This document shows, piece by piece, positions 1 to 41,096 of a stretch of 41,096 bases of DNA. Source of the stretch: Weissella muntiaci (lineage in GTDB: Bacteria > Bacillota > Bacilli > Lactobacillales > Lactobacillaceae); assembly GCF_008107635.1 (NCBI RefSeq), contig NZ_SDGZ01000025.1:1-41096 (forward strand), in the 5' to 3' direction. The notes below the pieces were generated by a model. It saw only the letters and a program-made list of their open reading frames with translations, was not told where the DNA came from and did no database searches. Position numbers and translations under genes: made by a program. Within the stretch, counting starts at the first letter, position 1. Every line of letters starts with the position of its first letter.

Positions 1-10
1 TACTTAACCA
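1..10 (+). rRNA. 3' end of 23S rRNA (partial)
   Basis: The first bases (TACTTAACCA) match the usual 3' terminus of a Lactobacillales 23S rRNA, which ends in ...GACTTAACC. The complete 5S gene follows about 130 bp later, as expected for a 16S-23S-5S operon. Only the last few bases are in the window, so the call rests mainly on position. Confidence 0.5.
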
Positions 11-138
11 AGTAAAAGCAGTGTAATAGCTAGGAAAGATTTACAAAGAGATTCAGTTTTGAGAGGATTAAGAGTTCTTTCTAAAAAAAGAGTGTGGCTT
101 CATCGATCAGACGAAGATCACATTTAAGAAACAAACGT
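11..138 (+). other. 23S-5S rRNA intergenic spacer
   Basis: This spacer lies between the 23S tail and the 5S gene. It has no open frame of note and no tRNA. It contains short A-rich and purine-rich stretches that could take part in rRNA processing stems, but no specific site can be assigned by eye. Confidence 0.5.
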
Positions 139-254
139 GTCGTGATGATGGCACTGAGGATACACCTGTTCCCATACCGAACACAGAAGTTAAGCTCAGT
201 AGCGCCGAAAGTAGTTGGAGGATCTCTTCCTGCGAGGATAGGACGTCGCGATGC
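139..254 (+). rRNA. rrf: 5S ribosomal RNA
   Basis: About 116 nt with the conserved 5S blocks: CACCTGTTCCCATACCGAAC, then AGAAGTTAAGCTC, GCCGAAAGTAGTTGG and TGCGAGGATAGGACG. The 5' TGTCGTGATG and the 3' end around GTCGCGATGCA can form helix I. It sits immediately after the 23S end and before an intrinsic terminator, so it is the last gene of the rRNA operon. Ends may be off by one or two bases. Confidence 0.95.
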
Positions 255-263
255 AAAGTAGAA

Positions 264-290
264 GGCACCCAGTGATGGGTGTCTTTTTTT
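264..290 (+). terminator. rRNA operon intrinsic terminator
   Basis: Stem GGCACCCA / TGGGTGTC around the loop GTGA, followed directly by seven T. It lies about 10 bp after the 5S gene, and no tRNA genes follow, so the rRNA operon ends here. Confidence 0.9.
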
Positions 291-299
291 GTGTCCGAA

Positions 300-850
300 A
301 AATCACCGGAAGGATTGACTAAGGAGATCTAGAAAACAATAATATACTTAAAGTACGACATATCGGACGGACAGGCACAAAATACTTATCGGGGATCGAA
401 ATCCAAATTGGATAAAAATTGAATAAACTGAATAAAGGTAAAATGGACCGAACTTGGAAATGTTTTATGTGAAAATTATGAGTTTAAATCAAGATTGCTT
501 TGTACAGTTCTCAATGAAATTGCTTCATGAAAAGGGCATTCTTTTAGCTTAGCTGTGCAAAAGAACTGATGAAAGGTCACTTGTAAATAATTGCACAATA
601 AATCGGACTTATTTTTAAGGAAACCAACTCAAATCCACCGTTTGCCTAATGAAAATGAAATTTCAAAATCAGCATAATTCTGAAAATGCATGAAAACGAC
701 TAGCGATATTTTTCAGAATCTGGGTACAAAATTAAGAAATGAGCTAGGAAATTCCTTGCTACAAGGGCATTTATAAATAGTAAGGGCGTTAAATGCATAT
801 TTGAAATTTTATGCAGATATCCTGCAAAAAGGACTGTTTATGAAAAATGA
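300..850. other. Long non-coding gap upstream of the arc operon
   Basis: About 550 bp between the rRNA terminator and the arc promoter. Both strands were inspected: there is no tRNA, no open frame with a ribosome binding site, and no arcR or argR gene. The stretch is A/T-rich. Only its last part shows recognisable regulatory elements, which are listed separately. Confidence 0.5.
794..815. promoter_or_regulatory. Possible regulator-binding inverted repeat upstream of arcA
   Basis: TGCATA and TATGCA form an inverted repeat separated by 10 bp, ending about 40 bp before the predicted -35 box. The half-sites resemble ArgR-type boxes, but the gap is longer than in a standard ARG box. The assignment to ArgR or a CRP/FNR-type ArcR is only a suggestion. 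Confidence 0.3.
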
Positions 851-854
851 GCGG

Positions 855-882
855 TTGATTTTTGAAAACATCATCCTATAAT
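855..882 (+). promoter_or_regulatory. arc operon promoter
   Basis: A perfect -10 box TATAAT (877-882) lies 16 bp after TTGATT (855-860), a plausible -35 box. Transcription would start near 889, about 75 nt before arcA, giving a short leader. This is the best promoter match between the rRNA terminator and arcA. Confidence 0.65.
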
Positions 883-888
883 AATATC

Positions 889-902
889 TGTAAGCGGTTA
901 CA
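889..902 (+). promoter_or_regulatory. cre site (CcpA operator) at the arc transcription start
   Basis: TGTAAGCGGTTACA fits the catabolite-responsive element consensus TGNNANCGNTNNCA at every fixed position. It begins 7 bp after the TATAAT box, over the expected transcription start. In the CcpA regulon that placement normally means roadblock or repression by CcpA when preferred sugars are present. ADI operons of lactic acid bacteria are known to be catabolite-repressed. Confidence 0.8.
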
Positions 903-963
903 AATAAGAGTACTTATTTTTAACCAAATAATTAATTTTCAACTTGAAAGGATGTATTAAATC

Positions 964-2196
964 ATGGCCCAAGGAATTAATGTTAATTCAGAGATCGGTA
1001 AGTTGACTTCAGTACTTTTGCACCGTCCAGGAGCAGAAGTGGAGAATATTACTCCCGACACAATGGAGTCACTTTTGTTTGATGATATTCCATATTTGAA
1101 GATTGCTCAGAAGGAACATGATTTCTTTGCTCAAACACTTCGTGATAATGGAGCAGAGACAGTATATATTGAAGATCTTGCAACAGACGTATTTGCTAAG
1201 GATACAGCAGTTAAGGATGAATTCTTAACACGTTTCCTTACAGAGGCCGGCTACAAGCATGGTCGTACATTTGAAGGCTTGAAGTCATATTTGGAGAGTA
1301 TGGACACAAAGGACATGGTCGACAAGGTCTACGCCGGTGTTCGTAAGAACGAGATTGACTTGAAGCGGACCGTTTTGTCAGACATGGCTGGTTCAGACGC
1401 CGAGAACCCATTCTTCTTGAACCCACTACCAAACGCTTACTTCACTCGTGATCCACAAGCGTCAATGGGTAAGGGAATGACGATTAACCGTATGACTTTC
1501 CCAGCACGTCAACCAGAGTCATTGATCACTGAATACATTATGAAGCATCACGAGCGTTTTGCTGACACACCAATTTGGCGTGATCGTAACCACACTACTC
1601 GTATTGAAGGTGGTGATGAACTAGTTTTGAGTAAGAACGTTGTTGCAATTGGTGTTTCACAACGTACTTCATCAAAGACGATCCAAGCTTTGGCAAAGGA
1701 ACTCTTCAACAACCCATTGTCAACATTCGATACAGTTGTTGCAGTTGAGATTCCTCATAACCACGCAATGATGCATTTGGATACAGTGTTTACAATGATC
1801 AATTATGACCAATTCACGGTATTCCCAGGTATCTTTAGTCAAAATGGTAACATCAATGTATTTGTTTTGAAGCCTGGTAAGGATGGCGAAGTTGATATCA
1901 CTCGTATGTCAGACCTTGGTCAAGCTTTGAAGCAAGTTTTGAACCTATCTGAACTTGATTTGATTGAGACTGGAAATGGTGATCCAATCATTGCCCCACG
2001 TGAGCAATGGAACGACGGTTCAAATACATTGGCAATTGCACCAGGTGAGATCGTAACCTACGATCGTAACTATGTATCAATTGAATTGTTGAAGCAACAT
2101 GGTATCAAGGTTCACGAAATTCTATCTTCAGAATTGGCCCGTGGACGTGGTGGAGCTCGTTGCATGTCACAGCCATTGTGGCGTGAAGAGATCTAA
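964..2196 (+). CDS. arcA: Arginine deiminase
   Basis: Hydrolyses L-arginine to L-citrulline and ammonia, the first step of the ADI pathway, which yields ATP and raises cytoplasmic pH. The 410-aa length is normal. Family motifs are present: HRPG near residue 20, the [12 protein letters not shown] block, [13 protein letters not shown], and the C-terminal GGARCMSQP with catalytic Cys400. The ribosome binding site GAAAGGA (946-952) supports the ATG at 964. It is the first gene of arcABDC and sits behind a promoter with a cre site. Codon use (TTG, AAG, CGT) suggests high expression. Confidence 0.97.
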
Positions 2197-2247
2197 GAAA
2201 CTTGTTAGATAGACACAACACATTTATTAAATAGGAGATATAAAACA

Positions 2248-3288
2248 ATGACAGTTGCAAAGATTAACTCAGTATTCCAAGGACGTAGCTTGTTGGCAGA
2301 AAAGGATTTCACACCTTCAGAAATTCAATATTTGGTCGATTTTGGGCTTCATTTGAAGGCAATGAAGCAAAACCATATTCCTCATAAGTATCTTGAGGGT
2401 AAGAACATCGCTTTGCTTTTTGCTAAGACATCAACACGTACTCGTGCAGCCTTTACTACCGCTGCCATTGATTTAGGTGCTCACCCTGAGTACTTGGGTG
2501 CCAATGATATCCAACTTGGTAAGAAGGAATCAGTTGAAGATACTGCCATTGTTTTGGGATCAATGTTTGACGCAATTGAGTACCGTGGCTTTGCTCAAGA
2601 AACTGTTGACGGTTTGGCAAAGCACGCTGGTGTGCCAGTGTGGAACGGTTTGACTGACTTGTGGCACCCAACTCAGATGATTGCTGACTTCATGACTGTT
2701 AAGGAGACTTTTGGTCGTTTGAAGGGAATCACTTTGGTATACGTTGGTGACGGTCGTAACAACATGGCGAACTCATTGTTGGTTACTGGATCAATGTTGG
2801 GTGTAAATATTCACATCGTTGCCCCAGAGTCATTGCACCCATCACAAGAGATCATGGATCTTGCCAATGGTTATGCTGCTAAGTCAGGTGCAAAGCCAAT
2901 GGTTACAGCTGACATCGCTGAAGGTGTTAAGAACGCCAACGTTATTTACACTGACGTTTGGGTATCAATGGGTGAGTCTAACTGGGAAGAGCGTGTTGAG
3001 TTGTTGACTCCATACCGTGTAACAATGGATATGTTGAAGATGACTGGAACACCTGATGACGAATTGATCTTCATGCACTGCTTGCCAGCCTTCCATGATA
3101 CTGAGACTGAGTATGGTAAGGAAATCAAGGAGAAGTATGGTCTTACTGAAATGGAAGTTACTGATGAAGTCTTCCGTTCAAAGTATGCTCATCAATTCGA
3201 AGAGGCCGAAAACCGGATGCACTCAATCAAGGCAATCATGGCCGCTACAGCTGGAAACCTATTCATTCCTGCTGTACCAGAAATCTAG
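2248..3288 (+). CDS. arcB: Ornithine carbamoyltransferase (catabolic)
   Basis: Phosphorolyses citrulline to ornithine and carbamoyl phosphate in the ADI pathway. The 346-aa protein carries the carbamoyl-phosphate loop STRTR (62-66), HPTQ (140-143), DVWVSMGE (236-243) and HCLP (277-280). The SMG loop marks an ornithine rather than a putrescine carbamoyltransferase. An AGGAGA site precedes the ATG, 51 bp after arcA, consistent with co-transcription. A catabolic role is inferred from the operon; no anabolic arginine genes are near. Confidence 0.97.
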
Positions 3289-3308
3289 TTTAGAAAGCGA
3301 GTAGGCAG

Positions 3309-4787
3309 ATGGATACTGAGAACAAAAATGGTATTGGTCTCCTGTCACTGGTTGCCCTGATTGTTTCAGGTGCGATTGGTGGTGGGGTATTCAATCTATC
3401 AAATGACTTGGCAACAGGTGCTACACCGGGTGGAGTGATCGTCTCATGGTTATTCATCGGATTCGGAATCCTGATGTTGGTCTTGAGTTTGAATCACCTT
3501 GTTGTTAATAAGCCTGAACTTTCAGGTGTGTCAGATTACGCGCGAGCTGGGTTTGGTGATTTTGTCGGCTTCTTATCGGGTTGGGGGTATTGGCTCTCAG
3601 CCTGGGCTGGAAATATTGCTTTCGCGGTGCTAATGATGACGTCATTTAACTACTTTTTCCCTGGCATCTTTGCCAATGCAAATGGTAGTTTGACCCTGTT
3701 TGCCGTGATCTTTGTATCGATTATCTCTTGGTTGCTAACAATTCTAGTTGTTCAAGGAGTTGAATCAGCAGCCTTGATTAACACAATCGTGTTAATCGCT
3801 AAGTTGATTCCTTTGGTTGTCTTCATGATTACCGGAATCGTCCTCTTTAAAGCCGGAGTTTTCGACGCACATTTCTGGCAGAACTTTGTTTCAAACGTCA
3901 ATGCTGACGGTGTCATCAAGAGTATGTCGTTTACAAGCATGACAAGTGGCGATGTCTTTAAGCAAGTTCAAAATTCATTGATGGTCATGATCTGGGTCTT
4001 CGTTGGTATTGAAGGTGCTGCAATGATGGGCGATCGTGCTAAGCGCAAGTCAGATGCTGGTAAGGCGACGATCCTTGGTTTGATCAGCTTACTCTTCATC
4101 TACGTTTTGCTATCACTTTTGCCATTTGGCTTCCTAAGTCAACAAGAATTGGCAAATATGAATCAACCAGGGTTGGTTTATATCATGAAGTCGATGGTTG
4201 GCGGATGGGGTGGCTCATTAATGGCCATTGGTCTGATTATCTCTTTGCTGGGAGCCTGGTTGTCATGGACAATGCTACCAGTTGAAGCAACTTCACAGTT
4301 GGCAGATCAAAAGTTGTTGCCAAAGTGGTTTGGTGCGTTGAATAAGAATAATGCTCCAGCTAATTCACTTTGGTTGACTCAGATCTTCGTACAAATCTTC
4401 ATCATCATCACGTATTTCGTGGCAAATGCATACAACGTTTTCGTTTATCTATGTACAGCCGCTATCATGATCTGTTATGCACTTGTTGGTGCATATATGA
4501 TGAAGGTGGGAATGGAAGAAAAGTCTGCTAAGCGTGCAATCATTGGTTTCTTCGCAGTTGCTTTCCAAGTAGTTGCATTGTGGTTATCTGGATGGCAGTT
4601 CGTTTGGATGGCGTCAATCCTCTATATGATCGGAATTGTTTTGTACTTCCGAGCTAAGAAGGAAAATAACCGCACAATTGGCCAAGGTGAATGGATCATG
4701 ATTGCATTTGTGACTATTCTAGCACTTGGCGCCTTGTACGGATTGATTGCTAATCAGTTTGGACTAAGAGCTTTGCTTGGTTTGTAA
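3309..4787 (+). CDS. arcD: Arginine:ornithine antiporter
   Basis: Membrane exchanger of the APC superfamily that imports arginine in exchange for ornithine, at no energy cost. The 492-aa chain consists almost entirely of hydrophobic segments (about 12-13). The N-terminal GAIGGGVFNL (21-30) is the substrate-binding glycine motif typical of basic amino-acid/polyamine antiporters. It lies 20 bp after arcB and 31 bp before arcC. The order arcA-B-D-C differs from the A-B-C-D order of several lactic acid bacteria. A lysine or agmatine exchanger is possible from sequence alone, but the neighbours make ArcD the clear choice. Confidence 0.93.
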   Translation: MDTENKNGIGLLSLVALIVSGAIGGGVFNLSNDLATGATPGGVIVSWLFIGFGILMLVLSLNHLVVNKPELSGVSDYARAGFGDFVGFLSGWGYWLSAWAGNIAFAVLMMTSFNYFFPGIFANANGSLTLFAVIFVSIISWLLTILVVQGVESAALINTIVLIAKLIPLVVFMITGIVLFKAGVFDAHFWQNFVSNVNADGVIKSMSFTSMTSGDVFKQVQNSLMVMIWVFVGIEGAAMMGDRAKRKSDAGKATILGLISLLFIYVLLSLLPFGFLSQQELANMNQPGLVYIMKSMVGGWGGSLMAIGLIISLLGAWLSWTMLPVEATSQLADQKLLPKWFGALNKNNAPANSLWLTQIFVQIFIIITYFVANAYNVFVYLCTAAIMICYALVGAYMMKVGMEEKSAKRAIIGFFAVAFQVVALWLSGWQFVWMASILYMIGIVLYFRAKKENNRTIGQGEWIMIAFVTILALGALYGLIANQFGLRALLGL

Positions 4788-4818
4788 AATTAAATTATAG
4801 ATAGCAGGTAAATTAATT

Positions 4819-5766
4819 ATGGTTAGACGGATAGTTGTTGCCTTAGGTGGTAACGCAATTTTGACGGATGATCCTTCCGCTAAGGCACAAGAGCGTGCTT
4901 TGGACGAAACGGCAGAACAATTGATTCCATTGATCAAGGATAATGATGTCCACATGGTTGTTACTCATGGTAATGGACCACAAGTCGGAAACCTATTGCT
5001 CCAACAATTGGCAGCTGATTCACCAAAGAATCCTGCAATGCCACTTGATACGGACGTTGCGATGACAGAAGGTCAAATTGGCTTCTGGATGAGCAATGCA
5101 TTCACCAAGGCACTTAACAAGCATGGAATGGGACAAGTTCCAGTTGCAGCAGTTGTCACACGTGTTGTTGTTGATAAGAATGATCCAGCCTTTGAGAACC
5201 CAAGCAAGCCAATCGGTCCATTTTATAATGAGGCAGAAGTTGCTGAACTTAAAGCTGCTCATCCAGATTGGCAAATGGTTGAGGACGCTGGTCGTGGTTA
5301 TCGTCGAGTTGTTCCATCACCAAAGCCAGAGCGAATTGTTGAAGCTGAAGCAATTGCTCCAATGATTGAAGCAGGAGTTTTGACTACTGTTTCAGGTGGT
5401 GGTGGTACTCCAGTGGTTGAGGTCGAAGGTGGCTTTGAAGGTGTTGAAGCTGTTATCGACAAGGACTTCTCAGCAGCTCGCCTAGCTGAATTAGTTGCAG
5501 CAGATGATCTTTTGATTTTGACGGCGGTTGATAATGTCTACGTTAACTTCAACAAGCCTGATCAGAAGAAGCTCGAGACAGTGACAATCGCTGAAGCTGA
5601 GGGTTACATTGCTGAGGGCCAGTTTGCTAAGGGATCAATGTTGCCAAAGGTTCAAGCAGCGATAAACTTTGTTAAGCGGACAGGTCGTCCAGCTACGATC
5701 ACTTCACTTGAAAATGTTGAGGATTTCATTGCCAATGGTACTGGAACTCGCATTGTTAAAGACTAA
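4819..5766 (+). CDS. arcC: Carbamate kinase
   Basis: Transfers the phosphate of carbamoyl phosphate to ADP, giving ATP, ammonia and CO2: the energy-yielding last step of the ADI pathway. The 315-aa protein has the amino-acid-kinase signatures ALGGNAI (8-14) and THGNGPQVGN (49-58), the nucleotide-binding SGGGGTPV region, and the C-terminal KGSMLPKVQAA typical of carbamate kinases. An intrinsic terminator directly follows, closing the arcABDC unit. Confidence 0.97.
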   Translation: MVRRIVVALGGNAILTDDPSAKAQERALDETAEQLIPLIKDNDVHMVVTHGNGPQVGNLLLQQLAADSPKNPAMPLDTDVAMTEGQIGFWMSNAFTKALNKHGMGQVPVAAVVTRVVVDKNDPAFENPSKPIGPFYNEAEVAELKAAHPDWQMVEDAGRGYRRVVPSPKPERIVEAEAIAPMIEAGVLTTVSGGGGTPVVEVEGGFEGVEAVIDKDFSAARLAELVAADDLLILTAVDNVYVNFNKPDQKKLETVTIAEAEGYIAEGQFAKGSMLPKVQAAINFVKRTGRPATITSLENVEDFIANGTGTRIVKD

Positions 5767-5781
5767 AGAATAGAAATTAAC

Positions 5782-5816
5782 AAAAAAGGTTGGGGCGGCG
5801 GTCTCAACCTTTTTTG
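5782..5816 (+). terminator. Intrinsic terminator after arcC
   Basis: AAAAAAGGTTG pairs with CAACCTTTTTT around a G+C-rich loop, ending in a T run. It separates arcABDC from arcT, so arcT may be read at lower level by read-through or from its own promoter. Confidence 0.85.
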
Positions 5817-5873
5817 TATTTTTATGGAGAATGATGTATATTTATACCACTTGTATTCGATAGGAGTTAGCTT

Positions 5874-6998
5874 ATGAAAATTGCTGGATTTGGTGTTGAG
5901 GAATGGTTGAATGTTTGGGAGAAGTCGGCAAAGTATGATATTGCACAATCGACAATCTCATCAATGAAGTTGAAGGATATTTTGGCTTTGGAGCCGGATA
6001 GTGGTAAGGATTTCTTGGATGCGATTATGCAGGAGAAATTCAACTATGGTTGGATTGAAGGCTCACCCAGCTTTAAGAATGAGGTTGCAAAATTATACGA
6101 AAACATGCCAGCAGATAATATCTTGGCAACTAATGGTGCAACAGGTGCCAATCATTTGGCGCTCTATAGTTTGATTGAGCCAGGTGATCATGTAATCGCC
6201 GAATATCCTAGCTATCAACAGCTATATGATATTCCTAAGTCCCTTGGGGCTGAGGTTGGCTACTGGCATATTTATGAGGAAAATAACTGGTATCCTAAGC
6301 TTGAAGAATTACGGGCGATGATTCGTCCCAATACTAAGATGATTGCCCTAAATAATGCGAATAACCCGACAGGGACGATCCTTGATCGTGACTTTTTGAA
6401 TGAAGTTGTGAAAATTGCCCGTGAGGTTGGTGCTTATGTCTTAGTGGATGAAGTATATTTGCCTTTGGAGTCGGACAGTAATTATGCACCGATTGTGGAC
6501 CTCTATGAAAAGGGAATTTCGACTAATTCTCTGTCGAAGACCTACTCAGTGCCAGGGGTTCGGCTGGGCTGGACAGCCTCGAATGCCGAAGTGGCGGATA
6601 TTTTCCGTAAATATCGTGATTACACGATGATTTGTGCCGGTGTGTTTGATGATGCATTGGGGGCATTAGTATTAAAGCACCGCGATCAGGTTCTTGCACG
6701 GAATCAAAAGATTGTTAGTCATAACTTGGCGATCTTACGAGAATGGGTAGAGAACGAACCAGCGGTATCGATGATTTATCCAAAATCTGTTTCAACAAGC
6801 TTTGTTAAATTTAACGACCTTGATCCGGAAAAAACGGAAGACTTTGCGATTCAGCTATTAAAGACTAAAGGGGTTTTGATTGTTCCTGGTAATCGTTTCG
6901 ATTTGCCAGGTCACGCACGAATTGGATATTGCACCGACGAGGCGACCTTGCGTCAAGGATTGGCTGCACTATCAGAATTTTTGCATGAATATAAGTAA
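5874..6998 (+). CDS. arcT: ArcT-type aminotransferase (PLP-dependent, class I/II)
   Basis: A fold-type I aminotransferase of the kind often found in lactobacillus arc clusters; its substrate is unproven. The 374 aa contain NNPTG (163-167), DEVY (192-195), and the PLP lysine in SLSKTYS (Lys222) followed by GVRLGW, all hallmark positions. A TAGGAG site precedes the ATG. It lies behind the arcC terminator and just before a YbaK-type deacylase gene. The name follows context; another class I/II aminotransferase role cannot be excluded. Confidence 0.85.
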   Translation: MKIAGFGVEEWLNVWEKSAKYDIAQSTISSMKLKDILALEPDSGKDFLDAIMQEKFNYGWIEGSPSFKNEVAKLYENMPADNILATNGATGANHLALYSLIEPGDHVIAEYPSYQQLYDIPKSLGAEVGYWHIYEENNWYPKLEELRAMIRPNTKMIALNNANNPTGTILDRDFLNEVVKIAREVGAYVLVDEVYLPLESDSNYAPIVDLYEKGISTNSLSKTYSVPGVRLGWTASNAEVADIFRKYRDYTMICAGVFDDALGALVLKHRDQVLARNQKIVSHNLAILREWVENEPAVSMIYPKSVSTSFVKFNDLDPEKTEDFAIQLLKTKGVLIVPGNRFDLPGHARIGYCTDEATLRQGLAALSEFLHEYK

Positions 6999-7008
6999 GG
7001 GGATTGAA

Positions 7009-7500
7009 ATGAGGGGTTTTACAGAAGTTAAAGAATTGATGGCTGACCTTACAATCCCTTATGAGATTGTGGAACATCCAGCAAGTCACTCAACGGCGGA
7101 GTCAGACGCATATATCGAAGGGCATCCAGGGTCGCGCTCGAAAACCTTAGTTTTGGCGAATAAGAAATCAAATCATTTCTATATGGTGATTATGGATGAT
7201 GATAAGAACTTAGATATGGAGGCGCTGGCCGAAAAAATTGGTGTTAATCGGCTACATTTAGTTTCTGAGGGTCGCCTAGCTGATTTGATGGGGTTAACGC
7301 CTGGAATTGTTTCTTTCTTTGGTCTAGCAGGAACTAGCTACGATAACTTCGAGATATACTTTGATCAGGCAATGCTGGATCGTAACGAGATTATGACCTT
7401 GCACCCAAATGATAATACCAAGACAATTTTCTTTGCGATGGCGGATTGTTTTAAGATTTTAGATGCGTTTGGGTATCCGTATCAGATTATTAATCTTTAA
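7009..7500 (+). CDS. YbaK/EbsC-family aminoacyl-tRNA deacylase
   Basis: A 163-aa protein of the YbaK/ProX family, which hydrolyses mischarged aminoacyl-tRNA in trans. Visible family features are EHPASHSTAES near the N terminus, KTLVLANK (the conserved lysine region), and GLTPGIVSFFGL. The frame is open further upstream, but the ATG at 7009 is chosen because TAAGGGG (about 6996-7002) is well spaced and overlaps the arcT stop, implying translational coupling. Tail ends normally; a terminator follows. Which mischarged tRNA it edits cannot be told here. Confidence 0.85.
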   Translation: MRGFTEVKELMADLTIPYEIVEHPASHSTAESDAYIEGHPGSRSKTLVLANKKSNHFYMVIMDDDKNLDMEALAEKIGVNRLHLVSEGRLADLMGLTPGIVSFFGLAGTSYDNFEIYFDQAMLDRNEIMTLHPNDNTKTIFFAMADCFKILDAFGYPYQIINL

Positions 7501-7511
7501 TAGCCTATAAG

Positions 7512-7536
7512 AGCACCTCCAGTGGGGTGCTTTTTT
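7512..7536 (+). terminator. Intrinsic terminator after the YbaK-type gene
   Basis: AGCACCTC pairs with GGGGTGCT (one wobble) around CAGT, followed by six T. It ends the arcT-ybaK transcript. Confidence 0.9.
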
Positions 7537-7540
7537 ATAT

Positions 7541-7582
7541 AAAAAAGAGAGAATCGCTATATAATAGCGATCCTCTCTTTTA
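7541..7582 (-). terminator. Terminator of the minus-strand tRNA-Arg, possibly bidirectional
   Basis: A long stem, AAAGAGAG(GA)TCGCTAT against its complement, with an A-rich left flank that reads as a T run on the minus strand. It lies 5 bp from the 3' end of the tRNA. The T-rich right flank may let it also act on plus-strand transcripts. Confidence 0.8.
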
Positions 7583-7587
7583 AATTA

Positions 7588-7661
7588 TGCACCTAGCAGG
7601 ACTCGAACCTGCAACCTTCTGATTCGTAGTCAGACACTCTATCCAATTGCGCTATAGGTGC
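7588..7661 (-). tRNA. tRNA-Arg (anticodon ACG)
   Basis: Read on the minus strand, 74 nt fold as a tRNA: acceptor GCACCTA/TAGGTGC with discriminator A, anticodon stem CTGAC/GTCAG-type around loop CTACGAA (anticodon ACG), and T arm GCAGG-TTCGAGT-CCTGC. CCA is not encoded. tRNA 3' ends are common integration targets, but nothing here shows an insertion at this one. Confidence 0.95.
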
Positions 7662-7724
7662 AATAACTAACAACAGACTTAATTATATCTCAAAAATGAA
7701 TAATTACAAGTTATTTTTGAAAAT

Positions 7725-8360
7725 TTATTCATCAGTATACGGAACTTCAGCCAAGACTTGCCGCCCAACCTTGAAATCAATTTGACCGTTGGTTAAATCA
7801 GTTAGTGTTTCTTGCAACTGGACTAAATTAGCCTCATCAACTGGTAGCAGTAATTCAACTTGATCGGTGTAGGTAATCGCTGGTGCGGGATAATTATTCT
7901 GTTCCAGCCAGTATTGAACTTTATCTAAGGTATTGTAACTGAGCGAGATGTGGAGCTCTTTTTGAGGAACAAGTTGGACAAAACCGACAGCGGAAAGGGC
8001 TTCTGCGGGTGAGCCAGCATAAGCCCTGATTAATCCACCTGCCCCGAGCTTAATTCCACCAAAGTAGCGGGTAACAACGGCAACAACATCGTGGACTTGA
8101 TTCTTTTTAAGAACCTCTAGGATTGGTACACCGGCAGTTCCAGACGGCTCGCCATCATCAGACATTCGTTGAATTTGATCACTGTCGCCGAGCACATAAG
8201 CAAAGACATTGTGATTGGCATGATAGTGTGTTTTGCGAATTTGTTCGATAAATGCGCGTGCCTCATCCTCATCCTTAACACGTGCTAAGTTAGTGATGAA
8301 GCGTGATTTTTTGATGACAACTTCGTGGGTGTAATTTGTTTTGGAAATTGTTAAATACAT
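7725..8360 (-). CDS. YigZ/YvyE family protein (IMPACT, UPF0029)
   Basis: A 211-aa protein with the IMPACT N-terminal domain signatures DDGEPSGTAGVPIL and VTRYFGGIKLGAGGLIRAY, followed by a DUF1949-like ferredoxin-fold C-terminal domain. The family has been linked to ribosome or translation regulation, but its bacterial function is not settled. GAAAGGAGC before the ATG supports the start. It is divergent from comFA with about 53 bp between them; the yvyE-comFA pairing is common in Firmicutes, which supports both calls. Confidence 0.92.
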   Translation of the reverse strand: MYLTISKTNYTHEVVIKKSRFITNLARVKDEDEARAFIEQIRKTHYHANHNVFAYVLGDSDQIQRMSDDGEPSGTAGVPILEVLKKNQVHDVVAVVTRYFGGIKLGAGGLIRAYAGSPAEALSAVGFVQLVPQKELHISLSYNTLDKVQYWLEQNNYPAPAITYTDQVELLLPVDEANLVQLQETLTDLTNGQIDFKVGRQVLAEVPYTDE

Positions 8361-8413
8361 TTTTTAGCTCCTTTCGAAAAGTTGGCGTCCTGTTAAATTA
8401 GAGGAAAAGGAAG

Positions 8414-9562
8414 ATGGACAAGCAATTATTATTTGGTCGTTTAGTAGCAATAGACTCATTATACCGAAAAGAATCTTTATCCCCAAATATTGAAATAATC
8501 CCGGCGCTTCAAAATGGTCAGTGTCAGAGATGTTTGATATCACTTGACCCGCTTTGGCAACAGGATAACGGAGTTGCATACTGTTGAAACTGTGCTATGT
8601 TCGGTCGATTGGATAGTACAATGTTTTTGATTCATTTAGCTGAAGAACGCGCATTTAACGTTGAACGACCAGTCTTATCATGGACTGGTGCGTTGACGTT
8701 ATTACAGCAAAAAGCCAGCCAACAGTTGCTGGTGGCAGTTCGTAAAAAACAGACGACTTTAGTTGAAGCAGTTACTGGCGCGGGAAAGACCGAGATTCTT
8801 TTCGGCACACTGGCAGATGCAATTGAACAAGGACAGCGTATTGCGGTTCTATCGCCACGGGTTGACGTATTGAATGAGTTGTTGCCACGGTTACAAGCGG
8901 CTTTTGCGCGAGTTAAAATCTGCTTGATGCATGGTCTTGTCGAGCAAAGCTACCATTACTCTCAATTTGTCCTAGCGACAACGCATCAAATTATCAAGTT
9001 TAAAGCCGCCTTCGATTTGATTGTGGTTGATGAAGCAGACGCTTTTCCTTTGAGTAATAATCGTGAATTATGGCAGGGAATTTTTAGAGCAAAACATCCC
9101 GAGGGTACTTGTGTTTTCTTGACCGCGACACCTAATCGTTATTTGCGAAAGATCACGGAAACCACCATTAGTTTATTAAGCCGTTACCATGGGTACCCGC
9201 TGGTAAACTTGGAATTTTATCAAACTGCAAACTGGCGGAAGCAGTTGCCAACTAAATTATTAAGGTATTTAGAAGATTTTCATCAGGTTACACAGAAGGT
9301 TTTAATATTTGTGCCAGAGATTGATGATATTTCCGATGTGGTTAGCAAGGTGCAAGCCATTTATTCGGGGATGGTTACTGGTGTGTTTGCTGCAGATCCA
9401 GAACGGTTGACGAAGATTGAGGATTTTCGAACGAATAAACTTAGAATATTAGTTACAACAATTATTCTTGAACGTGGAGTTAGTTTTTCAAATCTTGATG
9501 TAATGATTTTGGGTGCTGACGAGGCAGTTTTCACTCAAGCCAGCTTATTACAAACCTACTAA
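8414..9562 (+). pseudogene. comFA: comFA, disrupted DNA-uptake helicase
   Basis: ComFA is the DEAD-type ATPase that helps transport single-stranded DNA during competence. Translation from ATG 8414 gives a zinc-ribbon start with C37-x2-C40 and C57-x-N-C60, but codon 58 is TGA (8585-8587), exactly between the last two cysteines. The frame continues unbroken through Walker A TGAGKTE, DEAD (VVDEAD), LTATP and TTIILERGVSF. It then ends after GADEAVFTQASLLQ with the foreign residues TY and TAA, just where the QxxGRxGR motif VI should start. About 50-100 residues are missing, and no comFC follows. A shorter product could restart at ATG 8597 but would lack the zinc ribbon and motif VI. Confidence 0.88.
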
Positions 9563-9565
9563 GAT

Positions 9566-9630
9566 ATAGGAGTAGATGATTATGTTTGATTTAAGGATCA
9601 AACACAGTCACTTACTCCTATTTTTTTTTT
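9566..9630 (+). terminator. Long hairpin terminator at the comFA/element boundary
   Basis: Outer arms ATAGGAGTA (9566-9574) and TACTCCTAT (9613-9621) enclose inner arms GTTTGAT (9584-9590) and ATCAAAC (9597-9603). A run of about ten T follows. It starts only 4 bp after the truncated comFA frame, so it insulates the element's first genes from chromosomal transcription. Confidence 0.8.
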
Positions 9631-9631
9631 G

Positions 9632-9655
9632 CCAGGAAGATCCTGGATTTTTTTT
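9632..9655 (+). terminator. Second intrinsic terminator at the boundary
   Basis: CCAGGA-AGA-TCCTGG is followed by A and eight T. It lies 2 bp after the previous terminator, so two strong terminators stand in tandem before the XRE regulator gene. Confidence 0.85.
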
Positions 9656-9665
9656 GAAACAAATC

Positions 9666-9679
9666 GCTCATGCATGAGC
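9666..9679. promoter_or_regulatory. 14-bp perfect palindrome, likely operator of the XRE regulator
   Basis: GCTCATGCATGAGC is a perfect palindrome 16 bp before the start codon of the HTH gene and directly before its ribosome binding site. The position suggests autoregulation by the downstream XRE protein. No promoter boxes were convincing around it, so the role is inferred. Confidence 0.45.
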
Positions 9680-9695
9680 AGAAAGGAAGCACTGA

Positions 9696-9953
9696 ATGGT
9701 AAAAGACAAGTCATTAGCTAATGCGTTGAAGAGTTGGCGCATGGAGCGACAATTTAGTGTTCAAGCTGCTGCTGATTATGCACAAATGAAGCGACAAACC
9801 TTTGCAAGATTTGAGAATCGATCAGGAGGGGAGCCTAGTAGTGAAAATATGCTGCGAATGGCCAAGATCCTCGATGTTGATCCAGAAGAAATTCTTAGGT
9901 TAGCTAAGTTTGATAAACAATGCAGAGCAAAACAAAAAGACCAGCAGGCCTAG
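9696..9953 (+). CDS. XRE-family helix-turn-helix regulator
   Basis: An 85-aa protein with one HTH of the XRE/Cro type. The helices are recognisable in SVQAAADYAQMKRQTFARFEN and in NMLRMAKILDVDPEEILRLA. It has no other domain. GAAAGGAAG precedes the ATG. It is the first gene of the element, alone between a double terminator and the repA leader, and has a palindrome just upstream. It may control its own expression or replication/transfer genes; the target is unknown. Confidence 0.8.
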   Translation: MVKDKSLANALKSWRMERQFSVQAAADYAQMKRQTFARFENRSGGEPSSENMLRMAKILDVDPEEILRLAKFDKQCRAKQKDQQA

Positions 9954-10164
9954 TTGAGTAAATCTCGCCAAAGATTAAACATTACTCAACAAACTACTGA
10001 TCTTTTTCAAAAATCAATGACCAAAGGTCAAAAAATTTAAAATCGAACACCCTAACTTTTGTGTGCCATTAAGCCCACGCGTTAAAGTTTCTACAAATAA
10101 TAATATCGTGTTTTTGCTGATTTGGAAAGCGCAAACACTCAATAAAATATAAATTTTTGTAGGA
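9954..10164. other. Non-coding region upstream of repA with short inverted repeats
   Basis: No gene is visible. GTTGAGTAA and TTACTCAAC form a 9-bp inverted repeat (9953-9961 and 9982-9990). TGACC-AAA-GGTCA (10018-10030) is flanked by A runs and could end a transcript coming from the right on the minus strand. That is the expected form of a countertranscript end in RepA_N plasmids, but no promoter for such an RNA was identified. Confidence 0.4.
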
Positions 10165-10214
10165 TTCTGCTTATTTTTTGGTTAAGCAGCATTATCTGAA
10201 TTGAATAAGCAGAA
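10165..10214 (+). promoter_or_regulatory. Mutually exclusive hairpins in the repA leader
   Basis: TTCTGCTTATT (10165-10175) can pair perfectly with AATAAGCAGAA (10204-10214), which overlaps the start of the AGAAGAGGA ribosome binding site of repA. Alternatively CTGCTTA (10167-10173) pairs with TAAGCAG (10183-10189), leaving the binding site free. Only one structure can form at a time. This looks like translational control of the initiator. Confidence 0.55.
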
Positions 10215-10229
10215 GAGGAAACTGAAATT

Positions 10230-11039
10230 ATGGAACGAATTAATATAAATCAAGTTCTTACAAGTGAACGTTTTTACCAGGTGCCGAAAGCATTGTTTGA
10301 ATTATCGTACTACAAACCAATGTCATTAAGTTCAAAAATGGCGTATGGAATTTTGAAGGATCGCTTCCAGTTATCACTTTCTAATAAATGGATAGATGAA
10401 AATGGTCATGTATATTTTATTTTCACTATAAAAAATCTCCAAGACATATTGGATATGGGTAAAACAAAGGTAATTCAAGTTAAGAAAGAACTTGCTGAAT
10501 ACGGTTTGCTGGTAGAAGTAAGACAGGGCATGAATAAGCCTAACCGATTGTATATTGGATCCATTCAAGAAGTTATCCACAGGGACGAGCCCAGTGATAG
10601 CAAGGAGGTTCAGAATGTGAACCTCCGGAAGTTCAGAAAACGAACCTCCGGAAGTTCAGAAAACGGTCGTCCGGAAGTTCAGAATATGAACCCTAATGAT
10701 ACTGATGTTAATGAAACTGATTATAAAGATACTGAGATTATTTCTTTTTTAGATGATGATCAAATCAGTCAAACAACGCGTGTGCAAATGGCAAGTGAAG
10801 AGCAAGTGATTGCTGACGAATTACAAAAAGACATGGGCATTGATTATTCCAAGCTAAATACGGCTCAGAAGAAACAACTACTGGAGTGGGTTAGTAAGAC
10901 AGAACTTTCCACTGTATTAGCTGCAATCAATAAAAGTGGTTTAGCTGGCGGGAAGACTGTTGGTTACGTTGTTTCAACAGTGCAGACAATTGAGAATGAA
11001 AATCAGGAAAAAATGAGAGCTGCGGCTGAAAGGTATTAG
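10230..11039 (+). CDS. repA: RepA_N-family plasmid replication initiator
   Basis: Initiates theta replication at an origin lying within its own gene. The 269-aa protein starts with the RepA_N winged-helix domain (about residues 5-110; YQVPKALFELSYYKPMSLSSKMAYGILKDR). A variable linker follows (about 125-155), then a C-terminal domain (about 190-269), which in this family is host-specific. The linker DNA consists of 23-bp iterons. The ribosome binding site AGAAGAGGA is under hairpin control. It identifies the element as plasmid-derived, since integrative elements seldom carry this family. Confidence 0.9.
   Translation: MERININQVLTSERFYQVPKALFELSYYKPMSLSSKMAYGILKDRFQLSLSNKWIDENGHVYFIFTIKNLQDILDMGKTKVIQVKKELAEYGLLVEVRQGMNKPNRLYIGSIQEVIHRDEPSDSKEVQNVNLRKFRKRTSGSSENGRPEVQNMNPNDTDVNETDYKDTEIISFLDDDQISQTTRVQMASEEQVIADELQKDMGIDYSKLNTAQKKQLLEWVSKTELSTVLAAINKSGLAGGKTVGYVVSTVQTIENENQEKMRAAAERY
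10602..10690 (+). repeat. Four 23-bp iterons inside repA (probable oriV)
   Basis: The core CCGGAAGTTCAGA occurs at 10625, 10648 and 10671, and a degenerate copy (AAGGAGGTTCAGA) at 10602. Spacing is exactly 23 bp each time. Because 23 is not a multiple of three, the copies are read in different frames, giving KFRKR, SGSSEN and PEVQN. The conserved thing is therefore the DNA and not the peptide. RepA_N plasmids are known to have the origin within rep, so these are the likely RepA binding sites. Confidence 0.85.
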
Positions 11040-11052
11040 GAGGTACGGAACT

Positions 11053-11175
11053 ATGTTTGTTTTAAAGGGGGTAGGAATGATTATTAAGGTATTGTTCAAC
11101 TTACTCATGCTGATTGTTAGCTTGTCATTGAAGATATTTGAAGCAATATTTTGGATTGCTTTAGTTTTGATCTAG
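11053..11175 (+). CDS. Small hydrophobic peptide (40 aa)
   Basis: A short frame just after repA, with TAGGAGGTA overlapping the repA stop and well placed for ATG 11053; ATG 11077 with GGGGTAGGA is an alternative (32-33 aa). After MFVLKGVGMI the rest is one transmembrane helix (VLFNLLMLIVSLSLKIFEAI and on). No family is recognised. It is probably co-translated with repA. A small membrane-active peptide or toxin is conceivable, but nothing here proves it. Confidence 0.5.
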   Translation: MFVLKGVGMIIKVLFNLLMLIVSLSLKIFEAIFWIALVLI

Positions 11176-11190
11176 GCGGAGGACGAAATC

Positions 11191-11820
11191 ATGAACGAGA
11201 CAGAGCGTAAATTGAAGAATGACAGAGCAAAGTATAAATCCGAATTAATTCGGAAACGGGAACTTGAAGAAGATGAAACTCGTCGATCGAACCAGGAGTT
11301 TATGGAACGGTTGTCTATCAGAAAAAATGTAGTTGAAGATGATATCCTCAATCAGCTTGTTAAACATAAAGTTGTAAAGGTGTATGTAAATCAAATTCTT
11401 AATATTTCGAATGATGAGCGCATTGTTCATCGTCAGGAAGTCCATTTGTTTTTTAAGGAATTTGCCGAGCAGACAGGGTTAAAAATTATTAATTTAAATA
11501 AGCAAGAGGCTAGGTATTTTTTTGAATTAAATTGGCATGAAGAAGAGCAGTTTTTTGAAAATTGGAGACGTGATGAAATATACATATTTTCCACCGAAGG
11601 TGATAGGAATTTGCTGTTTGCAAAAAGGTATATTAATACCTGGTCTGTGCCATTAGGAATAATAATATCTATTGTGATGATCTTATTTGGAATTGGTCAA
11701 TTTACCGAATGGCTAAATCCTATACTTACTTTTGTGTGGACGCTTGGGCTCAGTCTAGGTTATCTACTAATTGTGGGGATTTATAGATTGGTCGTAGTTG
11801 ATATATTTGATTCAATTTGA
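11191..11820 (+). CDS. Membrane protein of unknown function, two C-terminal helices
   Basis: A 209-aa protein not assigned to any family. The first 30 residues are highly charged and probably helical (KLKNDRAKYKSELIRKRELE). A soluble region runs to about 145. Two hydrophobic segments follow near 150-170 (VPLGIIISIVMILFGIGQF) and 176-200. The likely topology puts a large N-terminal part in the cytoplasm. GGAGGA precedes the ATG. It follows the small hydrophobic peptide and precedes another small membrane protein, so the three probably form one transcript with repA. Confidence 0.65.
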   Translation: MNETERKLKNDRAKYKSELIRKRELEEDETRRSNQEFMERLSIRKNVVEDDILNQLVKHKVVKVYVNQILNISNDERIVHRQEVHLFFKEFAEQTGLKIINLNKQEARYFFELNWHEEEQFFENWRRDEIYIFSTEGDRNLLFAKRYINTWSVPLGIIISIVMILFGIGQFTEWLNPILTFVWTLGLSLGYLLIVGIYRLVVVDIFDSI

Positions 11821-11839
11821 GAAGTGAGAGAGTAGGAAA

Positions 11840-12097
11840 ATGATAGATATTTCCATGAATGCAATTACTATTTCTTCTTTGGTAATAGTAGGTATTGGTT
11901 TGATTTTGCTTTTTGGAATTATGGAAACTATTTCGCATTATGAAACCATAATCAACCTAAAAAAGTGGGACGAAAAAGGACATTACACTTTGGGAGAAAG
12001 AATTGAAATAGTAGACAAATGGATCCGTATTTCTATGTTACTGTCTGTACTAGCATTTATAATGTTCGCATTTCTAATGTTAATAAAATACAGTTAG
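11840..12097 (+). CDS. Small two-helix membrane protein, unknown function
   Basis: 85 aa with hydrophobic segments at about 10-30 (ITISSLVIVGIGLILLFGIM) and 65-83 (ISMLLSVLAFIMFAFLMLI), joined by a charged hydrophilic loop. It starts 19 bp after the previous gene, with GAGAGAGTAGG upstream. No family is recognised. Pairing with the preceding membrane protein suggests a common function, for example a surface or immunity role, which is not testable here. Confidence 0.6.
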   Translation: MIDISMNAITISSLVIVGIGLILLFGIMETISHYETIINLKKWDEKGHYTLGERIEIVDKWIRISMLLSVLAFIMFAFLMLIKYS

Positions 12098-12440
12098 CAA
12101 AGCTTTTCATAGTTTTTCAACTTAGCGAAAGCTAAGATACATATTCGACACAGCAAAGTCGTTAAAACACCAGCTTGTAATACTGAGGTTGGTAGTTCAT
12201 TGACAATTGAAAAACAAAACTACTTTCTGATTAGCGTCGCTATGGATAAACAAAGAATACAGAAAGTAGTGGAGTAAGCAATTACTCTAAAGACTGCGAA
12301 ACCAAGCAGCCCCAGCGAGAACGATAAAATCCCTGCGCGATCAGATCAAACAAATTTTATGGCGTTTGCGGTAAGCCAGACGACAAACCGTGCGAAAGAA
12401 TTATAGGAAACATTGAAATACAAATATAACCTAAGGAGGT
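12098..12440 (+). ncRNA. Candidate structured RNA or leader before the par genes
   Basis: About 340 bp without a coding frame but with several strong hairpins. CTTAGC-GAAA-GCTAAG (12121-12136) and GAGTAA-GCAA-TTACTC (12272-12287) both have GNRA tetraloops, a mark of folded RNA. ACTACTTTCTG (12219-12229) pairs with CAGAAAGTAGT (12260-12270) and encloses TAGCG-T-CGCTA. CTGC/GCAG and TGGC/GCCA pairings follow further on. TTGACA at 12200 may be a -35 box, but no good -10 was found. It could instead be a partition centromere or a long 5' leader. No known RNA family was recognised. Confidence 0.4.
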
Positions 12441-12448
12441 TGGTGCAA

Positions 12449-12733
12449 ATGTATGAGTTGGAATTGAACGAATTACGTCGAATTGGACGGAAACGAAACG
12501 CAACTGCCAAATTGACTACTGGAGAGGTCGGAGAATTAAGACATGACGGTTTGTACGTCATTCACGATCACGCCTATATCAGTGGAGAATTTGGTGAGGT
12601 GAAGCTACGTAAGAGTTATAAAGACGCTTACCCATTGATTAAGACAATTAAACAAGGCAGAGCATTGATAGCTGAACGTAGACACGGAAAGCTAATGACT
12701 ACTTACAAATATAACCAAAGCCAGTCGCGCTAG
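12449..12733 (+). CDS. Hypothetical basic protein (94 aa)
   Basis: The ATG at 12449 is chosen because AAGGAGGT (12433-12440) lies 8 bp ahead; the frame is open from 12413, but that start has no such site. The protein is rich in Lys, Arg and Tyr, with no membrane segment. It looks like a small nucleic-acid-associated or phage-type protein, but no family is recognised. It lies 25 bp before parA, probably in the same transcript. Confidence 0.6.
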   Translation: MYELELNELRRIGRKRNATAKLTTGEVGELRHDGLYVIHDHAYISGEFGEVKLRKSYKDAYPLIKTIKQGRALIAERRHGKLMTTYKYNQSQSR

Positions 12734-12758
12734 TATTACGCCTAAGGAGGCAATTAAG

Positions 12759-13505
12759 ATGAAGATCATAACAGTGAACGTAAACAAAGGTGGAGCAGGT
12801 AAAACAACTCTTTCATTCAATATGGCAGAGTATATGAGGAAAGAAAGTAGAGTTTTGCTACTGGACTTTGATGATTCAGCGAACTTAACCAACCGTTATG
12901 GATATTTTCAAAACATGGAGAACACTGTAATCGACTTGTTCGATAAGAAGCAGGTTACACCAATCCATGCAGCGGAGAACCTGGATTTAATTGCAGGACA
13001 CAGAGAAGTAGAGCTTTTGAAAGAACGCTTATCCTCACGTCGTCGTCGCGAATATATCTTTGGTAGTTGGTTGGCTGAAAATGAAGAATGGTTAGCTGAT
13101 AACTACGACTACATTATTATTGATACAGAAAATGACGAGGGTATCTTAACTTTGAATGCGATTGTTGTTTCTGATGTAGTAATAGGCGTCGCAGAAGCAA
13201 GCAAGGATTCATTTCTTGGTCTAGTCAGTTTACGCAAGTTCGTTACTGATCTGAATAAAGAGTTTGAGGGTAACACTCAGTTACTCTTTGTTGCCAATAA
13301 AATCAGCAATGATAATCCTAGTAAGGACTTAATTGAGGATTTGTCGGAGTATGAAGAGTACGCAGGGTATATGCCACAACGTACGATACTGAAAGATAAC
13401 AAATCGATCTTTAGCAGCAAGAATTACAGAGATAAGGCTGTTGCTAATCAAATGGCCGAGTTGTTTGCCGGATTGAAAGCAAAGTTTGACGAGGTATCGA
13501 TCTAA
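12759..13505 (+). CDS. parA: ParA-family partition ATPase
   Basis: A 248-aa Walker-type ATPase for plasmid segregation. The deviant Walker A motif KGGAGKTT (10-17) with its signature lysine is followed by LLLDFDDSANLT (Walker A') and YIIIDTEND (Walker B). It has no N-terminal HTH, so it belongs to the small ParA type (Soj/Ib-like). CTAAGGAGG precedes the ATG. Its stop overlaps the start of the next gene (TAATG), the usual arrangement for ParA and its DNA-binding partner. Confidence 0.9.
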   Translation: MKIITVNVNKGGAGKTTLSFNMAEYMRKESRVLLLDFDDSANLTNRYGYFQNMENTVIDLFDKKQVTPIHAAENLDLIAGHREVELLKERLSSRRRREYIFGSWLAENEEWLADNYDYIIIDTENDEGILTLNAIVVSDVVIGVAEASKDSFLGLVSLRKFVTDLNKEFEGNTQLLFVANKISNDNPSKDLIEDLSEYEEYAGYMPQRTILKDNKSIFSSKNYRDKAVANQMAELFAGLKAKFDEVSI

Positions 13506-13843
13506 TGGGACGTTTTGATAAGTTTGCTAAGGAAGCTGGAGACGACGTTACGCCGGTTCCATTGGAAAAGAAGCACATAGGACGTAAAAGCGTTAAGGCA
13601 CCTGTAAAAAAGCCTGAGGCAGTCCCAACAAGGTCAATTAAGATTAAAGAACTGAACTATGATCAACTAGGTTTGTTAAAGGCAGTTGGTCAAGGAAGTT
13701 ATGTTGAACTATTAGATAAAGCAGTCACACAGTACCTTGAAGAGTTTTTGAAAGACAATCCTCAGTATCAATCAATGTTTTCAGAGATTGATCAGCGAGC
13801 TGAGAATCCTGATCAGATGTCGATTGAAGATTTTTTAAAATAA
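13505..13843 (+). CDS. Probable ParA partner (small centromere-binding protein)
   Basis: 112 aa, overlapping parA by one base. The N-terminal 45 residues are basic and look disordered. The rest (RSIKIKELNYDQLGLLKAVG and on) resembles a strand followed by two helices, as in ribbon-helix-helix ParG/CopG-type partners. The tail is acidic. The identity is inferred from overlap and size; no ParB/Spo0J domain is present. A terminator follows at once, ending the par unit. Confidence 0.6.
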   Translation: MGRFDKFAKEAGDDVTPVPLEKKHIGRKSVKAPVKKPEAVPTRSIKIKELNYDQLGLLKAVGQGSYVELLDKAVTQYLEEFLKDNPQYQSMFSEIDQRAENPDQMSIEDFLK

Positions 13844-13852
13844 TGCAAACTA

Positions 13853-13888
13853 AGCAACCACTTAAAAACTAGTGGTTGCTTTTTTTTT
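13853..13888 (+). terminator. Terminator after the par genes
   Basis: AGCAACCACT and AGTGGTTGCT form a 10-bp stem around TAAAAACT, followed by eight T. It is the first of five hairpins in the element that share the stem AGCAAYC/GGTTGCT. Confidence 0.9.
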
Positions 13889-13982
13889 GCATTAAATCAG
13901 CATGGAGCGATTAGCTAATGCAAAAGATCAGGCCACCATAGCTAAACAAGCGTTTAGTTATCAGAAAGAGAAGGAATTAAGA

Positions 13983-14837
13983 ATGAATAATAGAGACGAT
14001 AAACCACAATTGAGTTTCTACCGTCCAGAGGAACACCGCTGGTGGAAAAGCCCCAAGAAAATTGGAATAGGGTTGGGGGTAGTTGCTGTATTAGGACTTA
14101 GCTATTACGGCTATGACAAGTTTAATCACTATCAGATTGAACAACGAGTGTCAGCAAATCAAAAAGCTGATTCAGGTAAAAAGCACAAGGTTGCTAGTCA
14201 TGCAGATAAGTTAGCTAACAAGGATATTTCTTTTGATCAGAATACTGATATACCTGACGCAGCAACATTGCAGAAGTATCGTTCGTCAAGCGAAAAATTG
14301 AGCTTTGACGGCTATATTAGCGTGCCTAAGCAAAATGGTGTCACTGTACCAATTACGCCTCTACAAATCAACGAGGGAGCCTCTAATAAGGTGTTAGCCT
14401 ATGGAGCCGGTACGGTAAAGCCAAATCAAGTTATGGGGCAGGGCCGCTACACAGTGGCAGCACATAACGTTGGTTATGGTGGCGGGAAATTGATGTTTTC
14501 ACCAATGCAAAAAGATTCATCGATTGACGTTGATAAACAACCAAAAGTTTATTTAACGGATATGAAGAAAATCTACGTGTATCAGTTAAACAAAAAATCT
14601 GACAATCCAACCGGAAAGCAATCGATTTCATTTAAAAACAATGGAAAGATTGCTGATGATTCGCAAGTTAAGGACGGCGTGCCGGAAATTGCAATGGTTA
14701 CCTGTGATGAGGACGGACTTGTGTTTAATTGGCACCCAGAAAAACGACTTATTATGATCGGAAAGCTGATTAAAACAGTTGATGTTCGATATGCTACGAG
14801 TTCCGAAAAGTCCCTTTTCCCAGCGTTAGCAGAGTAA
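13983..14837 (+). CDS. Sortase, element-encoded
   Basis: Membrane-anchored transpeptidase that joins LPxTG proteins to the cell wall. Starting at ATG 13983 (AGAGAAGGA upstream; the frame is open from 13902 without such a site) it has 284 aa. There is one N-terminal signal anchor (KIGIGLGVVAVLGLSYYGY), a linker, and a sortase core with His161 (TVAAHN), Cys241 (MVTCDED, the TLxTC-type motif) and Arg255 (KRLIMIG). No C-terminal helix is seen, so it is class A-like rather than class C. It precedes two LPxTG proteins, its likely substrates. Confidence 0.88.
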   Translation: MNNRDDKPQLSFYRPEEHRWWKSPKKIGIGLGVVAVLGLSYYGYDKFNHYQIEQRVSANQKADSGKKHKVASHADKLANKDISFDQNTDIPDAATLQKYRSSSEKLSFDGYISVPKQNGVTVPITPLQINEGASNKVLAYGAGTVKPNQVMGQGRYTVAAHNVGYGGGKLMFSPMQKDSSIDVDKQPKVYLTDMKKIYVYQLNKKSDNPTGKQSISFKNNGKIADDSQVKDGVPEIAMVTCDEDGLVFNWHPEKRLIMIGKLIKTVDVRYATSSEKSLFPALAE

Positions 14838-14850
14838 GGAGGAGATTGTA

Positions 14851-15237
14851 ATGATTCAATTCTACTTACGCTATAACGTGGCAAAACATGCCCCAGTTGG
14901 CGTATTTAATTCAAAAGGTAGTCAACAAGATTGCGTCGATATTCCTGTTGCTGTTGAAGAAATAGCAGAGGCAACTAAATTTATTTTTATTAATATTCAC
15001 TATTCTGATAATCAGATTGAAATTACTAGTTTGTTACCGGTTGATGATTTAAAGGATCGAGTATTCATGGTCAAAACCAATGCCATTAACTCACTAGAGA
15101 GTTATGCAGCGGTGGCCTTAGAAGAATTGATCGAACAATTGAATCACGGCACGGCAACGACACATGACGGGGTTCAGCCAACGACTGAATATATGTATAT
15201 AGGAGAGCACTACCAATGGTCTGTCATACCGTGGTAG
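14851..15237 (+). CDS. Hypothetical protein between sortase and adhesin
   Basis: 128 aa with no signal peptide and no membrane segment. GTAAGGAGGAG gives a strong start at 14851. The sequence is mixed alpha/beta (IQFYLRYNVAKHAPVGVF; ATKFIFINIHYSD; SLESYAAVALEELIEQL) and ends in MYIGEHYQWSVIPW. No family is recognised. By position it may control or assist the surface-protein module, as PrgU and similar small proteins do in pCF10, but no similarity to PrgU can be claimed. Confidence 0.6.
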   Translation: MIQFYLRYNVAKHAPVGVFNSKGSQQDCVDIPVAVEEIAEATKFIFINIHYSDNQIEITSLLPVDDLKDRVFMVKTNAINSLESYAAVALEELIEQLNHGTATTHDGVQPTTEYMYIGEHYQWSVIPW

Positions 15238-15258
15238 CGACAATAGGAGATATTGAGA

Positions 15259-17229
15259 ATGGAATTTTTGAAGAACGTACCAAGTAAGAAGGCTTTTGCA
15301 TTATTTAGTACAGGATTGATGTTAATAGGAAGCAGCCCTGTTGGCGTAGTTACTGCACAAGCATTAGCAGATGACACTGATACTAGCCAATCAACCAGCT
15401 ATAACGTTGATTATACGGATAGTGATAAAAAGATCGCGGACGCAAAAGCGAAAGGCATGGCAATTAAAGAGACCACAAAGACGGTCACTGTTAATACAAG
15501 AGCCGACGCGAAGAAAGCTCAGGAACAAGCCAAGGCTGATAAAGGAACCCAAGATACGTCACTTGATAAGTCGATTAGCAGTTACAATGATTGGTCAGGC
15601 GGTAATACAGGTATTAATGGAGTGAAGCCTGGTGACATTAATCAGCAATTGATTATGAAGAAAGAGCCTAACGCCAAGACAGAGGTCAATATTACAAATA
15701 ACAGCGTGACGGCCAAGAAGTTGACGTTGGATCAAATGAACAGCGGAACAACTGAATTACCAGGAGGATTTAATCCAAGTAATTCTGGAATCAAGTCAAC
15801 TTATGGCTTGTATGTACACTCTGCAAATGGAACAAAGGGCGTTAGCGGTGACTTTGGAACAGTTACTTACTCAAATCTTGAGAATACCACTTACAATGGA
15901 AAAAAGATTTCTAAGCTTGAAGTTGGATTATCAGATTTGGGAGACAATCCGGTAAAAAATTCATCATGGGCTCCAGGTGTAATTATTTATCAAGATCCAA
16001 CAGATACAATTCGAAATATCCAAACTTTGGGTACTAGCCTTACGTATCGGTACTATGATGAAAATGGAAATAAGATTGATCCAGCAGATAATACTGCTGA
16101 ATTCACAGTTGGTTCGTTGAACACTGGGTATGGGGATTCAAATGGTGTGGAAACAGCAACCGGTGATACAAATTCAGCGCACTACTTACGTGAAACTGTT
16201 CAAGTTGTGGACGGTTCAGCGAAAATGTATAAGTTGGAAGGTTCAAGTGTCACAATTCATGATGACAATAAGGCTTATGCGGACGCAAGTAATACCGCAA
16301 TTGGCGGGCTGAGTGATCCAAATCATGTAATGCCTAAGTCTTGGGACGGCTGGGATAGTACAAGTGCTTCTAATCGAATTGTTGGTTCTGTGTTGATTGG
16401 ATTTAAAAATGGCGATGATCCTAAGATTCGTTTCGCGACGGAGACTAACGGGACTAGTGATGATGCCTTTGATCAATGGGGAACAGTTTCCACTACAATC
16501 GATCCTTCCCGTCCAGCACCAACAGGAAATTATGAGAAAACGAATATCGTAGTTAAGGGCGAGCAATCAGAAGTAGAGAAAGCATTTATTGCTGATACAT
16601 CGAGTTGGAAACTATCAAAGGTTTCAGATGAGACTGATGCCAAAGGAGCAAGCAACGACGCTGCAACGCCAATTGATGAATCAACTAGCAATGACACACC
16701 GAAATCAGATGTTGAAAAGAATGATGTAGCCTTAGATCAATCATTCGGTTATACGCTGACAACATCGATTGATTCATTCGATAAGGCTGGGCAACCAGTT
16801 AATTCGTTCAAGCTAATTGATAATTTGGCGGCTCCATTGTCGCTTGAAGGTGTACAAATTATTGATAAGACGGATGAAAACAAGGATATTACTAATGACT
16901 TTAGTTTGACCGGTAAAATCACTGCCACCCTTAATGAGGGAGAAGCTGAGAAGCTTGAGGGACACGTAATTGAGGCACGTTTTGGAGTAAAAATCCCGAA
17001 GGACGCAGACCTATCAGGTTATAAGCAAGACGACGGATCATACCAAATTCCAAATATCGGAAGTAAGTCGCAGAATGAGGACACCACGACATCGAATGAG
17101 GTTGATGTTGTAAATACCCCTGACGCTCCAGCACCTACTAAGGAAGCTCCGGCAAAGGACTTACCAACGACTGGAACAACTAATCCGGTAATGTCATTCT
17201 TCAACCAGCTATTCAATAGCTTCAAATAA
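15259..17229 (+). CDS. LPxTG-motif surface adhesin, isopeptide-type domains
   Basis: A secreted 656-aa protein. The start is ATG 15259 after ATAGGAGA; an upstream in-frame TTG is less likely. A signal peptide (KKAFALFSTGLMLIGSSPVG, cleavage near AQALA-DD) is followed by a long Thr/Ser/Asn-rich beta region. Near residues 495-620 lies a domain resembling pilin/adhesin isopeptide (D2-type) folds (LDQSFGYTLTTSIDSF; FKLIDNLAAPLSL). LPTTG stands at 635-639, but only about 17 residues follow, with no clear hydrophobic anchor. In conjugative plasmids such proteins promote mating contact; that role is inferred here. Confidence 0.75.
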   Translation: MEFLKNVPSKKAFALFSTGLMLIGSSPVGVVTAQALADDTDTSQSTSYNVDYTDSDKKIADAKAKGMAIKETTKTVTVNTRADAKKAQEQAKADKGTQDTSLDKSISSYNDWSGGNTGINGVKPGDINQQLIMKKEPNAKTEVNITNNSVTAKKLTLDQMNSGTTELPGGFNPSNSGIKSTYGLYVHSANGTKGVSGDFGTVTYSNLENTTYNGKKISKLEVGLSDLGDNPVKNSSWAPGVIIYQDPTDTIRNIQTLGTSLTYRYYDENGNKIDPADNTAEFTVGSLNTGYGDSNGVETATGDTNSAHYLRETVQVVDGSAKMYKLEGSSVTIHDDNKAYADASNTAIGGLSDPNHVMPKSWDGWDSTSASNRIVGSVLIGFKNGDDPKIRFATETNGTSDDAFDQWGTVSTTIDPSRPAPTGNYEKTNIVVKGEQSEVEKAFIADTSSWKLSKVSDETDAKGASNDAATPIDESTSNDTPKSDVEKNDVALDQSFGYTLTTSIDSFDKAGQPVNSFKLIDNLAAPLSLEGVQIIDKTDENKDITNDFSLTGKITATLNEGEAEKLEGHVIEARFGVKIPKDADLSGYKQDDGSYQIPNIGSKSQNEDTTTSNEVDVVNTPDAPAPTKEAPAKDLPTTGTTNPVMSFFNQLFNSFK

Positions 17230-17240
17230 TGGTGGCTTGA

Positions 17241-18398
17241 ATGAAGAAAGCATTATTATTTGCCGCTACTTTACTGTCATCAATAGCTATCGGTCTAAGT
17301 GTTGCTGAGGTGCATGTAAATGTTGACGCACAAGTGACGTCTCAATCCTCTGCTTCTAATGACGATCCGCAACAAATGGGAACGGTAACCTATCAATTTA
17401 TAGATATGGATAATGGCGAGAAAATTAGAGATGATGAAACATTGACTGGAAAAGTCGGTGATACATGGTCTTACGATCCGCGCAAACACGTTCATGATTA
17501 TCAAATGCCAAATGCTGTGGCCTTTGACGGTACTTTTACGGTTGAACCACAAGTTATCAAAGCATTCTTTACACCCGCCAAAGACGGTAGTCTCAATGTT
17601 TATTACAAGTATTCAGACCAAAGTGGTAAGGAAATTAAGACTACTGATAGTACAACCTACGGTATGTGGGAAAATTTTCAAGCTGATATTAACAAGTTTG
17701 AGTTGAAAGATTGGGAGCTAGATTTAGATAAATCAATTTATTCTATCGACTTTGGAGTTGGTAATAAAATTGAAGTACCTTTACGTCAATTAGCGGGTAC
17801 AAATTCATTAGCAAATACAGTTAGTCAAATACAAGCGTCCCCTGGTTATGGCAGTGATGCAACAATAGGTTTCGATTTAGTCTATACACGAGTTCAATCG
17901 AACGTTACGGCAAATTATGTTGATGAAAATGGCAATTCAATTAGTAATCCTAAAGTAATGACCGGAAATGTTGGTAATACGTATAGCTTTGAAACACAAG
18001 ATATTGAGGGTTATTCATTATCTAGTGTATCTGGCCCTATCAGTGGCACGTATGGAAATGAGGATCAAACAGTTACTTACGTGTACAAGAAAATTAAACA
18101 AGACGTTACTGATTCACAGATAGTCAACAAGGATTCTGACACTGATAATTCGTCATTAAGTAGCAATGTTGTAGCAAATAAAGGAGATATTGCTATAAAT
18201 ATCGGTGGAATTGCACTGAAAACAGCTAATTTGTCGCAACAAGCTACAACACCATTTAACAATTTAAAAGCTGCTGAGATGAGTAATCAAAATTCGTTAC
18301 CTGATACAGGGAGCAACCCAGGAGTGTCGATTACTCTTGCTGGGCTATCGATGTTAGTGGTTAGTTTAATGATTATTTTGAAGAGCGAAGAATATTAA
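17241..18398 (+). CDS. LPxTG cell-wall protein with MucBP-like repeat
   Basis: 385 aa. A signal peptide (KKALLFAATLLSSIAIGLSV) is followed by a MucBP-like beta unit (VTYQFIDMDNGEKI) and, near 215-285, a clearer MucBP domain (VTANYVDENGNSI ... QTVTYVYKKI). A complete sorting signal ends it: LPDTG (353-357), a hydrophobic stretch (SITLAGLSMLVVSLMIIL) and a short charged tail. It starts 11 bp after the adhesin and is probably anchored by the nearby sortase. MucBP domains bind mucin or other surface glycans in lactobacilli; the ligand here is unknown. Confidence 0.82.
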   Translation: MKKALLFAATLLSSIAIGLSVAEVHVNVDAQVTSQSSASNDDPQQMGTVTYQFIDMDNGEKIRDDETLTGKVGDTWSYDPRKHVHDYQMPNAVAFDGTFTVEPQVIKAFFTPAKDGSLNVYYKYSDQSGKEIKTTDSTTYGMWENFQADINKFELKDWELDLDKSIYSIDFGVGNKIEVPLRQLAGTNSLANTVSQIQASPGYGSDATIGFDLVYTRVQSNVTANYVDENGNSISNPKVMTGNVGNTYSFETQDIEGYSLSSVSGPISGTYGNEDQTVTYVYKKIKQDVTDSQIVNKDSDTDNSSLSSNVVANKGDIAINIGGIALKTANLSQQATTPFNNLKAAEMSNQNSLPDTGSNPGVSITLAGLSMLVVSLMIILKSEEY

Positions 18399-18416
18399 AG
18401 AAGAGGAGGTAAGGTT

Positions 18417-18575
18417 TTGGTAGACAAGTTAATTCAAATACGGGTTAAGCAAGATGTAAAACAAAAAGTTGATGAGTTATTTGAACGTAATGGGATAACA
18501 ACTCAGGTAGCAATACAAATGTTTATAATGCAGGTCGCCAATACGGAGAAAACACCGTTTGACGATCTTTTTTAA
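18417..18575 (+). CDS. RelB/DinJ-type antitoxin-like protein, orphan (52 aa)
   Basis: A 52-aa frame starting with TTG at 18417, 5 bp after AGGAGGTAAGG. The sequence IQIRVKQDVKQKVDELFERN-GITTQVAIQMFIMQV has the ribbon-helix-helix layout of RelB/DinJ antitoxins, and the tail NTEKTPFDDLF resembles the family's usual PF end. No RelE/YafQ toxin gene lies next to it; the next gene is a PrgE-like protein. It may be a stand-alone transcriptional regulator of the transfer operon or the remnant of a toxin-antitoxin pair. Confidence 0.7.
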   Translation: MVDKLIQIRVKQDVKQKVDELFERNGITTQVAIQMFIMQVANTEKTPFDDLF

Positions 18576-18633
18576 TTCAAAAATGAGGCGTAAGCGGTGG
18601 TTAGGGGATATAAAAAGATAGGAGAAAATTAAC

Positions 18634-19083
18634 ATGGCAATGTATAAGCGACCAACTGAAAGAAAGCCTGAAACGGTTCAATTTCCAGCAGGCTTGAATC
18701 AAGCCAAGATCGAAGGAGCGAAGCTTAGTATTAGTAAGAATGGTGATACTAATATGATAGTGCTAAAGCTTGTTGGTTCATTGAATGAAGTTGGTTATTA
18801 CAACCTAACGTTTGGCAACTCAATGACTGACACTAATCTTATGTATATTTTGGCAAGTATTGAAGATCACGGTGTAGTAATTCCGGAGATTGATTTTGGG
18901 TACAACCAACTTACTGTAAATTTCTTGAAAGGTAAGTCAGTCTTTATCAATGTGGTAAAGAAAAAGTATCAAGGAAAGGCACGCTCAGAGGTCGAAAAGT
19001 TTTTAAATGCGAATGAGTTTGGCATTGAACAACATGGCAGAGAAGATTTACCAGAGGAAATGGACGAAGAACTAGGATTTTAA
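18634..19083 (+). CDS. PrgE-like protein, possible single-stranded DNA-binding OB fold
   Basis: 149 aa, no membrane segment. A beta-rich core (KIEGAKLSIS; MIVLKLVGSLNEVGYYNLTF; QLTVNFLKGKSVFINVVKKKY) with an acidic tail (EDLPEEMDEELGF) is the layout of OB-fold ssDNA-binding proteins. Size and position, between adhesin genes and the VirB2/VirB6-like genes, match pCF10 PrgE, which binds ssDNA. The match is by layout and context; I cannot show homology. AGGAGAAA precedes the ATG. Confidence 0.5.
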   Translation: MAMYKRPTERKPETVQFPAGLNQAKIEGAKLSISKNGDTNMIVLKLVGSLNEVGYYNLTFGNSMTDTNLMYILASIEDHGVVIPEIDFGYNQLTVNFLKGKSVFINVVKKKYQGKARSEVEKFLNANEFGIEQHGREDLPEEMDEELGF

Positions 19084-19086
19084 TTT

Positions 19087-19115
19087 AAAAAGTAGAGAAC
19101 TCTACTTTTCTACTT
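19087..19115. repeat. Intercistronic AGTAGA hairpin repeat, copy 1
   Basis: AAAAGTAGA-GAAC-TCTACTTTT, with one extra CTACTTT unit on the right. This copy has loop GAAC, between the GTTT and AAAC forms. It follows the PrgE-like gene and is joined directly to an AGCAACC-type terminator. Confidence 0.85.
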
Positions 19116-19120
19116 TGCAC

Positions 19121-19152
19121 AAGCAACCTGAATCGAATAGGTTGCTTTTTTA
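19121..19152 (+). terminator. Intrinsic terminator inside the transfer region (AGCAACC family)
   Basis: AAGCAACCT pairs with AGGTTGCTT, followed by a T run. It stands between the PrgE-like and VirB2-like genes although both point the same way, so it may attenuate rather than end transcription. Confidence 0.75.
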
Positions 19153-19171
19153 TTTTGAGGAGAAGAAAAAC

Positions 19172-19399
19172 ATGGAAATTGTTATTAAACTAGTTACCGC
19201 GTTAGGGACCGTTGGTGTAGTTATTGGTCTTTTTGCGGTTTATACCGGTTATATGAAATTCTCAACAGGGCAGAAGAATGATAATGGCCCAGCTGTTGAT
19301 CAAGGAATCCAATCAATGGTATTAGGTGGAGTTATGGCTGCAATGAGTGGTGGTATTGCAGCAACTATTATCGCTGCACTAAACAATCTGCCAAAGTAG
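19172..19399 (+). CDS. Small two-helix membrane protein, PrgF/VirB2-like
   Basis: 75 aa from ATG 19172, chosen for GAGGAGAAG just upstream; the frame is open from 19115 but lacks a site there. Two hydrophobic segments (LVTALGTVGVVIGLFAVYTGY and MVLGGVMAAMSGGIAATIIAAL) enclose a polar loop. This is the shape of VirB2-type pilin-like subunits and of pCF10 PrgF. It stands first in the channel gene series, directly before the VirB6-like gene, which supports the call. Confidence 0.65.
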   Translation: MEIVIKLVTALGTVGVVIGLFAVYTGYMKFSTGQKNDNGPAVDQGIQSMVLGGVMAAMSGGIAATIIAALNNLPK

Positions 19400-19408
19400 G
19401 TGTGTTGA

Positions 19409-20188
19409 ATGAACGTAGACAAAGATACGCTTAACAAATTGCTTTCTAGTCTTAAATCATATAATCCGACAGCTAACACGTTTTCTGAGGCTGTTGCTAA
19501 GGTTGTGTTGCCCGTTGCGATAATTATTGTTGGCATTATGTGGTATATGGACTTTGTTGATGTGAAGAAGCAATTAACGAGTAGTGACGCGAATATGGGT
19601 TTCGAATTTTGGATTCAAAGTAGTATGAAATATGTTATTGGAATTATGTTGATCACATTTTCTCCAATGTTAATAGACGCAGTGATGTACATCTCATCTG
19701 TTATAGGACACCTGATTAATTCAGTTAGTCTACAAGGTGGTCACGGGAGTGTTAGTATTCCAGAGATTACAAAGAAAGCGCATGGTTGGGAAAAGTTTGT
19801 AATTGGGTGGCTCCAATCTGTTGGAAGAATTGGACTTTGGACTAACCAGATAATTGCAAAGCTCCTAATTTTTTTAAGATTTTTAATGTTGTACGTCATG
19901 AAAGCAGTAGCTCCAATTATGATTGCTTCGTATGTAAGTGACGAATTTAAATCCGTTGCAATAGGATATATCAAACAATTTACTGCGTTAATAATTCAGG
20001 GTTTTGTGCTGTTATTAATTTTGAAGATCTATCCGGTGTTAATTAACAATGACATTTTCAATGTGGCAGCAAGCGGTGACGTGGCTCAGAATCTTGCGGC
20101 AATGTTCTTAGTAATCGCAAAGGCATTTGTAATTGCTGCAACATTAATTGGATCCCAAGTATTAACAAGACGTTGGATGGGGGTTTAA
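19409..20188 (+). CDS. VirB6/PrgH-like polytopic channel protein
   Basis: 259 aa with about five membrane segments, near residues 28-50, 72-105, 150-178, 190-212 and 225-250. The segment arrangement is that of VirB6/TrbL-type inner-membrane channel proteins; pCF10 PrgH occupies the same place, just before PrgI and the VirB4 ATPase. It starts 9 bp after the small VirB2-like gene. It would form the membrane route for the DNA-relaxase complex. Confidence 0.75.
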   Translation: MNVDKDTLNKLLSSLKSYNPTANTFSEAVAKVVLPVAIIIVGIMWYMDFVDVKKQLTSSDANMGFEFWIQSSMKYVIGIMLITFSPMLIDAVMYISSVIGHLINSVSLQGGHGSVSIPEITKKAHGWEKFVIGWLQSVGRIGLWTNQIIAKLLIFLRFLMLYVMKAVAPIMIASYVSDEFKSVAIGYIKQFTALIIQGFVLLLILKIYPVLINNDIFNVAASGDVAQNLAAMFLVIAKAFVIAATLIGSQVLTRRWMGV

Positions 20189-20191
20189 GAC

Positions 20192-20554
20192 ATGGCTTTA
20201 CAATCAGAGTTTCATCCGGATTTATCAAAAATTGAACCGATTGTTTGGAAAAGTTTGACAAAATCTCAGTTGATTATGATCGTTCAGATCATACCAGCGA
20301 TTGCAGTAATAGGTGTTGAACTTTTTGTGATTAAGGGCTTCATGTTTTATATTACGGCATTTCTAACTGGCACGTTGTTTGTTGTACCCGCGTTTCTAAA
20401 GGGTACAGGACGGTTGGAAGCTGCAAAAGCAAACTGGTTTTTTAACATGAAAATTCAAGAACGATATTACAGTAGTGGACAAATAAGGAAGTATACAGCA
20501 GATGAGTTTATTCAAAAAAAAGAAGTCAAAGAAACTGACAGTTTCACAAATTAG
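20192..20554 (+). CDS. prgI: PrgI-family type IV secretion protein
   Basis: 120 aa with the PrgI-family layout: a soluble start (FHPDLSKIEPIVWKSLTKSQ), two adjacent membrane helices (about 28-70, joined near FVIKGFMFY), then an amphipathic tail with the motif PAFLKGTGRLEAAK and an arginine/tyrosine stretch. The family acts like VirB3 together with the VirB4 ATPase. Its end overlaps the VirB4 start by 53 bases, so the two are probably coupled in translation. Confidence 0.85.
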   Translation: MALQSEFHPDLSKIEPIVWKSLTKSQLIMIVQIIPAIAVIGVELFVIKGFMFYITAFLTGTLFVVPAFLKGTGRLEAAKANWFFNMKIQERYYSSGQIRKYTADEFIQKKEVKETDSFTN

Positions 20555-22874
20555 GAAGCAAGAACGGCTAAGGAAAACAGCTCCAACAACCCAAAATACA
20601 ATCAAATACACATCTCAATTTCAAAATGGACTAATGCACATTGTTGAAAATGAATATTCTAAAATGTGGAAGTTGGGAAAAATAGATTATGAAGTAGTAT
20701 CACGAGAAGATCAGGAAAATGTTGCAGTTAGTTATGCGAATGCCCTTAATGTATTGGATAAGGACTCCAGGTATCAACTGATAACTGTCAATAAGCGACT
20801 CGGAACTAGTGTTTTGGACGGCATTTTAATTGAGCCACAAGGTGACGGTTTCGACGATTATCGCAATGAGATGAATGAGATTGTTCTAAGTCGATATAGT
20901 CAAGATCAGAAAAACTTTGAAGCTACAAATTATATGGTACTGACTAAGGAAGCCAGAGACAGTAAACAAGCCAATAGGTTGCTTAATAATTTGCATAGTA
21001 AGTTTGACAAAGAATTTAACGATACTGATCTAGGATTAGGGTTTCAAGAATTAGACGGTATGGATAGATTAAAGATCATGAATAGTATTTTGAGGCCTGG
21101 GTACGAGTTCACAGTTGACTATAAAGACATGGCAATAAGTGGACTAAATAGTAAGTCATTCATTGCACCGAACCGTTTAGAATTTAAGGATTCGTATTTT
21201 AAAATTAATGGAAAATTTGGTGCTGTACTTTATATACGTGAATATCCAAAGAACCTAGAGGATCGATTGATACAGAAGCTAACTGATTCGGGACACGAGT
21301 TGGTTATTAGTATTCATGCTAGGCCTTATAATATGGTTGAAGCACGTAAGGAAATCAGAAAAAAACAAACTTTGAATAATGCCGAAAAGGTACGTCAGCA
21401 GAAAGAAAATTTTAAAAATGGAATATCCGATGATATGATCGCTGGAAGTGTTTCGGAAATTGGAGAAGCAACAGACGGTTTGAACAATGAATTTCGGGAA
21501 AATGGTCAAAATTTATTTTCAGGCATTTTTACAGTCATGCTGGTTGAAGATACTAAGGATAAGCTCACAGATACAATAGAAAATATTAAAGATATTGGTC
21601 ATGAGGAATCAGTAGACTTTGAAGAGACTTATCAGTTCCAGGAAGAGGCACTAAACACAATTCTGCCAATTGGTAAACCATATCTTGATATTGAACGGAA
21701 TTATATGCGTGACATGACAACAAGTAATGTAGCGATTGAGATACCGTTTACTAATGTTGACCTTCAAAGTCCCACGGGGCAATACTACGGTCAAAATCAA
21801 ATGAGCCATAATTTAATCACAGTCGATCGAAAGCGTGACTTAATCACTCCCTCTGGGCTATATTTGGGGTCTTCTGGGTCGGGTAAGTCGATGAATGTTA
21901 AATGGGGTATGACAACTACGTTGTTAAATCCAGCAAACGCAAACGACAAAACAATTATTGTTGATCCAGAAAGTGAGTATCTAGAGATCGGTAAAGAATT
22001 TGGAGCTGAAATTTTGGATATTTCGTCAGGAACAAATAACCATTTGAATTTGCTTGATTTACCGGATAAAAACCTTTTGCAAAAGGAAGATCAAAATGTT
22101 GATGTTGTTAAAGAAAAGGCAAATTTGTTGGCCGGATTATTCGCTTCAATTTTGAATGATTTCACAGATGAAGAAGCAAGTATTGTTGACCGCGTAACAA
22201 GATTAACTTATGAGCGTTTTGCTGATGTTAATAGAACTCCGACCTTAGTTGATTGGTACGCTATTCTTAGTGACCAGCCAGAAGATGAAGCAAAGGGATT
22301 GTACATTAAAGTAGAGCCATATACAGTAGGCTCACAAAATATATTTGCTTATGAAACAAATATCAACATGAACGGTAAGTTTTTAATCTTTAATATCAAA
22401 CAGCTAGATGAACGATTAAAGCCATTCGCAATGAAAGTGATTTTAGACCAAATTTGGAAGCAAGTTGTAGCTAACCAAAATAAAATCACTACCTGGTTAT
22501 ACTTTGACGAATTACAGCTTAATTTTGACACAGCTGAAAATGCGGATTGGTTCTGGAAATTGTGGAGCCGTGTGCGTAAATATGGTGCTGTCCCAACTGG
22601 AATTACACAAAATATCTCAACATTATTGGAACAGCCAGCAGGGCGGAAAATGATTTCAAATTCAGAATTTCTTGTACTATTGAGACAGAAAGCGGTTGAT
22701 TTACAGGACTTGACTAAAGTTATCAAAATATCACAGCCGATGCTTAAATATGTTGGTGAAAAGGTGCAGCGTGGAACGGGTCTGATTTCAGCCGGCGGTA
22801 CAGTTGTACCATTTGAGAACCCAATTCCAGAAGATACTAAGCTCTTTGAACTCATGAATACAGATTCTATCTAA
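20502..22874 (+). CDS. virB4: VirB4/PrgJ-type conjugation ATPase
   Basis: 790-aa ATPase that energises the transfer channel from the cytoplasmic face. Walker A GSSGSGKS has its lysine at 462; Walker B LYFDELQL has Asp669-Glu670; TGITQN follows. The N-terminal half is the CagE/VirB4-type domain, with a very basic start (KKKKSKK). The start overlaps prgI by 53 bases and has no clear ribosome binding site, so re-initiation or coupling is likely; a shorter start within the first 45 codons cannot be ruled out. Confidence 0.92.
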   Translation: MSLFKKKKSKKLTVSQIRKQERLRKTAPTTQNTIKYTSQFQNGLMHIVENEYSKMWKLGKIDYEVVSREDQENVAVSYANALNVLDKDSRYQLITVNKRLGTSVLDGILIEPQGDGFDDYRNEMNEIVLSRYSQDQKNFEATNYMVLTKEARDSKQANRLLNNLHSKFDKEFNDTDLGLGFQELDGMDRLKIMNSILRPGYEFTVDYKDMAISGLNSKSFIAPNRLEFKDSYFKINGKFGAVLYIREYPKNLEDRLIQKLTDSGHELVISIHARPYNMVEARKEIRKKQTLNNAEKVRQQKENFKNGISDDMIAGSVSEIGEATDGLNNEFRENGQNLFSGIFTVMLVEDTKDKLTDTIENIKDIGHEESVDFEETYQFQEEALNTILPIGKPYLDIERNYMRDMTTSNVAIEIPFTNVDLQSPTGQYYGQNQMSHNLITVDRKRDLITPSGLYLGSSGSGKSMNVKWGMTTTLLNPANANDKTIIVDPESEYLEIGKEFGAEILDISSGTNNHLNLLDLPDKNLLQKEDQNVDVVKEKANLLAGLFASILNDFTDEEASIVDRVTRLTYERFADVNRTPTLVDWYAILSDQPEDEAKGLYIKVEPYTVGSQNIFAYETNINMNGKFLIFNIKQLDERLKPFAMKVILDQIWKQVVANQNKITTWLYFDELQLNFDTAENADWFWKLWSRVRKYGAVPTGITQNISTLLEQPAGRKMISNSEFLVLLRQKAVDLQDLTKVIKISQPMLKYVGEKVQRGTGLISAGGTVVPFENPIPEDTKLFELMNTDSI

Positions 22875-22886
22875 AGGAGGCTAAAT

Positions 22887-25445
22887 ATGAGTGAGGAGCA
22901 AGAGCCTAAACTCAAACGGGCTTTTAAAGATAGTAAGGATTTTAGAAGCGATGTGAAAGATCGTATTGGTAACAATAAATTTGTTAAGCCAAGAGAAGCT
23001 ACTAAGGTTACTAAAGATTCATTTGTTAAGGCAAAGAAAGAATTAAAGGAAGAAAAATCAGCGTTCAAGGAAGCCAAAAGGGACGCTAAGAAATTTAATT
23101 CTGAGGAGCCAATAAAGAAATCTAAAAAAATGAAGGAAGCTGAACGTGAGAGACGGCTCAGTAAGAAAGTGTACCGACGTACCAAGAAAAACGATACAAG
23201 CAGGCTATCTAACAAAGCCAAACGAGCCACTAAATATCAGGCCAAAAATTTTGCGAGTAATAAGACACAACAAAAGCTTCAGGAAGATGACACGCTGGCT
23301 TCTGCGATCGAGGCAAAACGCCATATTCGTCAGGCAAAAAGGTATTATCAACAATCGAAACCAGTTGTAAAACTAGCTAATAAAGGCGTTCGAACTACTT
23401 ATCATTTTGCTGATAAGACGCAAAATATGTTTCGTGGGAAAGGGTTTCAATCTACACCAGATCAACTAAAAACAAGAAACAAATTGCGTCGAGCAATGCA
23501 AAAGAAAATTGCGACGTCAAAAAAGGCTACGACAGCGACTAAGGGACTATCCAAGATAGTCTCTTTTTTTAAAAAGAAAACAAAGGTCAAAGCCTATTCT
23601 TTGGGAATAGTAATCTTGCTGTGTATTTCATTTTTTATGGGCGGAGCACTTGGCGGTAATATGGCAATATACCAAGAGGATAAGGATTTAACTGATTCGT
23701 GGACGTATTTATCATACGTAGACGCTCAGCACTCTAGCTCAGGTAATGTGTTCTACTCAAAATTGGACGATGTAATGTTCTATATGAACTATCGTTTTGA
23801 GGATTATTCACTAAACGATGTAATGGATCCAGGGACACATATTGGTACTTATAAAGGCTACCTGAATGATATTTGGAAAGGTCTAAATGGATCAGAGTTG
23901 AAGTACGAACTAAATACTATGGATAACCTGGAGAAAGACAAAAATTCGCCTTTCAAGTTAGATTCAGATGATTATGAGGAAATGAAAGAAATTGATGATG
24001 ACACAGGTTATACAGATTTATCAAACCAACTGGATTTTCCGATTGATACTGATAATTTAATAGTTAGTCATCGTTACGGCTATGAACGAAATGGTGAAGA
24101 TATTAAGTTACGAGACAATATTGACGCGGTTACTACTGCTCAACAAAACGTTAAGGCACCTTTAAACGGTAAGATTGAATTACCAGCAAAAAAGGGTCAG
24201 TTAATAATTACTGATGGGAAAGACGTAAGATTAACCTTTACTGGAGTAACAACTGACCGTTTTGTTGGCGGAGAAAAGGTAAAATCGGGCGACGTTGTGG
24301 GCCAAGTCACAGGTACTACTTTAAACATCAAGTATGAAAAATATGACGACGATGATAAAAAATGGTTTACAGTCAATCCAGGCTTCTACTTTCCGAAAGT
24401 CACATATACTCAGTTCACAACCCTTGCAAGTTCAGATTTTAGTCCGACAGGAGACGTATCAAAGCGCGCTCAACAAATTTATGATTACCTTTCAAAGTTG
24501 GGATATACAAAAGAGGGTATTGCAGCAATGATTGGAAACTTTGATGTTGAAAGCCATATCACAGCTAAGCGTGCAGAGGGAGACTACTTGAAGCCACCAG
24601 TTGGAGCAAGTGACAGCTCTTGGGACGATCCTAATTGGTTAGCTATGGGTGGGCCAGAAATATACAACGGGCGTTTTTCCAATATCAAACATCGAGGCTT
24701 GGGATTGGGTCAGTGGACTGATACTGGTGACGGTGGTAATCGACACACCTTGTTATTAAACTATGCTGGTAGTAAAGGTAAGCCCTGGTATGATTTAGGT
24801 TTGCAAATTGATTTCATGTTAAATGGCGACAATCCAGGGTCACAAACGGCATTAAAAAATGTGTTGTCGAGAAAAGCAGGATCAACGATCCCAGCGCTCA
24901 CTCAATACTTCCTAATATTTTATGAGGGGAATCCTGGAGATAAATTAGCTCAACGTATTCAATCAGCAACGAACTGGTATAACTACTTTAATAACAATGG
25001 TGGATCCCATTTAGGAGAATCTGGTCAAAAAGTATTTGACGCATATAAAGATAAAATTCAACCTGAACCAACGAATAAAGAACAGAAAGACGGTTATCCT
25101 GGGAACGCGTACGCGCTTGGAAACTGTACTTGGTATGTCTATAATAGAGAAGCACAGCTTGGCCATAGTATTAACCCCTATATGGGTAATGGTGGTGAGT
25201 GGTCGCGAAACTATACAAAGACACCAGGAGCGAGCTTAACGGGTAATCCACAACGTGGAGATATAGCGGTTTTCAATGGTGGAGTTGCAAGTACGTCGGC
25301 ACAATACGGTCACGTTGCGGTTGTAGAATACGTTAATCCAGACGGTAGCTTTGTTGTATCAGAGATGAATTATGGCGGGATATACATTATGAATTGGCGC
25401 GTTCTGAATAAGCAACCAGGTATTTCATTTATTCATTTAGGTTAG
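22887..25445 (+). CDS. prgK: PrgK-like cell-wall hydrolase (degenerate LytM, lysozyme-like, CHAP)
   Basis: 852 aa. A Lys-rich cytoplasmic part (1-230) is followed by one membrane helix (about 235-260). Next comes a LytM-like region (around 390-510) whose zinc ligands look lost: LRDNID stands where the first His should be, and LNIKYEK replaces HxH. A lysozyme/SLT-like domain follows, with Glu555 (FDVESHI) and GLGLGQWT, then a C-terminal CHAP domain with Cys747 (GNCTWY) and His809 (YGHVAVVE). The same three-domain order is known for pCF10 PrgK, which opens the peptidoglycan for the channel. AAAGGAGG precedes the ATG. Confidence 0.9.
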   Translation: MSEEQEPKLKRAFKDSKDFRSDVKDRIGNNKFVKPREATKVTKDSFVKAKKELKEEKSAFKEAKRDAKKFNSEEPIKKSKKMKEAERERRLSKKVYRRTKKNDTSRLSNKAKRATKYQAKNFASNKTQQKLQEDDTLASAIEAKRHIRQAKRYYQQSKPVVKLANKGVRTTYHFADKTQNMFRGKGFQSTPDQLKTRNKLRRAMQKKIATSKKATTATKGLSKIVSFFKKKTKVKAYSLGIVILLCISFFMGGALGGNMAIYQEDKDLTDSWTYLSYVDAQHSSSGNVFYSKLDDVMFYMNYRFEDYSLNDVMDPGTHIGTYKGYLNDIWKGLNGSELKYELNTMDNLEKDKNSPFKLDSDDYEEMKEIDDDTGYTDLSNQLDFPIDTDNLIVSHRYGYERNGEDIKLRDNIDAVTTAQQNVKAPLNGKIELPAKKGQLIITDGKDVRLTFTGVTTDRFVGGEKVKSGDVVGQVTGTTLNIKYEKYDDDDKKWFTVNPGFYFPKVTYTQFTTLASSDFSPTGDVSKRAQQIYDYLSKLGYTKEGIAAMIGNFDVESHITAKRAEGDYLKPPVGASDSSWDDPNWLAMGGPEIYNGRFSNIKHRGLGLGQWTDTGDGGNRHTLLLNYAGSKGKPWYDLGLQIDFMLNGDNPGSQTALKNVLSRKAGSTIPALTQYFLIFYEGNPGDKLAQRIQSATNWYNYFNNNGGSHLGESGQKVFDAYKDKIQPEPTNKEQKDGYPGNAYALGNCTWYVYNREAQLGHSINPYMGNGGEWSRNYTKTPGASLTGNPQRGDIAVFNGGVASTSAQYGHVAVVEYVNPDGSFVVSEMNYGGIYIMNWRVLNKQPGISFIHLG

Positions 25446-25464
25446 GTTAATTGGAAAGGATGTT

Positions 25465-25485
25465 AAAAGTAGAAAACTCTACTTT
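25465..25485. repeat. Intercistronic AGTAGA hairpin repeat, copy 2
   Basis: AAAAGTAGA-AAAC-TCTACTTT between the PrgK-like and PrgL-like genes. It is the shortest form, with no tandem units, and has the AAAC loop. Confidence 0.85.
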
Positions 25486-25501
25486 AATTGGGTATTAAAT
25501 T

Positions 25502-26224
25502 ATGTATGATGAGAAGAAGATTAAACGTTTTAAGTATGCTGCCGGTGTTGTAGTAGCGATTGTGTTGCTTGTAGTTGGTTACAGTGTTGGTAATCTAACA
25601 ACTAGTATGTCAACAAATAATAAGGTCACAACTAAGACTACTGAAAGCAAAAAAAGTGAATTAAGTCGAGCAACGGTCGAAAAATTTGACTTAGCTTTTT
25701 TCACTAAAAAAGATCTTGGTGAGAATCGTAATCGTTACAAGGGCTTGATGACTGAGGCGATGTATAACCAGGAAGTATCAGAAGAAAATAAACCAGTAAA
25801 TCAAGCTTACAAAGGCTTGGTAATCGATCAAGTTTTGAAAGACCAAACAATTTATATTGATACGAAAGATAATACAGCGATTGTAGATGTTGAATATACT
25901 AACACTCAACTGCAAGAGCCAAATAATTTGAAAACAGCATTAAAAGATCAATCAAATAAGGCAACGTTGAAACTAACATTCGATAAACAAGGTAACAAAT
26001 ATCTTGTGAACGAAATTAAGTGGCTTTCAACTAATGAATTATCTAGCGATACAACAAATTATTCGCAATCTACTAGCTTTAGTAATACCGCATCGTCGGA
26101 TACAGCGAGTTCTACAAGCACTAGTTCAAATGTAACGAGTGGTACTTCAACTTCAAGCACCTCAAGCTCATCGGAAAGCAGTGGAACTAATGGTGACTTA
26201 GCTGGAACTTTCCAACTATATTAG
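25502..26224 (+). CDS. PrgL/VirB8-like channel protein
   Basis: 240 aa: a short basic cytoplasmic start, one membrane helix (about 14-36, VVVAIVLLVVGYSVGNL), then an outside domain of mixed helices and strands (about 55-180) typical of VirB8/TcpC-type NTF2-like folds. A Ser/Thr-rich tail (about 185-230) follows. PrgL of pCF10 lies right after PrgK in the same way. It would be a scaffold of the channel on the outer face of the membrane. There is no strong ribosome binding site; the hairpin repeat lies 16 bp ahead of the start. Confidence 0.7.
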   Translation: MYDEKKIKRFKYAAGVVVAIVLLVVGYSVGNLTTSMSTNNKVTTKTTESKKSELSRATVEKFDLAFFTKKDLGENRNRYKGLMTEAMYNQEVSEENKPVNQAYKGLVIDQVLKDQTIYIDTKDNTAIVDVEYTNTQLQEPNNLKTALKDQSNKATLKLTFDKQGNKYLVNEIKWLSTNELSSDTTNYSQSTSFSNTASSDTASSTSTSSNVTSGTSTSSTSSSSESSGTNGDLAGTFQLY

Positions 26225-26233
26225 GAGTAAATA

Positions 26234-26428
26234 ATGGCTAAATTAGCAGCTTTACAGGCAAAACAAGATAAACTTGCTAAACAGATAGAAAAGAAGCGTG
26301 AGGAGCTTAATATAGCTGAAAACGAGCTAGAAGCTTTAAACACTGAAATCGTGTCTCAATTGTTGGTAGAGAACAATATGACAATGAATGACCTGGTTAA
26401 AATAGCAAGTGGAAATTCAAATAACTGA
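26234..26428 (+). CDS. Small coiled-coil protein, PrgM-like position
   Basis: 64 aa; residues 1-45 form an obvious heptad helix (KLAALQAKQDKLAKQIEKKR and on) with no membrane segment. It starts 9 bp after the PrgL-like gene, with TTAGGAG upstream. In pCF10 the small PrgM lies at this place, but sequence similarity cannot be judged here. A bridging or adaptor role for the channel is plausible. Confidence 0.6.
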   Translation: MAKLAALQAKQDKLAKQIEKKREELNIAENELEALNTEIVSQLLVENNMTMNDLVKIASGNSNN

Positions 26429-26433
26429 TAGCA

Positions 26434-26462
26434 AAGCAATCTCAATTGAGGTTGCTTTTTTT
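26434..26462 (+). terminator. Intrinsic terminator (AGCAACC family)
   Basis: AGCAATCTCAA pairs with TTGAGGTTGCT (one wobble), followed by seven T. It ends the channel gene block after the PrgM-like gene, although the next gene continues in the same direction. Confidence 0.85.
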
Positions 26463-26481
26463 ACATACCTAGGAGGTTATA

Positions 26482-27768
26482 GTGGGAATCTTTAGTAAGA
26501 AATACAATTATGAACTTGTGAATCCAGTAAACTTTGGAGAGTTTGACCCAAAGAGCGCTGAGGAACTAATAAGTATTATTGAATCTGAGAGTTATCGCTT
26601 AGAGGATAGTAATCAAAAAGGATCAGTAGTCGCTGCGAAAAGTCTTGCGAATAAGCGTAAGGAAATCTTTGTTGCAATCAAGGTGGATTTACCTTTGTCT
26701 CCAGGTACAGATATTGATGAATTGCTAAGCGATCTATACTCAAAGAAGTACGTGCCGTTTGATGAAAAGATTTTCGATGACGGTCCTGTATTTGTAAAAC
26801 CACAGGAACCACATGATAAGAACAAAGCAAGTCAGCAAGATGTTGAACCGGATATGCCAGAAGAGATGAAAGCATTGCTTGCACAATCAAAGGGCGGTTC
26901 AAATGCACCTGCTCCGACAGAAAAGGTACCGGAGCAGACAGGAAATTCTGAGCTTGAAGCAATGCGTGAAATGATGAAGACCCAGCAGGAAATGATGAAA
27001 GCTCAGGACGAAAAAATTAATAGATTGACTAGGGAGCTAGTAGATCGAGAAGTTGAAGAAACTCCAGTTTCGTCTGAGACACAACCAATAACTGAAAGTG
27101 CACCTGAATCATTAGCAAGCACAGTTGTAGTTGATCCAGTAGAAACTAAAACTGATACGGAAATAACGAGTGAGGAGACAGCACCAGGGCATTCTGTTGA
27201 AGCTAAAAGCGCAACGGTAGATTTACGGGGTATTGTGAAGCAGACAAGTTCAGCAATCAGTGCTAGCTTGCTATCCTACGTGGCGGCAGAAAAGACCAGG
27301 ATTGCAACAGAAATGCGGCAACTGGATAAGCGTCACTTGATCGAGCCCGAAGTTAAGGCCCGTTTGGAGAAGCAAAAGCATGATACTATCAAGAGCCTAA
27401 CCCAAGAAAATGACACTCAAAAGAGTGCAGCTATTACCGAAGAAAACACCAGGCATGAAGCAAAATTGTCCGAGATCGATCAACACTTTGCAGCTGAGTT
27501 GAAGAGCGACGTAAAGTCGGCAACGGATCAATTAGCCAAACAAGCTACACAAGAGATCGATTCAGAGTATAAGAAGCAAACCGCTCAACTTGATAGTATC
27601 TTGAAGGGTAAGACAGACGAGTTGCAAATGCTCCAGCGTGAAGTAAATGAGGGCTTGCATAATGGCCTGGAGGAAGCATTGAATGATTTCAATACGGATC
27701 ACGAGCAAGTAATCAAAGATGTTGAAAGCCAAAGAGTTGGCGACAATGTTGTAACTATGCACGCATAA
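26482..27768 (+). CDS. Large coiled-coil protein of unknown function (GTG start)
   Basis: 428 aa starting with GTG at 26482 behind TAGGAGGT. The first 110 residues form a mixed alpha/beta domain (YNYELVNPVNFGEFDPKSAEEL and on). A Pro/Glu-rich linker follows, then a short coiled coil (MREMMKTQQEMMKAQDEKIN). A long coiled coil spans about 250-400 (RIATEMRQLDKRHLIEPEVK and on). There is no signal or membrane segment. No family is recognised. Place and shape suggest a structural or tethering partner of the transfer machine in the cytoplasm. Confidence 0.65.
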   Translation: MGIFSKKYNYELVNPVNFGEFDPKSAEELISIIESESYRLEDSNQKGSVVAAKSLANKRKEIFVAIKVDLPLSPGTDIDELLSDLYSKKYVPFDEKIFDDGPVFVKPQEPHDKNKASQQDVEPDMPEEMKALLAQSKGGSNAPAPTEKVPEQTGNSELEAMREMMKTQQEMMKAQDEKINRLTRELVDREVEETPVSSETQPITESAPESLASTVVVDPVETKTDTEITSEETAPGHSVEAKSATVDLRGIVKQTSSAISASLLSYVAAEKTRIATEMRQLDKRHLIEPEVKARLEKQKHDTIKSLTQENDTQKSAAITEENTRHEAKLSEIDQHFAAELKSDVKSATDQLAKQATQEIDSEYKKQTAQLDSILKGKTDELQMLQREVNEGLHNGLEEALNDFNTDHEQVIKDVESQRVGDNVVTMHA

Positions 27769-27770
27769 AT

Positions 27771-27800
27771 AAAAGTAGAGAAGTAGAGTTTTCTACTTTT
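27771..27800. repeat. Intercistronic AGTAGA hairpin repeat, copy 3
   Basis: AAAAGTAGAGA then AGTAGA-GTTT-TCTACTTTT, with one tandem unit and the GTTT loop. It lies 2 bp after the coiled-coil gene's stop and before the Fic gene. Confidence 0.85.
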
Positions 27801-27855
27801 TATACTTGAATAGGGTAAACTAGGGTTAATAAATTAATTGGACTGGAGCGAGACT

Positions 27856-28572
27856 ATGGTTTTAGATAATAAATTAAATATTACTGATCAGGTTGAACTT
27901 AGCCGTAAGGAAGAGTTAATTAGTAAGACACGTGCTAAGCAATTGTTTGATACGGGCGAAATTAACAATGTTGAGGTTGGGACTTTTAAAGGCCTTGCAT
28001 TAATTCATAAGTACCTTTTCGATGATATATATGATTTTGCGGGTCAAATTCGCAACGTAAACATCGCTAAGGGTAATTTCCAGTTTGTCCCACGTATTTA
28101 CCTTGAACCAGCTTTAAAAGCCATTGATAAGCTCCCACAGAGCAATTTCAATGAGATTGTTGAGAAGTATGTTGAAATGAACGTGGCCCACCCATTTAGA
28201 GAGGGTAATGGCCGCAGTACAAGAATTTGGCTTGACCTGGTATTTAAAAAAGAACTAGGTAAGGTTGTTGATTGGCAAAAGGTAGATAAAGAAGATTATT
28301 TATTAGCAATGGAGCGTAGCCCCATTAAAGATACTGAGATCAAGGTGTTGTTAAACGACGCAATGACCACAGAAATTAATGATCGCCAAATCTACATGAA
28401 GGGTATCGACGCAAGTTATTTCTATGAGGGTTACTTTGAGTACCCTACTGAATCGTTGAAGTCGATCGAGAACAAGTTTGATGAGCGTCTTGCTAAGACA
28501 GAATGGCAAAAGGATTCACAGGTCATAGACCAGGAGCCATTTATTGAAAACGATCTTAAAGCAAGAAAATAA
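27856..28572 (+). CDS. Fic-domain protein (probable AMP-transferase)
   Basis: 238 aa from ATG 27856 (CTGGAG upstream). An in-frame TTG at 27838 is less likely. The complete Fic motif HPFREGNGRSTR stands at 112-123, with His112 as the catalytic base; VNIAKGNFQFVP forms the flap. TRAKQLFDTG near the start and IDASYFYEGY further on are typical of the small Fic class. A clear (S/T)xxxE(G/N) inhibitory helix was not seen, and no antitoxin gene is adjacent. Fic proteins usually AMPylate a target protein. Its place inside the transfer operon suggests an effector or a toxin carried along. Confidence 0.87.
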   Translation: MVLDNKLNITDQVELSRKEELISKTRAKQLFDTGEINNVEVGTFKGLALIHKYLFDDIYDFAGQIRNVNIAKGNFQFVPRIYLEPALKAIDKLPQSNFNEIVEKYVEMNVAHPFREGNGRSTRIWLDLVFKKELGKVVDWQKVDKEDYLLAMERSPIKDTEIKVLLNDAMTTEINDRQIYMKGIDASYFYEGYFEYPTESLKSIENKFDERLAKTEWQKDSQVIDQEPFIENDLKARK

Positions 28573-28584
28573 ATAGATGACAGA

Positions 28585-28613
28585 AACAGGATCTTTCGAG
28601 GTTCTGTTTTTTT
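28585..28613 (+). terminator. Intrinsic terminator after fic, TTCG tetraloop
   Basis: AACAGGATCT pairs with AGGTTCTGTT (two wobbles) around the very stable loop TTCG, followed by seven T. It begins 13 bp after the fic stop. Genes downstream in the same direction would need read-through or their own promoter. Confidence 0.85.
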
Positions 28614-28620
28614 ATTGCAG

Positions 28621-28641
28621 AAAAGTAGAGTTTTCTACTTT
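28621..28641. repeat. Intercistronic AGTAGA hairpin repeat, copy 4
   Basis: AAAAGTAGA-GTTT-TCTACTTT, short form, 8 bp after the fic terminator's T run and before the ribosome binding site of the 82-aa gene. Confidence 0.85.
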
Positions 28642-28663
28642 GTACTTTGAGTTGGAGGATTGT

Positions 28664-28912
28664 ATGACTAGTAAAAGAATTTTAAAAATCACAGGTACGA
28701 ACTTATATATTTTGCAGATTGAGGCCGCAGACACCTTTGTGCTGACCGGTGATCCAGTGATTGCAAGCCCAGCAGACGAAATTTTAAAAGAACCAACGAG
28801 TAAAACAATTTCTGCATATTTTCCAGCAGGAATTGAAGTTGTCAATCAATTAGGCGAGTTACCAAAATATTTGGAAACAGAAGCAGGTATTGGAATATCT
28901 GAAAAGATTTAG
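28664..28912 (+). CDS. Hypothetical protein (82 aa)
   Basis: The start ATG 28664 is chosen for TTGGAGGA just upstream; the open frame extends back through the repeat to 28577, but that part is not a plausible coding region. The protein is mixed (RILKITGTNLYILQIEAAD; TSKTISAYFPAGIEVV) with no membrane segment. No family is recognised. It lies between two hairpin repeats, before pcfB. Confidence 0.55.
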   Translation: MTSKRILKITGTNLYILQIEAADTFVLTGDPVIASPADEILKEPTSKTISAYFPAGIEVVNQLGELPKYLETEAGIGISEKI

Positions 28913-28915
28913 TGA

Positions 28916-28940
28916 TAGAGAAGTAGAGTTTTCTACTTTT
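28916..28940. repeat. Intercistronic AGTAGA hairpin repeat, copy 5
   Basis: TAGAGAAGTAGA-GTTT-TCTACTTTT with a T run, between the 82-aa gene and pcfB. It has part of one tandem unit on the left. Confidence 0.85.
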
Positions 28941-28956
28941 TTTATTGGAGAAAATT

Positions 28957-29475
28957 ATGGAACAAAAAGAAGTTATTCATAAAATATCAGTTGGCTCAAA
29001 TATGACTATTCGGGCAACGGTACAGTTGTTAGATCAGATAGAAAATTGGTTAAGTGACACGATTAAGTCACATATCAATACAACAATGGTGGGCGAGCAA
29101 CCGTTGTATAAGTTGCTAAATAATTCAAATAGTCCTTTAACGTCAGAATTGGTCAATGAATCCGTTAGCCTGGATAAGCTAAAGGAATACTTGAATGAAC
29201 AAGGCTTAGCTTTTGCATTTAAGGAAAACAAGGACGGCAGCCGAAATTTGTTCTTTAAAGTCCAGGATAAAGAACTTGCATTTAAAGCCCTGGAGAATGT
29301 TAAGAACGATATGCTAAGCAATCCCGACGGTGTAGCTAACAGAATCGTTAAGGATCCTACTAAAGTGACCTTTGCTGAAAAGGTTGCAATTGCCCTGGAA
29401 GATCAACGCAAATTACCAAAGCAAAATGCACCAGAGATCAAGGTTAATACACCAGAGATCGGAGGTATTAAGTAA
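28957..29475 (+). CDS. pcfB: PcfB-family adaptor protein (DUF3801)
   Basis: 172 aa from ATG 28957, after TTGGAGAAA. Family features include the N-terminal helical part (MTIRATVQLLDQIENWL), the KLKEYLNEQGLAFAF region, and KVQDKELAFKALENV. PcfB binds the coupling protein PcfC in pCF10 and helps dock the substrate. Its stop overlaps the start of the VirD4 gene (TAATG), which supports a stoichiometric partnership. Confidence 0.85.
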   Translation: MEQKEVIHKISVGSNMTIRATVQLLDQIENWLSDTIKSHINTTMVGEQPLYKLLNNSNSPLTSELVNESVSLDKLKEYLNEQGLAFAFKENKDGSRNLFFKVQDKELAFKALENVKNDMLSNPDGVANRIVKDPTKVTFAEKVAIALEDQRKLPKQNAPEIKVNTPEIGGIK

Positions 29476-31295
29476 TGCAGACATACAAGAAGAATGGCAA
29501 GATCTATTTTGTTATCAGTATGATATTGGCAGCCGTTGGATTTATATTAGGGAATTGGGTCGTTTCGGCTCCAGGACTGACCGGCCTTGATAAATTTGTC
29601 TACGTAACGTCGAGTTTAGGTTGGCATGAACTAGCTGATCACTTATTGAATTATGTATTCATGTTTAACTGGTGGTCTGTTGGTGCAGCTGGCATCGGAA
29701 TGATCTTAGGAATGTTCTTATACATGTATGGTAACGATCATGGAATCTATCGCGTTGGAGAAGAACATGGTTCAGCGCGTTTTGCTAAACCAGAGGAAAT
29801 GAAAAAGTACCAGGATAAAAATCCTGATAACAATATCATTTTTACAGAGAATGCTCAAATGGGATTGTTTAACCGCAACCTTGATCGAGATGCGCAACGA
29901 AATAAAAACACTGTTGTCATTGGAGGCCCTGGTGCAGGTAAAACATTTAACTATGTCAAACCAAATATTATGCAGATGAACGCTAGTTTTGTCACCACTG
30001 ACCCAAAAGACTTATTGGTACATGAAATGGGTCAAATGCTTGAAGACAATGGCTATAAGGTCAAAGTTTTTGACTTGGCCAGCTTAGGTGAATCAACTGG
30101 CTTTAATTCAGATACATTTAACGTGTTCAATTACATGAAAACAGAACTAGATATTGATCGAGTTTTGGAATCGATCACAGAAAGTACGAAAAAAGGCGAT
30201 AAGGGCGGTGAAGACTTTTGGGTACAAGCAGAAGCAACGTTGATTCGTGCTTTTATAGGCTATCTATGGTTTGACGGTCGCGAGAATGACTACACGCCAC
30301 ATTTGGGTATGGTTGCAGATATGCTTCGGTTTACTGAACGGAAAGACCCAAAGAAGCTAAGCCCTGTTGAAGACTGGTTTGAGGAATTAAACGAGAAAGT
30401 CCCAAATAACTATGCTTACAAGCAATGGCAGAGTTTTAACAATAATTTCCGATCTGAGACTCGTACTAGTGTTATCGCCATCGCGACGGCCAGATATTCA
30501 GTGTTTGATCATGATGATGTGATCGATATGATCAAGCGAGACACAATGGATATTGAATCATGGAACGAGGAAAAGACAGCAGTCTTTATTGGCTTACCTG
30601 AAACTAGTACAGCGTTTAATTTCTTGGCCGCAATCTTTGTTACTACAATCATGGAAACCTTACGTCATAAGGCGGATCGCACGTTGAATGGTACTTATAA
30701 GCCTAAAACGGCAGACGGCCGGTTGTTACACGTGCGGTTTATCCTTGATGAATTTGCCAATATTGGTAAGATCCCTAACGTCGATAAAGCCCTAGCAACA
30801 TTCAGAAGTCGTGAAATGTCAGTTGTGATAATTCTGCAAGCCCTAGATCAATTAAAGGTAATGTACAAAAACGGTTGGGCCTCGATGATCAACTTAGCAG
30901 ATACGTTGTTGTTTCTTGGTGGAGATGAAAAGGAAACGGTTGAGTATCTTTCAAAGCGTGCCGGTAAGCAAACTATTCAATTGAGAAATCATACTGTACA
31001 GAATAGCACTAGAGGCGGCAGCGAGAATCGACAAACACAAGGTCGAGACTTAATGACACCTGATGAAATTGGCCGCCTTCCTGGAGATAATGCTTTGCTT
31101 TTCGTATCACGTGAGTACGTCTATATGGATCATAAGTACAAGGTTACAGATCACAAGTACGCAGATCAGTTGGCTAATGATCCTTATGATCCGAATTGGT
31201 ACAAGTATCGACGCTTTAGAAATGAAACCGAGGAACTGCTATACATGGTTGACCCTGAAAATGTGATCGATCATGGTGAGTTGGAAGTAATCTAA
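29475..31295 (+). CDS. virD4: VirD4/PcfC-type coupling protein
   Basis: 606-aa membrane ATPase that brings the relaxase-DNA complex to the channel. Two N-terminal membrane helices (about 10-30 and 62-85) are followed by HGSARFAKPEE, Walker A GGPGAGKTF (Lys156), TTDPKD, and Walker B RFILDEFANIG (Asp425-Glu426). DEFANIGKIPN and LQALDQLKVMYK are typical of TraG/VirD4 proteins. The start overlaps pcfB. Its stop abuts the longest AGTAGA repeat array. Confidence 0.94.
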   Translation: MQTYKKNGKIYFVISMILAAVGFILGNWVVSAPGLTGLDKFVYVTSSLGWHELADHLLNYVFMFNWWSVGAAGIGMILGMFLYMYGNDHGIYRVGEEHGSARFAKPEEMKKYQDKNPDNNIIFTENAQMGLFNRNLDRDAQRNKNTVVIGGPGAGKTFNYVKPNIMQMNASFVTTDPKDLLVHEMGQMLEDNGYKVKVFDLASLGESTGFNSDTFNVFNYMKTELDIDRVLESITESTKKGDKGGEDFWVQAEATLIRAFIGYLWFDGRENDYTPHLGMVADMLRFTERKDPKKLSPVEDWFEELNEKVPNNYAYKQWQSFNNNFRSETRTSVIAIATARYSVFDHDDVIDMIKRDTMDIESWNEEKTAVFIGLPETSTAFNFLAAIFVTTIMETLRHKADRTLNGTYKPKTADGRLLHVRFILDEFANIGKIPNVDKALATFRSREMSVVIILQALDQLKVMYKNGWASMINLADTLLFLGGDEKETVEYLSKRAGKQTIQLRNHTVQNSTRGGSENRQTQGRDLMTPDEIGRLPGDNALLFVSREYVYMDHKYKVTDHKYADQLANDPYDPNWYKYRRFRNETEELLYMVDPENVIDHGELEVI

Positions 31296-31364
31296 AAGTA
31301 GAGAAGTAGAGAAGTAGAGAAGTAGAGAAGTAGAGAAGTAGAGAAGTAGAGTTTTCTACTTTTT
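31294..31364. repeat. Intercistronic AGTAGA hairpin repeat, copy 6, with 8-bp tandem array
   Basis: Six perfect tandem copies of GTAGAGAA (31298-31345) run into a seventh, GTAGA, that forms the hairpin AGTAGA-GTTT-TCTACT. The array overlaps the TAA of virD4. Such a perfect array is prone to length change by slippage. Confidence 0.95.
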
Positions 31365-31384
31365 AATTTGAAAGGGGAATTAAC

Positions 31385-31933
31385 ATGAAAAACATTAATG
31401 TTCGTTTACGCGCCTGGAGTTTAGAAGCAGTTGGCTACACAAATATCACAGCATTTAATACAAATACAAATGGTGAGATAGTTACTGTGGATGTGAAGTT
31501 GCCAAACAAAAGCTTTCCGAACCAGCCAGAGGATTTGTATGATATTGAACGTTGGACTGGTGAGTTTGAAAAAGGATCAGGTAGTAATAAGTCAATTTAT
31601 GAACATGATATTTTACTTTATGTATATCCTGGCAAGGAGAAGAATACGTCTACTGTTTTTGTTGGGGCAGTGATTGAAGAGGACAATCAATGGGTTGTAA
31701 CGGACGGATTAACTAAAGCTACTCCATTGCATAAGATCATGAGTACAAACGATTCACTTGTTGACGTGGTTAGTAATTTACATGAAGCAGTTGAGACCTT
31801 GTATGAGGATCGCGTTGATGAATATTTAGTTGAATTGGAAAAGGACACGCCCATTGAATACTTTATTGAACCAACTATTAAACAATGCAGAGAAGCAATC
31901 CACAAAGAATTGTCGCCATATATGAAAAAGTAG
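31385..31933 (+). CDS. YopX-like protein
   Basis: 182 aa. The segment YDIERWTGEFEKGSGSNKS-IYEHDILLY resembles the family hallmark (QYTGLKD...GKEIYEGDIV) of YopX-domain proteins from phages and plasmids, and the start NVRLRAWS fits the usual IRAWD. The C-terminal half is helical. Function of the family is unknown. Its TAG stop lies inside the following AGTAGA repeat, so the last lysines are encoded by repeat sequence. Confidence 0.6.
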   Translation: MKNINVRLRAWSLEAVGYTNITAFNTNTNGEIVTVDVKLPNKSFPNQPEDLYDIERWTGEFEKGSGSNKSIYEHDILLYVYPGKEKNTSTVFVGAVIEEDNQWVVTDGLTKATPLHKIMSTNDSLVDVVSNLHEAVETLYEDRVDEYLVELEKDTPIEYFIEPTIKQCREAIHKELSPYMKK

Positions 31934-31959
31934 AGAAGTAGAGTTTTCTACTTTTCTAC
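31925..31959. repeat. Intercistronic AGTAGA hairpin repeat, copy 7
   Basis: AAAAAGTAGAGA then AGTAGA-GTTT-TCTACT, with an extra TTTCTAC on the right. The TAG at 31931-31933 ends the YopX-like gene. It is followed by an AGCAACC-type terminator, as in copy 1. Confidence 0.9.
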
Positions 31960-31966
31960 CAAGCAA

Positions 31967-31992
31967 AGCAACCTTAACTGGTTGCTTTTTTA
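31967..31992 (+). terminator. Intrinsic terminator (AGCAACC family)
   Basis: AGCAACC-TTAACT-GGTTGCT, followed by a T run, between the YopX-like and the Toprim gene. Confidence 0.85.
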
Positions 31993-32007
31993 TTTGGAGG
32001 AAAGGAC

Positions 32008-33153
32008 ATGAATTATCATTCGTTAAAGGAACGTCAAGAAGCGTATAACACAGCAAGACAAATGAATATCCTCGATGTGGCCCAATCCCTGGGCATGGAT
32101 ATGAAGAAGATTGGTTCAGGAAAGGAATATGAATGGCGAGATCACGACGCTTTAAAAATCACCCCAGCCTGGAACCATTTTAACTATTACTCACAGACAG
32201 ATGAAAACGGAGAACGAGTGCATGGTGGCCCGATTCAATTAGTCCAAGAGATTCAACATGTGAGTTTTGGTGAGGCGGTTGCGTTTCTAACTGGTCAAGA
32301 TATTGAGAAGTTTAAATACGTACCCGTTGAACGCAAAGAATTTGAGTATAAGTTCAAGGAACACGAGTATACAGATTTAACAGTTGAATATCTAACCAAG
32401 GAACGTGGCATTTCACAAAGCACTGTTAAGAACTTGCTTAAACGTGGACTAATAGCTCAGACAAACTTTACTACCGATTTTGAGAATCATAAATCCGAGC
32501 CGGTTGTTGTTTTTAAGAGTATCGACGCAAAAGGTGTTGTCAAAGGAGTTTCATTACAAGGCATTTGGGCCAAGGAGGAATATGGTCAACGTGGTCATTT
32601 AAAACGGACGCTAGGAGACGGTAATCAAGGTATGGTATTGAAAGTTGGTAATCCTGATTTATCTAACGCCACGCCAGAAAATCCATATACAGTCTTTGTA
32701 TTTGAAGCTCCAATCGATATGTTGAGTTATTACGACTTATTCAAAGACAACCTAAACAATGCTGTACTTGTGGCTATGAACGGTAAGAAGCCGGTTGTGA
32801 TCAGCAATGTATTAGCAGACGCCATTAATCCAAACGCTCGACCTGAGCTAAAAGAGAAAGCCCTGGAGACAGTCGATAAGAATATGCGATCGGATATATT
32901 CAAGATCGTATTTGCTGTTGATAATGACGTACATGGAATTGAGTTTATCGACAAAATCAACATCGAGAATATTCCAGTTGTACGTCATTTACCCAAGATG
33001 TTACCTGGTAAAGAAAAGACGGATTGGAACGATATGTTGAGGTATGTAAGATCTAAGGCTAAGACAAACTCTTTTGAAGCAAGGCTGAATAAGGCACAAG
33101 CAGATAATACTGGATCAGTTCAGCCAGAAAAAATGGCAGCGAAATCAATTTAA
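32008..33153 (+). CDS. DUF3991/Toprim protein, primase-like
   Basis: 381 aa. The N-terminal part (about 15-100) has DUF3991-like features (ILDVAQSLGMDMKK ... YEWRDHDALKITP ... FGEAVAFLTG), and a helical region holds TVKNLLKRGLI. The Toprim domain has Glu233 (FVFEAPIDMLS) and Asp305-x-Asp307 (FAVDNDVHG). Such proteins on conjugative plasmids are thought to prime or process the transferred strand. It has no helicase domain. TTTGGAGGAAAGG precedes the ATG. Confidence 0.82.
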   Translation: MNYHSLKERQEAYNTARQMNILDVAQSLGMDMKKIGSGKEYEWRDHDALKITPAWNHFNYYSQTDENGERVHGGPIQLVQEIQHVSFGEAVAFLTGQDIEKFKYVPVERKEFEYKFKEHEYTDLTVEYLTKERGISQSTVKNLLKRGLIAQTNFTTDFENHKSEPVVVFKSIDAKGVVKGVSLQGIWAKEEYGQRGHLKRTLGDGNQGMVLKVGNPDLSNATPENPYTVFVFEAPIDMLSYYDLFKDNLNNAVLVAMNGKKPVVISNVLADAINPNARPELKEKALETVDKNMRSDIFKIVFAVDNDVHGIEFIDKINIENIPVVRHLPKMLPGKEKTDWNDMLRYVRSKAKTNSFEARLNKAQADNTGSVQPEKMAAKSI

Positions 33154-33165
33154 ATAACGAAGTGG

Positions 33166-33195
33166 AAAAGTAGAGAAGTAGAAAACTCTACTTTT
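33166..33195. repeat. Intercistronic AGTAGA hairpin repeat, copy 8
   Basis: AAAAGTAGAGA then AGTAGA-AAAC-TCTACTTTT, AAAC-loop form with one tandem unit, between the Toprim gene and the 160-aa gene. Confidence 0.9.
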
Positions 33196-33223
33196 GTCAG
33201 GAAAACGAAATGAGGAAGAAGTT

Positions 33224-33706
33224 ATGTTATATGGAAATTTAGATGATCTAATGGCAATTGACGACGGTATTAAAGACTTGTACCTAAAACGTCAAGGTCT
33301 TGAAACAAACTACGTGCATTTAAATGACCAAATTTTAAATTTGGATCTTAAAATGATCGATCAACGGCAGTTCATTCAACATCACCCTAATAGCTTTTCG
33401 GGTACGCTCGAGAAGCGCGCCCTAAACAGAAATAAAAATGAATATCAGGAATTGGTTAAGCAAAAAGAATCAATTCAAAATGAGTACAAAGAAGTCAATC
33501 AACAATTAGAAACTCGACTTGATTCAGCATACAAACAGGAATTTGGTTTCAAACAAAGTGTTCGTGAGGCAGTTGATAAACAAGCGGCGAAGCAAACGGC
33601 AAGTAAATCAACCCCGTTTAGTGATCGAGTTGAACAGGCACAGGCAGCACAAAAATCAGTGGGACAAAATACAGAGGTCAAAGAAGCAGCTAAGACAATG
33701 AAGTAG
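33224..33706 (+). CDS. Coiled-coil hypothetical protein (160 aa)
   Basis: ATG 33224 is used, with TGAGGAAG upstream; an in-frame TTG at 33194 would start inside the repeat. The protein is helical and rich in Gln, Lys and Glu (ALNRNKNEYQELVKQKESIQ and on). Its C-terminal part KSTPFSDRVEQAQAAQKSV resembles linker segments that recur in the element (compare FEERVSEAQQVVKA in the ArdC-like protein). No family is recognised. The TAG stop comes from repeat copy 9. Confidence 0.6.
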   Translation: MLYGNLDDLMAIDDGIKDLYLKRQGLETNYVHLNDQILNLDLKMIDQRQFIQHHPNSFSGTLEKRALNRNKNEYQELVKQKESIQNEYKEVNQQLETRLDSAYKQEFGFKQSVREAVDKQAAKQTASKSTPFSDRVEQAQAAQKSVGQNTEVKEAAKTMK

Positions 33707-33745
33707 AAAAGTAGAGAAGTAGAAAACTCTACTTTTCTACTTTTT
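33700..33745. repeat. Intercistronic AGTAGA hairpin repeat, copy 9 (extended arms)
   Basis: Left arm AAAAGTAGAGAAGTAGA, loop AAAC, right arm TCTACTTTTCTACTTTT. The two arms pair over about 17 bp with one wobble, making this the most stable copy. The TAG at 33704-33706 is the stop of the upstream gene. Confidence 0.92.
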
Positions 33746-33766
33746 CAAATAATCGCGGAGTAAGTT

Positions 33767-34852
33767 ATGAATCAGAAATCGATTAAGGGTTTGAAAAAGG
33801 AAATCGTCCGAGAGAGCGCACTAGAAGTGGGATATTACGAAGGTACTCGTGAAGCAATAATGGTCGCCGCACCAGATATTCTAGAGAAAGTTATGGCAAG
33901 CGATGTTGCTGGGTATCTAACAAAATTGGCGACCAACAATGACATTGGTTTTGATAATTTGTTTGTTTCAGAAGCAGTCAGGTTAATGAGTTACTCAGAG
34001 TTTAAACAGGTAGCCCACAAGTTCTTTGGCTACACCAGGACAAATGAAGAAATCTTAGCTGAGCCTATTACATTATCGCGGGCCGCCTATGAGAATCTTC
34101 AAGAAAGAGCAGAAAACAATTTTATGAATAAAACAACTAGCAAAGCAATAAGCACAAAAAGTTTGGAGATCCAGGCTGAAAATGAACCAGTGGCATACAA
34201 TCCATTAACAGAGGAGATTGCATACCTGGTATCAGATAGCAGCAATGCAGTGCCTTATTTTGACGAGAATTTGATCAGTAATTACAAGAGTGAACAGCCT
34301 GAATTAAGTTTGATTCTTGCGAAAATTAAATCCCACGTGAGTCCGGATTTGTATCAGCAGATTCATTCGTTTTTGCAAGGTATGGATCCAATTGGCTCGT
34401 CAAAAGATCCAGTGTTTATGGAAACTTTTGTTGAGTTGGCTAACCAAGTATTAGAAGCTAATGATCAACAAATTATTCAGCACTCGGCACAAGATCAGGC
34501 TACGAATGAATCATGGCAGTTACATTATTTCCTTGATCAAAATACAATGCCAGGTATCAATAAAGACGAAGTTATCAATTACTTGGAGCACGAGGTTGCT
34601 GCATATTATCGTGGTAGTTTGGCTGAGTTGAGGATCTTTGATAAAGACGACGTGGAGGTTGAAAGTTATTTAGTTGATCGAGATACCTTTATAGGTAATG
34701 AGATTAATCAGGTTAAGTCGTATACACAAAACGATAATTATGTTGACCTAGCTACCGGCTTTAAATTACAAAACTTAGGTGTAGAGATTACACCAGAGGT
34801 TTTGAATGATTTTCTTAACGCTGAACCAAAACAAAGTAATTTAAAAAAGTAG
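33767..34852 (+). CDS. Hypothetical protein (361 aa)
   Basis: A largely helical soluble protein, acidic, without signal or membrane segment. The N-terminal part (VRESALEVGYYEGTREAIMV) and the C-terminal part (EVINYLEHEVAAYYRGSLAE; TGFKLQNLGVEITPEVLNDF) seem to be separate domains, joined by a Thr/Ser-rich stretch near 125-150. No family is recognised. The last lysines and TAG stop come from repeat copy 10. It probably belongs to DNA processing or its control, given the neighbours. Confidence 0.6.
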   Translation: MNQKSIKGLKKEIVRESALEVGYYEGTREAIMVAAPDILEKVMASDVAGYLTKLATNNDIGFDNLFVSEAVRLMSYSEFKQVAHKFFGYTRTNEEILAEPITLSRAAYENLQERAENNFMNKTTSKAISTKSLEIQAENEPVAYNPLTEEIAYLVSDSSNAVPYFDENLISNYKSEQPELSLILAKIKSHVSPDLYQQIHSFLQGMDPIGSSKDPVFMETFVELANQVLEANDQQIIQHSAQDQATNESWQLHYFLDQNTMPGINKDEVINYLEHEVAAYYRGSLAELRIFDKDDVEVESYLVDRDTFIGNEINQVKSYTQNDNYVDLATGFKLQNLGVEITPEVLNDFLNAEPKQSNLKK

Positions 34853-34874
34853 AGAAGTAGAAAACTCTACTTTT
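34842..34874. repeat. Intercistronic AGTAGA hairpin repeat, copy 10
   Basis: AAAAAAGTAGAGA then AGTAGA-AAAC-TCTACTTTT, AAAC-loop form. The TAG at 34850-34852 ends the 361-aa gene. It is the last copy found in the element. Confidence 0.9.
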
Positions 34875-34911
34875 ATGTATTGTGAAAATTTTATATAATT
34901 GGAGGATACAG

Positions 34912-35433
34912 ATGATCGGAGAATATAGCGTTATGAATTGGGTACAACTACTTGGGATCCTTGGAGCGTTGGGGACTATAATAACAGTCTTCATTACTAT
35001 GTCTCGGGATAATAAAAGGCTTGATAAGGGGATTGATGAATTATCAACTGACCATAGTAAAATTCTAAATAAGCAGAATGATACAGAAAAATTTCAGATA
35101 GAGCATCTTACTAAAATAGAAGGCTCGATTTCTTCAATTAATCAAGATATTACTGATGAAAAGAATAAAATAAGTTTGATGAATGCAAATGAAGAAAACG
35201 CAAGATTTTCAGCAAAACTCCTAGGTAAGTATGTAGATGACGCACAAACTAATCGGCTGGCAGCAGAAAGTGAAACGAAAAGGTGGGAAGCTAAATATTA
35301 TGAACTTGCACAACGTTATGATCAACTACGTGAAGAATTAAAACAGGCGCAAAACTTGAATGTTGAACTCAGTATAGAAATAAAAAATTTACAACCACAC
35401 CATGGTCCAACTTTAGGTGGTCGTAGTCGTTAA
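34912..35433 (+). CDS. Membrane-anchored coiled-coil protein (173 aa)
   Basis: ATG 34912 follows GGAGGA by 5 bp; an upstream in-frame ATG (34882) has no such site. One membrane helix near residues 9-29 (WVQLLGILGALGTIITVFIT) is followed by a long helical coiled-coil region (about 35-160), then a short Gly/Pro/His tail. The layout resembles spanin-like or tethering proteins, but no family is recognised. An AGCAACC-type terminator follows. Confidence 0.6.
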   Translation: MIGEYSVMNWVQLLGILGALGTIITVFITMSRDNKRLDKGIDELSTDHSKILNKQNDTEKFQIEHLTKIEGSISSINQDITDEKNKISLMNANEENARFSAKLLGKYVDDAQTNRLAAESETKRWEAKYYELAQRYDQLREELKQAQNLNVELSIEIKNLQPHHGPTLGGRSR

Positions 35434-35440
35434 ATTTGAA

Positions 35441-35468
35441 AGCAACCTTAATTTAAAGGTTGCTTTTT
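35441..35468 (+). terminator. Intrinsic terminator (AGCAACC family)
   Basis: AGCAACCTT-AATTTA-AAGGTTGCT, followed by a T run, between the coiled-coil membrane protein and the ArdC-like gene. Confidence 0.85.
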
Positions 35469-35496
35469 ATTTTGAGAAAAGAAAGGTAGTAACAAC

Positions 35497-36990
35497 ATGG
35501 CTGATGTAGATAAAAATAGTCAGGAATACTTTAACGAGTGGTATGGAAGTTTAGCGGATAATATCAAGCAAATTAATTCAATGGTTGGAATACAAGCAGT
35601 GCCAAAAGAATTATTTCCAGCACGTTTAGATACATTGTTATTATTTGCAGACGATCCAAACGAGCCTTTGAATGAACTCTCAAAGGCATTTATTAGAAAA
35701 AATCTAAAGCCTAATAGTAATAGAGATTTTGTATTTACTTATGGATCGGGAACTCAATTTAAAACTGTGATTTATGACTTTAATGGGGAATCACAATCCA
35801 ATGATTTTAGAACTTTGGCAGGGGCATTATTGAATGCGACAAATGATTTACCGTTAGATGAAATTTATTCTCAAGAGGAAATACTTTTAGCAAACAATCG
35901 AAGTGATCTGTCAGTAGATCAAATAAAGAAGTTGTTTATTCAAAATGTTAAGGGCGGACAATCAACGGCAGTAAATGAAAATACTGATGAGGTCGATCTG
36001 CAAAATATGATCAAAAACAAAGATTACAAGGGACTTTCAGATACGTTGAAAAATGGCGTGAAGAATTATCTTAATACTGATCAGTATAAGAATTATTTGA
36101 AGTTTATTGCGAAGTTTCATAAGTATTCGAGTAGAAATAATCAGTTGATCTTAATGCAAAAGCCGGAAGCGAGCAATGTTGCCAGCTTTAAAAAATGGAA
36201 AGAGTTAGGCCGCTCAGTTCAAAAAGGATCTAAAGCTTTATATGTATATGCGCCTATGAAGGTCAAAAAGAAAGACGCCAATAATAAGCCGATTGTAGAT
36301 AAAAATGGCGAAATTCAAACAGAAACATTTTTTAGATTAGTTCCGGTATTTGATGTAAGTCAGACGCAAGGAAAAGAATTACCAGTGCCAATTTCTGAAT
36401 TGACGAATGACTTAGGTGGATCACAAAATTTCCCAGAAGTGTACCGATCATTGAGTGGAGTAGCAAACGTACCAATTGAAATGCGCGATGAATCCAAGAT
36501 AGAAGCTGGAGCAAAAGGTTATTACTCTCCAACTGAAAATCTGATTGTTATTAAGGCGGCAATGGGCCAAGAACAGACCATTAAAACTTTAATTCATGAA
36601 ATTGTGCATTCAGAATTGCACGCAAATTCACAGGCAAGATTTGGTAGCAACGATTATTCAGTGCAGGAATTTGAAGCCGAATCAGTCGCATATATTGTGG
36701 CAAATCATTTGGGAATCGATACAGCTCAGTATTCATTCGGTTACTTAGCTTCATGGACTGATAACGGAGCAAAGTTAGAAGAGTTTCAAACTAGCTTAGA
36801 AACAATTACCAACGAGGCTAGAAGTTTGATCAACAAGATTGATGAAACGTTGGAAAAGTCGCTTAGTTTATCGAAGCCAGAAAATAAGTTTGAAGAGCGC
36901 GTAAGTGAAGCTCAACAAGTTGTAAAAGCAGTTAGTGCAGCAGTTGGAAGTAAGGTGGTTGAAGCCACCCCAAAAGTGACAAGCCTGTAA
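35497..36990 (+). CDS. ArdC-like antirestriction/metallopeptidase protein
   Basis: 497 aa. Residues 1-150 form an extra N-terminal domain of unknown type. Residues about 165-300 match the ArdC N-terminal ssDNA-binding domain (FHKYSSRNNQLILMQKPEAS; FKKWKELGRSVQKGSKALYV; FFRLVPVFDVSQT). A zinc-peptidase motif HEIVHSELH has His367, Glu368 and His371, with EFEAESVAYIVANHLG as the likely third-ligand region. ArdC proteins shield incoming single-stranded plasmid DNA from restriction. A helical tail follows. Good ribosome binding site GAAAGGTAG. Confidence 0.82.
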   Translation: MADVDKNSQEYFNEWYGSLADNIKQINSMVGIQAVPKELFPARLDTLLLFADDPNEPLNELSKAFIRKNLKPNSNRDFVFTYGSGTQFKTVIYDFNGESQSNDFRTLAGALLNATNDLPLDEIYSQEEILLANNRSDLSVDQIKKLFIQNVKGGQSTAVNENTDEVDLQNMIKNKDYKGLSDTLKNGVKNYLNTDQYKNYLKFIAKFHKYSSRNNQLILMQKPEASNVASFKKWKELGRSVQKGSKALYVYAPMKVKKKDANNKPIVDKNGEIQTETFFRLVPVFDVSQTQGKELPVPISELTNDLGGSQNFPEVYRSLSGVANVPIEMRDESKIEAGAKGYYSPTENLIVIKAAMGQEQTIKTLIHEIVHSELHANSQARFGSNDYSVQEFEAESVAYIVANHLGIDTAQYSFGYLASWTDNGAKLEEFQTSLETITNEARSLINKIDETLEKSLSLSKPENKFEERVSEAQQVVKAVSAAVGSKVVEATPKVTSL

Positions 36991-37059
36991 ATCTATTAGA
37001 AAAAAGGGTGCAGGCGCTTTCAAGTAGAATCAATCATGACCAGGAGGACGATGATTAAA

Positions 37060-37335
37060 ATGGCATTCAGTGAAGTTGAAATGTTAGAAGTGATTAGTGA
37101 AATTATGTTGGTAGATCCAGCGAGTGAGACGCCCAAAATCAAAGAAGATTTAAAAGATGTGAACCAACATCAATTAACCAATTTGATTATTGGGTTAGCA
37201 AACAGCTATCACGATAATGAGATCGATGTGGATCTTGATAAATATAAGCAGACCGTTTTAGCAATCAAAGATATTAAGTCAGATAGTGATTTTGATACGC
37301 TGATGGATAGTTTTTTTGCGGCATATCCAGAATAG
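37060..37335 (+). CDS. Hypothetical acidic protein (91 aa)
   Basis: A small acidic helical protein with no membrane segment. CAGGAGGA (37041-37048) lies ahead of two ATGs; 37051 is too close and 37060 rather far, so the exact start is uncertain. The sequence (VEMLEVISEIMLVDPASE; DVNQHQLTNLIIGLANSYHD) suggests a helical regulator. No family is recognised. It is the last gene before the probable oriT. Confidence 0.5.
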   Translation: MAFSEVEMLEVISEIMLVDPASETPKIKEDLKDVNQHQLTNLIIGLANSYHDNEIDVDLDKYKQTVLAIKDIKSDSDFDTLMDSFFAAYPE

Positions 37336-37351
37336 TTAGGGTAGAGCAATC

Positions 37352-37533
37352 GGGGTGCTCGGCACCCCAAACCCCGCGGAATAAAGAGAAGAAAAACAAG
37401 CTTTTTCTTAGCCATGAAGAGTAGGCTTTATCTTTTGCAAGCAGAGCAACATGGTACCATGTCGCGATATTTTAGATATAACCCCACCAAGAAAACGGTT
37501 GGGTTGTATCTAATAGTTGGGGCGTTGCCCCAA
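37352..37533. other. Probable oriT region with five inverted repeats
   Basis: A non-coding stretch just upstream of the MobC-like and relaxase genes. In order it holds GGGGTGC-TCG-GCACCCC (37352-37368), AAGAAAAA/TTTTTCTT (37389-37409), the perfect palindrome ACATGGTACCATGT (37449-37462), TTAGATATAACCC against GGGTTGTATCTAA (37472-37513), and TTGGGGC-GTT-GCCCCAA (37517-37533). Dense inverted repeats next to mob genes are typical of origins of transfer. The nick site itself cannot be located by eye. Confidence 0.6.
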
Positions 37534-37565
37534 TCCCCATTTATAAAACATAGTAATAATTTTTG

Positions 37566-37594
37566 CACCAGCTATTTTGTAGTTGGTGTTTTTT
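37566..37594 (+). terminator. Terminator-like hairpin before the mob genes
   Basis: CACCAGCTA pairs with TAGTTGGTG (one wobble) around TTTTG, followed by a T run. It lies 30 bp before the MobC-like gene and could end transcription entering oriT from the left. Confidence 0.75.
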
Positions 37595-37623
37595 ACATAA
37601 CCAAAAAGAGAAAGGAAATCATT

Positions 37624-38061
37624 ATGACAGCTCAAAAAAAATATGAATTACAAAGACCAATACAGAAAAAATTCAGAGTTAGCAAAGAAGAAAACGAGTA
37701 TATCAACAAGAAAGTTGAGGCAAGTATATTCAATAATTTCCAGAATTTTGCACGAATGATGTTGATTAATGGAGAAGTAAAATATGTTGATTATTCTGAA
37801 TTGCGAACACTAAACAGCGAAGTGAATCGAATTGGAAATAACGTTAATCAACTTGCTAAGTTGGCCCACTTGTTTAATGAAATATCGCCGGAAGAAGTTG
37901 CTGAACTTGAAAAAATTTTGAGTGATTTAAAGGAACTTGTATCAAATAAATTAGATCAGGAAATCAGAACAGAGAAGATAATCGGCCAGAATGAGGAACA
38001 GATTACGCCGTCAGATGTGATTAATTCGCTGATCGAAAATAATAAAGAAGAGAGTAATTAA
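37624..38061 (+). CDS. MobC/PcfF-like relaxosome accessory protein
   Basis: 145 aa from ATG 37624, with AGAGAAAGGAAA upstream; the frame is open from 37414 across the oriT repeats, which is unlikely to be coding. The start (KKFRVSKEENEYINKKVEAS) looks like a ribbon-helix-helix DNA-binding part. LRTLNSEVNRIGNNVNQLAK is the MobC signature. It would bind oriT and recruit the relaxase encoded 1 bp further on; PcfF plays this role in pCF10. Confidence 0.85.
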   Translation: MTAQKKYELQRPIQKKFRVSKEENEYINKKVEASIFNNFQNFARMMLINGEVKYVDYSELRTLNSEVNRIGNNVNQLAKLAHLFNEISPEEVAELEKILSDLKELVSNKLDQEIRTEKIIGQNEEQITPSDVINSLIENNKEESN

Positions 38062-38062
38062 A

Positions 38063-39697
38063 ATGGTTTATACGAAGCACAAAACAATTGGCAAGCTATC
38101 TCATTTAGGAAGTGCCACGAGTTACGTCGAGAATGCTTTGAAGACAGTAGTTGAAAAAAGTGAGAGTTCACACCTGGATAATATTTTTCCTTACATCATG
38201 AACGACGATAAAACTCTGAGTAAACAGTTGGTTTCGGGTTACAAAATTATCGACGTATACAATGCAGAAGAAGAATTTTTAACAACCAAAGAGATCGCGG
38301 CAAAACAAAAAGGCACTAACTATGAATTGAATCCGGAGACAGGGGAACTTGTATTTCAACGTAGTTCTTTAGAGAAAAATAATGCGGTCTTAGGACACCA
38401 TTTGATTCAATCCTTTTCGCCAGAGGATCATTTAACTCCAGAAGAAGTTCATGAGATAGGTAGGAAAACAGTTCTCGAATTGACCGGAGGAGAGTATGAA
38501 TTTGTAATTGCTACTCACGTGGATAAGGGACACTTACACAATCACATTATCTTTAATTCAACTAACCTGGTCACTGGTAATGCTTTTAGGTGGCAGAAAA
38601 ATACCAAGCGTACCTTTGAAAAAATATCGGATAAGATTGCGGAAAAAGCTGGTGCAAAAATCATTGTTAAGTCGCCAAGACAGACCCACCAGAAATATAC
38701 GTTGTGGCAAACTCAAAATATTTACAAAAGTAAGATCAAGCAACGTTTAGATCACTTGTTACAATTCAGTTCAGATATTGAGGACTTTAAAACAAAAGCA
38801 GCAGCATTAAATTTAGAAGTAGACTTTTCGGGAAAGTGGGCCACGTATAAATTGCTTGATGAACCACAGATCAAAAACACCCGTGGTCGATCACTACAAA
38901 AAAGCGATCCAGAAAAATATAATCTTGATAAAATCATCGACACATTAAAAGACAACGTGGATCAAAATATTAGTGTTGACGATGTAGTATCGAGTTACGA
39001 AGAAAAAGTAGAGACAGTAAAAAATGATTTTGATTATCAATTAATTTTGGAACCTTGGCAGATCGATCAAGTCACTGATCGTGGAATATATGTAAAAGTA
39101 GACTTTGGAATTAGTCAGAGTGGTCAGATATTTGTACCAGGGTTTAAGATCGATCAATTAGAAAATGGTGGAGCGTCATTGTACATAAAGCAGAGTGATT
39201 ATTTCTACTTTATGAATGAGAAGAAAGCAGATAAAAACAGATATTTGACTGGAGCAAGCCTGGTTAAACAGATGAGTTTGTACAATGGCACAATCCCAAT
39301 CCGAAAGGAAATGGTTATTTCAACAATCGATGAAATGATGAAAGCAATTAATTTTTTGGCTGATCATGGCGTAACGAGTGGTGCACAAGTTGATAACGCA
39401 GTAGATAAATTGAAGAATGCCGTACAGGAAGCCCAGGACAAATTGAGCGAGCTAGATGATAAAATTATTGAACTTAATTTGACAGTTAAAAAAATTGCGA
39501 CGGGGGATATTGCAGAAAATTCACCCGAGGGTATCACAATTGACCTCATTCAGTCGGAGATACAATCTAACCAAACGTCGAGAAAACTCTTAGATAAAAA
39601 ACTAAACTCAACGTTGAAAGAATTCGAGTATTTGAATGAAGTAGTTGCAACTAAACGAAAAGTCGAAAATAAAGAAGGCCCAAAATTACATTTTTGA
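38063..39697 (+). CDS. MOBP-type relaxase
   Basis: 544-aa nickase that cuts at oriT and leads the strand into the recipient. The N-terminal relaxase domain has the histidine triad in HVDKGHLHNHIIFN (His157, His159, His161), preceded by GGEYEFVIATH. Tyr21 (SATSYVENAL) is a candidate nucleophile. NAFRWQKNTKRTFEKISDKI is typical of VirD2/PcfG-like enzymes. The C-terminal part (about 450-530) is a coiled coil. No primase or helicase domain is fused. It lies directly after the MobC-like gene. Confidence 0.9.
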   Translation: MVYTKHKTIGKLSHLGSATSYVENALKTVVEKSESSHLDNIFPYIMNDDKTLSKQLVSGYKIIDVYNAEEEFLTTKEIAAKQKGTNYELNPETGELVFQRSSLEKNNAVLGHHLIQSFSPEDHLTPEEVHEIGRKTVLELTGGEYEFVIATHVDKGHLHNHIIFNSTNLVTGNAFRWQKNTKRTFEKISDKIAEKAGAKIIVKSPRQTHQKYTLWQTQNIYKSKIKQRLDHLLQFSSDIEDFKTKAAALNLEVDFSGKWATYKLLDEPQIKNTRGRSLQKSDPEKYNLDKIIDTLKDNVDQNISVDDVVSSYEEKVETVKNDFDYQLILEPWQIDQVTDRGIYVKVDFGISQSGQIFVPGFKIDQLENGGASLYIKQSDYFYFMNEKKADKNRYLTGASLVKQMSLYNGTIPIRKEMVISTIDEMMKAINFLADHGVTSGAQVDNAVDKLKNAVQEAQDKLSELDDKIIELNLTVKKIATGDIAENSPEGITIDLIQSEIQSNQTSRKLLDKKLNSTLKEFEYLNEVVATKRKVENKEGPKLHF

Positions 39698-39740
39698 TTA
39701 TGTATAATAAAAATTGAATAAAATAAAGGATATGTGATAT

Positions 39741-40478
39741 ATGATATTAGCAAATGGTGAATTTGGGTTGCTTTTTAAAAATTGGAAAATGGAGAACTGG
39801 ACGGTTTTTTATACGGCTTCTGCTTCATTTGTCGCGTTGTTGGCAATAATAGCAGGAACGGCATGGGTCGTGTATCAAGTGAAAAAGGATAATCGAAGGG
39901 CACTGTATAGTAACAAAGTAGAGGTTTTTAGTTTGTTTAACATGATTTTATCTGATTATGATAAAAGTTTGTTGAATGTGTACGAATATACTGAAAGAGA
40001 TGACGAACGTGGGGTAGATTTAAATCATTCTGTTTGGGGAACAGCAATCACTGCTTTTAGAACTACTAGAATGGCGAATCTTAGTTTAATGTTAGTTCTC
40101 GATGACAGTGGAAAATGGAATCAGTCGAATGACCCAAATCAACTTGAAGTAAAATTTAATAATGAAATATTATATATAGAAAAAATGAGGCAGTACGCTG
40201 CCACGTCATTTAAAAAAAAGGAAACTGCAAAATTAGTTAGTACATTTCTTAAAAATTATAAAGAGGTGTTAGCAACTTTTATGTTTCTTTTGAAGTTTGC
40301 TGAAAATAATGGAGAAACATTTGAAGAAGTGTTTGATGATTTAAAAGGTATTCCTGTAATTGACGAGCAACATAACCAAGAGAAGCTTGAATTACAAATT
40401 GAGGAATTGCATAAAGTTTATTTGGACCGAAAAAATGTATTGAACAAAATAACAAAAGAGGCGAAAATAATTTCTTGA
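39741..40478 (+). CDS. Membrane protein of unknown function (245 aa)
   Basis: One N-terminal membrane helix (about 23-46, FYTASASFVALLAIIAGTAWVV), then a long helical cytoplasmic domain ending in a short coiled coil (EKLELQIEELHKVYLDRKNV). AAAGGA lies 10 bp before the ATG. It has no recognised family. The shape (one helix followed by a helical sensor-like part) also occurs in phage-defence and abortive-infection proteins, but no catalytic motif is visible, so this remains only a thought. Confidence 0.55.
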   Translation: MILANGEFGLLFKNWKMENWTVFYTASASFVALLAIIAGTAWVVYQVKKDNRRALYSNKVEVFSLFNMILSDYDKSLLNVYEYTERDDERGVDLNHSVWGTAITAFRTTRMANLSLMLVLDDSGKWNQSNDPNQLEVKFNNEILYIEKMRQYAATSFKKKETAKLVSTFLKNYKEVLATFMFLLKFAENNGETFEEVFDDLKGIPVIDEQHNQEKLELQIEELHKVYLDRKNVLNKITKEAKIIS

Positions 40479-40606
40479 ATTTGTTTGATGAGGGGGCACG
40501 ATCGACCGAGCTCAGTCTGAGGTATAATTAAAGTGAATATCGAGCAAGTTTTGGAAAAGACATTTAAATTCAGTGAATCAAAATTGAAGAATTAGGAGAA
40601 ATAAAC

Positions 40607-40942
40607 ATGGTAGCAAAACCAGTACCTTATGAAGTAGAACTTCGAAGTGAAGAAATTTTGAAGGGACTGCTTAGAAATGGCAAGTTAAGTAGAACTGGAG
40701 AAGACAGTGAAATTGAGGTTCGCCTGGTAAATGGTAAAATCATGCACGATTATTGTGACGTTCTTTATCGTGTAAATGATTATGGTCAGTCTGTGGTGGA
40801 TATTACATGGGTTAAAATTGAAGACTTTAAAAATTTAAAATTACATGGATCTTATAATACCCATTTCAATGAAATGAATTATGACGTCAACGGATTGATT
40901 ATTTCAGATACAGATGGTGCGACAATTACCATATCCATTTGA
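40607..40942 (+). CDS. Hypothetical protein (111 aa)
   Basis: A small soluble protein after TAGGAGAAA. It is mostly beta (KIMHDYCDVLYRVNDYGQSV; DITWVKIEDFKNLKLHGSYN) and ends with TITISI. A TATAAT box at 40523-40528 may belong to its promoter, but no -35 was found. No family is recognised. It is the last complete gene of the window. Confidence 0.5.
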   Translation: MVAKPVPYEVELRSEEILKGLLRNGKLSRTGEDSEIEVRLVNGKIMHDYCDVLYRVNDYGQSVVDITWVKIEDFKNLKLHGSYNTHFNEMNYDVNGLIISDTDGATITISI

Positions 40943-40966
40943 ATTGGATATACCAAAGTTCGTTTA

Positions 40967-40982
40967 CATAATGCGTATTATG
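40967..40982. other. dif-like or resolution-site-like palindrome
   Basis: CATAAT-GCGT-ATTATG sits in the context GTTTACATAA-TGCGTA-TTATGAATAG. The 10 + 6 + 10 form and the left arm GTTTACATAA resemble Firmicutes dif sites bound by XerC/XerD-type recombinases. It could equally be a half of a serine-resolvase res site of a plasmid. No recombinase gene is in the window. Confidence 0.35.
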
Positions 40983-41078
40983 AATAGTTGCCGCAATGGC
41001 GCGTTTTAAGACACTTTGTGAACAAGGATCAATTCACAAACTAAAAAGAACCCTCTCAGGACGTTTCACAAGCGTTGA

Positions 41079-41096
41079 TGTGAACCCCAAAAGTTG
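41079..41096. mobile_element. Possible terminus of an IS3-family insertion sequence
   Basis: The window ends in TGTGAACCCCAAAAGTTG, which resembles the terminal inverted repeats of IS3/IS150-type elements (TGNACCCCAAAAGTTGGA-like). Only this edge is present; no transposase is in view. A contig break at an IS would also explain why the window stops here. Confidence 0.4.

What the first reader, a model, noticed from the sequence alone, without database searches (positions are those of the whole stretch)
19087..34874. Ten-copy intercistronic hairpin repeat family confined to the transfer region
Hairpins built on AGTAGA-loop-TCTACT with flanking A and T runs occur at 19087, 25465, 27771, 28621, 28916, 31294, 31925, 33166, 33700 and 34842. 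Every copy lies between two genes; no intact copy was found inside a gene or elsewhere in the window. They separate channel, adaptor, coupling and DNA-processing genes, i.e. they punctuate the polycistronic transfer region. Possible roles: mRNA processing or stability signals, attenuators, binding sites of an element-encoded regulator, or a small self-spreading repeat. I know of no described family with this sequence, though I could not search.
Basis: partly seen in the sequence, partly recalled or inferred. Interest (0 to 1): 0.8.

Follow-up and report, generated by a model that had tools for sequence, protein, structure and literature searches.

The report
Dispersed partition-like repeats between transfer genes
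Ten near-identical short repeat clusters really do sit between the DNA-transfer genes of a mobile element in a Weissella-type bacterium, and they look most like the docking sites that plasmids normally keep beside their DNA-sorting genes, here scattered through the transfer operon instead.

Summary
Ten palindromic clusters lie in gaps of a prg/pcf-type transfer operon; 0.01 pattern matches are expected by chance. Each follows one grammar of 8-bp units, (AAGTAGAR)k - 2 nt - (YTCTACTT)m, k 1-7, m 1-2. The syntenic operon of Weissella oryzae has 8 clusters at matching junctions, although 4-fold sites are only 39% identical, so the unit sequence is probably recognised. The element seems integrated in comFA; it is not shown to be a plasmid. 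Best explanation (0.42): dispersed centromere/operator sites for the ParB-like protein at 13505-13843, a Gram-positive parallel to KorB operators. RNA-level punctuation is a serious rival (0.3): clusters hug stop codons, and forward units predominate in 11 of 12 asymmetric clusters. All 3 transfer genes missing or replaced in W. oryzae are cluster-bounded. Binding is untested, and the ParB fold prediction is low-confidence.

The parts
19090..19115 (+). cluster E1, prgE-like | prgF-like genes, k=1 m=2, centre GAAC; followed by an intrinsic terminator
   Evidence: W. oryzae counterpart at contig position 24409
25467..25484 (+). cluster E2, prgK-like lysozyme | prgL-like, k=1 m=1, centre AAAC
   Evidence: counterparts in W. 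oryzae (30770) and L. inhae (13481-13522)
27773..27798 (+). cluster E3, pcfA-like | fic, k=2 m=1, centre GTTT
   Evidence: W. oryzae 33383
28623..28640 (+). cluster E4, fic | ORF 28649 (likely start 28664), k=1 m=1, centre GTTT
   Evidence: no separate counterpart in W. oryzae, where no match to ORF 28649 was found
28921..28938 (+). cluster E5, ORF 28649 | pcfB-like DUF3801, k=1 m=1, centre GTTT
   Evidence: W. oryzae 34192
31296..31361 (+). cluster E6, pcfC/VirD4 | ORF 31385, k=7 m=1, centre GTTT
   Evidence: W. oryzae 36559
31928..31953 (+). cluster E7, ORF 31385 | pcfD-like toprim, k=2 m=1 (plus a partial reverse unit), centre GTTT; supplies the TAG stop of ORF 31385; followed by an intrinsic terminator
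   Evidence: W. oryzae 36897, where an unrelated ORF ends in the same repeat
33160..33193 (+). cluster E8, toprim | ORF 33194, k=3 (one unit degenerate) m=1, centre AAAC
33701..33742 (+). cluster E9, ORF 33194 | ORF 33767, k=3 m=2, centre AAAC; supplies the TAG stop of ORF 33194
   Evidence: W. oryzae has one cluster (38130) for E8 and E9 together
34847..34872 (+). cluster E10, ORF 33767 | ORF 34882, k=2 m=1, centre AAAC; supplies the TAG stop of ORF 33767
   Evidence: W. oryzae 39240, L. inhae 20370
12759..13505 (+). ParA ATPase gene
   Evidence: Pfam AAA_31 2.3e-29; 86% identical in W. oryzae, 61% in L. inhae
13505..13843 (+). ParB-like gene; candidate binder of the clusters; C-terminal half reads like a ribbon-helix-helix domain (SIKIK strand, two helices), by eye
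   Evidence: no convincing family or PDB match; 68% in W. oryzae; low-confidence model with helices 52-60 and 66-84 and no strand
12098..12448 (+). conserved non-coding leader upstream of the par genes; context, function unknown
   Evidence: alignment A1; no Rfam match at gathering; 271 nt of it 87% identical in W. oryzae
19121..19147 (+). intrinsic terminator with AAGCAACC/GGTTGCTT stem, just after E1; similar stems at 13852, 26433, 31965 and 35438
   Evidence: four of these five have a W. oryzae counterpart, the fifth (13852) can be read

Best explanation
The ten clusters are arrays of an 8-bp half-site, AAGTAGAR, in direct and inverted repeat with a 2-bp gap at the centre. They are read as double-stranded DNA by a plasmid-partition type protein of the element, most likely the ParB-like protein encoded at 13505-13843. 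In related systems such arrays sit upstream of parA. Here the par locus has no such array, and the sites are dispersed through the gaps of the transfer operon. Bound protein would serve as the centromere when the element is excised and replicating, and would act as a roadblock or repressor that keeps the long transfer operon quiet. Shown here: the arrays, their grammar, their conserved positions, and the same grammar beside parA elsewhere. Inferred: that ParB binds them, that it is a ribbon-helix-helix protein, and both functions.
For: 1) Sequence constraint: each of the 8 W. oryzae clusters keeps the unit at a junction matching the window, while 4-fold sites in five genes are 324 of 839 identical. 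57 of 61 units in 18 clusters are perfect; that count is inflated, because clusters were found by allowing one mismatch per unit. 2) Same grammar beside parA: a Planococcus plasmid has 13 cores (T at unit position 8) between primase and parA, 12 with a second reverse unit, mostly 51-53 bp apart. Of 398 genomes of the class, 5 have the longer array with up to 1 mismatch: the window's own, three with 7, 9 and 10 copies, one with a single copy; in the three, a ParA 89-91% identical to the Planococcus one lies beside it. Of 2 IMG/VR contigs with that array, one has it, with further units, 67-269 bp upstream of the parA ORF. The six single cores had no par match within about 1.5 kb. 3) No repeat array beside the window or W. 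oryzae par genes except blocks inside repA. 4) In 395 family genomes the ParB-like protein is convincing only in the window's genome and W. oryzae and weak in L. inhae, the three with several cores in 397. 5) Precedent: omega of pSM19035 binds direct or inverted 7-bp repeats, two at high affinity (PMC9499535, passages); some partition sites are scattered, and KorB recognises inverted repeats in RP4 transfer regions (PMC5016525, passages and a reference title).
Against: No binding was tested. The profile comparisons of this ParB with the Planococcus and the other par group were not significant (probability 0.3%, E 0.23 and 0.18), and the model is poor (mean pLDDT 57.7). Neither element has a cluster at its own par promoter, where such proteins usually autoregulate; only one unit-like stretch lies in the leader (AAGTAGTG, in W. 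oryzae AAGTAGAG). Forward units outnumber reverse ones in 11 of 12 asymmetric clusters, which a strand-blind DNA site does not predict. Clusters hug stop codons. In pSM19035 full ParA activation needed four contiguous repeats without a gap; only E6 has that, and only three of ten clusters reach four units even across the centre. The other IMG/VR contig has the array at a gene end with no parA in the 13.9 kb held. Co-occurrence is confounded by shared descent of the whole element, and the reversed control pattern reached 5 and 3 places in two genomes, so the four in L. inhae are weak as a count.
Confidence: 0.42

Rival explanations
1. RNA-level punctuation. Transcribed clusters form hairpins, with extra AAGUAGAR units, at intercistronic junctions. 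They set mRNA ends, stability or elongation, together with the intrinsic terminators of the same operon, perhaps as sites for an element-encoded RNA-binding or antitermination factor.
For: Clusters begin from 6 nt inside to 50 nt after the stop codon and three supply the stop. Forward units predominate in 11 of 12 asymmetric clusters. All 18 fold, -7.3 to -24.3 kcal/mol; in E3, E5 and E6 the sense fold is 3.6-7.2 kcal/mol more stable than the antisense one. Two clusters directly precede intrinsic terminators, also in W. oryzae. A conserved leader lies upstream of the par genes. Terminator-rich conjugation operons with antitermination are described (PMC8955417, abstract and passages), as is an RNA target in an intergenic region of pCF10 (PMC8265641, abstract and passages).
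Against: The innermost pair is often A.C or G.U, and no compensating changes were seen among the units. Tandem forward units mostly have no partner. The same grammar occurs in arrays between the primase gene and parA. In most clusters the antisense fold is about as stable. Terminator-like hits in the region are not more numerous than in shuffles (11 against 8.9, 12 against 8.9).
Confidence: 0.3
2. Recombination seams. Whatever the first role, the identical clusters let homologous recombination insert, delete or swap single genes between them, and this is now their main consequence.
For: Of 20 transfer-region genes, the 3 without a match in W. oryzae (28649, 31385, 33194) are all bounded by clusters on both sides, as 6 of the 20 are (one-sided Fisher p 0.018). 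Two clusters in the window correspond to one in W. oryzae around 28649 and around 33194. Unrelated ORFs occupy the E6-E7 slot.
Against: One pair of elements carries the count. An inserted gene could bring its own cluster. E1, E2 and E10 adjoin no such gene. It does not explain unit conservation.
Confidence: 0.12
3. Selfish or slippage-driven small repeat that spread among gaps because gaps tolerate it.
For: 8-bp unit numbers differ at matching junctions; one array has 7 forward units; an 11th core lies inside umuC.
Against: Positions conserved between diverged elements; one core elsewhere in the genome and one weaker hit elsewhere in a 133-kb contig.
Confidence: 0.06
4. Sites for another element protein: the HTH protein at 9696, the small basic protein at 12449-12733, or ORF 33767.
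For: Each has a match in W. oryzae and L. inhae.
Against: No link to parA-adjacent arrays elsewhere was seen; no DNA-binding family for the last two.
Confidence: 0.07

Closest known systems
parA-adjacent repeat array of Planococcus plasmid NZ_CP025124.1
   Different: 13 cores mostly 51-53 bp apart in one place upstream of parA, T at unit position 8; the window has 10 clusters dispersed over 16 kb of the transfer operon and none at parA
pSM19035 omega / parS (PMC9499535, PMC5016525: passages)
   Same: Short direct and inverted repeats bound by a ribbon-helix-helix ParB; several separate sites; partition and transcription roles together
   Different: 7-bp WATCACW units, 7-10 per site, overlapping promoters, not between transfer genes
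RP4/RK2 KorB operators (a passage and a reference title in PMC5016525; details recalled)
   Same: Partition/regulator sites scattered over a conjugative element, including transfer regions
   Different: KorB is a helix-turn-helix ParB with 13-bp palindromes (recalled); no 8-bp tandem units
pAD1 RepB/RepC iterons TAGTARRR (recalled; the searches did not retrieve the source)
   Same: 8-bp repeats with a similar AGTARRR core in a pheromone plasmid
   Different: Flank the rep/par genes; not known to be intercistronic in the transfer operon (recalled)
conAn-type operons of pLS20 (PMC8955417, abstract and passages)
   Same: Long Gram-positive conjugation operon with internal terminators
   Different: No such repeat clusters in the passages read; conAn homology was not tested
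Promoter early stem-loops of T4-type phages (recalled; one search did not retrieve the source)
   Same: Repeated intercistronic hairpins that coincide with gene shuffling
   Different: Carry phage early promoters; different sequence and host (recalled)

Membership tests
RHH-type (type Ib) partition site array | Tandem and/or inverted short repeats of fixed period | tested here: met
   8-bp period in all 18 clusters of two elements; 57 of 61 units perfect, a count inflated by how clusters were found
RHH-type (type Ib) partition site array | ParA gene on the same element | tested here: met
   AAA_31 ParA at 12759-13505
RHH-type (type Ib) partition site array | Cognate ParB has a ribbon-helix-helix fold | tested here: inconclusive
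   Motif by eye only; no convincing family hits; model mean pLDDT 57.7; profile comparisons not significant
RHH-type (type Ib) partition site array | Array lies at the par locus or a par promoter | tested here: not met
   No array at 9.5-14 kb of the window outside repA, nor at the W. oryzae par locus
RHH-type (type Ib) partition site array | ParB binds the repeats and they confer stability | not testable with these tools
   needs gel shift, ChIP-seq and stability assays
Intrinsic terminators | GC-rich stem followed by a U tract | tested here: not met
   The consensus scans listed none of the ten clusters; a looser scan of mine flagged five of them as weak (27773, 28600 over E4, 28920, 31336, 33714)
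Known RNA families (Rfam) | Match to a curated covariance model at the gathering score | tested here: not met
   Window scan gave only 5S rRNA and tRNA
conAn antitermination operon | ConAn1 protein and conAn2 RNA at the operon start | not tested
   A conserved leader and small protein exist, but no conAn sequence was compared

The most novel reading that the evidence does not exclude
A Gram-positive counterpart of the KorB/operator network: a partition ParB whose centromere has been dismantled and spread, one cluster per junction, through the conjugation operon, so that one protein segregates the element and silences transfer, while the identical clusters serve as seams at which accessory transfer genes are exchanged.
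Probability: 0.28. Interest if true: 0.75.

Novelty: new variant of a known kind. Interest (0 to 1): 0.52.

Why it matters
If correct, it links plasmid partition and conjugation control through one repeat and one small protein in a lactic acid bacterium, and gives a ready set of ten natural sites of graded size (2 to 8 units) for measuring array-length effects. It would also suggest how single accessory genes come and go inside a conserved secretion operon. If the RNA rival is right, it is instead a new punctuation signal in long Gram-positive transfer operons.

Tried and rejected
Free mobility: disfavoured by conserved positions and scarcity elsewhere.

Intrinsic terminators: none of the ten clusters was listed by the stricter scans.

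Cas12a-type repeat: rejected because the arms are in the opposite order (recalled consensus, no call).

General feature of prg/pcf operons: in 11 other such regions, several of them partial, no family like this appeared among the six commonest hairpin arms per region. Some A/T-rich arms did reach 4-6 places against 1-3 in four shuffles (L018, L019, L106, L107 and L104); I did not check whether they lie in gaps. In Carnobacterium (L104) the AAAGTA/AAGTAT arms lie mainly around parA.

PrgU-type control: the ORF at 14851 has no family match in NCBIfam or PHROGs.

Replication iterons: a repeat block inside repA at 10604-10692 is unrelated to the clusters.

L042 (51% GC phage-like contig): one array at a gene end, no parA in the 13.9 kb held, no second core with up to 2 mismatches in the 38-kb record. 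This counts against the par reading.

The umuC copy may be chance. A tblastn of that protein against the W. oryzae contig printed no alignment.

Novelty searches: listings only, no paper on this repeat among those listed; many subscription papers are not held.
Full report
OBSERVATION. The ten copies are real. The pattern AGTAGAN(2-12)TCTACT matches at ten places in the window; 0.01 matches are expected and 0 of 100 shuffles reach the observed 16 overlapping matches. Read by units, each copy is (AAGTAGAR)k - 2 nt - (YTCTACTT)m with k from 1 to 7 and m 1 or 2. All ten midpoints fall in gaps that make up 4.7% of the region; three copies overlap the preceding gene by 6 nt and provide its TAG stop. 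The gene starts in that script are my choice: three are approximate, and the copy at 28623 is in a gap only if the following gene starts at 28664 and not at the earliest ATG, 28577. In the whole genome (2.29 Mb, 35 contigs) there is one more exact core, on contig C20 inside a umuC-like gene.

SETTING. The gene order is that of prg/pcf operons. The names (PrgE, F, H, I, K, L, M, PcfA-D and so on) come from annotations of such plasmids and from memory, the homologies; VirB4 is 54% identical to that of pTEF2. Upstream are RepA_N, ParA and a ParB-like gene. The window also holds a 5S rRNA and a tRNA. A helicase gene that I take for comFA (no call names it) ends early at 9562; its missing end can be read on C20 after position 3680. 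The ends of C18 and C20 look like two copies of one IS end (by eye). I infer one element integrated in comFA that runs from the window into C20; their adjacency is not proved.

RELATIVES. Among 28 genomes of the genus, exact cores occur in 2: the window's genome (11) and G017 (7). G017 contig 9 has the length and coordinates of NZ_DF820492.1, Weissella oryzae SG25. Its operon is syntenic (VirB4 79%, relaxase 87%, ParA 86% identity) and carries 8 clusters at matching junctions; one further, weaker hit in its 133 kb lies inside parA. L. inhae has degenerate clusters at 3 matching junctions (E2, E8/E9, E10), one further cluster nearby and one weak distant hit. In 397 family genomes, with one mismatch allowed, 18 have a match and 3 have more than one: 11, 8 and 4; the reversed control pattern reached 5 and 3 places in two genomes. 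In 395 order genomes 7 match, six of them once (one across Ns), while at least four match the reversed control; W. oryzae was not in that sample. Single cores are therefore at chance level.

CONSTRAINT. In five genes compared between the window and W. oryzae, 4-fold sites with the same codon family are identical at 324 of 839, close to saturation. Yet every W. oryzae cluster keeps the unit at a junction where the window has it. In the 18 clusters 38 of 40 forward and 19 of 21 reverse units are perfect; because clusters were found by allowing one mismatch per unit, this overstates the conservation. Unit number and centre vary between matching junctions. I take this as evidence that a trans-acting factor recognises the unit sequence, not only a hairpin.

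LINK TO PARTITION. A short blastn search of plasmids gave 18 records with weak E-values (2 or 5), among them four Planococcus plasmids with 2 to 10 places. I read one: 13 cores, with T at unit position 8, sit between the primase gene and parA, mostly 51-53 bp apart, 12 of them with a second reverse unit. In 398 genomes of the class, the longer array (AAGTAGARAAGTAGANNNNTCTACTT, up to 1 mismatch) occurs in 5; the reversed control found none. In the three, a ParA 89-91% identical to the Planococcus protein lies beside the array; the single copy and the six single cores had no par match within about 1.5 kb. Of 2 IMG/VR contigs with the longer array, one has it and further units 67-269 bp upstream of the parA ORF. 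The other, a 51% GC phage-like contig, has it at a gene end without a parA in the stretch held. The 18-bp core alone occurs once in each of 32 IMG/VR stretches.

CANDIDATE BINDER. The ParB-like protein (112 aa) reads like a flexible N-terminus followed by a ribbon-helix-helix segment (TRSIKIKELNYDQLGLLK...SYVELLDKAVTQYL). That is my reading of the alignments; the Planococcus protein has a similar VKSIKL stretch. It was not confirmed: no convincing Pfam, NCBIfam, PHROGs or PDB match, non-significant profile comparisons, and an AlphaFold model from only two sequences with mean pLDDT 57.7, which shows helices at 52-60 and 66-84 but no strand. Of 395 family genomes 8 match at E 0.01 or better: the window's own, W. 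oryzae (2e-47), L. inhae weakly (49% over 42 residues) and five others at E 0.003-0.005. It had no tblastn match at E 0.1 in 72,556 plasmids. The window and W. oryzae par loci show no unit array or other tandem repeats apart from blocks inside repA; one unit-like stretch lies in an 11-bp inverted repeat of the leader.

RNA-LEVEL RIVAL. Clusters begin from 6 nt inside the stop codon to 50 nt after it. Forward units exceed reverse units in 11 clusters, the opposite holds in 1, and 6 are equal (two-sided sign test 0.006, but matching junctions are not independent; for the window alone 6 to 1, 0.125). E7 and its W. oryzae counterpart also have a partial reverse unit that this count ignores. Every cluster folds, at -7.3 to -24.3 kcal/mol in the sense strand; antisense values are mostly similar, but the sense fold is clearly better in E3, E5 and E6. 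The operon also contains intrinsic terminators with a shared GCAACC/GGTTGC stem at 13852, 19121, 26433, 31965 and 35438, although the number of terminator-like hits as a whole does not exceed that in shuffles. Four of the five have W. oryzae counterparts, and the fifth can be read. A conserved leader precedes the par genes; its predicted structure has 11 of 78 pairs with two-sided changes but an unfavourable covariation term, +0.86. Such operons can use processive antitermination (PMC8955417). I give this reading 0.3.

GENE EXCHANGE. Between fic and pcfB, and between toprim and ORF 33767, the window has a gene (28649, 33194) flanked by two clusters where W. oryzae has a single cluster and no matching gene. 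Between E6 and E7 the two elements carry unrelated ORFs, and both end inside the E7 repeat. The 3 genes without a match in W. oryzae (tblastn, E 1e-3), out of 20, are all cluster-bounded (6 of 20 are; p 0.018). One pair of elements cannot prove a mechanism.

GENERALITY. In 11 other prg/pcf-type regions (Enterococcus, Carnobacterium, Lactococcus, Lacticaseibacillus), some of them partial, I saw no comparable family; A/T-rich hairpin arms that reach 4-6 places in five of them were not followed up. Among what was searched, the feature belongs to a Weissella/Leuconostoc branch.

JUDGEMENT. The clusters work like partition/regulator iterons (0.42; lowered from 0.45 when a recount showed only three clusters with four or more units, and one without a gap). 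They are not filed as a proven partition site: location at the par locus was tested and not met, and the ParB fold is inconclusive. The dispersal through a transfer operon is the new aspect.

Noticed in passing
window 12098-12448: Non-coding leader upstream of a small basic protein, parA and parB, 87% identical over 271 nt in W. oryzae and alignable in L. inhae; no Rfam family at gathering; 11 of 78 predicted pairs show two-sided changes in three sequences, but the covariation term is unfavourable.
   Followed up: partly
window 13852, 19121, 26433, 31965, 35438: Intercistronic intrinsic terminators sharing a GCAACC/GGTTGC stem inside the operon, four with counterparts in W. oryzae, some with altered paired bases.
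   Followed up: partly
window 8597-9562 and L006 around 3680: A helicase gene read as comFA is interrupted: its start is in the window and its end on contig C20, apparently by integration of the element.
   Followed up: partly
L006 1597-1614: An exact 18-bp core lies in frame near the end of a umuC-like gene on contig C20; chance or function not resolved.
   Followed up: partly
window 10604-10692: Three 23-bp repeats inside repA, possibly the RepA_N-type origin (recalled).
   Followed up: no
L121 753-776 and L076 22565-22605: Related palindromes AAGTAGAA-AAGTATAC occur in an IMG/VR record and beside the par genes of an E. faecium plasmid; Carnobacterium has AAGTATAC palindromes around parA.
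   Followed up: partly
L042 9278-9303: A phage-like contig of 51% GC has one (AAGTAGAA)2 array at a gene end, supplying its stop codon, as in the window.
   Followed up: partly
window 23542-23564: Terminator-like hairpin with T run inside the prgK-like gene, also present in W. oryzae at 28857.
   Followed up: no
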